Assembly (NCBI GenBank): GCA_018269075.1
Contig: JAFDVJ010000026.1
Location: forward strand, 46,698-110,697
DNA from: Acidobacteriota bacterium
Lineage (GTDB): Bacteria > Acidobacteriota > Blastocatellia > Pyrinomonadales > Pyrinomonadaceae
Direction: 5' to 3'
Length of the DNA: 64,000 nucleotides
The notes below the pieces were generated by a model. That model saw nothing but the letters and a program-made list of their open reading frames with translations, was not told the DNA's origin and did not search any database. Below are positions 1 to 64,000 of the stretch, piece by piece; position 1 is the stretch's first letter; every line of letters starts with the position of its first letter. The position numbers and the translations under genes were made by a program.

Positions 1-271
1 CAGCCCGCCCTACAAAACGTCCAATCGGCTGTCAGCCGGTTGACAGGCGCCAGCCTGTAGACACGCTTCACACCAGTGCGGGGCGGCGACGAACTAACAG
101 TTTGTCTTACATTAAAGAAAAGTTCGGGAAGTTGCGGAAGATTAGGAAGTTGCGGAAGAAAACAACCTGCTTCCCGAACTTCCCGAACTTCCCAAACTTC
201 CCAAACTTCCCAAACTTTCCCCCGTCGGGCTTGTAACTTGATATCAAACAATTTAAATTATTCTGAAAGCA
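1..271. repeat. Intergenic REP-like palindromes and 9-bp repeat
   Basis: No gene is visible here. Positions 43-58 form a short palindrome (ACAGGC/GCCTGT) of the same kind as the cluster near 48.5 kb. Positions 120-225 carry a GGAAGTTG-type stretch followed by an oppositely oriented run of a 9-bp unit (CTTCCCAAA/CTTCCCGAA), so the transcript could fold into a long imperfect hairpin. A similar pair lies at 46985-47065. The open frame across it is low-complexity (repeated TSRTSQ) and is an artefact of the repeat. Confidence 0.6.
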
Positions 272-1201
272 ATGAAGGTTTGCCCCAAGTGTAATTCATC
301 ATATTCCGACGAAACTCTGAATTTTTGTCTGACGGACGGCGTGCCGCTGGTCGTCGAGGAACTTCTGGACGAGTATCTGTCGAAGCAGAGCAAGAGCTCG
401 TGGCACACGGCCGAAACGCTCGTCGATCCGCGGTTTTCGCGCTCGGCCGAGAGCAAACGGACGGCCGCGCCGGGCCCGAGCGCGCGGACGAATATGATGA
501 GCGAGCTGACGGCCGACAGTCTGCAGCTGAAAAAATCGAACAATATCGTCTTCGTGCTTTTGGGCATCCTCGTGCTGGCCGTCGCGGTCGGCGGTTTCTG
601 GTGGTATTCGAAGGCCGGCGCGAGCCGGTCGGCCGTTTCCGACAACACGCCGGCCGTCCCGAAACACGCGATCGTGCCGCTGACGCCCGAACAGGAGGCG
701 CAGCTCAAAAAGGAGCTGACCGATTTCATTCAAAACTGGGCGCGGACCAACGAGGACAAGGACGCCGACGCGCATATCGCGCATTACGCCAACACGCTCG
801 AAATCTATTACGGCGAGAGCGGCAAGGACAAGAATCACGTTCTCGCCGACCGCCTGCGCGCGTGGCAGAAATACGATACGGTGCAGATGACGATCGACAA
901 TCTCAAGATCAAGCCCGAATCGACCGAATCGGCGACGCTCGTCTTCGACAAGTCGTGGACGATGAAAAACTCGAAACGCACCTCGAACGGCTCGGTCCAG
1001 CAGGAGATGCACGTCAGCCGGACCAACGGCAAATGGCTGATCGACACCGAAAAGGATCTCAACATCTATTTTATGAACAACCGCGACAATCAGCTGCTCG
1101 AATCCGACAACCAGCCGGCGCCGGAATCGAAACCCGCGCCGCCCGTGCCGTCGAGCTCCGCGAACACGGCGAACGTCGATAATTCCAATAAGAAGAAATA
1201 A
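272..1201 (+). CDS. Zinc-ribbon single-pass membrane protein with NTF2-like C-terminal domain
   Basis: The 309-residue protein begins with a short zinc-ribbon-like motif (C4, C7, C19; no clear fourth ligand), has a polar linker, one hydrophobic segment at about residues 92-112, and a soluble C-terminal part at about 140-270. The C-terminal part has the alternating pattern of an NTF2/SnoaL-like fold. Its tail is rich in proline, serine and asparagine. The likely topology is a cytoplasmic zinc ribbon with the NTF2-like part outside. Zinc-ribbon plus TM proteins of this build are frequent in Acidobacteriota, but the function is unknown. The ATG at 272 places the CPKC motif at the N-terminus as expected. 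Confidence 0.75.
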   Translation: MKVCPKCNSSYSDETLNFCLTDGVPLVVEELLDEYLSKQSKSSWHTAETLVDPRFSRSAESKRTAAPGPSARTNMMSELTADSLQLKKSNNIVFVLLGILVLAVAVGGFWWYSKAGASRSAVSDNTPAVPKHAIVPLTPEQEAQLKKELTDFIQNWARTNEDKDADAHIAHYANTLEIYYGESGKDKNHVLADRLRAWQKYDTVQMTIDNLKIKPESTESATLVFDKSWTMKNSKRTSNGSVQQEMHVSRTNGKWLIDTEKDLNIYFMNNRDNQLLESDNQPAPESKPAPPVPSSSANTANVDNSNKKK

Positions 1202-1221
1202 GCCTTCGCTCCGAAACGCCG

Positions 1222-1695
1222 ATGAACGAACCCTTCGCGATCAAAATCCGTCCCGCTTCGAACGCCGACTGTCTCGCCGTTCAGGCGCTCGTCTTCGCGA
1301 TCCTCCGCGAATACGGTTTGAAGCCCGACCTCGACGGCACCGACCGCGACATCGCCGACATCGAGGCGCATTACACGGCGCGCGGCGGATTGTTCGAGCT
1401 GATCGAGGACGAGCGCGGAAACCTGCTCGGGACGGTCGGGCTTTATCCGATCGACGACGAAACGGTCGAGCTTCGCAAGATGTATTTCGCGCCCGTCCTG
1501 CGCGGCCGCGGCGTCGGCAAAGAGACTCTGCGGCGGATGCTCGACGCGGCGCGCGCGATGGGTTTCAAGAAAATCTATCTCGAAACCGCGACCGTCCTGC
1601 GCGAAGCGGTCGCGCTCTACGAAAAATTCGGCTTTCTGCCGACCGCCGAAAAACATACGCCGCGCTGCGACGCCGCGTATTATCTCGATTTGTAA
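1222..1695 (+). CDS. GNAT family N-acetyltransferase
   Basis: The 157-residue length is typical of a single GNAT domain. The acetyl-CoA-binding signature RGRGVGKETL lies at about residues 92-102, preceded by the beta strand VELRKMYFAP and followed by the usual C-terminal strand with the ALYEKFGF motif. It would transfer an acetyl group from acetyl-CoA to an amine; the substrate cannot be read from the sequence. It starts 20 bp after the preceding gene and is probably co-transcribed with it. Confidence 0.85.
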   Translation: MNEPFAIKIRPASNADCLAVQALVFAILREYGLKPDLDGTDRDIADIEAHYTARGGLFELIEDERGNLLGTVGLYPIDDETVELRKMYFAPVLRGRGVGKETLRRMLDAARAMGFKKIYLETATVLREAVALYEKFGFLPTAEKHTPRCDAAYYLDL

Positions 1696-1725
1696 AGGGG
1701 ACGGCCTCTATCGGGCAAAAGGGCG

Positions 1726-2988
1726 ATGAATAAATCTCTGGAGCTGCGCGCGAAGATCAGGAAGTTCTGGCGAACGCTGGGGCCGGGGCTGATCACCGGC
1801 GCGAGCGACGACGATCCGTCGGGCATCGCGACCTATTCGCAGTCGGGCGCGCAGTTCGGGACCGCGCTTTTGTGGACGGCGCTCGTCACCTACCCGCTGA
1901 TGGTCTCGATCCAGGAAATGTGCGCGCGGATCGGGCTCGTCACCGATCACGGCCTGACCGGCGTCATCAAGCGCCATTATTCGAAACGCATTCTTTACCT
2001 CATTCTTCTCGTCAGCTTTCCGTCGATCGTCCTCAACATCGGCGCCGACATCGCCGGGATGGGCGCGGTCGGCCAGATGCTCGTCCCGCAGATTCCGGCG
2101 GTCGTCTTTTCGATCTTATTCACCGGCCTTTTGATGTACGGCATCGTCGTCTGGTCGTATCGCCGGATCTCGACGATCCTCAAATGGCTCTGCATCGTGC
2201 TTTTTTCTTATCTGATCATCCCGTTTCTGACCCACACCGACTGGCTGCTCGTCGCGAAGGAGACCGTCTTTCCGAAATTCGAGCTGACGGCCGAATATTT
2301 CACCGCGCTCGTCGGCATTCTCGGGACGACGATCTCGCCGTATCTCTTTTTCTGGCAGACGTCGATGGAGGTCGAAGAGGTCAACCAGCGGCATCTCGTC
2401 GTCGACAAGCGGATGATCAACCTGATGCAGAAGGACGTCGAGGGCGGAATGTTCGTCACCAACATCGTCTTCTTTTTCATCATCCTGACGACCGGCACGG
2501 TGCTCTTCAACGCCGGCATTCGCGACGTTCAGACGGTCGAACAGGCGGCCGCCGCGCTTCAGCCGCTCGCCGGAAGAATGGCCTACGCGCTTTTTGCCGT
2601 CGGCGTGCTCGGGACGGGTTTTCTGGCCGTCCCGGTCTTGGCCGGCGCGCTCAGTTATATGATGGCCGAGATCTTCGACTGGCAGGAGGGGCTCGACAAG
2701 AAATTTCACGAAGCGAAGGGCTTTTACATCACGATCATCGTTTCATTGATCCTCGGCCTCGCGATCGATTTCGTCGGCATCAGCCCGATCAAGGCGCTGA
2801 TTTACACGGCCGTCCTCTACGGCGTGACCGCGCCGGTCCTGATCGCATTGATCCTCCATATCTGCAACAACAAAAAGATCATGAAGGAATACGTCAACGG
2901 CTTCTGGTCGAACCTGCTCGGCGGCCTCACGTTCCTGCTGATGAGCGCCGCGGCGGTGCTGCTCGTCTGGTTTCAGTTTAAGGGCTGA
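1726..2988 (+). CDS. Nramp-like divalent cation transporter
   Basis: The 420-residue polytopic inner-membrane protein shows the Nramp start GPGLITGASDDDPSG in TM1 and about eleven hydrophobic segments. Canonical Nramp Mn/Fe importers use DPGN in TM1 and MPH in TM6. Here TM1 reads DPSG, and the TM6 equivalent region (TTISPYLFFWQTSMEVEE) lacks the metal-binding methionine-proline-histidine. That suggests altered selectivity, for example Mg-like, or another substrate. It is likely transcribed with the GNAT gene, with a 30-bp gap. Confidence 0.8.
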   Translation: MNKSLELRAKIRKFWRTLGPGLITGASDDDPSGIATYSQSGAQFGTALLWTALVTYPLMVSIQEMCARIGLVTDHGLTGVIKRHYSKRILYLILLVSFPSIVLNIGADIAGMGAVGQMLVPQIPAVVFSILFTGLLMYGIVVWSYRRISTILKWLCIVLFSYLIIPFLTHTDWLLVAKETVFPKFELTAEYFTALVGILGTTISPYLFFWQTSMEVEEVNQRHLVVDKRMINLMQKDVEGGMFVTNIVFFFIILTTGTVLFNAGIRDVQTVEQAAAALQPLAGRMAYALFAVGVLGTGFLAVPVLAGALSYMMAEIFDWQEGLDKKFHEAKGFYITIIVSLILGLAIDFVGISPIKALIYTAVLYGVTAPVLIALILHICNNKKIMKEYVNGFWSNLLGGLTFLLMSAAAVLLVWFQFKG

Positions 2989-3044
2989 ACGATCGCGGCC
3001 GGCCCGCGAAACAAGCCTCCGCGCGCGCGAAATTCGTGTTAAAA

Positions 3045-3200
3045 TCCGCAAAATTAGTCTTTTCACGCGCACATTAAAGCCTTTCACGCGCACGTGAAAG
3101 GCTTTTAACGTGCGCGTGAAAGCCTTTAACGTGCGCGTGAAAGCTTTTAACGTGCGCGTGAAAGCTTTTAACGTGCGCGTGAAAAGACTAATTTTGCGGA
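3045..3200. repeat. 21-bp tandem array inside a perfect 28-bp terminal inverted repeat
   Basis: Positions 3045-3072 and 3173-3200 are exact reverse complements. Between them lie about six 21-bp units built on ACGTGCGCGTGAAAG. The two left units run in one orientation and the right-hand ones in the other, switching around 3090. The whole block could extrude as a cruciform or fold in RNA. It lies downstream of the Nramp-like gene. Confidence 0.85.
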
Positions 3201-3210
3201 CGAAAGGCCT

Positions 3211-3301
3211 TCGGAATAGATGAGAGATGATAGATCGTAGATGATAGATTCGGCCCGAAAGGAATCTATCAGTTATCATCTCTCATCTTTCATCTGTTCC
3301 G
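3211..3301. repeat. Inverted ATGAGAG-type heptamer repeat
   Basis: The left arm (GGAATAGATGAGAGATGATAG) and the right arm (CTCTCATCTTTCATCTGTTCC) are approximate reverse complements built on a 7-bp unit. A second member of the same family is at 44306-44398. Confidence 0.7.
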
Positions 3302-3326
3302 GATGTTTACAAAACTAAACCGCCGG

Positions 3327-3959
3327 TCAGTCGTCGAAATTGTCGCGGGCGGCGATCAGCGGTTCGACGAGACGGACGATCTCCATCAGCTCTTTTTCGT
3401 TCTTTTTGGTGCTTCGCCGGTAGTTTCTCAGATAAACGTCGACCATCGCGCGGCCCTTGATGAAATGCAGATCGGTGTTGGTCATCGTGAGGTTGGCGGT
3501 GACGTTCTTGACGAGAATCGCCTCGTCGCCGATGCCCTCGACCTTAAAGAATTCGCCCATCTGGATGCCGTTCAGGCCTTTCCAGAATTGGTCGTGCAAA
3601 CCCGTTTTCGAAAGCGTCAGCTCGACGTGGATCTGGAGCTCCGTATTCGATCTGCGCCACGTCATCAGATATCGCGTGACGCCCAGACTGCCGGGCGCGA
3701 CGCCGAATTTGAGATGTTCGGCGGTCGAACGGTAGATTTGAAAGCCGCTTTTGTCCTTTTCGAGCGCCTTTAAGATGTCGGCCGCGATTTTATCGGCTTC
3801 GGCATAAGCCTGTTCGACTTTTTCGCGCGGCACGGCCTTGTCGCGTGCGAGCCGTTTCTGATAATCCGCGTCGCCGGTCTGCGCGGCGGCGGCCGCGAAA
3901 CCGAATGCGCAAACGACGAGCGATCCGATGAGCGTGCAAAAATATAAGTTTCTTTTCAT
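3327..3959 (-). CDS. Secreted protein of unknown function
   Basis: The 210-residue protein has a clear Sec signal peptide (MKRNLYF, hydrophobic stretch, AAAAAQ cleavage region near residue 26). The mature part is mixed alpha/beta with a long helical start and ends in acidic residues. I do not recognise a family. It is a lone minus-strand gene between repeat-rich gaps. It is probably periplasmic. Confidence 0.65.
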   Translation of the reverse strand: MKRNLYFCTLIGSLVVCAFGFAAAAAQTGDADYQKRLARDKAVPREKVEQAYAEADKIAADILKALEKDKSGFQIYRSTAEHLKFGVAPGSLGVTRYLMTWRRSNTELQIHVELTLSKTGLHDQFWKGLNGIQMGEFFKVEGIGDEAILVKNVTANLTMTNTDLHFIKGRAMVDVYLRNYRRSTKKNEKELMEIVRLVEPLIAARDNFDD

Positions 3960-4065
3960 AAAGTTGCGGTGAAAAACGATGACGTCGAAGCCGCGCGTTC
4001 CGGCCGGCCTTTCCGACTTTGATTCGCCCTGATAGTATAATTGATGCCCGGGCGAAAAATAATCG

Positions 4066-4102
4066 ACTCAAGACTCAAGACTTAAGACTCAGGACCGAAG
4101 AC
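4066..4102. repeat. GACTCAA-type heptamer run
   Basis: A short run of 7-bp units (GACTCAA, GACTTAA, GACTCAG) lies directly before the ATG of the alcohol dehydrogenase, where a ribosome-binding site would be expected. The same unit occurs near 21150-21190 and 48880-48900. Confidence 0.6.
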
Positions 4103-4103
4103 T

Positions 4104-5063
4104 ATGAAAGCGCTCAGATTTATCGACAACACGCTCGCGCTCGCCGACGTGCCGAAACCCGCGGCCGGCGACGAGGCGCTCGTCCGCGTGACGACGACCG
4201 GCATCTGCAATACCGATCTCGAGATCGTCCGCGGCTACGCGGGCTTTGCCGGAACATTGGGCCACGAGTTCGTCGGCGTCGTCGAGGAAGCCGCAAACGC
4301 GCCCGCGCTCGTCGGAAAGCGCGTCGTCGGCGAGATCAACGCCGGCTGCGGCCGCTGCGCGCGATGCCGCGCGCGCGATCCGCGTCATTGTCCGACGCGG
4401 ACGGTTCTCGGCATTCATTCGCGCGACGGCGCGCACGCCGAATATCTGACTTTGCCGGCCGAAAACCTGCTCGTCGTGCCCGATACGGTGCCGGACGAGG
4501 AAGCCGTCTTCGTCGAGCCGCTCGCCGCCGCTTACGGCATCACCGAACAGGTCGAGATCACGAAAGAGACGCGCGTCGCGATCGTCGGCGACGGCAAACT
4601 CGGTCTGCTCTGCGCGCTCGCGCTCGCGCTCGAAAGCCCGCGCCCGACGCTCGTCGGCAAGCATCCGGACAAGCTCGCGCACGCGGCGGCGCGCGGCGTC
4701 GAAACCGTCCTGCTCGGCGATGCGGTGCCGTCGCTCAATCGTTCGTTCGACGTCGTCGTCGAAGCGAGCGGCGCGGAATCGGGTTTCGCCGCCGCGCTCG
4801 ATCTCCTGCGGCCGCGCGGCAAACTCGTCCTCAAATCGACCTTTCAGGGAAACACGAACCTCGAGCTGTGGCGCGTCGTCGTCGACGAGATCACGATCGT
4901 CGGCTCGCGCTGCGGCCGCTTCGCGCCGGCGCTCGCGCTGCTCGAAAACAAACGAATCACGGTCGCCGATCTCGTCGCCGCCGAGTTTCCGCTCGCCGAC
5001 GGCGTCCGCGCGATGCACCACGCCGCCGAACGCGGCGTCCTCAAGGTGCTCCTGCACGCCTAG
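4104..5063 (+). CDS. Zinc-dependent medium-chain alcohol dehydrogenase
   Basis: The 319-residue MDR-family enzyme has catalytic zinc ligands C35, H54 and E55 and structural zinc cysteines C82, C85, C88 and C96. The Rossmann dinucleotide motif VAIVGDGKLG is near residue 160. It is somewhat shorter than classical ADHs (about 340-380). It would oxidise an alcohol or polyol with NAD(P). The overall look, with CNTDLE and VVEASG, is close to threonine or sorbitol dehydrogenase-like members. The substrate is not identifiable. Confidence 0.85.
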   Translation: MKALRFIDNTLALADVPKPAAGDEALVRVTTTGICNTDLEIVRGYAGFAGTLGHEFVGVVEEAANAPALVGKRVVGEINAGCGRCARCRARDPRHCPTRTVLGIHSRDGAHAEYLTLPAENLLVVPDTVPDEEAVFVEPLAAAYGITEQVEITKETRVAIVGDGKLGLLCALALALESPRPTLVGKHPDKLAHAAARGVETVLLGDAVPSLNRSFDVVVEASGAESGFAAALDLLRPRGKLVLKSTFQGNTNLELWRVVVDEITIVGSRCGRFAPALALLENKRITVADLVAAEFPLADGVRAMHHAAERGVLKVLLHA

Positions 5064-5065
5064 GG

Positions 5066-5230
5066 GAGTGGAGAGTGGAGAGTGGAGAGTGGAGAGTCGG
5101 GGGAAGAAGGGGAGAAGGGGAGAAGGGGAGAAGAGAAGAAGAGGAGAAGAGGAGAAGAGGAGACGGGGAGACGGAAAATTCCGCAACGAACAATCCGAAA
5201 TCCGAAATCCGAAATCCGAAATCCGAAATC
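5066..5230. repeat. Composite run of GGAGAGT, GGAGAAGG and CCGAAAT microrepeats
   Basis: Three different simple repeats follow each other between two genes: a 7-bp GGAGAGT run (5066-5098), an 8-bp GGAGAAGG/GAGGAGAA run (5100-5170) and a 7-bp CCGAAAT run (5191-5230). Each recurs elsewhere in the window. No gene is present. Confidence 0.85.
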
Positions 5231-5259
5231 GTTTTGGTTTAATTTTTCCGCGCCGAATT

Positions 5260-5268
5260 TGCTATACT
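5260..5268 (+). promoter_or_regulatory. Probable extended -10 promoter of the HtrA gene
   Basis: TGCTATACT matches an extended -10 (TGn plus TATACT) 52 bp upstream of the ATG at 5321. No good -35 hexamer stands at 16-18 bp, which is acceptable for extended -10 promoters. Confidence 0.45.
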
Positions 5269-5320
5269 AAAAAACTGCCGAATTTCATTCGCCGAATCTT
5301 GATGTTTAAGGAAAAGCAAT

Positions 5321-6856
5321 ATGTTCGCTAAACGAAAAAAATCCGTGCCCCGGAAGATTTTATCGAGTTTGACGGCGTTCGTTTTCGCCGGTTCGCTGCT
5401 CGTCTCCGGCGTCGCCGCGCAGACCAATGTCGACGCTTTGCGAAACGCGGCGATCACGCCCGAAAAGCTGTCGGCCTCGTTCGCCGAGGTCGCGCGCGCG
5501 GTCGAGCCGGCCGTCGTCAACATCGACACGAAAAGCAAGGTTCCCGACGTCTCGGTCAAGGGCGACGCGGGTAACGGCAACACGGCCGACGATCTGCTCG
5601 ACCTGCTCCGGCGGCAGCGGCGGCCGCAGTACGCGGTCGGCAGCGGCTTTATCGTCGACAAGGCCGGCTATATTATGACGAACTTTCACGTCGTCGAGGA
5701 TTCGTCGCGGATCACGGTGCAATTGCAGTCGGGCGAGGAATTCACGGCGCGGATCGTCGGCGTCGACGAGGAGACCGATCTCGCCGTGCTCAAGATCGAC
5801 GCCGGCCGCGAGCTGCCGTTCGTCAGGCTCGGCGATTCCGAAAAGGCGCAGGTCGGCGACTGGGTCTTAGCGATCGGCTCGCCGTTCGGTCTCGCGCAGA
5901 CCGTGACGGCCGGCATCGTCTCTCAGCTCAAACGCGAAACGCCCTACACCTTTTCCTACCCGAAGAAGTTTATCCAGACCGACGCGGCGATCAACCGCGG
6001 CAATTCCGGCGGCCCGCTCGTCAATATGAACGCCGAGGTGATCGGCGTCAATTCGCAGATCGCGACGGCGACCGGCGATTCGAACGGGATCGGCTTCGCG
6101 CTGCCGATCAACGACGCGGCCGCGGTTTACCGACAGATCGTCGAGAACGGAAAAGTCCGTCGCGGATATCTGGGGGTCGGTCTCGATTCGGTCAAGGCCG
6201 AGTTTGCGAAGGTCTACGGTCTGCCGGAGGCGAAGGGCGCGATCGTGCTCGAAGTCCGCGACCGGAAATCGGCCGCCGCGCTCGCCGGTCTGCAGGCGGG
6301 CGACATCATTCTCGAATTCAACGGGCAGAAGGTCGAGAGCGCCGGCGACCTGATCGGCAAGGTCTCGGCCGCGCCGCCCGACCAGAACGCGAACGTCGTC
6401 TTTATGCGCGAGGTCGGCGCCAAGCTCGAACGGCGGACGACCGTCATCAAACTGGCGGAACGGCCGTCGAACAATAAGGTTTACGACGGCGATACGCGCC
6501 GGCCGCTGCCGGTCGAAGGCGGCGCCGAGCCGGTCAAACCGTTCGGCCTGACCCTGAGCGAGCTGACGCCGGCGCTCGTTCAGACCTACAAGCTCGAAAA
6601 CAACAAGGGACTGCTCGTCAAGGAGATCAACCCGGCGAGCTACATCGCCGACGTCAAGGCCTCGAACGGCGACGACGCGCTCGTCGCGGGCGATCTGATC
6701 CAGCGCATCAACCGGACGGAAGTCACGGATTTGAAGACGTTCGGCGAGCTCGCCGGGAAGCTCAGGACCGGCGACGCCGTCGTCCTTCAGGTTCTCAGCA
6801 ACAACCGCTCGGGCCGCGGCCTACAGATGAAGATCGTGCAGTTTACGGTTCAATGA
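5321..6856 (+). CDS. HtrA/Deg-family periplasmic serine protease
   Basis: The 511-residue protein has an N-terminal signal sequence (about residues 1-32, ending VAAQ), a trypsin-like S1C domain with catalytic triad H123 (NFHVVED), D153 (ETDLAVLKI) and S229 (GNSGGPL), and two PDZ domains (about 280-375 and 410-505). This is the standard layout of DegP/DegQ proteases, which degrade or chaperone misfolded envelope proteins. The second PDZ is divergent. The start is fixed by the signal peptide and the upstream AAGGAAAAG. Confidence 0.93.
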   Translation: MFAKRKKSVPRKILSSLTAFVFAGSLLVSGVAAQTNVDALRNAAITPEKLSASFAEVARAVEPAVVNIDTKSKVPDVSVKGDAGNGNTADDLLDLLRRQRRPQYAVGSGFIVDKAGYIMTNFHVVEDSSRITVQLQSGEEFTARIVGVDEETDLAVLKIDAGRELPFVRLGDSEKAQVGDWVLAIGSPFGLAQTVTAGIVSQLKRETPYTFSYPKKFIQTDAAINRGNSGGPLVNMNAEVIGVNSQIATATGDSNGIGFALPINDAAAVYRQIVENGKVRRGYLGVGLDSVKAEFAKVYGLPEAKGAIVLEVRDRKSAAALAGLQAGDIILEFNGQKVESAGDLIGKVSAAPPDQNANVVFMREVGAKLERRTTVIKLAERPSNNKVYDGDTRRPLPVEGGAEPVKPFGLTLSELTPALVQTYKLENNKGLLVKEINPASYIADVKASNGDDALVAGDLIQRINRTEVTDLKTFGELAGKLRTGDAVVLQVLSNNRSGRGLQMKIVQFTVQ

Positions 6857-6861
6857 AAATT

Positions 6862-6941
6862 AGTGGAGAGTGGAGAGTGGAGAGTGGAGAGTTCGGGGAA
6901 TTCTTTTTACTCTCCACTCGCTGCTCTCCACTCTCTACTCG
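6862..6941. repeat. Inverted GGAGAGT heptamer pair
   Basis: A run of GGAGAGT units (6862-6893) is followed after about 17 bp by the reverse-complement run (6910-6940), giving a potential hairpin just after the HtrA stop and just before the aldehyde dehydrogenase start. Similar pairs are at 46942-47098, 57365-57478 and 62705-62812. Confidence 0.8.
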
Positions 6942-6946
6942 AAAAT

Positions 6947-8473
6947 ATGTCAAAAGCAAAAGAAGCGAAAAAATCGAATAAAACTGAGAAATATTACAAC
7001 TATATCGGCGGCGAATGGGTGAAATCGGCCTCGGGCGAATGGTTCGAGAACGTCAATCCGGCCGACACGACCGACATCGTCGGGCGGTTTCCGAAATCGA
7101 CCGCCGAGGACGTCGATCAGGCGGTCGCGGCCGCCAAATCGGCGGCGACCAAATGGCGGCGGACGCCCGCGCCGAAACGCGCCGAGATTTTGTTTCGCCT
7201 CGGCGAGATCCTGCGCGCCAACAAGGAGCGCTACACCGAGGAGATGACGCGCGAGATGGGCAAGGTTTTGAAAGAAGCCGGCGGCGACGTTCAGGAAGCG
7301 ATCGACTGCACCTATTACACGGCCGGCGAGGGCCGCCGTCTGCACGGCTTCACGACGAAAGCCGAGATGCCCAACAAATACGCGATGTGCGAGCGCCAGC
7401 CGGTCGGCATCTGCGGGCTCATCACGCCGTTCAACTTCCCGATGGCGATCCCGTCGTGGAAGCTGATCCCGGCGCTGGTCTGCGGCAACACGGTCGTCAT
7501 CAAATCGGGCGAGGACGTGCCGCTTTCGACGATCAATCTCGTCAAGGCGTGCGAGGAAGCGGGCATTCCGAAGGGCGTCGTCAACGTCGTCAACGGTTTC
7601 GCCGAACCGGGCGCGGCGCTCGTCGATCACGACGACGTCCGGCTGATCTCGTTCACCGGCTCGACCGACACCGGCCGGATCATCGCCGAAGCCTGCGCGC
7701 GCAAGAACAAGATCGTCTCTTTGGAGATGGGCGGCAAGAACGCGATCATCGTGATGGACGACGCCGACATCGACAACGCCGTCGAAGGCTCGCTCTGGGG
7801 CGCGTTCGGCACGTCGGGCCAGCGCTGCACCGCGTCGAGCCGGCTCGTCGTCCATAAGAAGGTCTACAAGAAGTTCGTCGAGAAATTCGTCGAGAAGGCG
7901 AAAAAACTCAAGGTCGGCAACGGCCTCGACCCGAAGACCGAGGTCGGCCCGGTGATCAACCGGCAGGCGATGGACAAGATTATGAACTACATCGCGATCG
8001 GCCGCGACGAGGACAAGGCGACGCTCGCCTGCGGCGGCAACGCGCTGACCAAAGGCGCCTACAAGCACGGCTATTTTATCGAGCCGACGGTTTTCGCCGA
8101 CGTTAAGCAGGGAATGCGGATCGAACAGGAAGAGATCTTCGGCCCGGTGACGGCGATCATCCCGTTCGCGACGCTCGACGAAGCGATCGAGATCGTCAAC
8201 GGCGTCAAATACGGCCTCTCGTCGGCGATCTACACGCAGGACGTCAACCAGGCGTTCTACGCGACGCAGGAGCTTTACACCGGCATCTGCTACGTCAACT
8301 CGGCGACGATCGGCGCGGAAGTCCATCTGCCGTTCGGCGGCACGAAGGGCACCGGCAACGGCCACCGCGAGGCCGGCACGCAGGTCCTCGACATCTTCTC
8401 GGAATGGAAGGCGATCTACGTCGACTACTCCGGCAAGCTCCAGAAGGCGCAGATCGACGAAGTCGAGATTTAA
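6947..8473 (+). CDS. NAD(P)-dependent aldehyde dehydrogenase
   Basis: This is a 508-residue ALDH-superfamily enzyme. The general base E260 (SLEMGGKN) and nucleophile C294 (GQRCTAS) have the usual 34-residue spacing, and the NAD-binding FTGSTDTG is present. The C-terminal [18 protein letters not shown] resembles semialdehyde dehydrogenases such as ketoglutaric-semialdehyde or piperideine-6-carboxylate dehydrogenases. I chose the ATG at 6947 because the longer open frame only adds the GGAGAGT repeat translated as ESGEWRVES. Confidence 0.92.
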
Positions 8474-8479
8474 CGCTCT

Positions 8480-8559
8480 GAGTTCCGCCTTCAGGCGGCT
8501 TTTGGTTTCATCCGGGAATGATTCTCAATGAAACCGAAAGCCGCCTGAAGGCGGAACTC
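8480..8559. repeat. Long hairpin built from a REP palindrome
   Basis: Positions 8480-8511 and 8528-8559 are reverse complements with one mismatch and a 16-nt loop. Each arm contains the palindrome GCCGCCTGAAGGCGG. Single copies of the same element occur at 16362-16378, inside the xdhC coding region, and at 56098-56118. It may act as a terminator for the ALDH gene, although no U-tract follows. Confidence 0.85.
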
Positions 8560-8693
8560 GAAACTTACCACAAGAATTACTGATCACACCGAAATAAACC
8601 AAAAAAACGGCTGATGTCTTGGTCGATTTGAAAAAATCGGCGTAAAATCGCAATATATAGTTTTTCTTATCACAATATAATTTGGGAGAATTT

Positions 8694-9806
8694 ATGAAAA
8701 TCGGATTACCGAAGGAAATTAAAGACAACGAATATCGCGTCGGGCTGACCCCGGCGGGCGTCAACGCTTTATCGAATGCCGGACACGAAGTCTTCGTGCA
8801 GAAGACGGCCGGCGAAGGCTCGGGCTTTTCCGACGAGCTCTACGTCAAGGCGGGCGGCACGCTGCTCGACACGGCCGACGAAGTCTGGGCGACGGGCGAT
8901 ATGATCGTCAAGGTCAAGGAGCCGGTCGCGCCGGAATACCCGCGGATGCGCGAAGATCAGCTGCTTTTTACCTATCTGCATCTGGCGCCCGAGTTCGAAT
9001 TGACGAAACAGATGATGGAGCGCCGCGTCAAGGGCGTCGCCTATGAAACGATCACCGACAAATCGGGCCGTCTGCCGCTGCTGACGCCGATGTCGGAAGT
9101 CGCCGGCCGGATGTCGGTCCAGGTCGCCGCGACCTATCTCGAAAAGATGAACGGCGGCAAGGGCATTCTCCTCGGCGGCGTGCCCGGAGTTCCGTCGGCC
9201 AACGTCGTCATCCTCGGCGGCGGCGTCGTCGGCACCGAAGCCGCGAAGATGGCCGTCGGATTGGGCGCGAAGGTCACGATCATCGACATCAATCTCGACC
9301 GCCTGCGCCAGCTCGACGATATTTTCCTTTCGAAAGTGCAGACGCTCGCCTCGTCGCGCTACGCGATCCACGAAGCGATCTCGCACGCCGACGTCGTCAT
9401 CGGCGGCGTCCTCGTCGTCGGCGCGGCCGCGCCGAAGCTCGTCACGCGCGATATGCTGAAAGACATCCCGAACGGCTCGGTGCTCGTCGACGTCGCGGTC
9501 GATCAGGGCGGCTGTTTCGAGACGACGCACGCGACGACGCATTCGAACCCGACTTTCTACGAGGAAGGCGTGCTCCATTACTGCGTCGCGAATATGCCGG
9601 GCGCGGTGCCGCGGACCTCGACGTTCGCGCTCACGAACGCGACGCTGCCGTACGCGCTGGCTTTGGCCAACAAGGGCTTCGAACAGGCGATCGCCGACGA
9701 TCCGGGCCTCAAGGAAGGCGTCAACACCTTCGCCGGCAAATGCACCTACGAAGCGGTCGCGACGTCGCAGGGCATCGAATACACGCCGCTCGATTCGCTG
9801 CTTTAA
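8694..9806 (+). CDS. ald: Alanine dehydrogenase
   Basis: The 370-residue protein interconverts L-alanine and pyruvate plus ammonia with NAD(H). It starts [18 protein letters not shown], typical of Ald. Catalytic K75 (VKVKEP) and H96 (YLHLAPE) correspond to K74 and H95 of the mycobacterial enzyme, and the NAD-binding [13 protein letters not shown] is near residue 175. The length matches the family. The ATG at 8694 has GGGAG 8 bp upstream; an in-frame ATG at 8682 would precede that site and is less likely. Confidence 0.95.
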
Positions 9807-9844
9807 TCGGCGGGCCGACAGGTCTTTGAAATAAAGTTCCGTAT

Positions 9845-10055
9845 TCAGCCATCGGAGATGGCGACAGCGTAAAGCCCCGGGTGATAACCCGGGGTTCATT
9901 CGCCGAATGATTCCAAGCTGTCGAAGACAGCGATAGAAAACGACCGCGCCGCGCCGTCTGTCGCCCGTTTCACGGGCTCGGGTCATTGTTGCGGCCTGAC
10001 CACGGGTTGCACCCGTGGCTATTAACTGTCGCCCGTTTCACGGGCTTTTAAGGAT
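9845..10055. repeat. Cluster of short REP-like hairpins
   Basis: The gap of about 340 bp between ald and the VanZ-like gene contains no gene. It holds at least six short palindromes in a row: GCCATCGGAGATGGC, CCCCGGGTGATAACCCGGGG, GCTGTCGAAGACAGC, GCCCGTTTCACGGGC (twice) and CCACGGGTTGCACCCGTGG. This looks like a REP or BIME-type cluster, probably mobilised by a RAYT transposase elsewhere in the genome. Confidence 0.8.
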
Positions 10056-10190
10056 TCCTTTATTTCCGGAACTTATTTTTCAAAGACCATAAGCAGAACC
10101 TTCCAATTCAAAATCCTATTAACGGCAATGAGTCCGTAAACCAGAATGCCGGCGATCGTTTTCATCAATCGGCAATCACAGGGAAAGCGA

Positions 10191-10571
10191 GTGTTAAGAA
10201 AAATTCTGCTGATCGGTTACGTCCTCATCCTCGCGGCGATCATTTTTCTGGCCGACCGCAAGGGCACGCGCTATGTGCTCGGGTTCGTCGGCAATATTCC
10301 CTACGGCGACAAGCTCGGACATTTCTGTCTGATGGGCGGCTTCGCCTTTTTCGCCAATCTCGTTCTCGACGCGCGCACCTTCCGGCTCTGGAAGATCGAC
10401 AATCTGCTGCTCGGCAGCGCGATCGTCGTCGTCCTCGTGACGCTCGAAGAAATCTCGCAGATCTTCGTCAGCGGCCGCACCTTCGACCCCGGCGATCTCT
10501 TCTTCGACTATCTCGGCATCTTCCTCTTCGGCGAGCTCGCCCGCTGGCTCTGCCGGAAGAAAAAAACATAG
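10191..10571 (+). CDS. VanZ-like membrane protein
   Basis: The protein has about 126 residues and four hydrophobic helices. It shows the VanZ-family features GDKLGHFCLMGG and a C-terminal D-DLFFDYLG. Family members are small inner-membrane proteins, one of which gives low-level teicoplanin resistance; the general function is unclear. I prefer the GTG at 10191, which has AGGGA 7-11 bp upstream. An ATG at 10146 would add 15 residues. Confidence 0.75.
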   Translation: MLRKILLIGYVLILAAIIFLADRKGTRYVLGFVGNIPYGDKLGHFCLMGGFAFFANLVLDARTFRLWKIDNLLLGSAIVVVLVTLEEISQIFVSGRTFDPGDLFFDYLGIFLFGELARWLCRKKKT

Positions 10572-10722
10572 GGATTTCGGATTTCGGATTTCGGATTATC
10601 TTGATTTCGGATTTCGGATTTCGGATTTCGGATTGCTTTATTTCGAAGTTCGAATTTCTCTTGTAAACTGTAAGCCAGACACAAAAGACCAATCCGAAAT
10701 CCGAAATCCGAAATCCGAAATC
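10572..10722. repeat. Facing CCGAAAT heptamer runs
   Basis: A plus-strand GGATTTC run (10572-10634) and a CCGAAAT run (10688-10722) face each other and can pair. They sit at the convergent ends of the VanZ-like gene and the response regulator, the second run ending at the regulator stop codon. Confidence 0.8.
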
Positions 10723-11074
10723 AGATGATTTTTGTCAGCGCAGCCAAAAGGTTTTCCTTGAGGTTGGTGTCTTTGGTCAGGAAGATGTCGGCCGGGACGC
10801 CGTCGCCGGCCGTTTCTTCGAGGCCGCTCAGGATGATGCAGGGAATTTGCCGGCCGTGGAGCATCCGGCAGAGGTCGTAGCCGCTCATATTCGGCATTAT
10901 CGCGTCGGCGACGACCGCGTCGAAATCCGTGTCGACGGCGTGCTGCATCGCGACCAGCCCGTCCTCGGCCGCCGTCACCTCGAACCCCGCTTTTTGCAGA
11001 ATTATTTCGATGAACCGTCGCATCGAGGCGTCGTCTTCGGCCAGCAGGATTTTCTTTGTCGCGGGCGTCGTCAT
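10721..11074 (-). CDS. Single-domain response regulator (REC)
   Basis: The 117-residue receiver domain has the acidic pair D14/D15, phospho-acceptor D57 (VVADAIMPNMSG) and switch residues S79-G80 (IILSGL) and K in FLTKDTN. There is no output domain, so it is CheY-like and acts by protein contact. No sensor kinase lies nearby. The ATG at 11074 was chosen because upstream in-frame sequence shows no REC homology. Confidence 0.85.
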   Translation of the reverse strand: MTTPATKKILLAEDDASMRRFIEIILQKAGFEVTAAEDGLVAMQHAVDTDFDAVVADAIMPNMSGYDLCRMLHGRQIPCIILSGLEETAGDGVPADIFLTKDTNLKENLLAALTKII

Positions 11075-11203
11075 AAAATCGGTCAAACCAAAATGAAGAA
11101 AATAAATGGTTTCGGGGTAGTGAAGCCATTTACGGAAGACTGTTTTCAGAATAAAAACTTGCCAACCTTTTGTCAATAACTTTAAACTAAAACCTTTGAT
11201 TTT

Positions 11204-12637
11204 ATGTATGAATTCGCCGTTACGCCGGCCGTTACGCAATTAAGACGCGCCGGCGTCATCATTACCGAGGTCGCGCCCGAGAGTCTGGCCGAAGAACTGG
11301 AGCTCGCGCCGGGCGACCGGATCACGAAGGTCAACGGCCGCGCCGTCCGCGATTATCTCGACTTTCGCTTTCAGACGTCGGGCGAAACCGAGCTCGAACT
11401 GACCGTCAAAAAATCGTCGGGCGAGACCTGGGAGATCGAGCTCGAACGCGAAGAGGGCGAGGATTTCGGCCTGATGTTCGAACAGATCGTCCCGCGCCAG
11501 TGCGCCAACGAATGCCTGTTCTGCTTCTGCAAGGGCAACCCCGAGGACGCGCGCCCGTCGCTCTTCGTCCGCGACGAGGACATCCGGCTCTCGTTTCTCT
11601 ACGGCAACTACACGACGCTCTCGTCGATCACGCCCGACGAGCTGAAGCGGATCGTCGAGCAGCGTCTGTCGCCGCAGTACGTCTCGGTCCACGCGACCGA
11701 TCTGCGGACGCGCGCCTATCTGCTCGGCGTCGACGAAAGCCGCGCCGATATCTCCGACAAGCTCGAATTCCTGCTCGCCAACGACATCGAGATCCACGCG
11801 CAGGTCGTTCTCTGTCCCGGCATCAACGACGGGCAGATTCTCGAACGAACCCTGCGCGAGCTCGCCGCGCATCATCCGAAAATCGTCTCGACCGCGGTCG
11901 TCCCGGTCGCGCTGACGCGCTACAACACCGACGAACGGCTGACGCGCGTCACTCCCGAATTCTGCCGCCGGACGATCAAAGAGGTCGAACGGCTCCAGCG
12001 GGAATTTCGCCAAACGCTCGGGACGACGTTCGCCTTTCTCGGCGACGAGATCTATCTCAAAGCCGGGATGCCGATCCCGTCGCGCCGCCACTACGGCGAT
12101 TACCCGCAGATCGAAGACGGCGTCGGAATGATCCGCTCGTTTCTCAACGCGTTCGACAAGCTCGCCGGGCAAATTAAAAATTCAAAATTAAAAATTAAAA
12201 ATAACGCCGCGGTGAACGTCCGCACCCACGCGTTCGCCGTCAAACCAACCAATCCGAAATCCGAAATCCGAAATCCGAAATCCGCAATCGGAACGATTTT
12301 GACCGGCGAGATGTTCGCGCCGATCCTCCGCGAACGGATCGACGAACTGAACGGGCTGCTGAACGTAAATCTGAAGGTGCTCGCCGTCCCGAACACCTAT
12401 TTCGGCGGCGACGTCGCGGTCGCCGGCCTTTTGACGGGCCGCGATTATCTCGCCGTCAGCGGCCAAATCGAAGGCGATTTCGCGATCATCCCGAAACACA
12501 CGATCAAGTCGGACGAGCCCATCCTGCTCGACGGGATGCAATTCGAAGAGTTGAAGGCGCGTTTTCCGGTGCCGGTCTACGATCTCGATCTGGCCGGACT
12601 GATCGAGTTCCTGGCGGATTTTCGTGACCGCGTTTAG
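11204..12637 (+). CDS. DUF512-family radical SAM/PDZ protein
   Basis: The 477-residue protein has an N-terminal PDZ-like part (about 15-60), a radical-SAM CxxxCxxC motif at C100-C104-C107, and the DUF512 C-terminal region. The family is widespread in anaerobes and some aerobes; its substrate is unknown. At about residues 325-360 the protein contains KNSKLKIKN and NPKSEIRNPKS segments that are translated simple repeats (12175-12205 and 12246-12290). They probably form a tolerated surface loop, since the frame resumes cleanly into the conserved GEMFAPILRER region. Confidence 0.88.
   Translation: MYEFAVTPAVTQLRRAGVIITEVAPESLAEELELAPGDRITKVNGRAVRDYLDFRFQTSGETELELTVKKSSGETWEIELEREEGEDFGLMFEQIVPRQCANECLFCFCKGNPEDARPSLFVRDEDIRLSFLYGNYTTLSSITPDELKRIVEQRLSPQYVSVHATDLRTRAYLLGVDESRADISDKLEFLLANDIEIHAQVVLCPGINDGQILERTLRELAAHHPKIVSTAVVPVALTRYNTDERLTRVTPEFCRRTIKEVERLQREFRQTLGTTFAFLGDEIYLKAGMPIPSRRHYGDYPQIEDGVGMIRSFLNAFDKLAGQIKNSKLKIKNNAAVNVRTHAFAVKPTNPKSEIRNPKSAIGTILTGEMFAPILRERIDELNGLLNVNLKVLAVPNTYFGGDVAVAGLLTGRDYLAVSGQIEGDFAIIPKHTIKSDEPILLDGMQFEELKARFPVPVYDLDLAGLIEFLADFRDRV
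12246..12290 (+). repeat. CCGAAAT heptamer run inside the DUF512 gene
   Basis: Heptamer CCGAAAT repeats about five times in frame and encodes NPKSEIR units. The same DNA element is intergenic at more than ten other sites in the window. Confidence 0.9.
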
Positions 12638-12652
12638 GAGTCTGTTGCAAAC

Positions 12653-12781
12653 GGAGCGCCGGCATCCTGCCGGCAATGCGTTTGCAAAACGCAAACAGTC
12701 TTTCATTTCTCAGAAGATCAAGGGAAATGAAGCGTTGCGGCGCCGCTTGCGCGTCGTTGGCCGGCCGGATGCCGGCGCTCC
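12653..12781. repeat. REP-like inverted pair
   Basis: GGAGCGCCGGCATCC (12653-12667) and GGATGCCGGCGCTCC (12767-12781) are exact reverse complements about 100 bp apart, each with its own GCCGGC core. They lie in the gap between the convergent DUF512 and phosphoesterase genes. Confidence 0.8.
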
Positions 12782-12829
12782 ATCGAGCGGCCTTCGACCG
12801 GCGAACGGTTCGCTTCGTGTTCGGCCGGA

Positions 12830-15436
12830 CTACTTTCCTCCGGCTTTCAGATTCTGATACAGCACGCGGTCGGCATCGCTCAGCGAGCCCGACACGCGTT
12901 CGATCTCGACCGGCGCGAAATCCGGTTTTTCGGTGAAGATACCGTACATCGGGACGGCCAGCGCGTCGTTCAGGTTGAGCGGCGGAAAATCGAGCAGCGT
13001 TTCGATCGTGCGCAGCAGACTCAACTGGTCGTAGCGGTCGTGAACGACCGTTTTTCTTTTGACGTAAGGGCCGACGGCCAGCGCCACGGTCCGCGTCGCG
13101 TCGACGTGATCGGGGCCGTTCTGCGCGTCGTCTTCGGTGACCAGAATCAAACTGTCTTTCCAGATCGGGCTTTTCGCGATCGTGTCGACGATCAGCCCGA
13201 GCGCCGCGTCGTTCTGCGCGACGAGCTGGGCGGGCGGCAGATAGCGGTTGTCGGTGCCGCCGGTGTGGTCGTTCGGCAGCCAGAGATAGTTCAGCGCGGC
13301 GACGTCGCCGGCGCGGAGCTGTCTTTCGAAATCGGTCTTCCACGCGGCGAAGCGATCGAGGTCCGAAACGTTCAGATCCCACGAACGATAATTCGCCGGG
13401 TAATGCGCCAGATACTCGGCGAACCGGCGGCGGAGCCCGGCGTTTTCGGCGAGCGGCGCGACCAGACCGTCGTCGCCGCACAGAAATCTCGAAAAGAGCC
13501 CGGCGAATTCCGGTTCGGTCAAAAGCTTTTCGGCTTCGGCCGGCGTTCCGGTCCGGTCGTAGTAGGGTTTGGCAAACTGGTAAAAGATGTTGCCGCGGTC
13601 GACGCGCCCGGCGTAATTCATCATCTGCGCGTAAAACCTGCGGGTGATTTCGTGCTCCGCGCCGAAGGTTTCACGGAGAATCCGGTAGGCCCGCGTGTAC
13701 AGAAAATAATTCTCGCCGTAGATCCGGTAGCTCAGCTTTTTGGAATCGAGCGCGTCCCACAGGTAATCGGGCGAAGTGACGGCCGGCACCATCCCAAAGG
13801 GATAGCCCGCGTAGCGGCCGGAATAGGCGTTGTTGCCGAGCCATTCGAGAAACGGGCTCGCGTAGCCGCTGGTCGTGAAACTGTGACCGAGCACGCTGAT
13901 CTCGCCGTCGGCGAAGTAGTTGTCGAACGTCACGAAGCTCTCCGACAGTCGATGGGCGACGGGCGTCACGTCGGCCCCGAAGAGCGTCAGAAAGCGATCC
14001 CCGTCGGCCCGCGGCAGATCGCCCAAAACCTGATCGTAGGTCCGGTTTTCGCGAACGATATAAAAGATGTGCCGGACCGGCGGTTTCGTGCGCTTTCGTT
14101 CGGCGCCGAGCGGCGACGCGCTTTCGGCCTGCCGGGTCCAGCGCGCGAGGTTCTTTTCGATCTCGCCGGCCGGAATGCTCGCGAGCGAGCCTTTCAGCAG
14201 CGTCAGGACGTATTGACCGCCGCCCTTGTCGAGCGCCGGCTGCGGCCCGTCGACGTTCGGGCGCAGCGGCCGGATGCCCTTCGCGCTGACGACCAGCAGC
14301 CGGTCGTCGGCAAAGATGACTTTGGTCGGGTACCAGCCCGTCGGGATCAGCCCGAGCGGGCGGGCGTTCTTCAAATCGTAGACGGCGACCGTGTTGGTGT
14401 CCGCCTGCGCGACGTAGAGCCGGTCGCCGGCGGCGGCGCACGAGGTCGGCGCGCTGCCGAAGCCGGCCGCGCTGCTGCGCCATTTCACGGAGATCGTCGC
14501 GGTCAATTTGTCGGTCGCCGGATCGATCACCGAGACGTCGTCGGAATTGGCGTTGACGACGAACAAGCGCCGGCCGTCGGTGCAGGAGTTTTGCGGCAGC
14601 TTCCCGGTTTCCGGGCTTTTGAGCGGGTTGAGCTGCGCGTCGAAGACGAGGAGCTTGTCCTCGCCGGCGACCGTCACGTAGAGCTTGCCGTTGAGGAAAC
14701 GGACCGAGTGCGGGAAATAACCGACTTCCGTTTCGCGTTCGATCGTCCCGCTCGCGGTGTTCAGAACGGCGATCCGGCCCTTTTGAAAATATCCTTTCTG
14801 AAAATCGTCGTCGGTTTTGGCCGTCACCAGATAAGTCACCGCGAGGCGTTCGCCGTCGAGCGCCGCGATGCCGCCGACATAGCCGGGCACGGCGTATTCG
14901 CGAACCTGTTCGAAACTGCGGTTAAACCGATAGATCTTGCGGCCCGTGCCGCCGCTGATGTAAAGATCAGTGTCGCCGCTGACGGCGGCGCTCGGGAAAG
15001 TCGCGGGCAGCCGCAGGATCTTCATCAGCCGGCCGCTGCCGGGGTCGACGACCGAAACCTCCTGCGATTCCTTGCTGTAATAACCGTTGTTGAGCACGAC
15101 GATCTGGCCGGCGAAGACCGTCGCTTCGAACGGCAGCCGCCCGACCTCGGTTTGTCGGCCGGCGGGATCGATCTGCCAGCCGTTCGGCAGCGTGACGGTC
15201 GCCGGGGCGCTGCGTTTCGACTTTCGTTTGAGCCGTTCGATGTGTTCGAGCGCGATTTCGTAGGAACTGCCTTTGCGATTTTCCCACAGCTGACGGTTGA
15301 GCGCGTCTTCCGAACCCGCTTCGTCGAAATCCATTTCGCGCACGGGCGGCGGCGTTTTCTGCTGGGCGCTGCCGGCGCTGACCGCAAGGGCGATCGTAAA
15401 GAATAAGACAAACAGGCTTCGAATCGTTTTGTTCAT
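12830..15436 (-). CDS. Beta-propeller (YncE-like) plus phosphoesterase fusion, secreted
   Basis: The 868-residue protein has a Sec signal (MNKTIRSLFVLF...SAGSAQQ), a seven-bladed YncE-like propeller at about 80-420 with repeated VVDPATDKL-type strands, and a phosphoesterase/phospholipase C-family (PF04185) domain at about 450-840. Phosphoesterase signatures are IVRENRTYDQVLGD, GHSFTTSGY and LVTEDDAQNGPDHVDATR. It probably hydrolyses phosphoesters or phospholipids in the periplasm. The propeller may bind substrate or the wall. The MNKT start at 15436 was chosen for the signal peptide. Confidence 0.87.
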   Translation of the reverse strand: MNKTIRSLFVLFFTIALAVSAGSAQQKTPPPVREMDFDEAGSEDALNRQLWENRKGSSYEIALEHIERLKRKSKRSAPATVTLPNGWQIDPAGRQTEVGRLPFEATVFAGQIVVLNNGYYSKESQEVSVVDPGSGRLMKILRLPATFPSAAVSGDTDLYISGGTGRKIYRFNRSFEQVREYAVPGYVGGIAALDGERLAVTYLVTAKTDDDFQKGYFQKGRIAVLNTASGTIERETEVGYFPHSVRFLNGKLYVTVAGEDKLLVFDAQLNPLKSPETGKLPQNSCTDGRRLFVVNANSDDVSVIDPATDKLTATISVKWRSSAAGFGSAPTSCAAAGDRLYVAQADTNTVAVYDLKNARPLGLIPTGWYPTKVIFADDRLLVVSAKGIRPLRPNVDGPQPALDKGGGQYVLTLLKGSLASIPAGEIEKNLARWTRQAESASPLGAERKRTKPPVRHIFYIVRENRTYDQVLGDLPRADGDRFLTLFGADVTPVAHRLSESFVTFDNYFADGEISVLGHSFTTSGYASPFLEWLGNNAYSGRYAGYPFGMVPAVTSPDYLWDALDSKKLSYRIYGENYFLYTRAYRILRETFGAEHEITRRFYAQMMNYAGRVDRGNIFYQFAKPYYDRTGTPAEAEKLLTEPEFAGLFSRFLCGDDGLVAPLAENAGLRRRFAEYLAHYPANYRSWDLNVSDLDRFAAWKTDFERQLRAGDVAALNYLWLPNDHTGGTDNRYLPPAQLVAQNDAALGLIVDTIAKSPIWKDSLILVTEDDAQNGPDHVDATRTVALAVGPYVKRKTVVHDRYDQLSLLRTIETLLDFPPLNLNDALAVPMYGIFTEKPDFAPVEIERVSGSLSDADRVLYQNLKAGGK

Positions 15437-15665
15437 AAATTTCGCGACCGGCGCGGGTCGAAACTCCATTTTAATCCAAGTTGGCGGTTTATAAAATTAC
15501 GGAAGCTGTGCCCGCTGAAAACCCGAAAAGACGCGGAATCGGATGCGAATTTCCTGATGATTTCAAGGGTAGTTCGGCCCGCTGATCGATCGAACCGGCG
15601 ACCCGTTCGCGAGCCGCGTTTTCGATTGAACCGCAACCGTCGGGCCGGCGGGCGTTTGTTTTTTT

Positions 15666-15727
15666 GATCCACCAAAAACACCAAAAGCACGAAAAAAAAA
15701 TTAGTGTTTTTAGTGCTTTTAGCGGAT
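15666..15727. repeat. AT-rich imperfect hairpin
   Basis: A left arm beginning GATCCACCAAAAACACC and a right arm ending GTGCTTTTAGCGGATT flank a poly-A loop. A nearly identical but perfectly paired element stands at 58636-58697. The rest of the 15437-15820 gap shows nothing else recognisable. Confidence 0.75.
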
Positions 15728-15820
15728 TGAAAACAACCGTTCGCCGGCCGGGCCGTTCATTTCCCGGAAACTCCGGCCGCGCGATCGGCCAACGCTTTTG
15801 CGGCTTTTGCCCGGGGCGTG

Positions 15821-16858
15821 CTAGATGGCGTCGTTCTTGACGGCGATGATCTCGGCGGCGATCGAGACGGCGATCTCCTCGGGTGTGTGCGAGTTGATCG
15901 GGAGGCCGACCGGCGTCCGGATGCGGTCGAGCCGCGCGCGGTCGAAGCCCTCTTTTTCGAGCGCGGCGAGCAGCGTCTTCATCTTCGCCTTGCTTCCGAG
16001 AACGCCGAAATATTTGAAGTCTTTCGCGAACAGGCGGCGGATCACCGTTTCGTCGAACTTGTACCCGAGCGTCATCACGACGACATAGACGTCCGGGCCC
16101 GACGGGATGAATTCGTCGATCTCTTCATACGATTCGACGACCCGTTTTTCGTGGACGAAGCGGTTCTTGGCGACCGTGTTCAGCCCCTCGCGGTCGTCGA
16201 AGAGCGCGATCCGGAAATCCATCTTCGCCATCAATTCCGAGAGCGCGAGCGCGCAGTGACCGCCGCCGACGATGTAGAGACGCTGCTTGAACCCGAGGTC
16301 TTCCTCGTAGACGAATTCGGTATCGCTCTCTCGTTCGAACCGCACGCCGTCGTTCTGAGTTCCGCCTTCAGGCGGCCCCAATGTCGCGCCGAATGTCTGA
16401 TCGGTGATCCGCAAACGCATCGTCTTCATCGCTTTCCCCGCGCTGACGATCTTTCGGACGATCTTCAAATCCGAAGGCTCGAGCCCGTAAAGCAGCACCG
16501 TCTGCCGGCCCGAGCAGATCATCCCGCTCGATTGGGGGACGTTTTTGCGGTGAACCATTTGAACGATTTCGGATTTCGGATTTCGGATTTCGGATTGGTT
16601 CGATTTGGGATTTGGGATGTCGGATGGCGGATCGGTCGATTTATGGGCGTTTAGTCTCGATTGGGCTTTTTCGACGAGGGCGATTTCCATCACGCCGCCG
16701 CCGATGCTGCCGGCGATGGCGTCGCGCGCGACGATCATCTTGAAGCCGGGACGGCCCGGCGAGCTGCCCGCGCTTTCCGTGACGACGAGCAGCACGACCC
16801 GCTCGCCGCGCTTCAATCGCGCGGCCGCCGACTGCCAGATTTCCAGTTCTTTGTGCAT
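15821..16858 (-). CDS. xdhC: XdhC-family molybdenum cofactor insertion protein
   Basis: The 345-residue protein has the XdhC N-terminal motif (SAGSSPGRPGFKM, GSIGGGVMEIALVE) and a C-terminal Rossmann domain with YIVGGGHCALAL. XdhC binds sulfurated Moco and delivers it to xanthine dehydrogenase. Two translated DNA repeats interrupt it: an NPKSNQSEIRNPKSEI stretch (16567-16620) and a REP element read as GPPEGGTQN (16362-16378). The xdhA and xdhB genes are 22 kb away on the same strand, separated by the accessory island, which is unusual for this gene. Confidence 0.9.
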   Translation of the reverse strand: MHKELEIWQSAAARLKRGERVVLLVVTESAGSSPGRPGFKMIVARDAIAGSIGGGVMEIALVEKAQSRLNAHKSTDPPSDIPNPKSNQSEIRNPKSEIVQMVHRKNVPQSSGMICSGRQTVLLYGLEPSDLKIVRKIVSAGKAMKTMRLRITDQTFGATLGPPEGGTQNDGVRFERESDTEFVYEEDLGFKQRLYIVGGGHCALALSELMAKMDFRIALFDDREGLNTVAKNRFVHEKRVVESYEEIDEFIPSGPDVYVVVMTLGYKFDETVIRRLFAKDFKYFGVLGSKAKMKTLLAALEKEGFDRARLDRIRTPVGLPINSHTPEEIAVSIAAEIIAVKNDAI

Positions 16859-16965
16859 CTTCCAGCTTTTTATTGTAACGACAAAAGGAGTTCAGGCGAA
16901 GTCCGGGGCGGCGGCCGACCGTTTCGGAAACGCGGCGATCGATCCGGCGCGCCGTCAAAATTTTA

Positions 16966-16995
16966 TTTACCGGTAAAGCCGAAAATTCGTATAAT
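16966..16995 (+). promoter_or_regulatory. Probable sigma70-type promoter for the lipoprotein gene
   Basis: TATAAT at 16990-16995 lies 18 bp after a weak -35 TTTACC (16966-16971) and 29 bp before the chosen start at 17024. It overlaps the alternative ATG at 16994, which argues against that start. Confidence 0.5.
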
Positions 16996-17023
16996 GAAAA
17001 TCACGAAAGACGGAACAAATCTT

Positions 17024-17674
17024 ATGACAGGAAAAACGCTCGCCTTATTCACGCTCATTTTAATCGTCATCGCGAACGGCTGCACCGGCTTCACGCAGAG
17101 GGCGGTTCTCGAAGAAACGATCGCGCCGCCCGCCGCCAACCCGTCGATCAGGCCCGAAGAAATCCCGGCGGCCGAGATCGAAGCGCCGAATCTGCGGGAA
17201 AGCGACGGCAGCCTCGAACGGTTTATCCGCGGCGAGGTCGCCGGCGGCTGGCTCGACCGTGACGGGAATCGGATTCGACCGGCGAAGGACGCCGAAGGAA
17301 AACTGCTCGGGCGGCTCCTGCCGGCCGGAAAGAAGCAGTGGGAATTGAGTTATGCCGGACAGGTCGCGATGGACGCCGAGATCATCAGCGAATCGAACGT
17401 CACGACGACGACCGTCGAGAGCGGCGATTTCAAATCGGTGACGAAAACATACCGGCCCGGCGAAGGCGACCGAAAGCTGGCGCTCGCCCGTCAGTATACG
17501 GAAGAGTCGCCCGCGAGCCTGTGCCGGAACCTCGGCGGTTCGGGAATCGACGCCGCCGACTGCGTGCAAAACGCCCGCCGCATCCTGACGACCATCGACA
17601 GAAGCGCCCGCCGTCTGGTCGACGAACTGTACCGGCCGCTCCTCGATGGTAAAAACGACGCGGCCCGGCGATAG
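17024..17674 (+). CDS. Predicted lipoprotein of unknown function
   Basis: The 216-residue protein begins with a lipoprotein signal (MTGKTLALFTLILIVIANGC, lipobox ANGC). The mature part is polar and has about four cysteines; it ends in a helical segment. No family is recognised. An ATG at 16994 would add ten residues but overlaps a TATAAT promoter. It is the first gene after xdhC and may mark the left end of the island. Confidence 0.65.
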   Translation: MTGKTLALFTLILIVIANGCTGFTQRAVLEETIAPPAANPSIRPEEIPAAEIEAPNLRESDGSLERFIRGEVAGGWLDRDGNRIRPAKDAEGKLLGRLLPAGKKQWELSYAGQVAMDAEIISESNVTTTTVESGDFKSVTKTYRPGEGDRKLALARQYTEESPASLCRNLGGSGIDAADCVQNARRILTTIDRSARRLVDELYRPLLDGKNDAARR

Positions 17675-17842
17675 GCCCGCCCGGATATTTCCGCCCGCCG
17701 CCCGCTCTCCCGGACGAAGAATTTCAGCGAATCGTTCGAAATTGCCGATTCGTCGATCAGCTATTTTCCTGCTCGATCGTTGTTTCCGGCGGGACGAAAA
17801 CCGCGCCTGTCAGGACCCGCAAGACCGGCCGAAAAATTTTTG

Positions 17843-17871
17843 TAGACAAAGCCGTCGGAGATCTGTATAGT
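17843..17871 (+). promoter_or_regulatory. Strong sigma70-like promoter
   Basis: TAGACA (17843-17848) and TATAGT (17866-17871) are separated by 17 bp; each matches consensus at five of six positions. The first credible ORF downstream is at 18563, about 690 bp away, so transcription from here would cross the 21-bp tandem array. Confidence 0.55.
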
Positions 17872-18103
17872 GTTATCACTTTCAAAAGAACGAGCGCCCG
17901 CAAGCGTTAGTCGCGGTGTGTCTTAGGGCTTTCGAAAGCGTGTGGAATTCGATTGCGAAAGCTCGCCGCGACGCCGGGCGGACGGAATTTAATTTCGCGG
18001 ACGTTCTCGATCAAAAAAGACTTCCCGAAATCTTTTCCCGACCTGCCGCTTGTTCGCCCACGGTCTTCAAAATCGATCGACGGTCATTGAAAAGCTGCCG
18101 TTC

Positions 18104-18376
18104 GGAACCCGAATCCGGGATCAGGGAACCTGAATCCAAGATCAAGGTACCGGAATCCAAGATCAAGGTACCGAAATCTAAGGTCAAAGAACCGGAATCC
18201 AAGATCAGGGAACCCGAATCTTAAATCAGGGAACCTAAATCCAAGATCAGGGAACCCGAATCTTAAACCGAAGTACCCGAATCTTGAATCAGGGAACCTG
18301 AATCTTGAATCGGGGAACCCGAATCTTGAATCAGGGAACCCGAATCTGAGATCAAGGTACCCGAATCTAAGATCGG
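18104..18376. repeat. 21-bp tandem array, about 13 units
   Basis: Degenerate units like GAACCCGAATCTTGAATCAGG repeat head to tail with an exact 21-bp period. GGTACC alternates with GGAACC at the unit joint. There are no spacers, so it is not a CRISPR array. It lies in the 888-bp gap before the gene at 18563. The open frame 17916-18224 is only the repeat translated as PESKIK(V/E) heptapeptides. Confidence 0.9.
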
Positions 18377-18562
18377 GGAACCCGGCAGCCGCTTTTCACT
18401 TTCCCAAAATTGTCGTAAGGCTTGTGAAAAGAGGTTTTCGTTTGTGAAATCTCGCTTCCATTCCCCCCAAAACAGTTTTGCTAAAGACGTTTGTCAGTTC
18501 ACGGATCTCGAACTGAGGAGCATTAGTTAAACAGCTTAAAAGCAAGTTAGGAACAATTAATT

Positions 18563-18925
18563 ATGGCTAGATTGAAAAAAGACATCCCGAAGCAGGTGCG
18601 TCTCGCGCAGCAGCGGGTGGACGGAATGGTTTCGGTCGATGAAAGACTCGACCTCGGCAACGGCGTTTCGGTCGAAACGGTGAAAGCGGCGATCAAACGG
18701 GTGACCGACGGGATCAGCGAATACAACTCGCTGCTCGCCGAGGCGGACGAACGCTCGAACGACATCGACCGCGACCTCAAGGCGCTCGTCGATCTCAGCG
18801 CGCGGATCCTGTCCGGCACCGAATTCAAGTTCGGCCGCGACAGCAACGAGTACGAGATGGTCGGCGGCACGCGGCTCTCGGACCGCAAGAAAAGCGGCCC
18901 GAAAGGCCCGCGAGGGGTGAAGTAA
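18563..18925 (+). CDS. Small helical protein of unknown function
   Basis: The 120-residue charged protein is predicted mostly helical: a long amphipathic helix at about 45-90 (SEYNSLLAEADERSNDIDRDL) and a basic tail (KKSGPKGPRGVK). No signal peptide or TM segment is visible. Similarity to known families is not apparent. It lies downstream of the long repeat-bearing leader. A short hairpin (CAGTTC/GAACTG) lies about 45 bp upstream of the start. Confidence 0.6.
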   Translation: MARLKKDIPKQVRLAQQRVDGMVSVDERLDLGNGVSVETVKAAIKRVTDGISEYNSLLAEADERSNDIDRDLKALVDLSARILSGTEFKFGRDSNEYEMVGGTRLSDRKKSGPKGPRGVK

Positions 18926-19160
18926 GAGTCGAGAGTGGAGAGTGGAGAGTGGAGAGTCGGTCGCTTCGACATCGGGTCTTTGACCGGCGATGACTTTGAA
19001 GTCAGTGACGGAGGACATAAGGCTCAAGACTCAATACTCGCCGCTCGGGGCAAACGACAATTCGAAAGTGCCGGCGATGTGAGGGAGGAAAGACCCGTTC
19101 ATCTCGCCGGCCATATCGATTTCGGATTTCGGATTTCGGATTTCGGATTTCGGATTGCCT
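18926..19160. repeat. GGAGAGT and CCGAAAT heptamer runs in an empty gap
   Basis: The roughly 500-bp gap 18926-19429 has no convincing gene. It contains a GGAGAGT run (18926-18958) and a GGATTTC run (19117-19158). The rest, to 19429, shows nothing I can name. Confidence 0.7.
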
Positions 19161-19429
19161 TTTCGGCGGGCGTCGTTGATTTCGGGGAAAGTTAAAAGAC
19201 CGGTAACGAATCTTCCGTGTTTGTTGCCTGACCGTTCGGCACGGCAATCGATGAGCCCGCCGATTCGTTCGAGCATTTTTCGCAGACTGATCGGGTTGAT
19301 TTTTCCGCAAAGTCGGAGAGCGCGCACAGCGCCCCGCATCATTGACCGGGTCGTTTTTTTTTGATGACAGGCGGTCGGGTAAAGAGTTATGATCGGGTTG
19401 TTTCGAACCAACGATCGCGAGGACGGACT

Positions 19430-20230
19430 ATGAATATCGATCTTTTGAGAAAAGGCATCGCCGCGGTTTTTTGGACGGGATTGTCGATCGTTGCCGCTTT
19501 CGGTCAGCAGACCGAACCCGCGCTCCGCGACCGGCCGATCACCCTTCATCGCGAAAACGCATCTTTGGCCCTGATTATGGTGGATCTGATCGAGGACTTC
19601 GACGTCCCGGTCGGCTTCGAGGAATCTTCGCTCGATCACGATCACGACGATTATTTTTTCGACGTCAATCTGCCCTGTTGGGAAGATTGCTTCGACGAAA
19701 ACGGCCGGCTCAGGGTAAAAACGCCCAAGGACACTGTGGTTAAGGTGAAAAACCATCTTTTAACGATCGACGCCGACAATGAGCCGCTCGCGCGCGTGCT
19801 CGATCGGATCGTCGCGCAGATGGGATATTACCGCTGGGAGATCGTCGACGACGTGGTCAACATCATCCCGTCCGAAGGCCGCGACAAGCGTTTCGAAGCG
19901 CTTCTCGATCTCCGGATCCCTCATTTTAAGAACGTCGATTACCAAAAACGGGAATCGAAGCATATGGATAATGTGCGATGGGGGCTGGCGTTGCTGCCGG
20001 AAGTGGTCGATTTTTTCAAAGAGAATAACATCCGATTTTCCACCGAAGAACGCTTTACCCAGCGTCGGGAATTGTCGGTGCCGATCGAATACCGCGACCT
20101 GACGCTGCGGCAGCTGCTCAACCGTTACACGAAATTAAAGCGCGGCGGCTGGGCGGTCAAGATCAACCACAAGAAAATGAACGAATGGAAACAAAAGCCG
20201 CCGTTCGATTACGTCGACATTTTCGTCTGA
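19430..20230 (+). CDS. Secreted protein with STN-like repeats, unknown function
   Basis: The 266-residue protein has a signal peptide (LLRKGIAAVFWTGLSIVAAFGQQ). The region 30-150 reads like two secretin/TonB short N-terminal (STN) units: ITLHRENASLALIMVDL and LLTIDADNEPLARVLDRIVAQMGYYRWEI, ending VVNIIPSE. A third, weaker unit is near 225-250 (VPIEYRDLTLRQLLNRY). STN domains bind partners at secretins and TonB receptors, but here there is no barrel, so the role is unknown. ATG 19430 follows GCGAGGACGG; the longer frame lacks a signal peptide. Confidence 0.65.
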   Translation: MNIDLLRKGIAAVFWTGLSIVAAFGQQTEPALRDRPITLHRENASLALIMVDLIEDFDVPVGFEESSLDHDHDDYFFDVNLPCWEDCFDENGRLRVKTPKDTVVKVKNHLLTIDADNEPLARVLDRIVAQMGYYRWEIVDDVVNIIPSEGRDKRFEALLDLRIPHFKNVDYQKRESKHMDNVRWGLALLPEVVDFFKENNIRFSTEERFTQRRELSVPIEYRDLTLRQLLNRYTKLKRGGWAVKINHKKMNEWKQKPPFDYVDIFV

Positions 20231-20308
20231 CGAATCGGCGGCCGGGAGACGGCAGGCCTTGCGCGGTCTCGCCGTTCGTTCTTCAAACCGATTAAAAAGG
20301 GAGATTTT

Positions 20309-20971
20309 ATGCTTTACAGTGCGGAGATTCGCTGGTTTTTTCAAACGACGGACGAAGGAATTCCCGAAAGCCGTCTCGAATGGTTTAAGCGCGGTTACGC
20401 GATCGGCGATTCCGGGCTCGCGGCCGAGCGGGCGCGCGCGGATTATTATCTGCGGTTTCCGCAGTGCGACACGGTCGGCGTCAAATTGCGCGGCGTGCCC
20501 GGAGCGGGAAAGAACAACTTCGAGATTAAGGCGCTTTTCGCGCCGCCGCGCCTGCTCGAACACGGCGAAACGGTTCGCGGGCGCACCGATCAGTGGGTCA
20601 AATGGTCGTCGGACCGGATTGAACTGCCCGCCGTCGGGGACGCGGCCGAATGGAACGGCGAGCAATGGATCCGGGTCGGGAAGACGCGATACCTGCGGAA
20701 ATTCTCGATCGACGGCGGCAAGCCTCAGGAAGTCGCGGCGGACGAACGGCCGGCGGCCGGCTGCAACGTCGAACTGACGGCGCTCGATACGGACGGCGCG
20801 GCGCGTTTCCGGCATTCGCTCGGCTTCGAAGCGTTCGGCCCGCCGGCCCGCATCCATTCGATCCTGGTCGAAACGCTCGGGTTTTTCTTCGCAACGGCCG
20901 GCGCGCCGCCCGCCGGCGAGCTCGGCATCGAAAATTCGCTCAGCTATCCGACGTGGCTCGCGACGCGCTGA
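20309..20971 (+). CDS. Protein of unknown function, possible CYTH/TTM-like fold
   Basis: The 220-residue cytoplasmic protein has a good ribosome site (AAGGGAG 6 bp upstream). The spacing of charged strand motifs (SAEIRWFF, DYYLRFP, VGVKLRG, NFEIKAL, WVKWSSD, YLRKFSI, NVELTAL) resembles the eight-stranded tunnel of CYTH/triphosphate tunnel enzymes. The canonical ExExK start reads AEIRW here, so this is a weak suggestion. It follows the STN-like gene by 78 bp and may be co-transcribed. Confidence 0.55.
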   Translation: MLYSAEIRWFFQTTDEGIPESRLEWFKRGYAIGDSGLAAERARADYYLRFPQCDTVGVKLRGVPGAGKNNFEIKALFAPPRLLEHGETVRGRTDQWVKWSSDRIELPAVGDAAEWNGEQWIRVGKTRYLRKFSIDGGKPQEVAADERPAAGCNVELTALDTDGAARFRHSLGFEAFGPPARIHSILVETLGFFFATAGAPPAGELGIENSLSYPTWLATR

Positions 20972-21027
20972 GACGTTCGCCGCGAGCGTGAAGCGAACTT
21001 CAAGATCGGGCGGAAATTCTGGAGTCC

Positions 21028-21190
21028 GGAGTCTTGAGTCCGGAGTCTTGAGTCGGGCGCGGGCGGATGTCTTTATTTGGCCGTCAGACGCCGAAGACAG
21101 GCGTGACGATCCGGTCGAAACCGCTTTCGTCGGAAAAACGCTTGACCGGGACTTCAGACTCAGGACTTCAGACTCAAGACTCAAGACTCG
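21028..21190. repeat. Inverted GAGTCCG / GACTCAA heptamer pair
   Basis: GAGTCCGGAGTCTTGAGTCC (from 21031) and the oppositely oriented GACTTCAGACTCAGGACTTC run (21151-21190) can pair over about 100 bp. They lie immediately upstream of promoter PA at 21240. Confidence 0.75.
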
Positions 21191-21239
21191 ATTTCCCCAT
21201 CGCTTTTACCGAAGCCTCACGCGCGGAAAAATAAAATCG

Positions 21240-21267
21240 TTGACTTTGAAAAACGACCTGTGATAGC
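21240..21267 (+). promoter_or_regulatory. Promoter PA, duplicated at 34335-34362
   Basis: TTGACT (21240-21245), 16 bp, GATAGC (21262-21267) preceded by TGT. The element and the next 90 bp are nearly identical to the reverse strand at 34270-34362, ahead of the caspase operon. This strongly suggests that both operons share a regulator or sigma factor. Confidence 0.65.
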
Positions 21268-21478
21268 TTTATTCAACCGACAAAACATACCGGCTCGGCG
21301 AAAATATCCCGTCAGGGTTAAAGGGGAATTTTCAACAGGGAACGGGCCGCCGACAGGGTGAATTGTAATCGAAGGGAAGCCGCGTTTCCTTTTCGAATAA
21401 ACCGCTCGAACGGTTTTTCCGGTTCGAGTCTGGCAGTCAGCGTCCGCCGGCGCGGAGCCCGGACGAGGGAACGTTTTA

Positions 21479-21550
21479 ATGTTGGGTTTCTTCTACAAAA
21501 TCGCTTTCAGTCTCAATGCCGAAGCTTCCACGAAGGCAAGCATCGATTGA
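21479..21550 (+). CDS. Possible 23-residue leader peptide
   Basis: ATG at 21479, with GAGGGA 8 bp before it, opens a 23-codon frame starting MLGFFYKI and ending ASTKASID. Fifteen of 23 residues match the start of the short ORF at 34131-33952 on the other strand, at the same place behind a matching promoter. Nucleotide similarity continues past the stop codon, so a conserved untranslated leader is an equally good explanation. Confidence 0.35.
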   Translation: MLGFFYKIAFSLNAEASTKASID

Positions 21551-21739
21551 CGCTGCATCGAACCGCCCGTCCGCACGACGCGCGGTTTTCGTGTTTTCCC
21601 GAAGAAACTCGCGAGATATTTTGATCGAACGGTAAGATAAACCGAAAAAAAAACATAACAATCGGACAGCGGATTACTGATTTTCCCGTTTTCGAGACGT
21701 CGCTTTTTCTTTTTGATCGTCAATCGCTCGAAACGAACC

Positions 21740-21774
21740 AATCCGAAATCCGAAATCCGAAATCCGAAATCAAA
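21740..21774. repeat. CCGAAAT heptamer run before the 337-residue gene
   Basis: Five heptamer units lie between the leader and the ribosome-binding site of the gene at 21792, so they would be in its 5' untranslated region. Confidence 0.85.
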
Positions 21775-21791
21775 TTGGGAGGAACAAAACA

Positions 21792-22805
21792 ATGCCAGCA
21801 TTTGTCAGTATCGACGGGAAATTGGCCTTGCCCGCCGAAGCGCATCCGGAAGATCCGAAATACAAGCCGATCACGGTCGGCGAGCCGGTCTGCATCGAGA
21901 TCGTCCATATGGCGTTCGGCAACGTCAAGGACTGGTGGGGAAAATCCGAGATGCTCGTTTCGAGCTGGGCGAAGACCGGGAGCACCGCCAAACCCGGCGC
22001 GCGGCTCGTCAACGCGCTGCGGAAGAAAATCCCGCAGTTTTATCATCTTTCGGACCTCGGCGCGTCCGAATACGGGCATCAGCTCGTCTTTTATATGCCG
22101 GTCTACAGCGACGAGACGATCCGTTTCTCGATCGAGTTTCTCGAGATCGACAAACTCGGCGGCGACGGCATCTCGAAGCTCGGCAATGCTTTGAAAGGAC
22201 TCGGCACATTGCCGGTCTTCGCGCCGCAGCTCGCCTATCTGGCGCTCGCGCCGGAGATTCTCAAACTCGGGCAGGAGCTTTACAACATCATCAACCGCAA
22301 CGACCAGATCCTGCTCGAACATCTCGATCTCGGCCGCGACCCGGACGGCAACATCCTCTCGTCGGGCCGCTACGTGCTGGTGCGCGGCAATTACAACCCG
22401 CTCAAATTCATCGAGGATTACAAGCTTTTGTCCGACAACAAGCTCTACACCCAGGACGGGCGGCTCGCCGAGGAGGCCGGGATGACGGACGCCTACGTCG
22501 TCGTCCGCGTCAACGCCGTCGAGAAGAAGGAATACAAGGATTTCGAAGCGACCGGCGCGGCGCAGGAGATCCTCGACACCGTGCTCAACCAGAACGTGAC
22601 CGCTTCGGTCGCCGACCTGATCACCGACATCGTCAAGGATTCGCAGGAGTTCGGCACCGTCAAAAAAGTCCTCGATCTCGACAAACAGCTCGCCAAGGCG
22701 ACGACCGACGACGAAAAGAAACGACTCAAAACGGCGATCGAAACCGAGCTCAAAAAGCTCTCCGACGACCAGGCCGGTCTGTTGCGGGAAGCACTCAAAC
22801 TGTGA
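21792..22805 (+). CDS. Unrecognised protein, first gene of operon A
   Basis: The 337-residue protein has a GGGAGG ribosome site. Residues 1-120 look like beta strands (EPVCIEIVHMAFG, GHQLVFYMPVY, IRFSIEFLEI). A hydrophobic helical stretch (about 135-160, LPVFAPQLAYLALAPEI) follows, then a second strand-rich part (about 175-235) and a charged helical C-terminus. No signal peptide is present. I do not recognise the family. Its position upstream of a lysozyme and opposite a caspase operon makes it a candidate adaptor, substrate or pore-forming target. That is inference from context only. Confidence 0.7.
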   Translation: MPAFVSIDGKLALPAEAHPEDPKYKPITVGEPVCIEIVHMAFGNVKDWWGKSEMLVSSWAKTGSTAKPGARLVNALRKKIPQFYHLSDLGASEYGHQLVFYMPVYSDETIRFSIEFLEIDKLGGDGISKLGNALKGLGTLPVFAPQLAYLALAPEILKLGQELYNIINRNDQILLEHLDLGRDPDGNILSSGRYVLVRGNYNPLKFIEDYKLLSDNKLYTQDGRLAEEAGMTDAYVVVRVNAVEKKEYKDFEATGAAQEILDTVLNQNVTASVADLITDIVKDSQEFGTVKKVLDLDKQLAKATTDDEKKRLKTAIETELKKLSDDQAGLLREALKL

Positions 22806-22926
22806 CGATTTCGGATTTCGGATTTCGGATTTCGGATTGGTCTGTTGTCGTCGGTTGACGATTTACAAGCAAAATCCGGGCTTCGAAAACGAACAATCCG
22901 AAATCCGAAATCCGAAATCCGAAATC
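22806..22926. repeat. Facing CCGAAAT heptamer runs between operon A genes
   Basis: A GGATTTC run (22806-22842) and a CCGAAAT run (22892-22926) in opposite orientation fill most of the gap between the stop at 22805 and the start at 22940. Folding would create a hairpin and hide or replace a normal ribosome-binding site for the lysozyme gene. Confidence 0.85.
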
Positions 22927-22939
22927 CAACTGTTTTATT

Positions 22940-24463
22940 ATGAAAATTTCACAAATCTGTCTCGATATCATCAAGAAATGGGAAGGGTACCGGCCGGACG
23001 CTTATCTCGATCCGGTCGGAATCCCGACGATCGGTTACGGCACGATCCGGTATCCGAACGGAAAGAAGGTGCGGCTCGGCGATCAGATCTCGGAGGTCGA
23101 GGCCGAGGCGTTCCTGAAATTCGACGTCGACGACACGGTCGCGAATCTCGAAGCGCCGCTTCGGGGCATCGCGCTCACGCAGAACCAGTTCGACGCGCTC
23201 GTTTCGCTCTGCTATAACATCGGCGTCGGCGGCTTTCTGACGAGCACCGTGCTCCGGAAGCTCAAAGAGGGCGATTTCAAGGCGGCCGCCGCCGGTTTCG
23301 ATCTCTGGAACAAGGGCACGGTGGGCGGCGTCAAGATGCCGCTGCCGGGTTTGATCAAGCGCCGCAAGGAGGAGCGCGATCTGTTCGAACAGGCGGGCGC
23401 GGGCGGCAAGCCGATCGACGTCGCCGAATCGGTGCAGGACCGGGTGACGCGGCTCGCCGGCTTTCGCGAGGGCGCGGACAATGTGCTCGTCGGCTACGCC
23501 GGCGACGAGGTCGTCGAGATCCTCGTCCTCAAAAGCGCGCTCAAGGAAGATTTCGTCGCGACGCTTCAGCAGTACAAGAACGCGCGCGAGTTCCGCCTGG
23601 CGGAGGCCGGCGAAAAGATCCCGGCGGGCAAACGGACGGAGGTCGTCGGCAACGGTCAGACGATTCCCGTCGCCGCCGAAAAACCGACGCTCGAGCGCAA
23701 GCTGCTGCTTTTCGGGATGCAGGACGACGATCCGGGCGTGACCGGCTCGGACATCCGCGAGATGCAGCAGCGGCTGACCGATCTCGGCTTTTACGACCGC
23801 GAGCTCAACGGCATCTTCGACCGGGCGACCGACGACGCGATCCGCAAGTTTCAGGCCGAATGTTTCGGGACGGCCGAGGCCGACGGCAAGGTCGGCCCGA
23901 AAACGTGGGGCAAACTGTGGGGCGCCGACTCGGTCGCGAAACCGCCGCCGGAGCCGGCCGGGCCGGTCAGGGACGGCGTCAATTATCTGCTTTTGACGAA
24001 GACCGGTCAGAAGGAGACGAACGGCTGTTTCAAGCTCCGGCTCGATTACGTCAAAAACGGGCAGAAGGCCGATTCGATGCTCGTCCGTTCGGGCCAGCCG
24101 AGCCGCCAGTTCTTTCGCAAGGGCAAGGACAGCGTGCAGGGCTCGTTCGAGCCGATCCCCGAAGGGAAATGGTTCGTCCACGACATCCAGTGGGCGGGCG
24201 GCAAGGACGTTTACAACGGGCCGGTCTGGAACAGCGGGCTCGGGCCGGCCAAACTGCTGCTCGAATTCGTCCCGCCGAAAGGCACGAACCGGGTCGCGAT
24301 TATGATGCATCTCGACTGGAACAAATCGACCTATCCGGGCACGGCCGGCTGCGTCGGCATCGATTCGATCACCGACTTCAAGCGGCTCGTCGGCTGGCTC
24401 CGCGAGACCGACCCGCGCGATCTCTATGTCGATTGGGGACTCGGCAGCGTCAAACTGCCGTGA
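22940..24463 (+). CDS. T4-type lysozyme, peptidoglycan-binding and L,D-transpeptidase-like fusion
   Basis: The 507-residue protein has three parts. Residues 1-150 are a GH24 phage-type lysozyme with the E15-D24-T30 triad at T4 spacing. About 255-330 is a peptidoglycan-binding repeat domain (DIREMQQRLTDLGFYD). About 345-507 is a domain with a GTAGCVGI motif (H457, C471) reminiscent of L,D-transpeptidase or DUF5675-type folds. There is no signal peptide, so access to the wall would need a holin-like partner, lysis or another export route. It sits 34 bp before a two-TM protein. The catalytic residues look intact. Confidence 0.85.
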   Translation: MKISQICLDIIKKWEGYRPDAYLDPVGIPTIGYGTIRYPNGKKVRLGDQISEVEAEAFLKFDVDDTVANLEAPLRGIALTQNQFDALVSLCYNIGVGGFLTSTVLRKLKEGDFKAAAAGFDLWNKGTVGGVKMPLPGLIKRRKEERDLFEQAGAGGKPIDVAESVQDRVTRLAGFREGADNVLVGYAGDEVVEILVLKSALKEDFVATLQQYKNAREFRLAEAGEKIPAGKRTEVVGNGQTIPVAAEKPTLERKLLLFGMQDDDPGVTGSDIREMQQRLTDLGFYDRELNGIFDRATDDAIRKFQAECFGTAEADGKVGPKTWGKLWGADSVAKPPPEPAGPVRDGVNYLLLTKTGQKETNGCFKLRLDYVKNGQKADSMLVRSGQPSRQFFRKGKDSVQGSFEPIPEGKWFVHDIQWAGGKDVYNGPVWNSGLGPAKLLLEFVPPKGTNRVAIMMHLDWNKSTYPGTAGCVGIDSITDFKRLVGWLRETDPRDLYVDWGLGSVKLP

Positions 24464-24496
24464 GCGGGCGGTTCGAAATTTAACAGGGGAGGCGTT

Positions 24497-25009
24497 ATGG
24501 GGAAAGAGAATCAGCCGGGCGAGACCGGCCTGCGCTATCTGCGGGAAATCGCGGCGCTCCTGATCGCGGCCGTCGTGCTCGTCGGGTTCGTCGTGATGAT
24601 GCGCGAGACGTTCGGGCTCGTCGGCGCGGGCCGGGAAGCCGATTTCCGGCAGGCGAAGGATCTGCTCGAAATCTTCACGGGCTTTCTCGGGATCGTCATC
24701 GGTTATTATTTCAACCGCGTGACCTCGGAGACGCGCGCCGAAAAGGCCGAATCGGCCGCCCGCACGGCGAGCGAAACGGCGCGCGGCGCGGTCGAAGCGC
24801 ATCAGGAAACCGCCCGCGAATCGAAAGCCGCGCGCGAAACCGCCGACGCCGCGAAAAAAGAGCTCCGAAACCTCGTCCGGGCGGCCGGCGCGCTGCTCAG
24901 GGACGCGGATCCGTCCGCGGCGCGCGGCGCGGCGCTCGTCGAAAGCGCCGTCGACGAGCACGAATCGCTCCGCGCCGCGCTCGAACGTGCCGAACGGTTT
25001 CTGGAATAG
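24497..25009 (+). CDS. Two-TM coiled-coil membrane protein (holin-like topology)
   Basis: The 170-residue protein has hydrophobic helices at about 17-37 and 53-70, the second ending GIVIGYYFNRVTSE, followed by about 90 residues of alanine- and glutamate-rich coiled coil. A GGGAGG site precedes the ATG. Size, two TM helices and a charged tail next to a signal-less lysozyme resemble holins or spanin-like proteins. No sequence family is recognised, so lysis is only a hypothesis. A membrane scaffold is equally possible. Confidence 0.65.
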   Translation: MGKENQPGETGLRYLREIAALLIAAVVLVGFVVMMRETFGLVGAGREADFRQAKDLLEIFTGFLGIVIGYYFNRVTSETRAEKAESAARTASETARGAVEAHQETARESKAARETADAAKKELRNLVRAAGALLRDADPSAARGAALVESAVDEHESLRAALERAERFLE

Positions 25010-25042
25010 CGGAGCGGCAATTAGCTTGATCCCTCGATCCCG

Positions 25043-27262
25043 CTAGTTGGCGGTCTGGCTGACGGCGGGCGCAAAGGCGCCGGCCGCGAACCAGATTTCC
25101 GGCGGGCGCGGTTTTCCGTTTCCGGCCGGCTCCTCGAAACCCTGAATATACTGGACGTTGATCTTTCCGCCGAAGCCGGCGTTTCTGAGCAGATCGAGAA
25201 TCGACTCGGCCAGCTCGCCGTCGGCTTTGCGGAAATAGCGGATCTGCGTGTTGTTCAGACTGACGTTTTCGACGTATTCGATGCCGGGGACGTCGAAGCC
25301 GTTCGATTCGAGAATCTTCGCGTAGCCGCGGGCCGCTTCCCGCTGGTCGCGGGCGGTGATCTGAAGATAGATGAGCCGGTTCGATTTCTCGGGCGTCGAT
25401 TTCGCGTCGGCGAGCCCGCGCAGCTCCTCGGCGCGCTGCTTGTCGATCTTCGCGATCATCTGAATGATCGCGCTTTCATACTGTTTCGGCACTTTATGCT
25501 CGCGGATCAGGTCCTTGAGCTCGTCGATCGCCTTCGTCCGCTCGACCGGCGAGCCCGACAGGCTGATGAGGATCGGGATCAGCTCCTCGCTGGTCACGAC
25601 CGGCGCGGTCGTTTGATTCTTGAGCTTGTTTTCGGCCGCCGAGATCTGGAGATTGTCGGACGTCAGCTGCGCCTTGTCTTTGTCGATCTGTTCGATCACG
25701 GCCCGGTTGGCGTTGAATTCCTGCTGGTTCGTGTTGAGGAGCTCTTCCTGATTCTTGAGCACGTAGTAATAGCTGCGGTTCTCGTACAATCCCCATAAAT
25801 AAACGCCGAGAATGATCGCCGCGACCGGGATGACGAACGGCAGCAGGCTTTTGGCGAGGCTTTTTATCTGGTTGATCGCGCCGTGCTCGATGACGTAGCG
25901 GGCGCGCCAGTCGAGGATCGCCGGGATCAGCGCGTCGTGGGCGACTTCGTAGCCCGGCAGTCTTTCCCGGTTGACCTGGATCTCGACGGTCTTCAGGATC
26001 CGCGCCTCGTTGACCGGCAGCTCGACGACCGGCGCCCGCTGTTCGATGACCGGCAGGCGGACGTCGAGCGGGCCGCGGCCCGTGCCCGGCTTGCCCTTGA
26101 TGAGAATCTCGAGCACGTCCTTGATCTCGTCCTCGTCCCACTCGGTGTATTTGGCGAGCGCGGCCGGATTGAGCGCGACCTTCGTGCCCATCGGCGTGAC
26201 GAGGTATTTGAAGCATTTCGAAGCGATCCGCCGCTCTTCGTCGGTCAGCGCGCTCATCACTTCGTCGAGATGCGTCTGGATGATCTCGGTCGCGCCGCCG
26301 AGCTTGTCGGCGAGCGTCGAGAGCCGGAGCCGGTTCGACCCGACCGCTTCTTCCTCGCGCCAGATCCGCTTCATCACGAGCTGCAGGTAAGGCGTTTCGA
26401 CGCAGTCTTTCGACGCTTCGTTTTCGCCCGGCGCGGGCATCGCGTTCTGGGCCGTCATCAGCGTTTGGTCGGCGACGTTTTTGATCCGCTCGCTCCTGAC
26501 CTGATCGATGACCTGACTAACCAGCCCGGGCTCGATCTCGTATTCCGGAGTCGGTTTGTAGAGCTCGTTGTAAACCCGGATCGGCTCGGTGATCGCCCGT
26601 TCGGCCTCGGCGGCCCGCAGGTGCTGGAGCTGGAGCCGGTTGTCGAACAGGCGCGGAATCTTCTCCTTGAAATAATCGAGCAGCGAAAGCGTGTCGCCGC
26701 GCAGGGAAAACAGAAAGCGGGCGGCGAGGTTCGGGCAGTTGACGGCCGCCGCGAGCTGGCCGGCGAAGACCGTCCAGCAGTCGGCGCCGCCCTGCAGATA
26801 ATTGAAAAGCTCCTCGAACTGGTCGAGGATGATCAGCAGCTCGAGCCCGCAGCGTTCCGACCAGCTTTTCAGAAGCCGGCTCAGATCTTCGGTCTCGGGA
26901 ACCGGTTCGAGCATTTCCGGCGCGATCCCGAGCGCGCCGGCGACCGCCCGGTGGACGGCTTCGCGAAGCCCGACGAGCGGATCGCGCGCCCAGCTGTTGT
27001 AGAAAACGACGGCGAATTCGGCCTGCCCGTACATCTTCGCGTCCTGCGCCGCGAGCTCGCGCAGGTTATGGAGGACGCCGGCCTGCAGGACCGAGCTCTT
27101 GCCGACGCCGCTCGCGCCGTAAAAAAGCGTCAGGCGGGCGGAGCGCAGGTTGGCGCAGACGATCTCGGTTTCGGTTTCGCGCCCGAAAAAGAAACGCGCG
27201 TCGTTCGCGGTATAGGGAATCAGTCCCACGTAGGGCGAATTCGGTCGGTTGTCGGTCGGCAT
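25043..27262 (-). CDS. Membrane-anchored STAND NTPase (nSTAND1-like)
   Basis: The 739-residue protein begins PYVGLIPYTANDARFFFGRE, typical of nSTAND1 ATPases, with Walker A GASGVGKSS (49-57) and Walker B LLIILDQFEELF (about 142-153). Helical and winged-helix parts follow to about 460, then one TM helix (about 468-489) and a helical stretch. The C-terminal 110 residues read like an SPOR/LytR_C-type fold (YLQITARDQREAARGYAKILESNGF). STAND NTPases act as switches in immune and death pathways. It is the last gene of operon B, 12 bp after the CHAT-SIR2 gene, and ends 33 bp from the convergent operon A. Confidence 0.88.
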   Translation of the reverse strand: MPTDNRPNSPYVGLIPYTANDARFFFGRETETEIVCANLRSARLTLFYGASGVGKSSVLQAGVLHNLRELAAQDAKMYGQAEFAVVFYNSWARDPLVGLREAVHRAVAGALGIAPEMLEPVPETEDLSRLLKSWSERCGLELLIILDQFEELFNYLQGGADCWTVFAGQLAAAVNCPNLAARFLFSLRGDTLSLLDYFKEKIPRLFDNRLQLQHLRAAEAERAITEPIRVYNELYKPTPEYEIEPGLVSQVIDQVRSERIKNVADQTLMTAQNAMPAPGENEASKDCVETPYLQLVMKRIWREEEAVGSNRLRLSTLADKLGGATEIIQTHLDEVMSALTDEERRIASKCFKYLVTPMGTKVALNPAALAKYTEWDEDEIKDVLEILIKGKPGTGRGPLDVRLPVIEQRAPVVELPVNEARILKTVEIQVNRERLPGYEVAHDALIPAILDWRARYVIEHGAINQIKSLAKSLLPFVIPVAAIILGVYLWGLYENRSYYYVLKNQEELLNTNQQEFNANRAVIEQIDKDKAQLTSDNLQISAAENKLKNQTTAPVVTSEELIPILISLSGSPVERTKAIDELKDLIREHKVPKQYESAIIQMIAKIDKQRAEELRGLADAKSTPEKSNRLIYLQITARDQREAARGYAKILESNGFDVPGIEYVENVSLNNTQIRYFRKADGELAESILDLLRNAGFGGKINVQYIQGFEEPAGNGKPRPPEIWFAAGAFAPAVSQTAN

Positions 27263-27274
27263 TTTTTCTCTCCG

Positions 27275-29470
27275 TCAAAGGGCCTCGACCCGTCGATTCA
27301 GGCCGTCGATAAATTCCTGCAGCCCGGCCGGCACGATCTTCACGTCGCAGACCTGCCAGAAGGGCCGGTCGATCGCGTGCTGATCGCTGAGGATCGCCCA
27401 CGATTCGCGGAAGCTGCTCCGCTGATCCTCCCAGATCCGATAAAGCAGGGCGCGCATATTCCAGCTGCACGGGTTGTAGCCGAGAAAAAGATGATTGCTG
27501 TTCTTGAGTTTCCCGGTAATGACGGCCGGCAGCAGCCCGGTCAGCTCGCGGTTGGTCAGATAATCGAAATAATCGTCCTCGGTGATCGCGAACCGCGGGT
27601 TCGCCTCCTCGACCGTGCCCGGCAGCTTGAGGATCACCGGGCCGCCGTCGCCGAGGCCGGTGTAATCGTTCGGGCTGTTGATGAAATCGGCCGCCGGATC
27701 GGCTCGCCCGCCGCGGTACCGGAGATGCGAGAACTTTCCGCGCTGGAGGCCGCGGGCCGTGTAGCTGATCACGTGAAAATCGCGGACGGCGGTTTCGAAG
27801 GCCTTTTCGAACAGATTGTCGAAGCCGGTCGTGACGATCAGAAATCGCCGCCTGAGCGGGTCGGTGGTCCTTAAAAAGTCCGAATCCTCGTTCTGGCTTT
27901 CGGCCGCGATCTTCGCGGCGAGCCCGGCCAGGGTCCGGTGCAGCAGCGTCGGCTGGTTGCGGCTGTCGGTAAAGATCTTGGTGATCCGGTCGAAGAGATT
28001 GCCGAGCCGGTTCGAGGTCGTCGAGAACTGCGCGATCCGCGCCAGATCGGGCAGGTCGGCGAGCGGATAATCGAACGCGGTCGCCAGATAGCGCGCCAGC
28101 TCGGCGTTGCCCGGCAGCCCGATTTCGGGCCTCCACGAAGCGGGATCCGAGGCGCGTCCGAGCAGATTGGCGTCGAGCCCGATAAACGGCACGAACTGCC
28201 CGTCGCGGAGGGCTTCGAACATTTCGTCGTAGTAGCCGGTCAATTCCGGCGGCTCATCGCGCCGCCCGTTCGGGCCGGTCGGCGCCGGCCGTTCGAGGTC
28301 GGCCGCGTCGCTGCCGATGCGGCCGTCTTTCGAGCGCATATAGAGCACCGGCGTCGCCCATTCGACCTCGTTCGGCATCACGCGGATCGCCTTGCGGGCC
28401 TCGGCGAGCGCGGCCTCGACGGGAAAGCTCTGCGTCAGCGCGCCGTAAAAATTTTCGGCGAAGACGATCGCGGCGGCGTCCGTGATCTCGTACTGCATCG
28501 CGAGCACGGCCGGGATGCCGCCCTCGCGGCAGAGCTTCTGCGCGACGCCGGCGTAGGAATTCGTGCGGCCGGCGACCGCGCCCTCGCAGGCGTTGATGAC
28601 GGCGAGCCGGAATCCCTGATCCTTGAGAATCAGCCCGAGACTCTCGCCGTTGACGAGCCGTCCGGTGCCGTCCGCATTCTCGAACAGGAGCGAGCCGGAA
28701 CCCGTCCGGATGTCGAAAACGCCGTGACCGATGAAATGAAAGATGTGAAACGGGCTGTCCGCCAGATTGGCCTGCAGCGTCCGCTGCAGATCGGGGATCG
28801 TCGCCCGGTCGAGCCGTTCGATCGACAACAGCTCGCGGTCGGCCAGCGGCTTGAGGACGGATTGCAGCTTTTCCCATTCCTCCTCGACTTTCAGCGCCCG
28901 CGCGTCGGTCGGCTCGGAGATCACGACGAGCATCCGGAGCGCGCCGTCGACCCGCAGATCTTCGACCGCCTGTTCGAGATTCAGATACCGGATGACCGGC
29001 GTGCCGGGCAGCTGCGCGTAGAAATGATTGCTCTCGGCGTTGTAGAGATATTCCCACGGCAGGGCGGCGAGCTCGGGCACGTCGGTCAGATGCAGACGCA
29101 GGCGTAAAAAGGTCTTCCGGTTCCGGAGCTGTTCGCGGCGGACGTCGAAGGCGGTCCGCAGCGATTGTTTGAAGATCGTGTCGAACAGCTTTCCGCCCAG
29201 TTTTTTCGCGTCATCGAAATCCGGCGGCCGCCGGCTCGTCACGTAATAATTTTCGGACTGCGGCGTCGTCGGCGAGAGCTTGAAATGGCGGGCGGCCGGT
29301 TCTTCCGGGGCGCCGGCGTCCGCACCGGCCGAATCGTCCGGAAAGATCTCCCCGAGCGAGAAAACGCTCGACCCGTCGCCGCTCTCGCCGAAGACCCGGG
29401 CCGCATATTCGGCGGGCCGGCCGGTCGGGGCGAAGAGCAGGTCGAAATCCTGATAGTTGATTCGTGGCAT
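27275..29470 (-). CDS. CHAT protease - SIR2-like fusion
   Basis: The 731-residue protein has a CHAT (caspase-like) domain at about 110-385 with the H249 (FHFIGHG) and C295 (VINACEG) dyad intact. A SIR2_2-like domain follows at about 410-700 with FVPFIGLDANL, TTGFDNL (547-553), ILKLPGTVE and LFLGYNPCSWNMR. In SIR2_2 domains the third motif is normally KLHG. Here His is replaced by Pro (P617), so NADase activity may be lost. GGGAGG precedes the ATG at 29470; the longer frame overlaps the neighbouring gene's shadow. CHAT plus SIR2 in one chain suggests protease-gated effector or sensor use. Confidence 0.87.
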   Translation of the reverse strand: MPRINYQDFDLLFAPTGRPAEYAARVFGESGDGSSVFSLGEIFPDDSAGADAGAPEEPAARHFKLSPTTPQSENYYVTSRRPPDFDDAKKLGGKLFDTIFKQSLRTAFDVRREQLRNRKTFLRLRLHLTDVPELAALPWEYLYNAESNHFYAQLPGTPVIRYLNLEQAVEDLRVDGALRMLVVISEPTDARALKVEEEWEKLQSVLKPLADRELLSIERLDRATIPDLQRTLQANLADSPFHIFHFIGHGVFDIRTGSGSLLFENADGTGRLVNGESLGLILKDQGFRLAVINACEGAVAGRTNSYAGVAQKLCREGGIPAVLAMQYEITDAAAIVFAENFYGALTQSFPVEAALAEARKAIRVMPNEVEWATPVLYMRSKDGRIGSDAADLERPAPTGPNGRRDEPPELTGYYDEMFEALRDGQFVPFIGLDANLLGRASDPASWRPEIGLPGNAELARYLATAFDYPLADLPDLARIAQFSTTSNRLGNLFDRITKIFTDSRNQPTLLHRTLAGLAAKIAAESQNEDSDFLRTTDPLRRRFLIVTTGFDNLFEKAFETAVRDFHVISYTARGLQRGKFSHLRYRGGRADPAADFINSPNDYTGLGDGGPVILKLPGTVEEANPRFAITEDDYFDYLTNRELTGLLPAVITGKLKNSNHLFLGYNPCSWNMRALLYRIWEDQRSSFRESWAILSDQHAIDRPFWQVCDVKIVPAGLQEFIDGLNRRVEAL

Positions 29471-29574
29471 AAAACCTCCCATACCGATGTCGGATGGCGA
29501 ATGTCCGATGGCGGACGGTTCGGAATTCAGCCGGCCGTCGTCATCATTAGTTCGAAAGGGTCGCGAAGCTCCGT

Positions 29575-30483
29575 TCAGCCTTCCGGCGGCAGTTCGATCA
29601 GCTCGCGGGCGATTTCCAGATAGACGTTCCGGATCGCGGTTTCGTAGGCCGCGACCGCGTTTAGAAAATCGAGGCGGAAGAAATCGTCGAAGCCGAACTG
29701 GCCGACGTCCCACCAGCCGACCTCGTTGAGATGATCGGCGGAAACCGGAAAACCCCGCTGGCGAACCGTTTTGCGCCGGCCGTCCGCGCCCGCGAGCGTG
29801 TCCGTCCAGGCCTGCGACGTGCGCGGCACGAGCCCGTCGTTGTCGCCCTCGCGGGGAAAAATGATCCGCCACGATCCCCGCAGCGGCGGAAAGATCTTCG
29901 TTTCCTCCTCGCTCGCCGCGAAGGTCTGGTAAAAGACCTCGTTGGCGGCTTCGGCGGCCTCGGCTTCCTCGTTGAAGCGGCGGCAGGCGTCGGTCGTCAG
30001 GTCGGCGAAGCCGCTGATGTCGATGATCCCGCCGAGGCCCGCGATCAGCGCGTCGCCGTCGTTCGCGATGCCCCAGTCGGCGAAGCTCGTCCCGCGGTGC
30101 GGCGTCCCGATCGTCGTCAGGCTCGCGACCCGGTCGGCCATCCCGAGTTTGACGATCATCCGCCGCGCGTCGAGGCCGCCCATACTGTGGGCGATGATAT
30201 GGACCTTCGGCTGTCCGGGCCGGAGCGCGAGCGCGCGCTCGACTTCCGTCTTGAGATCGGCGGCCCGGCGCTCGACGCCGGCGGCGAAGCTGACCGTCGA
30301 TTGATAGACGTCGAAGCCGTGATTCCGCAGGTGGCGGGCGATGCCCCTGAAATAATTGAGCTCGTTGGCGGCCGGGTCGAAGCTCAGGCCGATCCGGCCC
30401 AGCTCCTCCGCGAAACGCCGGACGAGAAAATCGAAACGGGCGATCCCGTGCGCGAGGACGATCGGGTAGTCGTTGGCCGTCAT
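29575..30483 (-). CDS. Lipase-like alpha/beta hydrolase
   Basis: The 302-residue protein shows the oxyanion-hole start YPIVLAHGIARFD and nucleophile elbow AHSMGG (S at about 108), then GTPHRGTSFAD, as in triacylglycerol lipases and PGAP1-like hydrolases. A likely catalytic His is in SADHLNEVGWW. No signal peptide is visible, so it acts in the cytoplasm or at the inner membrane face. The caspase stop and this ATG overlap as TGATG at 30481-30485, indicating translational coupling. Phospholipase-type effectors are common in abortive-infection systems, but the substrate is unknown. Confidence 0.85.
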   Translation of the reverse strand: MTANDYPIVLAHGIARFDFLVRRFAEELGRIGLSFDPAANELNYFRGIARHLRNHGFDVYQSTVSFAAGVERRAADLKTEVERALALRPGQPKVHIIAHSMGGLDARRMIVKLGMADRVASLTTIGTPHRGTSFADWGIANDGDALIAGLGGIIDISGFADLTTDACRRFNEEAEAAEAANEVFYQTFAASEEETKIFPPLRGSWRIIFPREGDNDGLVPRTSQAWTDTLAGADGRRKTVRQRGFPVSADHLNEVGWWDVGQFGFDDFFRLDFLNAVAAYETAIRNVYLEIARELIELPPEG

Positions 30484-33400
30484 CACAGTTTCTCCTCGAA
30501 CAGCAGCCGGCCGCCGTCGCGGTCTTCGTAATAGGAAACGGTCGCCGCCGCCCCGTCGAGCCGGATGACCGAGTAGCAGTGAGTGTAAAAGGCGTCGCCG
30601 CGGCTCAGCGCGACCTCGCGGTTGACCGGCACGTCGGCGTTTTTCGCGGTCGCCGGCATCTCGAAATTGCCGACCGGAAACGCGCTGCCGCCGACGCAGC
30701 GGCCGCGTTCGAGGTTCATAAACGGCTCGAAGACGACGAGATTATGCTCGTGGCCCCACTGCCAGAGCGCGATTTTCGGCAGCAGCGGCGCGAGCTGGTC
30801 GTAAAGCCGCCGGTTGCAGCTTTGACCGTCGAACTGGTCGTCGGCCGAAAAAAGCTGGTGATGCGAGAAGAGGATCGTCCGCCGGTCGCCGGCGTTGTCG
30901 ATCTTGTCGCGGAGCCATTCGAGCTCGCTCTGTTCGAGATACGTCGGGCCCGCGCCGAGCCGGTCGTGAAGCGCCGTGTCGAGCCCGATCAATTGCCAGT
31001 ATCGATTGCGCAGACAGAAATAACTGGCCATCTTCCGGTCGAAGCCGTTGAGCGCCTGGAGCCGGTCGAGCAGCGCGTAAAACGGTTTGCCGCCCGCGTA
31101 GAGATCGTGGTTGCCGGGCAGCGCGAACGAGAGGATCTTCGAATTTTCCGGGTCGAGGATCGCCGTCCACGGCCGGTAGAAATAATTTTCGACCTCGAAT
31201 TCGGTGCCCGCGTAATAGATGTCGCCGAGATGGATCGCGACCTGCGGGTCGTGGCCCCGGACCTGCCGGAGGACTTCGAGCGCCTCGGGCTCGCCGGTCG
31301 CCCAGTCGCCGACGACGCCGACGACCGCGTTTTCCGGCAGTCCGTCGACCACGAAATCGTCCGCGTCGACCGGCGTCCGGTAGGGGACGTGGCCGCCTTC
31401 CCGGAGAAACTTGAGATACTGGAGCAGCGATTCTTTGTAATGCGTATCGCAGTCGCCGAACTTCGCGGTCAGCGCCTGTTTATAGGCCTCGTATTTAGCG
31501 TCATCGCCCCAGATCTTGGCGTTGAACCATTCGCGCGCGACGCCGACGGCCATACTCGCGCAGTATCGGACGGTGTCGACGATGCCGCGCTCGCCGGCGT
31601 CGTCGAGCGTCGCCCGGTCGAATGACCTGAGCGACTGTTCGTCGATCCGGTTCTGCGCGACCGCGACGCAGTACTGCGCGATCTCGTTGACGATCGGGTG
31701 GCTCAGCTCGGGCCGGCTGAACTCGAAGACCGTGCCGTTGACGCTCCGCGATTTCGCGGCCGACTGCTCGCGGGCGATCGTTTCGTCGAAGGCCGACTGC
31801 AGGAGCGAGAGCGCCGGGTCGGCGACGTGCGCGATCGTCGCGCGGCGGACGCGCGCCTCGACCTCGACCGTCGTCCAGAAACGGCTTTTCGGCGTCGAAA
31901 GGTTGACGACCGGCTTCATATTTCGCAGATCGGGCGCGGCAAACGCCGTCAGCAGCTGTTCGAGCGCGTCGGTCGGCAGACTGCGGCCGATCTCGGCCGG
32001 CGGCGCGTCGAGCGGCGACATCTGGAGCCAGCGAAAGCTCGTCCCCTCGACGGTCGCGAAGACCTTGAGAACGTCGGTGCCTTCCTGGTAATCGAGCGGC
32101 AGCCCGGCCTCCATCTCGAACACGAGCGCGTTGTCGACGCCCGGTTCGAGCAGCTCATAATCCTTCTGGCCCGGATCGGGATAGATCTGCGCGACGCTCC
32201 AGTCGGGCGCGAGGTCGAGCACGACGACGTTGAGCGCCGTGTCCGAAAGATTCGTCACGCGCAGACCGGCCCGTTCGCCGGTCGCGAGCGGCCGCGCGGG
32301 CACGCCGAGCGGGACGAACGTCTTTTGCCGGTCGCGATTTTTCTGCATCAGGCCGAGCTCGGCCGTCAGTTTGCGGGCGAGCGGGGAAGCCGGATCGGTG
32401 TTGTCGATCAGCCGCACGTTGCGGTATTTCGTGAGCTGGACGAGCCGCTCGAAGATTTTGGCGCTCGCCCCCGGCTCGCCGGCCCTGACGACGGGCCGCA
32501 GGTTCGGCACCGGCCGGCCGGCGGCGTCGCGGATCGCGAATTCGCCGTCGCCGTCGATCGTCACCTGAAAATCGGCGTCCTCGCCGGCGGCCGCGAGCCG
32601 GATCCATTTGTCGCGGGCGGCGAGATCGCCCTCGCTGCGGCTGATGTAATCGGCCAAATCGTCGACCGCGGCGGCGAATTCGCCGCCCGGCCGGTCGAGC
32701 CGGACGCGCCCGCGCAGCCGGATGCCGACGCCGAGCAGGACGGCCGGCATTCCCTCTTCGAGCTCGCCGGCCCGCTCGCCCGAGACGACGGCGGCCCAGG
32801 TTTCGGTCGCTTCCGGATCGCCGAGCTCGACGACCGCGAGACGCCCGGCCGGATCGGAGAAATCCGCGCCGGCCGCCGGGTAAACCGCGAACTGCGCGCC
32901 CCGCGACACGCCCTGCGCAAAGCCGGTGTTGAGCAGCACGCGGCGGCCGGCCGGATCGACTTTGAGGACGTTGACTGAGGCCGCCGAGGCGAGCGCGGCC
33001 GCGCCGAAGATTTCGCGGTCGCGGTCGCCTTCGATCTGCGGCGTCTGGTTGACGAATTTGGCGTGGACCTTCGCGACGACGCGGTTGTAGAGCATCCGGT
33101 AGGTATAGCCCGGGCCGGTCTGGCGGAGCGCGTCGAGCATCCAGTAGGTCAGCGCGCCGTTGCGCTCCTTGCCGTCGAAGGCGTATTCGCTGGCGAGCTC
33201 GTTGGCGCGGCAGGCGGCGATGAAGACGCAGTTTTCCGGCAGCGGCAGATTCCAGCCCTTCGCCGGCGCGAAATTCCGCGCCGCTTCCGGGAAGCTTTGA
33301 AAATCGGCGGTCAGCGTTTTCCGCGAGGCGACGAGGCTGCGGCGCTGCGGCGGCCGCGTGTCGATGCTCGCGATCCCGCGCGGGACGGCGCCCGCTTCGC

Positions 33401-33926
33401 CGCGGGTCGCGCCGCCCGAATGACAGCTGTCGAGGACGAGCGTGACGAGCAGCTTTTTTTCGGCCATCGTTTTGAGCAGACAGGCGAGCTCGACATCGCG
33501 CAGGTAGCCGCCGCCCGCTTCGCCGATGTCGCACGGGACGAGCGATTCGTCGAGGCCGGTTCGGCCCTTCAGCTCGGGAAACATCGTCGCCGAACGGCCG
33601 CCGTGGCCCGAATAATGGATGTAGACGAGATCGCCGGCAGCGGCCCGCGCGGTCACGTCGCGAAACGCCCTGACGATGTTTTTGTAGGTCGGCAGGCGTT
33701 TCGCCGGTTCCAGCGGGCGGTCGTCGGGGCCGCGCGTCGAGGTCAGTTTGAAGATCTGCCCGTCGGGCAGGCCGAGCCGGCTCTTGAGCATCTCGGCGAC
33801 GTGCTCGGCGTCGCGGACGCAGCCGCCGAGATGCGGGTAGTAAGTGCCGTCGGGCAGCGGGATTTGCGAGTAGCGGTCGATTCCGATCAACAGCGCGAAG
33901 ACTTTCGGGGGTGAATTTTTCGGCAT
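30483..33926 (-). CDS. Caspase (C14) - metallophosphoesterase fusion
   Basis: The 1147-residue protein starts PKNSPPKVFALLIGIDRY, a classic peptidase C14 opening. The dyad is H108 (IHYSGHGG) and C168 (LVLDSCHSGG). The centre (about 260-850) is beta-rich, with a DUF4384-like stretch (LRVTNLSDTALNVVVLDL), then helical. The C-terminus (861-1147) is a calcineurin-type phosphoesterase with all motifs: GDWATG (873), GDIYYAG (901), GNHD (938), SHHQ (1021), GHEH (1058). It has no signal peptide. AAGGAG lies upstream of ATG 33926. It is the first gene of operon B. Coupling of a caspase to an intact metallophosphoesterase is unusual. Confidence 0.9.
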   Translation of the reverse strand: MPKNSPPKVFALLIGIDRYSQIPLPDGTYYPHLGGCVRDAEHVAEMLKSRLGLPDGQIFKLTSTRGPDDRPLEPAKRLPTYKNIVRAFRDVTARAAAGDLVYIHYSGHGGRSATMFPELKGRTGLDESLVPCDIGEAGGGYLRDVELACLLKTMAEKKLLVTLVLDSCHSGGATRGEAGAVPRGIASIDTRPPQRRSLVASRKTLTADFQSFPEAARNFAPAKGWNLPLPENCVFIAACRANELASEYAFDGKERNGALTYWMLDALRQTGPGYTYRMLYNRVVAKVHAKFVNQTPQIEGDRDREIFGAAALASAASVNVLKVDPAGRRVLLNTGFAQGVSRGAQFAVYPAAGADFSDPAGRLAVVELGDPEATETWAAVVSGERAGELEEGMPAVLLGVGIRLRGRVRLDRPGGEFAAAVDDLADYISRSEGDLAARDKWIRLAAAGEDADFQVTIDGDGEFAIRDAAGRPVPNLRPVVRAGEPGASAKIFERLVQLTKYRNVRLIDNTDPASPLARKLTAELGLMQKNRDRQKTFVPLGVPARPLATGERAGLRVTNLSDTALNVVVLDLAPDWSVAQIYPDPGQKDYELLEPGVDNALVFEMEAGLPLDYQEGTDVLKVFATVEGTSFRWLQMSPLDAPPAEIGRSLPTDALEQLLTAFAAPDLRNMKPVVNLSTPKSRFWTTVEVEARVRRATIAHVADPALSLLQSAFDETIAREQSAAKSRSVNGTVFEFSRPELSHPIVNEIAQYCVAVAQNRIDEQSLRSFDRATLDDAGERGIVDTVRYCASMAVGVAREWFNAKIWGDDAKYEAYKQALTAKFGDCDTHYKESLLQYLKFLREGGHVPYRTPVDADDFVVDGLPENAVVGVVGDWATGEPEALEVLRQVRGHDPQVAIHLGDIYYAGTEFEVENYFYRPWTAILDPENSKILSFALPGNHDLYAGGKPFYALLDRLQALNGFDRKMASYFCLRNRYWQLIGLDTALHDRLGAGPTYLEQSELEWLRDKIDNAGDRRTILFSHHQLFSADDQFDGQSCNRRLYDQLAPLLPKIALWQWGHEHNLVVFEPFMNLERGRCVGGSAFPVGNFEMPATAKNADVPVNREVALSRGDAFYTHCYSVIRLDGAAATVSYYEDRDGGRLLFEEKL

Positions 33927-33951
33927 ATCAAACTCCTTTTCGGTAAAGCGA

Positions 33952-34131
33952 TTAGTGAAAACAAAACGGCGCCGGCGCGGGCCTTGAGGCCGGCGGCGCT
34001 GAAAAAAAACAGGCGACGTAAAAGCCGTTCGGGGAACGGCCCGGCGGTCTGACGCAGCGATAACTGATGCTTGACTTCGTGGAAGCGGCGGCATTCGAAA
34101 GCGTGACGATTTTGTAGAAGATTCCCAACAT
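33952..34131 (-). CDS. Possible 59-residue leader ORF
   Basis: The frame starts MLGIFYKIVTLSNAAASTK and continues to residue 59 with a proline- and cysteine-containing tail. Its first 23 codons match the short ORF at 21479. GGGGA lies 6 bp before the ATG, and the frame ends 25 bp before the caspase start. It could be a regulatory leader peptide, a small protein or an untranslated leader conserved as RNA. Confidence 0.4.
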   Translation of the reverse strand: MLGIFYKIVTLSNAAASTKSSISYRCVRPPGRSPNGFYVACFFSAPPASRPAPAPFCFH

Positions 34132-34334
34132 TATGATTCCCCGGCCGCGAATTCGCGCGGCCAAAACGGCCTTTTCCCAAACTCGAAAACGACTGAGCGC
34201 CCGCGATTTCCGCATTCGGAAACGCGCTCCGGTCCATTCAAGTCTCCCTGTTTCCGGCTCGTCTTTTCAGAAAACGTTCCCTTGACCCTGACGGAAAATT
34301 TTCGGCGAGCCGCTTGTTTTGTCGGTTGACTAAA

Positions 34335-34362
34335 GCTATCACAGGTTATTTTTCGAAGTCAA
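34335..34362 (-). promoter_or_regulatory. Promoter PB of the caspase operon, duplicate of PA
   Basis: Read on the minus strand: TTGACT (34362-34357), 16 bp, GATAGC (34340-34335), with the same flanks as PA at 21240. It lies about 410 bp before the caspase start. Confidence 0.65.
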
Positions 34363-34465
34363 TATTTTTATTCCGGCCCCGTTTTTCGATCGGACCGGTC
34401 GCGCTCCCGCTTGGCGGCTGACATCGGAGATGTTTTTTTTCGGCAAAAACTTTTGCGGATTTTTC

Positions 34466-34494
34466 TTGACGGGAAAAAAAAGGCGGCATACTAT
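34466..34494 (+). promoter_or_regulatory. Promoter PC of the TPR-CHAT unit
   Basis: TTGACG (34466-34471), 17 bp, TACTAT (34489-34494). It points away from PB, making a compact divergent regulatory hub at 34335-34494. The leader to the ATG at 34793 is about 290 bp with no gene. Confidence 0.6.
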
Positions 34495-34792
34495 TTAGTA
34501 ATCCAAAAGCGTCTGTCTTCCGAATCGGCCCGTCGGGTCTTTCCGTAATTCGGAAAATGTTTGTCGGTCCCGGGCTCCGGCAGCCCGTCCGCGAGCCGGG
34601 AACCGACCCTTAATAACCGCGGAACCGGTTTGCACTACTCCCGGAATCCGAAAGATATTTTTACTTCTCGAAAATAATCGGGGGCAGTTATTGCCTGATT
34701 TTTTCATTTACTGAAGAAAGCCATTTAAGCGGCCGGAATCAAAATCGAGAACGGTTCGTGCCGAAAAATCGGTCGTCCGACGAGACGGATTT

Positions 34793-37700
34793 ATGAAAAG
34801 CGCTCCAATCGATCAAATCGTCGACAAAAAGAAACCGGCCGCGGTCGGAAAGGTGCTTTTTCCGGTCGCCGCCGGACTGCTCCTGCTGGTCGTGCTTTTC
34901 GGCGTCTGGAAATCCTTTGTCCGCCGGCCGTCCGCCGAGCAGGAAGGGCTGACCGAGTTGCGCGCCGCCTTTCGCGGGCGGCGAAACATCGAATCGCGGA
35001 CGACGGGCGGTCTCGATTACGCGCCGCTGACCGTTACGCGCGGCGCCGAACAGATTTTGCCGGCCGATGAAACGGCCCGCCTCCGTGCCAAAAGTCTGCT
35101 GCTCGAGGCGGTCGGCGGGGCCGAAGACGCCGGCCCGTATCACGCGCTCGGGCTTTTCTATCTGAACGAAAAACAGTTCGACGCGGCGCTCGGTCAATTA
35201 AACAGCGCGCTCGTTTACGCGCCCGACGATCCCGGTCTCCGAAACGACGCCGGCGCAGCCTGTCTCGAAAAAGCGGCGCTCGCCGACACGGACGGCCGGG
35301 GCGACGAATTCTTCGAAAACGCCGACGCCGGTCTCCGGCATCTCGACCGCGCGCTCGCGCTCGACGCGGACCGGCTCGAACCGCTGTTCAACCGCGCGCT
35401 GCTCCTGCAGAAAATGCGGCTCGGCGGCGAGGCCCGCCGGGCGTGGGAAAAATATCTGGAAAAGGACGCCGCCTCGCCGTGGGCCGAAGAGGCCCGGCGC
35501 AATCTGGAGCTGCTCGAAAAACGGGCCGCCTCGATCCGCAGCAGGGCCGAGATCCTGAGCGATTTTCTCGACGCCTTCCGGGCGCGCAACGATTCCGAAG
35601 CGTGGCGGATCGTCAGCGAAACGAAGGAGTTCGTGACGGGCGTGATGCTGTCGGGGCAGCTGGCGCAGGGCTTTCTCGAGGCCGACGCCGAGAACCGGAA
35701 GACCGAAGCGGCCGAGCTGCTGTCGGCGCTGCGCTATCTCGGCGAGCTCGAAAACAAAAACGCCGGCGACCCGTATTTCGCGGAACTGGCCGCCTTTTAT
35801 CAAAAAAGCTCCGCGCCGCAGCGGGCGCGGCTCGGCGCGGCGCAGCGCGAGATCCAAAAAGCGCAGGCTTTTTTGTTCGAGCCGAATTTCAACGAGGCGC
35901 TGAAATCCTACGATCGGGCGCGGCAGCTGCTCGCCGCCGCCGGCGACGTCTGGAACGCCGGGCTCGTCGAGTATCAGATCTGTTACTGCCTGTGCCAGAT
36001 CGACCGGCTCGATGAAAGCAACGCGCGGCTCAAAGCCTTATCCGACCGGAGCCGGCTCAGAAATCATAAATGGCTCCGGAGTCTCGCCGACAACTGGATC
36101 GGCGGAAACTATCTCTCGCTCGGCGAAATCTCGAAGGCCGTCGCCGCCAACCGGCAGTCGCTCGAGCTCGCCCGCGAGACCGGCGACGTCTACAACATCC
36201 AGCGAAACTACATCCAGATGGCCGAGGAATACCGGACGATCGACAATGCCCCGAAAGCCCTGAGCCTGATCCGCGAGAGCATCGGTTATCCGACGACCTA
36301 TCACGAGTTTCCCCGCCAGACGTGGCGCAACCTGTTTTTTACGACGCAGATCCTTTTTACCTTCAAGCTCTACGCGGCGGCGGCCGTCTATGCCGGGGAA
36401 GAGATCGATTTTGCCGGCGATCGGCTCAAGGACAACTGGATGATTCACGCCGGCCTGATTCACGCGGGCGTCATCAACGGTCAGCTCGGCCGGTTTCCCG
36501 AGGCGCTCGGGCAGGTTCGAAAAAGCGTCGAGCTCGCCGAAACCTTTCCCGACGAGGAGATGAAGCAGCGGCTGCTCGCCGAATCGTACACGACGCTGGC
36601 GCATCTCGAGCGGCTGTCCGGCGACTGCGGCGCGGCCGTCGAAAATTACGGCCGGGCGATCGAGATCGGCGAGAAAATGCGGTCGGTGATCGGCGTTTAC
36701 GACGCGCGCCGCGGCCGCCTGCTCTGCTATGTCGCCGGCGACGATCCGGCCGTTCGTTCGGAGATGGAGATTCTCAAGCGGCAGTTCGACGAAAACCGCC
36801 GGCAGATCGGCGAGGAGGCCGACCGGAACATTTTTTTCGACAACCAGCAGAACGTCTACGATATCGCGACCGGCTACGCCTATTTGCGGCTTCGGGATCC
36901 GGAACAGGCCTTCGATTACGCGGAAAGCTCGCGCGCCCGGTCGCTGCTCGATTCGATCGAAAAAGACGCGAAGCCGGTTTCCGAACCGCTCGGGCCGGCG
37001 GCGATCCGGCGGTCGATGCCGGCCGGGGCGCAGATGCTTTACTATGCGGTGCTGCCCGACCGGATTCTGATCTGGCATCTTTCGGGCGCGGATTTTACGA
37101 CCGTCGAAGCGCCCGTCGGACAGGATCTGCTCGAAGACCGGATCCGGCGCTATTCGAAGCTTTTGATCGCGCGGACCGACGACGACGAGCGGCGCGCGCT
37201 CGCCGGCGAGCTGTACGGATGGCTGATCGCGCCGGTCGAAAGCTCGCTCGAAAAGGACAAACCCGTCTGCATCGTCGGCGATAAGGCGCTGCTCCGGCTG
37301 CCGTTCGCGTCGCTCGTCACGCCGGCCGGAAAATATCTGATCGAGGATTACGCGCTCAGCTACGCGCCGAGCGCGACGGTTTTCATCAAGGAGACCGAGA
37401 TCGCCGCCCGCAAGCCGGCGGCCGGCGGCGAAACGCTGCTGAGCATCGGCAATCCGGCATTTTCACGGTCGGAATACGCCGGTCTCGATAATCTGCCGTC
37501 GGCGGCCGACGAAGCGCGGGGGATCGTGGACGGTTATCGAAATCCGAAGCTCTTTCTCGCCGGCGAAGCGCGCAAGGAATCGATTCTGAACAACCTGAAT
37601 TCGACCGACGTCGTTCATTACGCCGGCCATTACGTGCCGAACGAAAAATCGCCCGCGCAGTCGAAGTTTCTGCTCGCGGCGGGCGATCTGACGGTCGAGG

Positions 37701-38041
37701 AGATCAACCGCCAAAAGCTGTCGCGCGTCCGGCTGATCGTGCTTTCGGCCTGCGAAACCGGCGTCGAGACCTATTACGGCGGCGAGGGGATGATCGGCGC
37801 GGCGCGGGCGTTTCTCGAAGCCGACGTGCCGCTCATCGTCGGCAGCCAGTGGGCGGTCGATTCCGAAGCGACGGCCGCGCTGATGATCAGATTTCACGAT
37901 TACCGTAAAAAACAGAATCTGCCGACGACGGCGGCGCTCCGGCGGGCGCAACTCGATCTGCTGACCGCGCCGGATTCACGATTTCGAGAGCCGTTCTACT
38001 GGGCGGGATTCCTCCCGATCGGCGGCTATGCGAACTACTAA
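34793..38041 (+). CDS. TPR-CHAT protein with N-terminal TM anchor
   Basis: The 1082-residue protein has one TM helix at about 18-40 (VLFPVAAGLLLLVVLFGVW), TPR-like helical repeats from about 100 to 720 and a C-terminal CHAT domain (about 790-1080). The CHAT dyad is H946 (VVHYAGHY) and C987 (VLSACETG); GSQWAVDSEAT follows, as in canonical CHAT proteins. The topology suggests that the TPR and CHAT parts are on one membrane face. CHAT proteases bound to TPRs are known to be activated through partner recognition, as in the TPR-CHAT protease of type III-E CRISPR. No CRISPR is seen here. The start has only a weak ribosome site. Confidence 0.9.
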   Translation: MKSAPIDQIVDKKKPAAVGKVLFPVAAGLLLLVVLFGVWKSFVRRPSAEQEGLTELRAAFRGRRNIESRTTGGLDYAPLTVTRGAEQILPADETARLRAKSLLLEAVGGAEDAGPYHALGLFYLNEKQFDAALGQLNSALVYAPDDPGLRNDAGAACLEKAALADTDGRGDEFFENADAGLRHLDRALALDADRLEPLFNRALLLQKMRLGGEARRAWEKYLEKDAASPWAEEARRNLELLEKRAASIRSRAEILSDFLDAFRARNDSEAWRIVSETKEFVTGVMLSGQLAQGFLEADAENRKTEAAELLSALRYLGELENKNAGDPYFAELAAFYQKSSAPQRARLGAAQREIQKAQAFLFEPNFNEALKSYDRARQLLAAAGDVWNAGLVEYQICYCLCQIDRLDESNARLKALSDRSRLRNHKWLRSLADNWIGGNYLSLGEISKAVAANRQSLELARETGDVYNIQRNYIQMAEEYRTIDNAPKALSLIRESIGYPTTYHEFPRQTWRNLFFTTQILFTFKLYAAAAVYAGEEIDFAGDRLKDNWMIHAGLIHAGVINGQLGRFPEALGQVRKSVELAETFPDEEMKQRLLAESYTTLAHLERLSGDCGAAVENYGRAIEIGEKMRSVIGVYDARRGRLLCYVAGDDPAVRSEMEILKRQFDENRRQIGEEADRNIFFDNQQNVYDIATGYAYLRLRDPEQAFDYAESSRARSLLDSIEKDAKPVSEPLGPAAIRRSMPAGAQMLYYAVLPDRILIWHLSGADFTTVEAPVGQDLLEDRIRRYSKLLIARTDDDERRALAGELYGWLIAPVESSLEKDKPVCIVGDKALLRLPFASLVTPAGKYLIEDYALSYAPSATVFIKETEIAARKPAAGGETLLSIGNPAFSRSEYAGLDNLPSAADEARGIVDGYRNPKLFLAGEARKESILNNLNSTDVVHYAGHYVPNEKSPAQSKFLLAAGDLTVEEINRQKLSRVRLIVLSACETGVETYYGGEGMIGAARAFLEADVPLIVGSQWAVDSEATAALMIRFHDYRKKQNLPTTAALRRAQLDLLTAPDSRFREPFYWAGFLPIGGYANY

Positions 38042-38062
38042 AAACACCAAAGGAGAAAACTA

Positions 38063-38941
38063 ATGACCACTGAATTTCCGGTATTTACCGACACGATCCC
38101 CGAAAATCCGAAGCTCAAGATTCGTTTGAGCGGTTTGGGGGTTTTATGTTTCAGCGAGGAGCACAACCGCGCGGAGAGCGGCTATCTCGACCTTGAGGAT
38201 CACGACGCGATGTTTATTATGACGAGGGATTCGGACACCCGGACGGTAATCAAATACGCTTCGATGCGCGGTTTGACGGTCGAAGTTGCGACGCCGGAGA
38301 AGGGCCTCGGGAAATGTTTTTACCGCGACGGTTCTCCGATGAACTTCGAAAATATGCTCGATCTGGCGAAGATTTACCCGAACGCGTCCGGTTTTGACCC
38401 GGCGGCCAAATTTCAGGCGCGTATTTTTATCGACGACGCCGTTTATTTTACCGACGCCGCGACCATCAAAAAGGTCATCCCTTTCGATCAGAACAAGCCG
38501 ACCGTCAAATTCAACCCGCGAACGATCGGACAGGCGCTTTTCGCGTATGTCGAAAACCGGGAAGTCACGGTCGCGATTAACGGCGAAACGATTCCGCTCG
38601 AATCCGGCGAAACCTACACGATGCATATTCAATCGAACTGCCGCGAAGTCAAGGAAAGCGATTTCAAACATTACTTCGACATTCTCAAAAATCCCGGCGA
38701 CCTTCGGATAAACCTGGATTTTCCCGAGGGTCACAGCCCGACGTCGCTCGTGTACGAAATGCGTCTGTTCGATGCCCTGCAGGAGCAGTTTAAGTCGCTG
38801 CTGCTCAAAGGCGAAGAAGATGACAAACAGAGGGCGATCGCAGATTTTCAGGGCAGGCTGAGCTTTCTGCAGGACATCCGGTGCGTGCCGAAGCCGTGTT
38901 TGAAGGTCGTTTACGCCGACGAACCGCGCAGTCTGCCGTAA
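38063..38941 (+). CDS. Unrecognised partner of the TPR-CHAT protein
   Basis: The 292-residue soluble protein has AAGGAG 7 bp before its ATG and starts 21 bp after the TPR-CHAT stop, so the two are surely co-transcribed. It is strand-rich (KIRLSGLGVLCFSEE, VTVAINGETIPLESGETYTMHI) with a helical segment at about 240-275. I do not recognise a family. By position it could be a substrate, inhibitor or sensor partner of the CHAT protease. Confidence 0.7.
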   Translation: MTTEFPVFTDTIPENPKLKIRLSGLGVLCFSEEHNRAESGYLDLEDHDAMFIMTRDSDTRTVIKYASMRGLTVEVATPEKGLGKCFYRDGSPMNFENMLDLAKIYPNASGFDPAAKFQARIFIDDAVYFTDAATIKKVIPFDQNKPTVKFNPRTIGQALFAYVENREVTVAINGETIPLESGETYTMHIQSNCREVKESDFKHYFDILKNPGDLRINLDFPEGHSPTSLVYEMRLFDALQEQFKSLLLKGEEDDKQRAIADFQGRLSFLQDIRCVPKPCLKVVYADEPRSLP

Positions 38942-38961
38942 ACGAAGGGAAAATTGAAAGC

Positions 38962-38995
38962 GGCCGGAGCAATCGTGCGCACGATTGCTCCGGCC
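38962..38995. terminator. Bidirectional hairpin terminator
   Basis: A perfect 17-bp inverted repeat with no spacer (GGCCGGAGCAATCGTGC and its complement) lies between the convergent stops at 38941 and 38998. ATTTATTTT follows on the plus side. It may also mark the right edge of the island. Confidence 0.75.
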
Positions 38996-38997
38996 AT

Positions 38998-41277
38998 TTA
39001 TTTTGCGGCCCGCATCTTTTTCAAATCTTCCGCGTAGAGGTTCGAGAGGATCTTTTCGGGCGTGAACGGCGCGTCGAAGCGCGGGAAGTTTTCCGGGTTG
39101 AAGGCCCGGACCGCGTCGCGGAGCGCGAAATACGCGCCGATGCCGTACATCAGCGGCGGTTCGCCGACGGCCTTCGAATTGAAGATCGCGAGATTTTCGC
39201 GGTCGGTCTCGAGCGCGACGATCGCGATCTCTTTCGGCACCGAGTAAACGTCCGGCACCTTGTAGGTCGAGAGCGCGTTCGAGCGCAGCCGGCCGTCGGC
39301 GTCGTAGACGACCTCTTCCATCGTCAGCCAGCCGATGCCCTGCACGATGCCGCCCTCGATCTGCCCGTGATCGACGGCCGTGTTCATCGAGCGGCCGAAA
39401 TCGTGACAGACCCTGACGTAATCGATCTCGTAGGTGCCGCGCCGGCAGTCGACGGTGACGCCGACGGCGGCCGCGCCGTAAACGTGATAGGCGAAAGCGT
39501 GCCCCTTCGCGACCGACCAGTCGAAACCGATCCCCGGCGTCGCGTAATGCGCGTGCTCGCTGAGGCTGACGCGCTGCGAATAAGCCTCGTTGACGAGCCC
39601 CAGCCAGTCGAGATTCGTGCTCTCGCCGCCGAGTCGGACGAAGCCGTTGTCGAGCGTCACGTCGTCGGGCGATTCGGCCTCGACGAGCGGCGCGGCGACG
39701 TTTTTCAGTCTTTTGAGGATCGTCTCGCAGGCGATCTCGGTCGCTTTGCCGTTGAGATCGGCGGCGGCCGACGCGGCGGTCGGGCTCGTGTTGGCGATCC
39801 GCAGCGTGTTCGTCGAGTGGACGCGGACGCGGTCGACCGGCAGCGAGAAGACGCGGGCGGCGACCTGCGCGATCTTGGTGTTGACGCCCTGGCCCATCTC
39901 GACGGCCGCGGTCGAGACGGCGACCGAGCCGTCCGTGTAGACGTGAACGAGCGCGCGCGCCTGGTTCATCAGCGTTTTCGTGAACGAGATGCCGAAACAG
40001 AGCGGCATCAGCGCGAAGCCTTTTTTGACGAATTTATTAGCGCGGTTGAATTCTTCGGCCTCCCGTTTCAGGCCGGCGAAGTCGAAGCGCGCGTCGGCCT
40101 GCGTCCACGCCGCGAGCGCTTCGGATTCGGCGATCTGCCCGTAGGGAAATTCGTCGCCGCTTTCGATCAGATTCCTTCGCTGGATCTCCTCGCGCGCGAC
40201 GCCGAGCTTTTCGGCCGCGTGCGCGATCGCCGATTCGATGACGAACATCCCCTGCGGGCCGCCGAAACCGCGAAAGGCCGTGTTCGGCGGCAGGTTCGTT
40301 TTGCACGAATAAGCGACGGCCGAAACGTTCGGGATGAAATAGGCATTCGTCGCGTGGAAAAGCGTCCGTTCGAGCACCGGCAGCGAGAGATCGCAGGCCG
40401 CGCCGGCGTTTTGATAATAGGTCGCTTCATAGGCGACGATCTTCAGATCTTTGTCCAATCCGATCTTATAATCGGACGAATACGGGTGCCGCTTGCCGGT
40501 CATCCGCATATCTTCCATCCGGTGGAGCGCGAATTTGACGGGCCGCTTCGCGAGCTGCGCGCCGACCGCCGCGAGCGCCGCCCACGCGTTGGCCTGATCT
40601 TCCTTGCCGCCGAAACCGCCGCCGAGCCGCGTCACGTCGACCTCGACGAGGTTCATCGGAATCCCGGTCACGCGCGAAACGGCGCGCTGGACGGCGGTCG
40701 GGCCCTGCGTCGACGAATAGACCTTCAAACCTCCGTGTTCGCCCGGCACGACGTACGCGCCCTGCGTTTCGATGTAGAGATGCTCCTGCCCGCCCGAATC
40801 GGCGCGGCCCTCGAAAATATGCGCGCAGTCCTCAAACGCCCGTTCGGTGTCGCCCAGTTTGAAACGCTTCGGCGGCGCGATCAATTCGTTTTTCGCCTGC
40901 GCCGCGCGGGCGTCGGTGACGATTTCGAGCGGCTCGATCTCGGCCGTGATCAAACGCGCGGCGGCGCGCGCCTGTTCTTCGGTTTCGGCGAGCACGAGCG
41001 CGACCGGCATTCCGCAGAAATGAACTTCATCGTCGGCCAGCAGCGGCTCGTCCGGCAGAATTCCGCCGATCTGATTCTCGCCGACGAGATCAGTTGCCGT
41101 GATCACGCGGACGACGCCCGGCGCGCCCGCGGCCCGCGACACGTCGACGCTTTTCAATTTCCCGTGCGCGACCGGCGAATCGTAAACGCCGGCGAAAAGA
41201 GTGCCTTCGAGCAGCGGCACATCGTCCAGATAAACCGATTCGCCGCGAACGTGCGATTTTGAGTCAATGTTTTTCAT
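38998..41277 (-). CDS. xdhB: Xanthine dehydrogenase, molybdopterin-binding subunit
   Basis: The 759-residue protein has the aldehyde oxidase/xanthine dehydrogenase a/b hammerhead start (GESVYLDD, GTLFAGVYDSPVAHGKL) and the Moco-binding domain with GGGFGGKE, the arginine-containing FRGFGGPQG, and the C-terminal GEPP motif with the active-site glutamate (AVGEPPLMYG). It oxidises hypoxanthine and xanthine to urate together with the xdhA product. The size matches XdhB of two-subunit bacterial enzymes. A RAYT cassette separates it from the rest of the operon. Confidence 0.93.
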   Translation of the reverse strand: MKNIDSKSHVRGESVYLDDVPLLEGTLFAGVYDSPVAHGKLKSVDVSRAAGAPGVVRVITATDLVGENQIGGILPDEPLLADDEVHFCGMPVALVLAETEEQARAAARLITAEIEPLEIVTDARAAQAKNELIAPPKRFKLGDTERAFEDCAHIFEGRADSGGQEHLYIETQGAYVVPGEHGGLKVYSSTQGPTAVQRAVSRVTGIPMNLVEVDVTRLGGGFGGKEDQANAWAALAAVGAQLAKRPVKFALHRMEDMRMTGKRHPYSSDYKIGLDKDLKIVAYEATYYQNAGAACDLSLPVLERTLFHATNAYFIPNVSAVAYSCKTNLPPNTAFRGFGGPQGMFVIESAIAHAAEKLGVAREEIQRRNLIESGDEFPYGQIAESEALAAWTQADARFDFAGLKREAEEFNRANKFVKKGFALMPLCFGISFTKTLMNQARALVHVYTDGSVAVSTAAVEMGQGVNTKIAQVAARVFSLPVDRVRVHSTNTLRIANTSPTAASAAADLNGKATEIACETILKRLKNVAAPLVEAESPDDVTLDNGFVRLGGESTNLDWLGLVNEAYSQRVSLSEHAHYATPGIGFDWSVAKGHAFAYHVYGAAAVGVTVDCRRGTYEIDYVRVCHDFGRSMNTAVDHGQIEGGIVQGIGWLTMEEVVYDADGRLRSNALSTYKVPDVYSVPKEIAIVALETDRENLAIFNSKAVGEPPLMYGIGAYFALRDAVRAFNPENFPRFDAPFTPEKILSNLYAEDLKKMRAAK

Positions 41278-41287
41278 AAATTTACGG

Positions 41288-41365
41288 GCGAGGCAGAGCC
41301 TCGCCGAAATGGGGCCAACTTACCGGTGAGTCGGAGACTCACCGCACATCGGGCGGCGGAGCCGC
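41288..41365. repeat. REP copy flanking the RAYT gene (left)
   Basis: The block of about 78 bp contains three short palindromes in order: GCGAGGCAGAGCCTCGC, GGTGAGTCGGAGACTCACC and GCGGCGGAGCCGC. An almost identical copy is at 42126-42204, in direct orientation. Positions 41500-41530 hold a partial inverted copy (TTTGCGGCTCCGCCGCCCGATGTGCGG region). Confidence 0.88.
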
Positions 41366-41573
41366 GAAAAGATCTTAAAATGCCTGCCGGAAAGGACGAA
41401 CCGTTCCCCACATCCTACGGCGAAGCCGCAGATAAAAAGCAGGCTCGCGAAATCGATCGACGATCGAAAGGCTCATCGTCCGACGATCGGAAATTTTCGA
41501 TTTGCGGCTCCGCCGCCCGATGTGCGGAAAGGCTGTGCCTTTCCGAAAACGCTCTTCCCCGATATTGGCGAGG

Positions 41574-42116
41574 CTATGCCTCGCGCCATTCGATTTTATC
41601 AAGATCGGCCGCCAAAGGCTCATCGTCAAGCGGCCGGCGACCCCAGATCCGCGCGCTCGAATAACGATAATCTTCGGCTTTTTCGACCAGACCGGCACGC
41701 ACCGGATTCTGATGAATGTAATTGACCTTCTGCATAAAAGTCGCTTCGTTGTTGACCGAAAAAACATTCGGATGATGTTCCCACAACGAATATTTGTATT
41801 CGTGCTTTTTCGTTTCCTGTCTCAGTTTATTGAGCGAGCTCGTAAAATCGTTTTCCTTCAGATAATCGATCACGCGGCGCGCCGAAATGCCGTTCATAAA
41901 TCGCAAAACTTCCGAAGATTTCCGGTTCGAATCGGTCAACAGATGATAATGATCGGGCATTATCACATAGGCGAAAATCAGGATTCCGCCGGATTTTCGC
42001 GCTTCGGCAAATGCGCCGGCGGCGATTTCCGCGAGCTTTTCCTTCTGAAAAACGGGCAGCCGATGATGCGTCACCGAAGTCAGATAAAATGCCGGGGTAT
42101 CGATGGAAATCTTCAT
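41574..42116 (-). mobile_element. REP-associated tyrosine transposase (RAYT)
   Basis: The 180-residue protein of the IS200/IS605-like Y1 family has the HUH-type motif MPDHYHLL and a downstream NYIHQNPVRAGLVEKAEDYRYSS signature. It would cut and paste REP palindromes as single strands. It is bracketed by direct REP copies at 41288-41365 and 42126-42204. The cassette has been inserted in the xdh operon between xdhB and a small membrane-protein gene. The active-site tyrosine lies in the helix after the NPVRAG motif or in the preceding one; I did not resolve which. Confidence 0.9.
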
Positions 42117-42125
42117 ATCCGCAAC

Positions 42126-42204
42126 GCGAGGCCGAGCCTCGCCGAAATGGGGGCCAACTTACCGGTGAGTCGGAGACTCACCGCACATCGGGCGGCGGAG
42201 CCGC
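42126..42204. repeat. REP copy flanking the RAYT gene (right)
   Basis: Direct copy of the 41288-41365 block with one extra G and two substitutions. Together with the left copy it delimits the RAYT cassette. Confidence 0.88.
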
Positions 42205-42274
42205 AAAACCATATAATCATCTTCTGTTAAACCCTAACGGGAAATCACCAGATGATAATCCCCTTTCTCAAACC

Positions 42275-42748
42275 CTAATTGCTCTCCAGCAACGTAAACG
42301 AGAGCAGCTTGAGCTCGCCTTTGAAAAAGCTCCAGACGAATTTGCCGGAGAGCGTTTCGTTGGCGGTCTGGGCGGTGCAGATCGCGCTGATGCGGGCCGG
42401 CCGGCCGCGTTTGAGTTCGATTTTGTCGCGCAGCGAAACGGTTTCGGTCGCCGTGCAGACGGTTTCGGCGGCGATCGGAGCCTCGGTCAATTTTGTCCGG
42501 GCCTGCCGCAGATCGCTCGTGAAAACGCCTTCGGGCGTTTCGGCGATCAGTTCCTCGTCGGCTTTGGCGAAGATCGCGTGATAATTCTGCGCGAACAATT
42601 TGGCGTAGAAATCGCGCGCGAAGGTCGTCGCGACGCCTTCGAGCTGCGGCGTTTTCCGCCAGTCGACGAAGACCGCGACGGCCGCGATTACCGCGCCGAG
42701 CGCGATCAAAACCCCGATCGCATAAAACTTTTTGACGTTCATTCCCAT
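42275..42748 (-). CDS. Small membrane-anchored protein in the xdh operon
   Basis: The 157-residue protein has an N-terminal TM helix (VKKFYAIGVLIALGAVIAAVAVF) and a soluble domain of about 120 residues with a strand-rich end (FVWSFFKGELKLLSFTLLE), similar in pattern to NTF2/DUF3887 folds. It starts 2 bp after the xdhA stop, so it is translationally coupled. A MNVKK start at 42742 is also possible. A role linked to xanthine dehydrogenase is inferred from position only. Confidence 0.7.
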   Translation of the reverse strand: MGMNVKKFYAIGVLIALGAVIAAVAVFVDWRKTPQLEGVATTFARDFYAKLFAQNYHAIFAKADEELIAETPEGVFTSDLRQARTKLTEAPIAAETVCTATETVSLRDKIELKRGRPARISAICTAQTANETLSGKFVWSFFKGELKLLSFTLLESN

Positions 42749-42750
42749 AC

Positions 42751-44187
42751 TCAGACGCCGAACAGTTCGGCGAAATGCGCGGTGAAAAGCTGCCGCGCGA
42801 GCAGTCGTTTGTATTCGGCCGTGCCGCGGACGTCGGAGATCGGCGCGATCTCGGTCTGGAGGATTTCCGCCGCCTCGGAAACAATTTCTTCGGTGATTTC
42901 CCGGCCGCGCAGAAATTCCGAGGTTTTCCGCAGATAAAGCGGTGTCGCGAAGACGCCGCCGACCGCGGCGTGCGCCCGCTCGATCGTGTTTCCGGCGACC
43001 TTCAAACCGATCGCCGAATTGACCGACGCGATGTCGAGATAGGTCCGCTTGCAGACCTTTTCGAAATTGAAATGCGTGAAATCTTTGCGAAAACTGATTT
43101 TGCGGATGTATTCCTCGGGCTTTTTGGCGAGCTGCTTGTAGCCGCGATAAAAATCCCTGAGCGCGAGCGCGCGCGCCGAATCGTCCGCGTCGACGAGCTC
43201 GATCTCGGCGTCGAGCGCGAGAAACCACGCCGTCATATCGCCGATCGGCGAGGCGTTGACGAAATTGCCCGCGAGCGTCGCCATATTGCGGATCGGCGTC
43301 GACGAAACGAGTTTCAGATGCCGGTAAAGATCCGGAAAAATCCTTTGAAAAACATCGGATTCCATCAGATCGGTGACGACGACCGCCGCGCCGACCTCGA
43401 CCATCTCTCCGGCCTCCTCGATCAACCGCAAATCCGCCCGGTCGAAAAGATTCTCCGCCGCCATCTCGGCCATTTCCTCGGGCCGCTGGACGTAAAGATC
43501 AGTCCCACCGGAAACAAAGGATTTCGGATTTCGGATTTCGGATTTCGGATTGTCGACGGCGGAAGCGCGATTCGAACTTTCGGCCCCGATACTCGCGAGC
43601 CGCTCCTTAATCGCGGCGAAATACGCCGGCACGATGCCCGTCTCGATCGCCCGCTTCAAAATCTCCTCTTCTCCTCTTCTCCTCTTCTCCTCTTCTCCCT
43701 CCATTTCCCCGGTGTCGCATAAACGAGCCGCCGCGCGCTCGATCGACTTATAACCCGTGCAGCGGCAGATGTTGCCGTCGATCGCGGAGACGGCCGCCGC
43801 TTTCGATTTCGGTGCGTCGTCGAGACAGAAGCCGGTCAGCGACATCACGAAGCCGACCGTGCAGAAGCCGCACTGCGTGCCGGATTCGTCGACGAGCGCC
43901 GACTGGACCGGCGTCAGCTCGCCGTCGGCAGGATTGACGCCCTCGACGGTCACGATATGCTTGCCGGCGGCGTTCGCGAGCGGCATCAGACACGAGGTCT
44001 GCGAGCGGTATTTGACGCGTCCGTCGTGCAGCTCGCCGACGAGCACCGTGCACGCGCCGCAGTCGCCCTCGCGACAGCCGATCTTCGTGCCTTTCAGGTT
44101 TTTGCGGTACCGGACGAAATCCAAAACGGTCGTGCCCGTCGGGAGCGCGGTTTCGATGGTCTGGTTGTTTAAGATAAATTTGATCAT
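42751..44187 (-). CDS. xdhA: Xanthine dehydrogenase, 2Fe-2S plus FAD subunit
   Basis: The 478-residue protein has an N-terminal plant-type 2Fe-2S domain (GCREGDCGACTVL, C...), a second 2Fe-2S domain with CGFCTVG and CRCTGY, then an FAD-binding domain (FVSGGTDLYVQ, TLAGNFVNASPIGD) and CO-dehydrogenase-type C-terminus. It passes electrons from the Moco subunit to NAD. The linker (about 155-230) contains an 8-bp repeat read as EEEKRRRGEEE (43658-43700) and a CCGAAAT run read as NPKSEIRNPKSF (43523-43553), both extending the linker without breaking the frame. Confidence 0.93.
   Translation of the reverse strand: MIKFILNNQTIETALPTGTTVLDFVRYRKNLKGTKIGCREGDCGACTVLVGELHDGRVKYRSQTSCLMPLANAAGKHIVTVEGVNPADGELTPVQSALVDESGTQCGFCTVGFVMSLTGFCLDDAPKSKAAAVSAIDGNICRCTGYKSIERAAARLCDTGEMEGEEEKRRRGEEEILKRAIETGIVPAYFAAIKERLASIGAESSNRASAVDNPKSEIRNPKSFVSGGTDLYVQRPEEMAEMAAENLFDRADLRLIEEAGEMVEVGAAVVVTDLMESDVFQRIFPDLYRHLKLVSSTPIRNMATLAGNFVNASPIGDMTAWFLALDAEIELVDADDSARALALRDFYRGYKQLAKKPEEYIRKISFRKDFTHFNFEKVCKRTYLDIASVNSAIGLKVAGNTIERAHAAVGGVFATPLYLRKTSEFLRGREITEEIVSEAAEILQTEIAPISDVRGTAEYKRLLARQLFTAHFAELFGV
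43523..43700. repeat. Two microrepeats within the xdhA linker
   Basis: A GGATTTC heptamer run (43523-43553) and a CTCTTCTC octamer run (43658-43700) both lie between the sequences for the second iron-sulfur domain and the FAD domain. Each also occurs as an intergenic run elsewhere in the window, at 5100-5230. Confidence 0.85.
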
Positions 44188-44305
44188 CTGAAGAATATAA
44201 TAACGGGGAAATTTATGATAAACGAAGAGCCGGCAAATTTCTAACCGTTCGGCCGGCCTCGATCATCTGGTTGTCGGGTTTTTACGGCCGAAACGAAGAA
44301 CTTTC

Positions 44306-44398
44306 GGAATAGATGAGAGATGAGAGATGATAACTGATAGATTTTCCTGATTTCCGGTCTGTCATCTATCATCTGTCATCTTTCATCTATTCCGAAAG
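44306..44398. repeat. Inverted ATGAGAG-type heptamer repeat
   Basis: Same family as 3211-3301: GGAATAGATGAGAGATGAGAG on the left and CATCTTTCATCTATTCC on the right, separated by CTGATAG-rich sequence. It fills most of the 228-bp gap between xdhA and the DUF606 gene. Confidence 0.75.
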
Positions 44399-44415
44399 CG
44401 CTTTTCAAACGGCCC

Positions 44416-44874
44416 TCAAAACTGCCGGATCAGGATGACGCCGACGGTGATCAGCGCGGCGCCGAGGACGCGGTAGAGATTGATCGGTTTTTCGGGAATG
44501 CCGAGCACGCCGAAATGGTCGATCAAAAGCGTCGCGAGCATCTGGCCGCCGATCGCTAAAGAAAAAGTGAGCGCGCCGCCGAGCCGCGGCACGACGGTCG
44601 TCATCACCGAGACGAAGAACGCGCCCAGAAATCCGCCGATCCACGCGACGAGCGGCGCGCCGGTCGCCAGTCCGATCGAGTTTAACGGCACGCCGGTCAG
44701 CAGCATATAAACGAAGAGCGCGAGCGTCCCGACCGCGAACGACAGAAACGCCGCCGTGATCGGCGAACCGGCGTAACCGGCGAGCTTCGAATTGATCGCC
44801 GCCTGCGTCGGCATCATCATCCCGGCGACGAGCGCCAGAATGATGAAAAAATAATTGTTGAAAAAAGAAGACAT
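44416..44874 (-). CDS. DMT-superfamily transporter, DUF606 (YdcZ-like)
   Basis: The 152-residue protein has five hydrophobic helices, beginning FIILALVAGMMMPTQAAINSKL, which is typical of DUF606/YdcZ. Members are half-size DMT exporters that often work as dimers. The substrate is unknown. It lies between purine catabolic genes, so purine or base export is possible but not shown. Confidence 0.8.
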   Translation of the reverse strand: MSSFFNNYFFIILALVAGMMMPTQAAINSKLAGYAGSPITAAFLSFAVGTLALFVYMLLTGVPLNSIGLATGAPLVAWIGGFLGAFFVSVMTTVVPRLGGALTFSLAIGGQMLATLLIDHFGVLGIPEKPINLYRVLGAALITVGVILIRQF

Positions 44875-44877
44875 TTG

Positions 44878-44912
44878 GATTTCGGATTTCGGATTTCGGA
44901 TTTCGGATTGGT
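44878..44912. repeat. GGATTTC heptamer run
   Basis: A CCGAAAT-family run directly upstream of the DUF606 gene start, followed by the recurrent flank GGATTGGTCTGTTT. Confidence 0.8.
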
Positions 44913-44993
44913 CTGTTTCGCGGCGAATCCGGTTTAATCGTTGATTTTTCGAAATATGATCTTTGTCAATTAATGTTTGATCGTATTGCCGTT

Positions 44994-45031
44994 GCGATAC
45001 GACATAACGCGGTTGCGTTATGTCGTATCGC
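44994..45031. terminator. Perfect 17-bp hairpin, possible terminator
   Basis: GCGATACGACATAACGC (44994-45010), loop GGTT, then the exact complement (45015-45031). It lies downstream of the guanine deaminase on the minus strand, just beyond the 21-bp array. No U-tract follows, so a protein-binding or mobile origin is also possible. Confidence 0.55.
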
Positions 45032-45034
45032 CAA

Positions 45035-45307
45035 CGGAATAAGACTTATTCAAAACGGAATATGATCTATCGCGATTGGAATATGATCTATTCAAAGCGG
45101 AATATGATCTATTCAAAATGAAATATGATCTATTCAAAGCGGAATATGATCTATTCAAAACGGAATATGATCTATTCAAAACGGAATATGATCTAATCCA
45201 AATGAAATATGATCTATTCCAAACGGAATATGATCTATTCCAGGCGGAATATGATCTATTCAAAACGAGATATGATCTAATCCAAACGGAATATGATCTG
45301 TTTGGAT
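45035..45307. repeat. 21-bp tandem array, about 13 units
   Basis: Units of the form CGGAATATGATCTATTCAAAA repeat with an exact 21-bp period. Both strands stay open across it (heptapeptides YDLFKTE on plus and LNRSYSV on minus), as follows from a 21-bp period without stops. I see no ribosome site or conserved start and treat it as noncoding. No spacers are present. Confidence 0.9.
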
Positions 45308-45474
45308 TTCGGATTTCGGATTTCGGATTTCGGATTGGTCTGTTTTGCGGCGAATCCGGTTTAATCTTTAATTTTCAGAGCTTAAAAATCTTCTCAACGG
45401 CGGTGTTTTCTTTTCCAACCGCCGACTTTCGCCCCGAATTAATCCGAAATCCGAAATCCGAAATCCGAAATCGT
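45301..45474. repeat. Two facing CCGAAAT heptamer runs
   Basis: A GGATTTC run (45301-45338) and a CCGAAAT run (45440-45474) close the gap before the guanine deaminase stop. A 50-bp piece around 45345-45375 (GCGGCGAATCCGGTTTAATC) repeats that at 44915-44940, so the whole segment was probably duplicated. Confidence 0.8.
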
Positions 45475-45950
45475 CAATATTTCGTTTTGTCGGGCTTGGC
45501 GATCCAGTTTTCGAAGACGCGGCGGCCTTCGTCGCGCAGGAGGCCGAGCGTTTCGATGCGGCGTTCCTCGAACGGGAGCGCGATTTCGTGATAGATGAAA
45601 TCGTCGTCAAAGCCGGCCGCGGCCGCGTCCGTCCGGTCGCAGGCGAAATAGATCCGCGCCGGCCGCGCCCAGTAGATCGCGCCGAGACACATCGGGCACG
45701 GCTCGCACGAAGTGTAGATCGTGCAGCCGTCGAGCTGAAAACTGCCGAGCGCGCGGCACGCTTCGCGGATCGCGACGACCTCGGCGTGCGCCGTCGGATC
45801 GTTCGTCGAAGTCACGCGGTTGCAGCCCTCGCCGACGATGCGTCCGTCGTGGACGACGATCGCCCCGAACGGGCCGCCTTCGTTCGCGTCAATCCCTTCC
45901 TGCGCCAGCTCGATCGCGCGGCGCATAAATTCCTTGTCCTGTTCTGTCAT
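45474..45950 (-). CDS. guaD: Guanine deaminase / nucleoside deaminase
   Basis: The 158-residue cytidine-deaminase-fold enzyme has zinc motifs HAEVVAIR and PCPMCLG. The pattern TNDPTAHAEVVAIREA and the C-terminal DEGRRVFENW resemble Bacillus GuaD, which turns guanine into xanthine. Proximity to xdhA and xdhB supports that reading, since xanthine is the substrate of xanthine dehydrogenase. A tRNA adenosine deaminase is the alternative. Confidence 0.85.
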   Translation of the reverse strand: MTEQDKEFMRRAIELAQEGIDANEGGPFGAIVVHDGRIVGEGCNRVTSTNDPTAHAEVVAIREACRALGSFQLDGCTIYTSCEPCPMCLGAIYWARPARIYFACDRTDAAAAGFDDDFIYHEIALPFEERRIETLGLLRDEGRRVFENWIAKPDKTKY

Positions 45951-45956
45951 TAATCG

Positions 45957-45995
45957 TTAGTCGTTCGTCGTTCGTCGTTCGCCGTTCGGTCGAAA
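45957..45995. repeat. GTCGTTC heptamer run
   Basis: A 7-bp unit (GTCGTTC, with one GCCGTTC) repeated about five times between two minus-strand genes, just upstream of the deaminase start. Confidence 0.65.
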
Positions 45996-46049
45996 GTAAA
46001 CGGAAGTCCTTGTTTACCAACCGCCGCGAACAACGAGCGAAACACCGAA

Positions 46050-46931
46050 TCACTGTTTCGGTTTCACCTTGATCTCGAATAGCTTTTTCCAGTTTTTGCC
46101 GGTCACGAAGATGCGGTCGGTCGCCTCGTCGTAGGCGATGCCGTTGAGCGTGTTTTCCGCCCGCTTGTCGTCGGTCGGCGAAACGTCGTCGTCGGGCGAG
46201 ATGCCGGCCAGATCGACCCAGCCGAGCAGCTTGCCGTCGCGCGGATCGATCCGCGCGATGTAGTTCGGCTTGCCGAGCACCGACGGTTCTTCCGAATGCC
46301 AGACGTTCGCCCAGATCTCGCCCTTGATCCATTCGAGCTCGTTGATCTGCATCAGCGGCCGGCCGTCCTCGCGAAAAACGGAAATCTGCCGGACGGGCTG
46401 GAACGTCTCCGGGTCGCGGACGTTGATGACGTGCGTCCGGTTCGTCATATAAAGATTCGTCCCGTCGGTCGTCATTCCCCAGCCCTCGCCCTGATATTTG
46501 AACTCCTTGAGGAGTTTAAAGTCTTTGGCGTCGAACACGCGGCAGACCTCTTCCTGCCACGTCAGCTGGTAGATCTTGTCGCCGACCGGCGAGATGCCCT
46601 CGCCGAAGCTGTCGCGCGGCAGATCGAATTTCTGGAGCACCTTGCCCGATTCGAGCTCGACCTTGCGGAGCTGCGATTTGCCTTCCTCGCCGGTGCTTTC
46701 GTACAAAAAGCCGTCCTTGAAGTACAAGCCTTCGGTAAAGGCCGTCGGGTCGTGCTTGTAAGTGTTGACGACCTCGTAGGTATAGACCGGCACCGGCCCC
46801 GGACGCACCGGCGCGTTCGTGTTCGACGTGTTCGTTTTACCCGTATTGACGCTCATATTCCCGTTTTTCGCCGGCCCCTTATCGCAGCCCGCCAATAAAA
46901 CGGCGATACAAAGAAAAATATAAAGACGCAT
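46050..46931 (-). CDS. Glutaminyl-peptide cyclotransferase-like lipoprotein
   Basis: The 293-residue protein has a lipoprotein signal (MRLYIFLCIAVLLAGC) and a disordered Asn/Thr-rich spacer, then a five-bladed propeller of the plant-type glutamine cyclotransferase family (FTEGLYF, LYESTG, EGWGMTTDG, INELEWIKG, LNGIAYD). It would form pyroglutamate at protein N-termini in the periplasm. Many secreted proteins here begin with Q after the signal peptide, which fits. The start at 46931 avoids the translated GGAGAGT repeat. Confidence 0.88.
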   Translation of the reverse strand: MRLYIFLCIAVLLAGCDKGPAKNGNMSVNTGKTNTSNTNAPVRPGPVPVYTYEVVNTYKHDPTAFTEGLYFKDGFLYESTGEEGKSQLRKVELESGKVLQKFDLPRDSFGEGISPVGDKIYQLTWQEEVCRVFDAKDFKLLKEFKYQGEGWGMTTDGTNLYMTNRTHVINVRDPETFQPVRQISVFREDGRPLMQINELEWIKGEIWANVWHSEEPSVLGKPNYIARIDPRDGKLLGWVDLAGISPDDDVSPTDDKRAENTLNGIAYDEATDRIFVTGKNWKKLFEIKVKPKQ

Positions 46932-46941
46932 AGATTTTTTT

Positions 46942-47098
46942 GAGTGGAGAGTGGAGAGTGGAGAGTGGAGAGTCGGTTGACCGGTTCGGGAAATTCGGGA
47001 AGATCGGGAAGAAAAATTTCTACTTCCTAAACTTCCCAAACTTCCGAAACTTCCCGAACTTTCAAAATTAACTCTCCACTCTCCACTCTCCACTCGCT
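46942..47098. repeat. Nested inverted repeats (GGAGAGT heptamers around a CTTCCCGAA pair)
   Basis: GGAGAGT run at 46942-46975 pairs with its complement at 47072-47098. Inside them a TTCGGGAAATTCGGGAAG run faces CTTCCCAAACTTCC units at 47030-47062, so two stacked hairpins could form between the cyclotransferase gene and the DsbA-like gene. Confidence 0.8.
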
Positions 47099-48425
47099 AC
47101 TGTTTCTTCAAAGCTTTATCGATCGCTTCGCGAAAGCCGTCGGCCGTCGGGACGCGGACTTTGACGCCGTTGACGAAGACGGTCGGCGTCGCCGTGACGC
47201 CGTAGTTTTCGCCGTCGATCATATCCTTGCGGACGGCGTCGGCGTTTTTCGCGTTCTTGAAGTCTAACTCAAATTGCTGTTGATTCAAACCGAGCCCGGC
47301 CGCGTAACGCTTGAGCGAGGCTTCGTCGAGCGCCTCCTGATTGTTGTAAAGAATCTCGACATACTCGAAAAACTTGCCCTGCGCGCGCGCCGCGTTGGCC
47401 GCGACGGCCGCCTGAAAGGCTTCGGGATGAATCTGGACGAGCGGGTAATCGCGGAGCACGAAACGCACCTTGTCGCCGTAAGCGGCGAGCACTTTCAGAA
47501 GGATCGGATGCGTCTTCGCGCAGTGCGAGCATTGAAAATCGGAAAACATCACGACCGTCACGGGCGCCGTCGCCGGCCCTTTCGACGGCGCGCCGGTCGT
47601 GTCGATGTTGAGCACGAGCGGCGCGGGTTCTTTGAGGAGAATCTGCGTCCGGTATTTCGCGAAGAGCCGCGTCCGGAAATCGTTTTCGAGCGTCTGCCGC
47701 TCTTCCTCGGTGTAATCGCGGAGCTTGTCGGTGATCTCGCGCGCGAGAAGATCGGTCGTGTCGATGTTCTGCGCCTTCGCCTCGGCCGCGACGAGCGCGT
47801 TGACGAGCAGCTGGTTGAGCGCCGACTTGACGGCGTCGAAAACCTTCGCCTTCGTTTCGTAGAGCACGACCTTGTTGCGGTCTTCGAAGTCTTTGACGGT
47901 GATCGTTTTCGCGCCGATCGCGGCGAGCACGTCGACGGGCCGGAGACCGGCGGCGTTGACGTCCTTGCCGCCGAGGATCTTGTATTTCGCCTTGATTGAA
48001 GTGAGAAAGGCGATCAGCGCCTTCTGTTCCGGCTCCTGTTTGAGAAACGCGACGATCTGCGGGCGGACGGCGTCGAGCGACTGACCGGCGAGCTGCTCGC
48101 GGTTGGCGTCGTATACGGCCTGCACGTCCTTTTCCGCCGGCGCCGGAACTTTCGCCCGGATCTGTTCTTCGAGCTTGTCGGCCGTCGTCCCGCGCGCTTT
48201 CGCTTCGAGCGCGAAGATCGTCTCGGCGATCTGTTCCTGGAGCAGGTTCCTGCGCGTTTCAGCGACCGTTTTGGCGAGATTCACGTAAGCGGCGGCGACG
48301 TCGGCCGGCAGATCTTTGACGGTGAATTTCCGGTCGGCGGCCGTCGCGAGCACCTGCTCGGTCGTCTGCGCCGCCGCGATCATCGAAAAAACGATCGTCA
48401 AAAGCAGTATCGAGATGAATTTCAT
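47097..48425 (-). CDS. DsbA-like thioredoxin-fold protein with N-terminal SurA-like helices
   Basis: The 442-residue protein has a signal peptide (MKFISILLLTIVFSMIAAAQ). Residues 25-270 are helical and peptidyl-prolyl-isomerase/SurA-like in character. Residues 275-440 are a thioredoxin_4/DsbA domain with active site CSHC (FSDFQCSHC), cis-proline region TPTVFVNG and the usual helical insertion. It likely forms or isomerises disulfides in the periplasm. The helical N-terminus may bind clients. Confidence 0.87.
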   Translation of the reverse strand: MKFISILLLTIVFSMIAAAQTTEQVLATAADRKFTVKDLPADVAAAYVNLAKTVAETRRNLLQEQIAETIFALEAKARGTTADKLEEQIRAKVPAPAEKDVQAVYDANREQLAGQSLDAVRPQIVAFLKQEPEQKALIAFLTSIKAKYKILGGKDVNAAGLRPVDVLAAIGAKTITVKDFEDRNKVVLYETKAKVFDAVKSALNQLLVNALVAAEAKAQNIDTTDLLAREITDKLRDYTEEERQTLENDFRTRLFAKYRTQILLKEPAPLVLNIDTTGAPSKGPATAPVTVVMFSDFQCSHCAKTHPILLKVLAAYGDKVRFVLRDYPLVQIHPEAFQAAVAANAARAQGKFFEYVEILYNNQEALDEASLKRYAAGLGLNQQQFELDFKNAKNADAVRKDMIDGENYGVTATPTVFVNGVKVRVPTADGFREAIDKALKKQ

Positions 48426-48479
48426 AGTTGTTTCGAGTCTTGTGACTTAAAGTCTTATGTTCTTTGAAAATTAAATCTG

Positions 48480-48718
48480 ACCAAAGCCTGTGAAACAGGC
48501 GACAGAGTTTAGCTACAGGCGCGAGCCTGTAGTCAGCATCCAATAACGTTCCGAAGCCCGCCGGCGGGCGACAGAATCCGCGCCGCCTTGTTTTCTGTCG
48601 CCCGCTTCGGGGCTTTAATTCATCGGGGCGCGCTTTCTACAGGCTTGCGCCTGTAGCTAACATCTTCCGCCTGTTCCACAGGCTCAATTCGGAATGATTG
48701 TCGGATTTAATTTTCAAA
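48480..48718. repeat. Cluster of short REP-like hairpins
   Basis: Several palindromes stand in a row, including GCCTGTGAAACAGGC, CTACAGGCGCGAGCCTGTAG, CTACAGGCTTGCGCCTGTAG and GCCTGTTCCACAGGC. Similar elements are at 9845-10055 and 43-58. No gene lies in the 511-bp gap 48426-48936; after the REPs there is a GGATGTC heptamer run at 48842-48880. Confidence 0.8.
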
Positions 48719-48936
48719 GAAAATGAGACTCATTCCGTCTCCGCAGACTCGGATGTCGAAAAGACGGGAGAAGTTTCCCGACTCCCGCTTCGTGCCGAAG
48801 ACAAAGCTTAATATTACCAGACTTTGCGAAAAGAGTCTTGAGGATGTCGGATGTCGGATGTCGGATGTCGGATTTCGACTTAAGACTCAGGACTCCTTTT
48901 TTGCTAAAATTGAACGCAGGAGGAAAAGGGAAGGAA

Positions 48937-49299
48937 ATGTCCGAAATACGTTTTACGGGAACGGTCGATCATCTGGCGGTCAGGTGCGACGAGCTGGCGG
49001 CGGCGGTCGAGGGTTACGAAAAGCTCGGGTTTACGGTCGAATCGCTGTTCGACGACTGGGCGATGGTCCGCGACGCGCGCGGGTTCGGGATCGCGCTCCT
49101 GCCGCCCGCTTCGAAGCATCCGCCGCACATCGGGATGCGGGTCGAGACGCTCGAAGAGCTCGAACGGGCGGCCGCGCGCGAAAATCGTCCGATCAAGCCG
49201 CACCGCGACGGCACGTCGTCGTTTTACACGAAAGGCGTCGACGGCCAGATCGTCGAGCTGATCTATTACCCGCCCGATTACGGCGTTGAAAAAAAGTGA
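48937..49299 (+). CDS. VOC (glyoxalase/dioxygenase) family protein
   Basis: The 120-residue single VOC domain begins FTGTVDHLAVRCDEL and ends DGQIVELIYYPP, with metal-ligand positions H (DHLAV), H (HIGMRV) and E (VELIYY). The family is metal-dependent glyoxalases, epimerases and dioxygenases, with methylmalonyl-CoA epimerase a close look-alike. The ATG at 48937 follows a strong AGGAGGAAAAGG site. Confidence 0.85.
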   Translation: MSEIRFTGTVDHLAVRCDELAAAVEGYEKLGFTVESLFDDWAMVRDARGFGIALLPPASKHPPHIGMRVETLEELERAAARENRPIKPHRDGTSSFYTKGVDGQIVELIYYPPDYGVEKK

Positions 49300-49336
49300 C
49301 ATCGGAACGACAGGCATCGACCGAATTCAATCCGTG

Positions 49337-49951
49337 ATGAACAAACTTTCGCGCGATTTTTACCGGCGCGACGATACGCTGCTCGTCGCGCGCGAGCTCA
49401 TCGGGAAGCTGCTCGTCGTGCCCGCCGAAAACGGCGCGCGCGTCGCCGGGATGATCGTCGAGACCGAAGCCTATCTCGGCGCGGAAGACAAGGCCGCGCA
49501 TTCCTACAACCATCGCCGGACGCCGCGCAACGAGATAACCTACGCCGCGGGCGGCCGCGTCTACGTTTTCTTTATCTACGGGATGTATTTTCAGTTCAAC
49601 GTCGTGACCGGCGCCGTGGATTCGCCGCACGTCGTGCTCGTCCGCGCGCTCGAACCGGTCGCGGGCATCGACACGATGCGCGCGCGGCGGCTCGTCAAAA
49701 ATCCGTCGGCGAAGATGCCTGACAAAAATCTCGCGTCGGGACCGGGCAAACTCTGCATCGCGCTCGCGATCGACCGGAGTCTGAACGGCGCGGATCTCGG
49801 CGGCGAGCGGATCTGGATCGAGGATTACCGCGCCGTTTCCGCAGACGAAATAAAAACCGGCAAACGCATCGGCATCGATTATGCCGAGGAATTTGCCGGT
49901 AAACCGTGGAGATTCTGGCTGGCGGACAATCCGTGCGTCAGCCGGAAATAA
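49337..49951 (+). CDS. 3-methyladenine DNA glycosylase (AAG/MPG type)
   Basis: The 204-residue enzyme of the mammalian-type alkyladenine glycosylase family excises alkylated bases in base excision repair. Visible motifs are VETEAYLG with the catalytic glutamate, AAHSYNHRRTPRNE, GRVYVFFIYGMYFQFNV and SGPGKLCIAL. The size fits. I chose ATG 49337 over 49286, because the latter overlaps the upstream gene and adds unconserved residues. Confidence 0.93.
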   Translation: MNKLSRDFYRRDDTLLVARELIGKLLVVPAENGARVAGMIVETEAYLGAEDKAAHSYNHRRTPRNEITYAAGGRVYVFFIYGMYFQFNVVTGAVDSPHVVLVRALEPVAGIDTMRARRLVKNPSAKMPDKNLASGPGKLCIALAIDRSLNGADLGGERIWIEDYRAVSADEIKTGKRIGIDYAEEFAGKPWRFWLADNPCVSRK

Positions 49952-49955
49952 CCCG

Positions 49956-50321
49956 TCAGTGCGATAAATAGCTTTTGAGGATCGGTTCGAGGCTGTCGAA
50001 ATCGACCGGTTTGTCGATCAGATCGTTGCAGCCCGCCTCGATCGCCTTGTTGTAGTAATTTTTTCCGAACGCGGTCACGGCGATGATCGGAACCTTCGCC
50101 GTCTGATCGAAATCGCGGATCGCCCGCGTCGCCGTCAGACCGTCGACCAGCGGGAGCGAAATATCCATCAGGATGAGATCGGGCCGCTGTTCGCGGACCC
50201 GGTCGATCGCCTCGATCCCGTCGGCCGCCTCGATCACCTTGTAGCCGTAGCTTTCGAGCAGAATCTTCATAAACTCGCGCGTATCATCATAATCCTCGAC
50301 AATCAAAACCTTCTTAGCCAT
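49956..50321 (-). CDS. Single-domain response regulator (CheY-like)
   Basis: The 121-residue REC domain begins AKKVLIVEDYDDTREFM, with acidic pocket E9/D10, phospho-acceptor D54 (LILMDISLPLVDG), T-switch (IIAVTAFG) and K in LIDKPVDFD. There is no output domain and no adjacent kinase. It resembles DivK-like regulators. It ends 4 bp after the convergent glycosylase stop. Confidence 0.9.
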   Translation of the reverse strand: MAKKVLIVEDYDDTREFMKILLESYGYKVIEAADGIEAIDRVREQRPDLILMDISLPLVDGLTATRAIRDFDQTAKVPIIAVTAFGKNYYNKAIEAGCNDLIDKPVDFDSLEPILKSYLSH

Positions 50322-50380
50322 AAAAACCCCTAACTCTTCAAACAGAACTGATTCAATACATCCCTTAGTTCCGGTTAAAA

Positions 50381-50403
50381 TTCTGGCAAACAGTGTGCCA
50401 GAA
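50381..50403 (-). terminator. Intrinsic terminator of the YD-like gene
   Basis: TTCTGGCA, 7-nt loop, TGCCAGAA; on the minus strand it is followed by TTTTAA. It lies just downstream of the stop at 50413. Confidence 0.6.
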
Positions 50404-50412
50404 ATTAATTTT

Positions 50413-51696
50413 TCACCGTTGCGGCCCGTTGAAATAAGCGAACGTCCGGTAATTGACGGTCACCGGTTCGAGCGTCGGGCGGCCGTCCGAGACGCGCCAT
50501 TCGGACAGCGTGCGTTTCGTCCAGTTGCCGTTTTTGTCGAAGGATTGGTAAGCATAGGCCGCGCGGTATTCGGCCGGTTTCGGTTTGATGATCTGAACGG
50601 TCGTTTCGACCGGATTGCCGCGTGTGTCAAAAGTTAGAGCGATTTTTGACATAAGCTCCCCTTGCTCGTTGAAATATTCCGTGACGGACTGTTTTTCATT
50701 GTAAACCGTCGCGGTTCGCGATTTCAACCTTTCGCCGGAGCCGTAAAACCTCGTTTCGGTGACGCGGCCCTGTAAATCGTAGACGGAAAGGATCTTGAGA
50801 TCGTCCGGATTTTTTTCGGCGGGCGCGTTTTCGGCGTCGCTTACGGTTCCGAATCTGACGACCGGCGCGCCGTCGAGAAAACCGTAGACGGCGATCCGTT
50901 CGGGCAGACCGCGCGCGTCGTAGCGGATTTCCTTCGTCTGGCGGCCGCGCGCGTCGTAAAAGAATTCGGCGGCGAGGATCCGTCCCTGCTGCCGCGCGCC
51001 GGCGCCGGTCAGGTCTTCGCTTTCCTCGACGACCGTTTTGACGCGGCCCCGCAGATTGGCGGCCGCCGCGTCCGAGCGCGGCGCTTCGACGACCGGCGTT
51101 TGCGGCAAAGGCGCGGGCGTCGCGCGAATAACGGCCTGACGGATGACGGCGCGGCCGTCGGTCAGCCGAAACGAATCGAGGATCTTTCGCGCCCGCGTTT
51201 CGTCGCGCAAATCGCGGATCACGGCCTGAATCGAAAATTTGCGCGCGCCGGCCTGCAGATTGCGGACGATCATCCGGCCCGCGCCGAGCGTCGCGACGAT
51301 TTCCGTGCCGCGGTTCGTGCCGAGACGAAAAGGCTTTTCGGCGAGAATCTTGCCGTCGTATTTCTGAATCGTCGCGCGGACGCTCGCGTTGTTTTCCTTC
51401 AGATATCCGGCTTTCGCGGCCGCCGTCGGCGCCGTCGGCGCATCGGGCGGATCGAGATAAAGCGCGGTGTAGACGACGTTGCCGAGTTCCCACGCGTAGA
51501 TCATCCCCGCGCCCCGGTCGGGCTCGTCGTCGTTGCGGACGCCGCGCGCGAGATTCGGCGTTGCCGGCAGGTCGAGACCGAAACCGCCGTAAACCGAGAC
51601 GAATCGGGAAGCGCCGCGCGGCGTCTGACCGAACGTCGAGGCGCCGGCCAGCGCGAACAATGAAACGATCAGCAGAATCCGGTTCGACAGCCGCAT
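50413..51696 (-). CDS. Secreted protein with YD-like repeats
   Basis: The 427-residue protein has a signal peptide (MRLSNRILLIVSLFALAGASTFGQ). Residues 40-220 are a globular region of unknown family. About 230-420 contains YD/RHS-like strand repeats: EFFYDARGRQTKEIRYDARG, LSVYDLQGRVTETRFYG, YNEKQSVTEYFNEQG, SFDKNGNWTKR. It is probably exported and carbohydrate- or wall-associated; no toxin domain is seen. Confidence 0.7.
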   Translation of the reverse strand: MRLSNRILLIVSLFALAGASTFGQTPRGASRFVSVYGGFGLDLPATPNLARGVRNDDEPDRGAGMIYAWELGNVVYTALYLDPPDAPTAPTAAAKAGYLKENNASVRATIQKYDGKILAEKPFRLGTNRGTEIVATLGAGRMIVRNLQAGARKFSIQAVIRDLRDETRARKILDSFRLTDGRAVIRQAVIRATPAPLPQTPVVEAPRSDAAAANLRGRVKTVVEESEDLTGAGARQQGRILAAEFFYDARGRQTKEIRYDARGLPERIAVYGFLDGAPVVRFGTVSDAENAPAEKNPDDLKILSVYDLQGRVTETRFYGSGERLKSRTATVYNEKQSVTEYFNEQGELMSKIALTFDTRGNPVETTVQIIKPKPAEYRAAYAYQSFDKNGNWTKRTLSEWRVSDGRPTLEPVTVNYRTFAYFNGPQR

Positions 51697-51800
51697 CGTC
51701 CTGCATCTTATCACGAAGAAATAACCGGCCGGAAACAAACCGGCCGCCGAAAGGGCCGGCGTTTGAACGAATATTCCAATTCCCGTATCATAAAGACGTT

Positions 51801-52751
51801 ATGAAAACTCTTTATCCAGAAATCGAACCGTTTGACTCGGGAATGCTCAAGGTTTCCGAGATTCACGACATTTATTACGAGCGCTGCGGAAACCCGGACG
51901 GCATTCCGGTCGTCTTCCTCCACGGCGGGCCGGGCGGCGGTCTGATCCCGATGTACCGCCAGTATTTCGATCCGAAAGCCTATCACATCATTCTTTTCGA
52001 TCAGCGCGGTTCGGGCCAGTCGACGCCGCACGCCGAGCTCCGCGAGAACACGACGTGGGATCTGATCTCGGACATCGAAATGCTGCGCGAGAAATTCGGG
52101 ATCGATAAATGGCACGTCTTCGGCGGCTCGTGGGGCAGCACGCTGAGCCTCGCCTACGGCATCTCGCATCCCGACCGCTGTCTCGGGCTGATCCTGCGCG
52201 GCATTTTCCTGACGCGCCGGAAAGAACTGCTGTGGTTCTATCAATACGGCGCGAGCGAGATCTTTCCCGATTTCTGGGAGCGTTTCCGCGACGAGATCCC
52301 CGAGGACGAGCGCGATGATTTTATGACCGCTTATCACAAGCGGCTGACGAGCGACGACGAGGAAATCCGGCTCTCGGCGGCGCGCGCGTGGAGCGTCTGG
52401 GAAGGCTCGACGTCGAAGCTCTATCCGGATTCGGATCTGATGAATCACTGGGAAGGCGCGCATGAAGCGCTCAGTCTCGCGCGGATCGAGTGTCATTACT
52501 TTATGAACAATTCGTTCTTCCCGTCGGAGGATTACATTCTCGAAAACATCGAGAAAATCCGCAAAATCCCGACCGTCATCGTGCAGGGCCGCTACGACGT
52601 CGTCTGCCCGATCACGAGCGCCTGGGATCTCCACTGCGCGTTTCCCGAAGCCGAATTCATCGTCATTCCCGACGCCGGCCACTCCGTCTCGGAAAAAGGC
52701 ATCACCGCGGCGCTCGTCGACGCGATGGATCGGTTCCGCGATCGCGGCTAA
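51801..52751 (+). CDS. pip: Proline iminopeptidase
   Basis: The 316-residue S33-family hydrolase has oxyanion motif HGGPGGG, the nucleophile elbow GGSWGS, FDQRGSGQSTPH, and the catalytic D and H in GRYDVVCP and DAGHSV. It removes N-terminal proline from peptides. Length and motifs match the bacterial family. The start at 51801 matches the conserved LYPEIEPFDSGML. Confidence 0.95.
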   Translation: MKTLYPEIEPFDSGMLKVSEIHDIYYERCGNPDGIPVVFLHGGPGGGLIPMYRQYFDPKAYHIILFDQRGSGQSTPHAELRENTTWDLISDIEMLREKFGIDKWHVFGGSWGSTLSLAYGISHPDRCLGLILRGIFLTRRKELLWFYQYGASEIFPDFWERFRDEIPEDERDDFMTAYHKRLTSDDEEIRLSAARAWSVWEGSTSKLYPDSDLMNHWEGAHEALSLARIECHYFMNNSFFPSEDYILENIEKIRKIPTVIVQGRYDVVCPITSAWDLHCAFPEAEFIVIPDAGHSVSEKGITAALVDAMDRFRDRG

Positions 52752-52786
52752 AGAAAACCCGGCGATTCGAAAGGCTTTTAACCGGA

Positions 52787-52843
52787 CCGCGAAAAGCGGC
52801 GAATTACACGGAACGGTTCCGGGTGATTCGCCGCTTTTCGCGG
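52787..52843. terminator. Long hairpin after pip
   Basis: An exact 18-bp inverted repeat (CCGCGAAAAGCGGCGAAT and complement) with a 21-nt loop stands 36 bp after the pip stop. It lacks a strong U-tract. Confidence 0.6.
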
Positions 52844-52967
52844 ATGGACAAAAATCCGTCAATTTTTATTACGCGTCATTTAAAAAAGCCCGACCGAAGC
52901 AACCAAACCGCCGCCCGGTCATCAAACCGGTCGGACTGCAAATTTAACCTGACAGGAGATTCGTTCG

Positions 52968-53801
52968 ATGAACAAATGGCTGGCCTTGCCGGTTCTGCTG
53001 CTTCTGGTGTGCGCGGCGTCCGCGCAGAAGAAACGGGCGGCGGATGTTTGGGAATATCTCGAAGTTTCGGTCGTCGAGACCGGCTGCGGCTACGCGGCCG
53101 ACGTCTGCCGTCAATATCATTATTACAACACGGGCCAAACGCTCGTCGGGCCGGTCGCGCTCGACTGGCTCGAAAAAGCCGGCTGGGAACCGGCGGGCGT
53201 CGTCGGGAAAGACGACGCGTTCGGCGGTTTACTGTTCCGGCGGGCTTTTAACCGGGAGCGCACCAAAAGGGAAGCCGAAACGCTTTCCGAACTGCTCGAC
53301 CGCGAATATCGGGCGGGAAGCGTCGACGCGCTCGTCGATCTCGACCGGCGCGACGGCAAACGCGACACGATCGAATTCAACGCGGCCGAAAAGACGCGGC
53401 TGCGCGCGGCGCTCGAAGCGATCAAAGATCCGCCGCTCGAAATCGTCGCCGTGACGGCCGCTTCGGACAACCGGAAAAAAACGCGCGTCGGCGCGGAAAT
53501 CGTGATCGACGCGACGAAAATCCTGCTGACCGGCAACAATTACCGCGCGTCGGCCGCCGAAACATATTTCAGGGAAGCGGCCGGCCGGATTCTCGACCGG
53601 ATCGGGGCCGCGTCCGCCGGACCGTTCGACGGCAACGCGGCGGCGATCTCGGGCGGCGGTTTCCGGCCGCGGATCGGCGGTTTCGAGGTCCGGCGCGACG
53701 GTCTGACCTTGAAAATCTCGGTCGTCGTGAATTACAAAAGCGCGCGGATCGTCGTCGCGCAGGGCTGGATTTACGGCGATTGGCGGGCCGTTTCGCGATA
53801 A
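52968..53801 (+). CDS. Secreted protein of unknown function
   Basis: The 277-residue protein has a signal peptide (MNKWLALPVLLLLVCAASAQ) and an AGGAGA site. The mature part has two cysteines near 50-60 (GCGYAADVCRQ), a motif LDWLEKAGWEPAGVVGKDD near 75-95 and a strand-rich end. I do not recognise it. It may be a periplasmic binding or stress protein. Confidence 0.65.
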   Translation: MNKWLALPVLLLLVCAASAQKKRAADVWEYLEVSVVETGCGYAADVCRQYHYYNTGQTLVGPVALDWLEKAGWEPAGVVGKDDAFGGLLFRRAFNRERTKREAETLSELLDREYRAGSVDALVDLDRRDGKRDTIEFNAAEKTRLRAALEAIKDPPLEIVAVTAASDNRKKTRVGAEIVIDATKILLTGNNYRASAAETYFREAAGRILDRIGAASAGPFDGNAAAISGGGFRPRIGGFEVRRDGLTLKISVVVNYKSARIVVAQGWIYGDWRAVSR

Positions 53802-53943
53802 ATTTGCGCCGAACGGGGCAAATTTTTCTTTCGGCGGGTGAAAGTTTATGCGTTTACGGGTATGATAGGATAATTCGCCGCGCAAACTTTTTCGTTTTTC
53901 GCGCGTCTAAATTCAGGAGTTGTTTTTCGAAAAATAGAAAATT

Positions 53944-54213
53944 ATGTTTGGTAGTGGTTGGGAATGGATTGTGATCGGTGGTGCTCTGTTTTTACTGTTC
54001 GGCGCGAGCCGTCTGCCGCAGCTCGCGAAGTCTCTCGGACAATCGCGGAAAGCGTTCAAGGACGGAATGCGCGAGGCCGAGGAAGAGGCGGAAATAGAGG
54101 CCAGCCAGCGGCAGCTGAATTCGAACGTCGCCGCGCCGCAGATTACGGCGATGAGCGACGAGGAGCTGATGGCCGAGATGCGCCGCCGCGCCGAAGCGAA
54201 GCAGCAGTCGTAA
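53944..54213 (+). CDS. tatA: Twin-arginine translocase TatA/TatE
   Basis: The 89-residue protein has the typical TM helix WEWIVIGGALFLLFGASRLP, followed by the amphipathic helix LAKSLGQSRKAFKDGMREAEEE and a polar tail. It is the pore subunit for export of folded proteins. The tatB and tatC genes are not in the window. Confidence 0.93.
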   Translation: MFGSGWEWIVIGGALFLLFGASRLPQLAKSLGQSRKAFKDGMREAEEEAEIEASQRQLNSNVAAPQITAMSDEELMAEMRRRAEAKQQS

Positions 54214-54230
54214 TTTACGGACAGAATCGA

Positions 54231-54270
54231 AAAAGACGGCGCGCCTTTTTGCGAAGGCCGGCCGTCTTTT
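54231..54270. terminator. Bidirectional hairpin between tatA and btaB
   Basis: AAAAGACGGC (54231-54240) and GCCGTCTTTT (54261-54270) are exact complements with a 20-nt loop; the flanking A and T runs would serve as U-tracts in both directions. It overlaps the btaB stop at 54269. Confidence 0.7.
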
Positions 54271-54949
54271 ACATTGCCTTCGTGAATTTCGCGAGCAGTG
54301 CGTAACGCCGGTAAAGCGGCGTTATTTTTATTTCGCCCGCGCCCTGTGCCTCCAACTCCCGGAAAAAGGGAAGCAGCTCTTCCGGATAGGCGACGTGAAA
54401 CTGCCGGAGCCAGCTTTGCAGCATTTTGCGAAACCAGCGCGGCAGATCGCGCTGATCGAAAAAATCCACGATATACAGCGTTTTTCCCGGCTTGAGATTG
54501 GCGAGCGCGTTTTCGAGCGATTCGCGCCACGGCGGGATGATCGAAACCGCGTAGCTGAAAAACACGGCGTCGAATTTCTCCGCGAGCGCAAAGGTTTTGT
54601 CGAACGCGAAATCGCCGGCGAGCGCGTTCGCGAGCGCGATGTTGTCGAGTCCGCGCGCGTCGATCTTCGCGCGCGCCGTTTGGAGCATCGCGGCCGACGC
54701 GTCGAGCCCGAAAAATCGCGCGTCCGGATGCTTTCGGGCGAGCAGGATCAGATTGCGCGCCGTCCCGCAGCCGATTTCGAGAACGTTCTCGCCCGGTTCG
54801 ATCCCGATTTCGGTGATCAGCCGGTCGCGCCCGAGCAGATAGAATTTTCGCGTCAGATCGTAAAAATAACGCTGGTAGCGGTACATCCGGTCCATCAGAA
54901 CGTGGGGATTTCGGATTTCGGATTTCGGATTTCGGATTTGTTCGGGCAT
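54269..54949 (-). CDS. btaB: Betaine-lipid N-methyltransferase BtaB-like
   Basis: The 226-residue class I methyltransferase has SAM motif VLEIGCGTARNL and later DFFDQRDLP; HVLMDRMYRYQRYFYDLTRKFYLLGRD is the expected BtaB-type N-terminus. BtaB adds three methyls to diacylglycerylhomoserine to give the betaine lipid DGTS. The bta assignment rests on the BtaA-like gene at 56126 in the same strand and cluster. ATG 54949 overlaps the upstream stop as TGATG. Its first 16 residues include a translated CCGAAAT run (IRNPKSEIRNP), so a start at 54895 is possible. Confidence 0.82.
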   Translation of the reverse strand: MPEQIRNPKSEIRNPHVLMDRMYRYQRYFYDLTRKFYLLGRDRLITEIGIEPGENVLEIGCGTARNLILLARKHPDARFFGLDASAAMLQTARAKIDARGLDNIALANALAGDFAFDKTFALAEKFDAVFFSYAVSIIPPWRESLENALANLKPGKTLYIVDFFDQRDLPRWFRKMLQSWLRQFHVAYPEELLPFFRELEAQGAGEIKITPLYRRYALLAKFTKAM

Positions 54950-55422
54950 CAGCGGTTGTTTTTGGATTTGTAGTCGTTTAACGAGGAAAGGGCGTTTTGG
55001 CGGATTTTGTTTTGCAAAAATCCCGACCAGCCGAGAAAAAGGCCGGCGAGGCCCAATGCCTGGCGCGACCATTTCCAGAGGTCGAAGGCGTCGCGGTGCC
55101 GGTAAATTTTTCCGTCAAGGAATTCGAATTCGGCGTGAATCTCGTTGAAAACTCTTCGTCCGGTCTTGCTGAACAGATAATCCGCCGTCCAGTCGGCCGC
55201 GCCCGTTTGCGCGTCGGCCGCGACGTTGCGAAACGCGATCTCGATCTGCCCGCGCGAGCGTTCGACGAGCATCCGCCACATATCGCGCGCGTCCGCGCCT
55301 TTTAACGGTCCGAAGGCCGGATCGGAGAATTCGATCTCGTCGTGATAACACGCGGCCATCCCGTCGGCGTCGCCGCGCGCGAACGATTCGTAAAACCTGA
55401 CAATCAGCTTTTCATTTTCCAT
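54949..55422 (-). CDS. NTF2-like (SnoaL) family protein
   Basis: The 157-residue protein has an NTF2-like fold: ENEKLIVRFYESFARGDADGMAACYHDEIEFSDP, typical of SnoaL-like isomerase/binding proteins, plus a helical, partly basic C-terminus (about 118-157). It is coupled to btaB by a TGATG overlap. The role in lipid synthesis is unknown. A lipid- or substrate-binding accessory is plausible. Confidence 0.8.
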   Translation of the reverse strand: MENEKLIVRFYESFARGDADGMAACYHDEIEFSDPAFGPLKGADARDMWRMLVERSRGQIEIAFRNVAADAQTGAADWTADYLFSKTGRRVFNEIHAEFEFLDGKIYRHRDAFDLWKWSRQALGLAGLFLGWSGFLQNKIRQNALSSLNDYKSKNNR

Positions 55423-55424
55423 AG

Positions 55425-55706
55425 CTAGGACCGGACCATCTCATTTTTGTGACGGGCGTGACGAATCCGCATCTTCGTCATTTTTTCGCGCTGCTCGTCG
55501 CGCAGCGCTTCGATGCCTGAATTGGTCAGCCCCAGTTCGATTTCGAGGCTCTGAAACGCCAGCCGCAGCATTCCGAGCGCCTGCGGCACGACCTCGCCGC
55601 GTTCCCAGCGCGCGACCGTGTTTCGTTCGACGCCGAACCGTTCGGCAAGCTGCGACTGCGTCAAATTCAGGGCGATCCGTTTTTGCTTGATTTCTTCGGG
55701 CTGCAT
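55425..55706 (-). CDS. XRE-family transcriptional regulator
   Basis: The 93-residue protein has an N-terminal Cro/C1 helix-turn-helix (LNLTQSQLAERFGVERNTVARWERGEV, about 14-40) and a helical C-terminus. It ends 2 bp before the NTF2-like gene, so it likely regulates this cluster. A short inverted repeat (TACC...GGTA) at about 55718-55733, near its start, could be its operator. Confidence 0.85.
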   Translation of the reverse strand: MQPEEIKQKRIALNLTQSQLAERFGVERNTVARWERGEVVPQALGMLRLAFQSLEIELGLTNSGIEALRDEQREKMTKMRIRHARHKNEMVRS

Positions 55707-55745
55707 CTTTTATTTTTACCTTTATTATGGTAGAAAGAAAGGAGT

Positions 55746-55765
55746 GCGAGGGACGAATCCCTCGC
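55746..55765 (-). terminator. Hairpin after the small coiled-coil gene
   Basis: GCGAGGGA, loop CGAA, TCCCTCGC. On the minus strand it follows the stop at 55770 by a few bases and is followed by a CTTTCTTTC tract, so it probably ends that transcript ahead of the regulator gene. Confidence 0.6.
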
Positions 55766-55769
55766 GGTT

Positions 55770-55934
55770 TCAATTGCGATTTTGTGATTCAGACAAACTC
55801 GCAATCGAGTCTTCAAGCCGCTTTAGGCGCAAGCGCAGAAGTTCTATTTCCTGCTCTTGAATATCGGCTCGTTCGGTTAGAATAAACAGAACATCCAATA
55901 TTGCTTGAAGTTGTTTCTCGATGTTTTCGTGCAT
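55770..55934 (-). CDS. 54-residue coiled-coil protein
   Basis: A short gene with an excellent site (AAGGAGG 8 bp before ATG 55934). It encodes MHENIEKQLQAILDVLFIL and a heptad-rich helix (EQEIELLRLRLKRLEDSI), ending QNRN. The base composition is lower in GC than its neighbours. It fits a small coiled-coil dimeriser or antitoxin-like protein. It is separated from the XRE gene by a terminator hairpin. No toxin partner is visible. Confidence 0.75.
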   Translation of the reverse strand: MHENIEKQLQAILDVLFILTERADIQEQEIELLRLRLKRLEDSIASLSESQNRN

Positions 55935-55967
55935 AGAGAAACCTCCTTTCTTTCAATTATCAAAAGC

Positions 55968-56040
55968 TTTCGCCCTTGACGTTTGTAAATATACTTTATG
56001 AATAATTACGAACGCAAGGGCGAAATTATTCATAAAATAG
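55968..56040. promoter_or_regulatory. Interlaced palindromes upstream of the coiled-coil gene
   Basis: Two inverted repeats interleave: CGCCCTTG...CAAGGGCG (55971-56022) and TTATGAATAATT...AATTATTCATAA (55997-56036). The A/T-rich stretch contains TATATT and TTGCGT spaced 17 bp on the minus strand, so this is probably the promoter and a regulator-binding region. Confidence 0.55.
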
Positions 56041-56097
56041 CGAAAACTCTGCACGTTCCGGCTTCGTCTTCGGGCGGCCGCCCCGCGCGATGAAACG

Positions 56098-56118
56098 CCG
56101 GCCGCCTAAAGGCGGAAC
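56098..56118. repeat. Single REP element
   Basis: GGCCGCCTAAAGGCGGAACTC, a variant of the palindrome that forms the long hairpin at 8480-8559, lying just after the BtaA stop. Confidence 0.75.
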
Positions 56119-56125
56119 TCAAAAC

Positions 56126-57358
56126 TTATATTAAAACATACAGATGAAACCCGCCGTAGATCGACGCGCGGTCTTCGTTGAACAATTCGCGGGAAAATTC
56201 TTCTTCGTAGCGGAAACGCGCGCGGAGGTTTTCGGGAAGCGCGGTTTCGACCGGCGAGGCGGCGCCGGCGGTGCGGAAGATGATGCGCGCGGTCGGCGCG
56301 GCGCGGTCGGCGATCGTTTGCCATAAATCGGCGAGCGTCGCGGCGTCCATCCAGTCCTGCGCGTCGAGAAAAACGAACCGGTCGAAACTGCCGACGGGCC
56401 GGTTTTTGATCTCGTCGGTGACCGAGCCGACGACCGATTCGATCCGGCCGGCGTTCGCTTTGAGCCGTTCGAAGTTTTCTTCCTTTAAGTATTCCGGAAC
56501 CGCGCGGCGGTTTTCGGTGTCGTATCGGCGGGCGAACGCCTGCCACGCGAAATAGTTTTCGGTGATCGGATAATCGACGGCGAGCTTTTTCGTCCGCGCG
56601 CGGTAGACGTCGATCAGGTTCGCGCCGTCCGCCAGATCTTTCTTTAATTCGTCGTGCTGCTGCGGCGGAATCCCGAGTCCGAAGAGCGTCACCGGCAGCC
56701 GGCCGATCGCTTTGATGAACAGCGAATCGAAAAACGGCGCGACGTGTTTTTCGTAAAGCCGCAGTTGTTCTTCCTTCGTCTGCGCCTTCAGCACCTCTTC
56801 GGGCCGGACGCCGAGCAGATGCGCGAATTTATGGAAAAAGCGGAGAAAATAGCCGTTGCGCGAATGTTCGTAAAGTCCGCCCTCGCGAAAGAAATCGATC
56901 CGCCGGCGGCCCGTCAATCGCCCGAAAAACGTCCGCGATTCCCAGAACCGCCGCGTCGCGTCGTCGAGCGCGGGCGCGATCCGCTCGAAATAATTCTCGA
57001 CGGTCTTTTCGCCCCGGCCGGCGCCGAAAAACGCGAAAAAATCCTCGTAGGAGTCGAGCGTCCGGAGCGCGCCGATCTTCAGGTTCAAAAGATAGATATG
57101 ATGGCGGTTGAGATCGACGGCCGTGACGCGCGCCGGATTTTCGAGCAGATAGTTGAGCGCGTTGCAGCCGCCCGAAGAGATCGTCAGGACGCGCGAATTC
57201 TCGTCGATTTCGAGCGCCCGCAGATCGACGCGCGGGTCTTCCCAGATCTGATTGTAAACGAACGCGTCGAACCAGACCGCAAACAATTTCTGCAGCACGC
57301 CCTGCTTTTTCGTGGCGTTTTCCTGCCTGACGGCGTCTAAAACCTGCTGCGAACTCAT
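56126..57358 (-). CDS. btaA: BtaA: SAM:diacylglycerol 3-amino-3-carboxypropyl transferase
   Basis: The 410-residue DUF3419 protein has the family pattern VWFDAFVYNQIWEDPRVDLRAL, LTISSGGCNALNYLL and VTAVDLNRHHIYLL, with a helical insert and a C-terminal SAM-type part (FVFLDAQDWMD). BtaA makes diacylglycerylhomoserine, the precursor of DGTS. Its size fits the family. Betaine lipids replace phospholipids under phosphate limitation in several bacteria. Confidence 0.92.
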   Translation of the reverse strand: MSSQQVLDAVRQENATKKQGVLQKLFAVWFDAFVYNQIWEDPRVDLRALEIDENSRVLTISSGGCNALNYLLENPARVTAVDLNRHHIYLLNLKIGALRTLDSYEDFFAFFGAGRGEKTVENYFERIAPALDDATRRFWESRTFFGRLTGRRRIDFFREGGLYEHSRNGYFLRFFHKFAHLLGVRPEEVLKAQTKEEQLRLYEKHVAPFFDSLFIKAIGRLPVTLFGLGIPPQQHDELKKDLADGANLIDVYRARTKKLAVDYPITENYFAWQAFARRYDTENRRAVPEYLKEENFERLKANAGRIESVVGSVTDEIKNRPVGSFDRFVFLDAQDWMDAATLADLWQTIADRAAPTARIIFRTAGAASPVETALPENLRARFRYEEEFSRELFNEDRASIYGGFHLYVLI

Positions 57359-57364
57359 AAAATT

Positions 57365-57478
57365 AGTGGAGAGTGGAGAGTGGAGAGTGGAGAGTAAAGG
57401 TAATAGATAAAGGAAAGCTTAAATTTTAAAATACAGACCTCGGACTCTCCACTCTCCACTCTCCACTCTCCACTCTAC
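57365..57478. repeat. Inverted GGAGAGT heptamer pair
   Basis: GGAGAGT run (57365-57396) and its reverse complement (57443-57478), with an AT-rich loop of about 45 bp. The right arm abuts the stop of the ABC permease gene. Confidence 0.85.
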
Positions 57479-58572
57479 TCGTTGACCATAACTTCGACCG
57501 GATCGATCGCCGAGGCTTTGGCGGCCGGATAAAGCGCGCCGAGGAGGCTGCCGCCGACGGCGATCGCGATGGCCGTCAGGATCCAGTTGCGGCTGAACTC
57601 GAATTGGAGATCGAAGCTCTTTTCGATCAGATACGACGCGACGACCGAGACCGCGAAGCCGAGCACGACGCCGAGCACGCCGATCAGGAACGCTTCGCCC
57701 TCGATCACGCGAATGATGAACGGTTTCGACGCGCCCAAAGATTTCAGGATGCCGATCTCCTTGCGCCGCTCGGTGATCGTCGTGTACATCGAAAGCAGCA
57801 CGAAAATCGTCGAAACGAACGCGCCGAGCCCGACGAGCACGCGAAGGAACGTATTGAGCGCCGGAATCCGGTCCTGCGCGTCGATGATCAGATCGCGCGT
57901 CAGATGGATCTTATTTCCCGGCAAAGCCTGATTGATGCGCTGCGCGACCTCTTCGGGGTTCGCGCCGTCTTTTAGCTTGACCAGAATGTACGTGCATTTT
58001 TTCGGCTGTTCGAGCGCTTCCTGCATCGCGCCGAGCGACATCTTGATGCGCGCGCCCGACGGCGGCGAGAAGATTCCGACGGCGGTGTAGTTGCGCCCGA
58101 AGACCTCGACCGGATCACCGAGTTTGAGGTTCTGATCCTTGACGTACCGCTCGTCGAGAACGACCTCGTTATTGGCCGTCGCCGCGCGGCCGGCGACGAT
58201 CTGCATCTTGTTCATTTCGGCGAACGGCGCCCAGTCGACGCCGTCGATCTGCTGGATGCCCCAGCGCTGGTTCGAATTCGGCGTGATGTAGCGGATCACC
58301 GGAACGGTCGACTGAACGCCGTCGATTTCCTTTAATTTGTCGGCGTAAAGCGTCGAGACCGGCGTGTTCGAGCTCGTCAGCTCCATCGCGCCGGCGCGCG
58401 TGAAAATGATCTCGGCCGCGACGTTGTAGGCGCGGTGCGACATATCGTTGGTCATTCCGCGCGCGAGTCCGGTAAATAGAATGACGAGAATCACGCCGAG
58501 CGCGACGCCGACGATACTGATCAGCGTCCGAAACGGGCGCACTCTCAAATTGGCTAAAACTAGTTCGAGCAT
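57475..58572 (-). CDS. ABC transporter permease (FtsX/MacB type)
   Basis: The 365-residue protein has an N-terminal TM helix (RTLISIVGVALGVILVILF), a periplasmic MacB core of about 210 residues, and three C-terminal TM helices (VGLGAFVSTIFVLLSMYT, LIGVLGVVLGFAVSVV, ILTAIAIAVGGSLLGALYPA). Members export lipoproteins or peptides or act in mechanotransmission. A matching ATPase gene is not adjacent in the window. Confidence 0.88.
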   Translation of the reverse strand: MLELVLANLRVRPFRTLISIVGVALGVILVILFTGLARGMTNDMSHRAYNVAAEIIFTRAGAMELTSSNTPVSTLYADKLKEIDGVQSTVPVIRYITPNSNQRWGIQQIDGVDWAPFAEMNKMQIVAGRAATANNEVVLDERYVKDQNLKLGDPVEVFGRNYTAVGIFSPPSGARIKMSLGAMQEALEQPKKCTYILVKLKDGANPEEVAQRINQALPGNKIHLTRDLIIDAQDRIPALNTFLRVLVGLGAFVSTIFVLLSMYTTITERRKEIGILKSLGASKPFIIRVIEGEAFLIGVLGVVLGFAVSVVASYLIEKSFDLQFEFSRNWILTAIAIAVGGSLLGALYPAAKASAIDPVEVMVNE

Positions 58573-58635
58573 TATTTTTATCGGGCTTCGGTCTTTGGTC
58601 TTCGATCAGTCATCCAAACGGCAGGCGGTTTTTTT

Positions 58636-58697
58636 GATCCGCTAAAAACACTAAAAACACGAAAAAAAATTAGTGTTTTTAGTGTTTTTAGTGGATC
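58636..58697. repeat. Perfect AT-rich hairpin
   Basis: A 25-bp inverted repeat (arm begins GATCCGCTAAAAACACTAAA) with a 12-nt A-rich loop; a degenerate sibling is at 15666-15727. Within each arm a 9-bp unit (CTAAAAACA) repeats twice. Confidence 0.85.
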
Positions 58698-58867
58698 GAT
58701 CAAAAAACGTTCGCGGCCTCAAACTATAAATTTAAACAAACTATTAAGGCTCAGCTCAAAGACCAAAGACCAAAACAATATCTCTAATTTACCCGATCCC
58801 GCGAAAATTTGCGTTAAATCGGGCGCGGATTTTCCGAATTTCGAAAAAACGCGCCGAATCGGCGGGA

Positions 58868-59225
58868 AATCGCATAAATCGACGCCGATTCGCATAAATC
58901 GACGCCGATTCGCATAAATTTCGGAAAATTCTCATAAATCTCGGAAAATTCTTCTAAATCCGCGAAAATTCTTCTAAATCCGCGCCGAATCGTCTGAATC
59001 CTCGGGAAACCGGTTTTTTTCGAGAGAAACCGCATAAATCGCGGCCGATTCGGGTAAATATGCAGCGATTCCGCTAAATTTGCGAAAATTCTCCAAAATT
59101 TCGGAAAAATCCGCCGAATTTGCCGCCGATTCGGTTTTTTTCGGAAAAATCCGTCTAAATTCCCGGCAAACCGGTTTTTTTTGCAAAAATCCGTCCGAAT
59201 CCGCATAAATATGCATAAATCGGCG
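58868..59225. repeat. Degenerate 20-bp periodic array
   Basis: Units such as CGCATAAATCGACGCCGATT repeat about every 20 bp for about 350 bp, the first two exact and the later ones diverged, with AAAT/GAAAATT steps. The minus-strand frame through it is translated repeat. The 699-bp gap 58573-59271 holds this array and the hairpin and no gene. Confidence 0.8.
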
Positions 59226-59271
59226 GGCTTTCGGCCGGTTGCGGCGGATTTCCGCTCTTAAAGCGGCGAGA

Positions 59272-60636
59272 TCATTCGAGAACCTCGCCCGCGAAGTCGA
59301 AGTTTTTCGCTTCGTCGGCGGCGACGAAAAGCTCTTTGCGGCGCTGGAAATCGGCGTACATCCGGTCGTAGGCGTCGAAAAGATGATCGGTCGATTTTTC
59401 GCGCGTGTTTTCGAGCGCCGTCAGGACCGCGTTGTTGACGCGGCGGGCGCGTTCGTTCGGATCGTCGACGATCGCGCGGACGGCCTTCGCAAAGCTCGCG
59501 CCGGTCGGCGCGACGAGCCACGCGTTCTCGTCCGAGGCGTAGGTCAGAATGCCGCCCGAATCCGGCGCGACGGTCGGCGCGCCCGAGGCCATCGCTTCGA
59601 GCGGCGCGATGCCGAACGGTTCTTTCGGGTTCGGATGGACGAAAACGTCCGCGTTCGCGTAATAACCGGCGAGCGTCTCCTTGTCGAGATGACCGAGCAG
59701 GATCACTTTCCCGGGAAAGTTTTTCGCCGTCTCTTCCTTCAAAAAGTCTTCCTGCGGGCCCGCGCCGGCGACGAGCAGCCGGAAATCGTGCGCCGGGTCC
59801 TGCGCGAGAAACTTCATCATCTCGACGAGCAGGCCGACGTTTTTTTCGGGCGAGATGCGGCCCGCGTAGAGCAGCGTGACGGCGTTCGCCGGAATCCGGG
59901 CGCGTTCGCGCAGCTCTTTTCTGATCGCTTCGCTTTTCCGGTCGGGCCGGAAAATCTGCGTGTTGACGCCGCGCGGGCAGACGTAGATCCGTTCTTCGAT
60001 CGGGACGCGCGGCGCTTTGAGCCACTGCCACGATTTGTTCAAAAACCACTCCGAACGGTTCCGGTTCTCTTCCTTTTTGTAGGCTTTGCGGAATTCCTGC
60101 GCGGTGTAGGCCGAATTGGCGATATGAAAATCGAACGCCGCGAGCGTGTAATTGCCGATCACGCGCCGCGCGAGCCATTCGCCGACCGCGCCCTTGAAAA
60201 TAAACGACGCGATGTTGTCGTCCATCCGCTCGGCGCTGAAATGAACGAGGACCGGCCGGCCGAGCTGTTTGAACTTGCCGATCCGGATCATCGCGCCGAG
60301 CATCGAGATCGTGTATTTGTCGGTCACTTCGACGAGATCGGGCCGTTCGGCGAGCAGGATCCGGCGAATCGGCGAATTGTTCGGGATATACTGCCACGGC
60401 TGGATCAAACGGTAGCGTTTGTCGAAAACCGGCGAGTATTTGGCCTCGACGTAATAGATCTTCGCGTACGGGTTGACGTCCTCGGTTTCTTCCTTCTCGC
60501 CGGGCACGATCAGCCGGACCTGTCTTTTCCGGCGCGCGGCGGCGGCCAGCAGGTTGTTGAAGCTCGTGCTGATGCCGCCCGAGTTCTTATGATAATAATT
60601 CGTGATATGAACGGATTTCAGGGGTTTTTGACTCAC
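59272..60636 (-). CDS. Glycosyltransferase, GT4-like
   Basis: The 454-residue GT-B enzyme has an N-terminal start motif VHITNYYHKNSGGISTSFNNLL and a C-terminal nucleotide-sugar site (LLYAGRISPEKNVGLL, FVHPNPKEPFGIAPLEAMASGAPTVAPDSGG). It would transfer a sugar to a lipid or polysaccharide acceptor. I favour the GTG at 60636, because the frame upstream overlaps the preceding gene. Confidence 0.85.
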   Translation of the reverse strand: MSQKPLKSVHITNYYHKNSGGISTSFNNLLAAAARRKRQVRLIVPGEKEETEDVNPYAKIYYVEAKYSPVFDKRYRLIQPWQYIPNNSPIRRILLAERPDLVEVTDKYTISMLGAMIRIGKFKQLGRPVLVHFSAERMDDNIASFIFKGAVGEWLARRVIGNYTLAAFDFHIANSAYTAQEFRKAYKKEENRNRSEWFLNKSWQWLKAPRVPIEERIYVCPRGVNTQIFRPDRKSEAIRKELRERARIPANAVTLLYAGRISPEKNVGLLVEMMKFLAQDPAHDFRLLVAGAGPQEDFLKEETAKNFPGKVILLGHLDKETLAGYYANADVFVHPNPKEPFGIAPLEAMASGAPTVAPDSGGILTYASDENAWLVAPTGASFAKAVRAIVDDPNERARRVNNAVLTALENTREKSTDHLFDAYDRMYADFQRRKELFVAADEAKNFDFAGEVLE

Positions 60637-60644
60637 GGTAAAAC

Positions 60645-61472
60645 TTAAAAGTGACTCTCCTTCGGCGGCAGGAACAGATACGCCAGAAACGTCGCCAGAA
60701 TCATTAAAATGATGCCGTCGACGGCCCAGAAACGAACGACCGGCATAATCTTGCCGCCGCCGTACGTCCACGAAAACTTATTGGTTACGGCCCAGCAGAT
60801 CATATGCGAGAAGACGCCCCAGCCGAGCACCGTGAGAATCGCCGGGACGAGCTTGCGGCGGCGGATCATCATCGCGATCTCGTTCGGGATGAAGGCCATA
60901 AAGTAATAGATCATCAGCGGCATCCGGATGATGTCGCTGAGGAGCGAACGGCTGCCTTCCTCGCCGACGATCATCACGTTGCGGCGCATAATGAACAGAC
61001 TGAATAAAGCCGAGAAAACCGTCACGCAGATCGACAAAACGATCGATTCGCCGATGTGATTCGGCGTTCCGGTCAAGTAAGTGAAGCCGGTCTGGACGGC
61101 GAACTCCAACAGGTGGCTGATGACCGGCACGATCACGAGGATGTTGACGAGCGCCTTCCACGGCGGATCGACGCGCCGGAAGGCCTGAATCATCGCGCCG
61201 CCGAAGCCCGCGAAAAGAAACCGGTAGCTGAACTGGACGAGCGCGACGACGAGCGCGAGCTCGAGGCTTTCGCGGCCTTTCAGATAGGAAACCAGAAAAA
61301 CGCCGGCGCGCAGCGCGCCGCTGAGGATCGCGCCCTTGTAATTCCAATGGCGGATAAACTGTCCCGGGTCGCGCGTCAGGCTCGCCCACGCTTCGCCGAC
61401 GGTCATCGGCGCGTGCGCGGTCGGGTCGGCCGGATTTTCTTCGAGTGCAATTTCGTTCGTCATAATCGACAT
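60645..61472 (-). CDS. Polytopic membrane protein of unknown function
   Basis: The 275-residue protein has about five or six TM helices after a soluble N-terminus of about 40 residues. It sits between two glycosyltransferase genes and ends 8 bp before the start of the GT4-like gene at 60636. It may be an envelope-assembly or transport partner. No family is recognised. Confidence 0.75.
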   Translation of the reverse strand: MSIMTNEIALEENPADPTAHAPMTVGEAWASLTRDPGQFIRHWNYKGAILSGALRAGVFLVSYLKGRESLELALVVALVQFSYRFLFAGFGGAMIQAFRRVDPPWKALVNILVIVPVISHLLEFAVQTGFTYLTGTPNHIGESIVLSICVTVFSALFSLFIMRRNVMIVGEEGSRSLLSDIIRMPLMIYYFMAFIPNEIAMMIRRRKLVPAILTVLGWGVFSHMICWAVTNKFSWTYGGGKIMPVVRFWAVDGIILMILATFLAYLFLPPKESHF

Positions 61473-61486
61473 TAAATTCGTGGGCG

Positions 61487-62698
61487 TCAGCTTTTTTCGG
61501 AACCGGCCGCTTTTTTCAGCCGGTCCTGCCGCTCGATCTCGATCGCTTCGCGGTAGGCGTCATAGACGGCCTCGAAAACCGCGTCCCACGAGCTCGAGAG
61601 CGCGTTCCGCCGCGACAGACGCTTCATCTCGGCGAGCTTTTCCGCGTCGTCCATCAATTCGAGCGAATATTTGACGAAATCGTCGAAATTCTCGGCGATG
61701 AAACCCGATTCGTTATGCCTGACGATGAATTTCGGGCCGCCCTGATTCGTGACGATCGCGGGCACGCCCGAAGCGTTCGCTTCCTGCGCGACGTTTCCGA
61801 ACGCGTCGGTTTCGGACGGAAACACGAAAACGTCCATATTAGCATAAGCCGCCGACAATTGCTCGCCGTCGAGAAAGCCGGTGAACTCGCCGGTCGTCAT
61901 ATTTTTTTCGAGCCATTCGCGCTCGTTGCCCTCGCCGACGATCAGGAACCGGAAATCGGTTTTGCCCGTTTCGAGCAGTTTTTTCTCGAGCGCGGCGAGC
62001 AGCCGGACGTTTTTCTCGGCGCGGAGCCGGCCGACGAAGCCGAACCGGAAAAGACCGTCGTCGACGGTCCGTTTTTCGGGCGCGAACTTTTCCGTGTCGA
62101 CGCCGCGCGACATCAGCCGTGAAACGCGCTTCGTGCCGCGGCCGAGCTGTTCGACGAGCTCCTGGTTCGGCGAGAGCACGACTTTCGGGATCTTGTAGTA
62201 ATAAACCGCGCCGTCCATAATCTTGCGCTCGGCGAAACCGGTCATCGAATCGAGCGTCTTCTGCGGCAGGAATCTGAAGATCCGCGTCAGCCGGCGGGCG
62301 GCGAATTCGTGCAGATTCGTGTGCCACGAGCCGACGAGCGGGATCTGCATCTTCCAGCCGAGATAGGCGCCGACGATGCTGACGTCGTTGAGGCCGGTGA
62401 TATGCAGGACGTCCGGCTTGAACTCGGTCAGCTCGCGCTGGACGCGGTTGACGTGGCGCTGGAAAAACGGGTCGTATTTCAGGTCTTCGTCCATCGGAAA
62501 CGAGAGCGGCGAGCGCTTGAGCGAGAGATACGTGACGCTCTCGTCGGCGATCCGCTCGGTTTTCCGGCCGGCGTGAATACAAAGATACGGGTAGCCGTGG
62601 CGTTTGGCATACCCGATCAGACGTTTGCTGGTCATCGCAACGCCGTTGACTTCCAGAAAAGAGTCGGGAAAAAAGGCGACGCGGGGAATATTCTTCAC
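61487..62698 (-). CDS. Glycosyltransferase, GT4-like (second copy)
   Basis: The 403-residue GT-B enzyme begins IPRVAFFPDSFLEVNGVAMTSKRLI, with RFGFVGRLRAEKNVRLL and DVFVFPSETDAFGNVAQEANASGVPAIVTNQGGP carrying the EX7E-type nucleotide site. It resembles mannosyltransferases of the MgtA/PimB type. It starts the downstream part of the cluster, with a 14-bp gap to the membrane protein. Confidence 0.87.
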   Translation of the reverse strand: MKNIPRVAFFPDSFLEVNGVAMTSKRLIGYAKRHGYPYLCIHAGRKTERIADESVTYLSLKRSPLSFPMDEDLKYDPFFQRHVNRVQRELTEFKPDVLHITGLNDVSIVGAYLGWKMQIPLVGSWHTNLHEFAARRLTRIFRFLPQKTLDSMTGFAERKIMDGAVYYYKIPKVVLSPNQELVEQLGRGTKRVSRLMSRGVDTEKFAPEKRTVDDGLFRFGFVGRLRAEKNVRLLAALEKKLLETGKTDFRFLIVGEGNEREWLEKNMTTGEFTGFLDGEQLSAAYANMDVFVFPSETDAFGNVAQEANASGVPAIVTNQGGPKFIVRHNESGFIAENFDDFVKYSLELMDDAEKLAEMKRLSRRNALSSSWDAVFEAVYDAYREAIEIERQDRLKKAAGSEKS

Positions 62699-62704
62699 TT
62701 TTTA

Positions 62705-62812
62705 ACTAGTCGAGAGTCGAGAGTCGAGAGTCGAGAGTCCATATTCATTGGATGAAAGCCTTATTAATAATTCAACCTGACTCTCGACTCTCGACTCTCG
62801 ACTCTCGACTCA
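62705..62812. repeat. Inverted GAGTCGA heptamer pair
   Basis: GAGTCGA run (62708-62740) and the complement GACTCTC/TCGACTC run (62781-62812), which ends at the stop codon of the PHP gene. Confidence 0.85.
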
Positions 62813-64000
62813 AATTTCAGATACTGCGTCCGACGGGATACCGGGCAGAATTTCTTCGGCCTTTTTGATCTCGAAGTCGGTTTGGGCGGCGTCCTTCGGG
62901 ACGCGGTCGTGTTTTTTCCGGGCGAGCTCGAAAAACGGCCGCATCGGGGCGCTGCCGAGAAAGCCGAGCGTCTTGATCGCGATCCGCAGCCAGAGCGGCC
63001 CGCCGTTGAGCCAGCCGTAAGTCGACAGCGGCTGCAGTCCCTGACCCTTGCCGATGTCGAAATGAACGCGGTCGAACCAGCGCCGGCGCTCGACGGGAAA
63101 GTCCGGGTAATTATGCAGGATCTCCGAAAACGACTGCAATTGCCGCGAATGGAGCGGCCGTTTGTATTCCGGCATCAGGACGACCTCGCTTCGCTTGTCG
63201 ACGCGGATCTCCTCGACGAACTCCTCGAACGTCCGCGAGTTCGTCAGATTGATGACCGTGTTCGGCTTGCAGCCGTGGCGGTCGCCGCCGGTCGCGATCG
63301 GAAAGCCGAGCGCTTCGGCCATCTCGATCACGGCCTTGTTTTCCGACCACGTCCGAAATCCGTTGATCTCGAGCGCGTGCAGCCATTTCCCGTATTCCTT
63401 GATAAAGTTTTTGAGCAGGTGGTTGTGGCGTTCCTGCCCGACGATCTCGATGTCCCAGAGCGGATGATTGAGGATCACGAGCACCTGCGGCAGCTCGTTG
63501 AGCATCGCGAACAGCTCGTGCAGACGCTCTTTCGTCGGGTTCTCGCTGAACGTGTAGTCGATCAGCGTTTTCGTCAGCTCGACCGCGTCGGCTTCGGGCA
63601 GATTATGGACGCCGACGTGAAAGAAGCCGTACTCGAACGGAACCGTCCATTCGAGCGAGATCGGCGCTTTCCGGTTTTCGTGGATCTCGGCGAGCTTCAG
63701 GCTGCCGTCGATGCTGTCGTGATCGGAGATCGAAACGATCGCTTCGAGTCCCGCGTCCTCGATCTGTTTTTTTTCGATGTCGTAAACCGCGTAGGGCGAG
63801 AGCGGCGGCGACCAGAAGGCGGTCGAAAAGTCCATCGCCTGTCCCTCGCGCTCTTTGTATTTGTCGCGCTCCCGTTTCCAGAAGAACGAGATGATCGGGA
63901 GTTTTTCCGCGTAGTGCGGAATGAAATCGAGCATTTCCTTGGAATACTGAGTGTGGCAGTGGAGAGAAATTCCGGTTTTGGCTTTGGGGGCCAATTGTTC
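62810..64000 (-). CDS. PHP-domain protein, partial
   Basis: The frame is open past the window edge; a TTG at 63994 is the first possible start but the true start may be outside. The visible 394 residues begin ISLHCHTQYSKEMLDF, a PHP metallo-hydrolase opening, with further ligands in ISDHDSID, LNHPLWD and GGDRHG. It is a phosphoesterase of unknown substrate, likely in the same unit as the glycosyltransferases. Confidence 0.8.
   Translation of the reverse strand, partial: EQLAPKAKTGISLHCHTQYSKEMLDFIPHYAEKLPIISFFWKRERDKYKEREGQAMDFSTAFWSPPLSPYAVYDIEKKQIEDAGLEAIVSISDHDSIDGSLKLAEIHENRKAPISLEWTVPFEYGFFHVGVHNLPEADAVELTKTLIDYTFSENPTKERLHELFAMLNELPQVLVILNHPLWDIEIVGQERHNHLLKNFIKEYGKWLHALEINGFRTWSENKAVIEMAEALGFPIATGGDRHGCKPNTVINLTNSRTFEEFVEEIRVDKRSEVVLMPEYKRPLHSRQLQSFSEILHNYPDFPVERRRWFDRVHFDIGKGQGLQPLSTYGWLNGGPLWLRIAIKTLGFLGSAPMRPFFELARKKHDRVPKDAAQTDFEIKKAEEILPGIPSDAVSEI

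What the first reader, a model, noticed from the sequence alone, without database searches (positions are those of the whole stretch)
17024..38995. Caspase/CHAT/STAND/lipase/lysin island between xdhC and xdhA/xdhB
Three units encode a caspase-phosphoesterase, two CHAT proteases, a STAND ATPase, a lipase-like hydrolase, a lysozyme fusion and three unrecognised proteins. xdhC (15821) and xdhB (38998) flank it on the same strand. Such proteins are individually known in bacterial conflict or death systems; this combination with a lysin is not one I recognise. Separation of xdhC from its partners suggests insertion.
Basis: partly seen in the sequence, partly recalled or inferred. Interest (0 to 1): 0.88.

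Follow-up and report, generated by a model that had tools for sequence, protein, structure and literature searches.

The report
Caspase–STAND self-destruct operon with lysin
Between two xanthine-dehydrogenase genes this bacterium carries an inserted gene cluster whose core, seen again in related bacteria, encodes a caspase-phosphatase, a lipase-like enzyme, a protease joined to an NAD-cutting-type domain that has lost its active-site motifs, and a switch ATPase predicted to sit in the membrane; the set is likely an immune-like device that would kill the infected or damaged cell, possibly by lysing it.

Summary
A ~22 kb block (16859-38997) lies between xdhC and xdhB; in all six relatives examined those genes sit about 20-2,770 bp apart, so the block is an insertion. 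It is not one system. The order recurs in another genus (G026), and without lipase in G145; homologue lists share contig lengths above chance. SIR2_2-nSTAND1 is a widespread two-gene pair (63 of 80 loci). The SIR2 motifs are intact in 25 of 28 stand-alone copies but in 10 of 38 with an N-terminal extension; here all three are damaged. I read it as an NLR-like receptor-protease death system in which SIR2 became an adaptor. TPR-CHAT and the endolysin with its holin-like neighbour are separable modules. However, six listed homologues of the caspase-phosphatase carry a fused phage-type GH19 endolysin, so a lysis output is plausible. No function was tested.

The parts
15821..16858 (-). xdhC, left flank
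   Evidence: Pfam XdhC_C/XdhC_CoxI
38998..41277 (-). xdhB, right flank
   Evidence: Pfam MoCoBD_1/2; neighbour of xdhC in 6 of 6 relatives examined
16859..38997 (.). inserted block absent from the same place in the relatives examined
30483..33926 (-). caspase (metacaspase fold) + C-terminal purple-acid-phosphatase-type phosphoesterase, 1147 aa
   Evidence: (catalytic-type residues invariant in 40 sequences)
29575..30483 (-). PGAP1-like alpha/beta hydrolase (lipase-like); its ATG overlaps the caspase gene's stop codon
   Evidence: (HSMGG)
27275..29470 (-). CHAT protease fused to a SIR2_2 domain whose NAD-binding/catalytic motifs are damaged (GLD, TTGFD, PG)
25043..27262 (-). nSTAND1 NTPase, one predicted TM helix (residues 473-491), C-terminal alpha/beta domain with a sub-threshold LytR_C match
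34793..38041 (+). predicted TM + TPR + CHAT protease; separable module
38063..38941 (+). unknown protein; a distant relative follows a TPR-CHAT gene in G124
22940..24463 (+). phage-type endolysin: lysozyme + peptidoglycan-binding + weak L,D-transpeptidase-like domain; no hydrophobic stretch found
24497..25009 (+). small predicted membrane protein, weak holin-family match
   Evidence: phrog_608, E 0.001
21792..22805 (+). orphan protein upstream of the endolysin
17024..17674 (+). unknown, hydrophobic N-terminus with a lipoprotein-like cysteine (my reading)
18563..18925 (+). small unknown ORF
19430..20230 (+). unknown, no family match
20309..20971 (+). unknown ORF, no family match

Best explanation
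The core (25043-33926) is a four-gene operon that likely works as an NLR-like receptor-protease cell-death or abortive-infection system. Inferred mechanism: the nSTAND1 ATPase, predicted to be anchored in the inner membrane with its C-terminal LytR_C-like domain outside, would sense an envelope- or phage-derived signal and oligomerise. It would then recruit the CHAT-SIR2 protein through the SIR2_2 domain, whose NAD-binding and catalytic motifs are damaged here and which would act only as an adaptor. The CHAT protease would be switched on and would activate or cleave the caspase-phosphatase. That protein, together with the lipase-like enzyme, would carry out the killing by proteolysis, phosphoester cleavage and membrane damage. 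The neighbouring endolysin and small membrane protein would provide lysis if they are co-opted, which is the least certain step. Shown by sequence: gene order, domains, conserved or lost motif residues, recurrence of the operon and its insertion. Inferred: sensing, recruitment, cascade, death and phage defence.
Against: No function was tested. PADLOC gave one solid match, a caspase (1e-36), and weak ones: SAVED_CHAT (1e-11), ThsA (4e-5), NsnB and AbiLi (0.002-0.003). No caspase-phosphatase was found in viral contigs. Full-length caspase-phosphatase also occurs without CHAT-SIR2/STAND beside it (G138), and the lipase family mostly sits apart: in 9 lipase loci fetched, 3 have a related phosphoesterase near. 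LytR_C is below Pfam's cut-off (E 0.004; 8 of 27 homologues at E<=0.05) and topology is from hydropathy only. The SIR2 statistic ignores phylogeny and rests on called start codons. A CHAT fusion does not always go with decay: L019 keeps all motifs and L112 keeps N and H; stand-alone L006, L037 and L063 have lost some. No match to the window's lysin lies within 12-16 kb of the caspase gene or operon in G145 or G138; other lysin families were not sought there. Model confidence is moderate (pTM 0.59 and 0.48).
Confidence: 0.5

Rival explanations
1. The operon is a regulated housekeeping device, such as envelope-stress proteolysis, developmental signalling or differentiation, rather than immunity or death. 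The phosphoesterase would act on a phosphorylated or nucleotide substrate and the proteases would mature a few targets.
For: CHAT proteins are numerous in this genome (13 matches); the CHAT part matches cell-division protein HetF far below cut-off (78.5 against 1200 bits); the sensor-like domain is weakly LytR_C-like.
Against: Sporadic presence: caspase plus phosphoesterase in this form in 4 of 162 class genomes including its own and in 0 of 3 same-genus genomes (at most 4 candidates per genome were scored, so some may be missed); domain swapping on the SIR2_2 subunit is typical of conflict systems.
Confidence: 0.25
2. All three units act as one programmed-lysis island: the STAND-protease core fires and the endolysin with its holin-like neighbour lyses the cell, with TPR-CHAT as a second protease branch.
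For: Six of the 120 listed caspase-phosphatase homologues carry an N-terminal GH19 domain; for the one tested, P0299, it matches phage endolysins (phrog_181, E 4e-59). The window's lysin is a phage endolysin by PHROGs (phrog_7, E 3e-58) and is followed by a membrane protein with a weak holin match. G026 has both the operon and a relative of the lysin's C-terminal part, on different contigs.
Against: The lysin relative in same-genus G002 has no other island protein in the 16 kb read; none beside the caspase gene in G145 or G138; the lysin unit lies convergent to the operon; TPR-CHAT is a common dispersed family.
Confidence: 0.15
3. The block is an accretion hotspot of unrelated cargo next to xdhC, with no functional link between units; only the core operon is a unit.
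For: Different base composition of the left part up to about 23 kb (GC 0.53-0.57) and the core (0.62-0.68); the xdhB-xdhC gap also holds extra DNA in G002 and G003; units have unrelated distributions.
Against: GH19-caspase-phosphatase fusions elsewhere; a TPR-CHAT-type protein or domain beside related caspases in G138 and G018.
Confidence: 0.4

Closest known systems
Avs5 (AVAST type 5, SIR2-STAND; PMC12931631, passages read)
   Same: SIR2-type domain working with a STAND ATPase and a C-terminal sensor region
   Different: Avs5 is one polypeptide with GAGXS and TTNXD motifs, where N110 and D112 are needed; here SIR2 and STAND are two genes, SIR2 carries CHAT, and GAG, the Asn and the His are changed (the Asp is kept)
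nSTAND1/EAD and VMAP ternary conflict systems (PMC8195603 and PMC7159879, passages read)
   Same: nSTAND1 NTPase; caspase, alpha/beta-hydrolase and calcineurin-type phosphoesterase effectors; alpha/beta hydrolase-caspase pairing; swapping of effector domains
   Different: no MoxR, vWA, VMAP, FGS or EAD match on the core proteins; the SIR2_2 subunit as a platform is not in the passages I read
DSR2, ThsA and KomC SIR2 NADases
   Same: a profile of 16 stand-alone SIR2_2 relatives plus the window matches their solved structures
   Different: the window's copy lacks the Gly-rich, Asn and His residues
Metacaspases and purple acid phosphatases
   Same: fold and catalytic-type residues
   Different: joined in one protein with a ~550-residue middle region without a Pfam match
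Craspase TPR-CHAT (Csx29)
   Same: TPR + CHAT layout of 34793-38041
   Different: NCBIfam Csx29 model scores 14.8 against a cut-off of 300

Membership tests
Avs5 (SIR2-STAND) | SIR2 and STAND in one polypeptide | tested here: not met
   two genes 12 bp apart
Avs5 (SIR2-STAND) | GAGXS and TTNXD motifs | tested here: not met
   GLD and TTGFD in the window; need for N110 and D112 is from PMC12931631 (passages)
SIR2 NADase | catalytic His of the HG motif (Asn also works in Avs5) | tested here: not met
   Pro at that place; column checked against KomC H146N
nSTAND1 STAND NTPases | nSTAND1 domain with Walker A and B | tested here: met
   Pfam 148.5 bits against cut-off 27.1; GASGVGKS at 49, LLIILDQFE at 142
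VMAP ternary systems | MoxR ATPase, vWA and VMAP | tested here: not met
   no such Pfam match on the island proteins scanned
EAD/bDLD3-nSTAND1 systems | EAD, death-like or FGS domain on the core proteins | tested here: not met
   none matched in the window; EAD7 and EAD2 do occur on two SIR2_2 relatives
Caspase family C14 | His/Cys dyad | tested here: met
   H108 and C168 invariant in 40 sequences
Purple acid phosphatase superfamily | fold and metal-ligand motifs | tested here: met
CHAT proteases | His and Cys of the active site | tested here: met
   His267/Cys313 in the 749-aa frame of 27275-29524; His946/Cys987 in TPR-CHAT
Phage endolysins | endolysin profile match | tested here: met
   phrog_7 E 2.6e-58 over residues 1-503
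Holins | holin profile match | tested here: inconclusive
   phrog_608 E 0.001 over residues 56-139
Craspase Csx29 | curated model cut-off | tested here: not met
   14.8 bits against 300
Anti-phage defence systems | protection against phage | not testable with these tools
   needs an experiment

The most novel reading that the evidence does not exclude
A bacterial pyroptosis-like programmed-lysis pathway: a transmembrane NLR-type receptor reads peptidoglycan or envelope state through an outward SPOR/LytR_C-like domain, signals through a SIR2 domain that has turned from NAD-cutting executioner into adaptor, fires a CHAT-to-metacaspase cascade, and ends in lysis by a lipase and a captured phage endolysin, which in some relatives is fused to the caspase itself.
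Probability: 0.12. Interest if true: 0.85.

Novelty: new variant of a known kind. Interest (0 to 1): 0.62.

Why it matters
The SIR2_2-nSTAND1 pair is found in records of many bacterial phyla, and in the one search for papers that name both nSTAND1 and SIR2 only PMC8195603 appeared, with one mention of each. It offers a natural series: mostly intact SIR2 when alone, often damaged when another domain is fused. That makes effector replacement in an immune-type receptor directly testable. A conserved operon joining a metacaspase, a phosphatase, a lipase and a STAND switch, with endolysin fusions in relatives, would also be a plausible bacterial counterpart of inflammasome-type lytic death.

Tried and rejected
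Rejected: that SIR2 here is an active NADase (motifs damaged). Rejected: one co-inherited three-unit island. Rejected: Craspase membership of TPR-CHAT. Led nowhere: tRNA, direct or inverted end repeats of the block; viral contigs; plasmids, with partial caspase or phosphoesterase matches in 16 records and none over 80% of the query; terminator scan at chance (31 found, 30.5 expected) and promoter scan somewhat above it (7 found, 3.7 with sd 1.4 expected), neither used; Foldseek and VIA rows for the STAND C-terminal domain, as the ATPase part fills the list; solved-structure profile search with the STAND alignment, no match. Foldseek's viral library was not searched. Literature searches: 21, 31, 32, 69, 81, 101, 103; papers opened only as passages (PMC8195603, PMC7159879, PMC10907252, PMC12931631) or as abstract and passages (PMC13174449); the rest seen as listings. 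My reading that some fused SIR2_2 proteins begin with a DUF4062-like motif is recalled and was not confirmed by Pfam (L041), so it is not used.

Rows dropped: the SIR2 table counts 66 proteins, 28 stand-alone and 38 extended, the window among the extended. Left out were L001 (part of the window), the partial L035, L049, L059 and L113, and the duplicate or partial loci in the skip list. De-duplication removed ten more extended and one stand-alone protein, chosen by eye. Some extensions may be over-called starts (for instance L013). Pfam was run on 20 of the 37 extended proteins other than the window. One search aligned 40 of the 120 listed caspase homologues. Mended while checking: the CHAT cysteine is 313, not 311 as I first read; one contig length was mistyped and the count was redone on full lists with the same shared lengths but a higher chance level.
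Full report
WHAT IS THERE. The window is part of a 132 kb contig of a 7.4 Mb assembly; names given to some homologues suggest an Acidobacteriota lineage near Pyrinomonadaceae, which is an inference. Between xdhC (15821-16858) and xdhB (38998-41277), both on the minus strand, lie four plus-strand ORFs of unknown function (17024-20971), a plus-strand unit of an orphan, an endolysin fusion and a small membrane protein (21792-25009), a minus-strand four-gene operon (25043-33926) and a plus-strand pair (34793-38941). An IS200-type transposase lies between xdhB and xdhA.

INSERTION. Eleven of 36 genomes searched, own genome included, have xdhB at E<=1e-100. I fetched seven other genomes (three with 37-42% identity were left); G021's contig was too short to use. 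In 6 of the 6 remaining, including the same-genus G001, G002 and G003, xdhC lies on the same strand about 20 to 2,770 bp from xdhB (alignment ends, so approximate). G002 and G003 hold extra DNA there. So the 22 kb block is new at this place in this lineage. No long end repeats were found.

RECURRENCE. G026, another genus of the same family, has the last part of gene 1, then genes 2, 3 (interrupted) and 4 in the same order; the first part of gene 1 is on another short contig. G145 (contig of the same length as L003's, with the same match) has genes 1, 3, 4 and then a WD40-caspase-like protein. G138 has a full-length gene 1 beside a caspase-TPR-CHAT-AAA giant and an nSTAND2-caspase, but no match to genes 3 and 4 in the 34 kb read. 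In 162 class genomes caspase plus phosphoesterase in this form is found in 4 including the own genome, and the caspase part in G018 (at most four candidates per genome were scored). Longest-contig lengths printed for the three homologue lists coincide 8, 5 and 9 times against jitter means of 0.49, 0.44 and 0.37, three of them in all lists; equal length is good but indirect evidence for one contig and says nothing about order. A lipase near a caspase-fold protease and a related phosphoesterase occurs also in G017 and G020, and a lipase near the phosphoesterase in G030; in the other six lipase loci fetched no phosphoesterase match was near.

THE SIR2_2-nSTAND1 PAIR. Of the 17 without, two (L025, L033) have only about 500 bp of upstream DNA and 14 are in the more distant tail from L065 on. 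Records are titled Chloroflexi, Cyanobacteria, Acidobacteria, proteobacterial, actinobacterial, verrucomicrobial and others. N-terminal domains found by Pfam on 20 chosen proteins: CHAT, guanylate cyclase, metallophosphoesterase, PNP, BTAD/Trans_reg_C, EAD2, EAD7; three had none. The motifs (GxG, N, H) are all kept in 25 of 28 stand-alone proteins and in 10 of 38 with an N-terminal extension (Fisher 3e-7; after removing near-duplicates 24 of 27 and 7 of 28, 2e-6). By the His alone the contrast is weaker, 25 of 27 against 20 of 37 (8e-4). Phylogeny is not accounted for. The profile matches KomC, DSR2 and ThsA structures, and the His column is the one mutated in KomC H146N. The Avs5 paper reports that Asn of TTNXD is needed while His may be Asn (passages). 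In the window Asn is Gly, His is Pro and the second Gly of GAG is Asp: a predicted pseudoenzyme. Exceptions: stand-alone L006, L037 and L063 have lost some motif residues, and the CHAT fusion L019 keeps all.

LYSIN. The protein 22940-24463 matches phage endolysins over its whole length (phrog_7) and the next protein matches a holin family weakly. A full-length relative (55%) is in same-genus G002 without another island protein in the 16 kb read; the C-terminal part (53%) is in G026 beside a gene I read as another wall hydrolase, on a different contig from the operon. The link that matters is in homologues: 6 of 120 listed caspase-phosphatases carry an N-terminal GH19 domain, and for P0299, the one tested, it matches phage endolysins. 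So lysin and caspase-phosphatase do go together somewhere, with another lysin family.

TPR-CHAT. This family is found at E<=1e-100 in 38 of 162 genomes, at least four copies in the own genome. In G124 it is followed by a distant relative of 38063-38941 (26%) and preceded by a gene I read as a sigma factor, without a family search. I treat it as a separate module.

MECHANISM. Committed reading: nSTAND1 receptor, SIR2_2 adaptor, CHAT protease, caspase-phosphatase and lipase as executioners. Sensing, recruitment, cascade and outcome are inferred. The rest of the block may be accretion; the lysis step is the weakest.

NOVELTY. The only paper in the library naming both nSTAND1 and SIR2 is PMC8195603, once each; other searches gave no description of this pair or operon that I saw in listings or passages. 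Subscription papers are not covered, and the pair may be in print under other names. Parts and logic are known; the arrangement and the decay series look new.

Noticed in passing
window 41574-42116: IS200/Y1-type transposase between xdhB and xdhA, outside the block.
   Followed up: no
window 16565-16605, 19118-19157, 21731-21771, 22807-22842, 22883-22932: Arrays of a 7-base repeat (GATTTCG/CGAAATC) recur in both orientations; two inverted arrays bracket the orphan gene 21792-22805, and one lies inside xdhC. Similar arrays occur at 5192, 10691, 12251 and 45441.
   Followed up: partly
window 18062-18418: Tandem 21-base repeat, 12 registers, in a stretch without a convincing gene.
   Followed up: no
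L158:8882-15418 (G138:C678): A 2178-residue protein with caspase, TPR, CHAT and AAA domains in one chain, divergent from a caspase-phosphatase and followed by an nSTAND2-caspase fusion.
   Followed up: partly
L199:4788-10928 (G017:C642): Same-strand cluster of lipase, caspase, trypsin and a protein with a partial phosphoesterase match (no Pfam hit), without a match to the nSTAND1 gene.
   Followed up: partly
G000 whole genome: Thirteen CHAT domains over the Pfam cut-off in one assembly, a third one on this contig outside the window.
   Followed up: no
L006, L037: Cyanobacterial stand-alone SIR2_2 proteins with lost motifs that are about 540 residues long, unlike the other stand-alone copies.
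   Followed up: no
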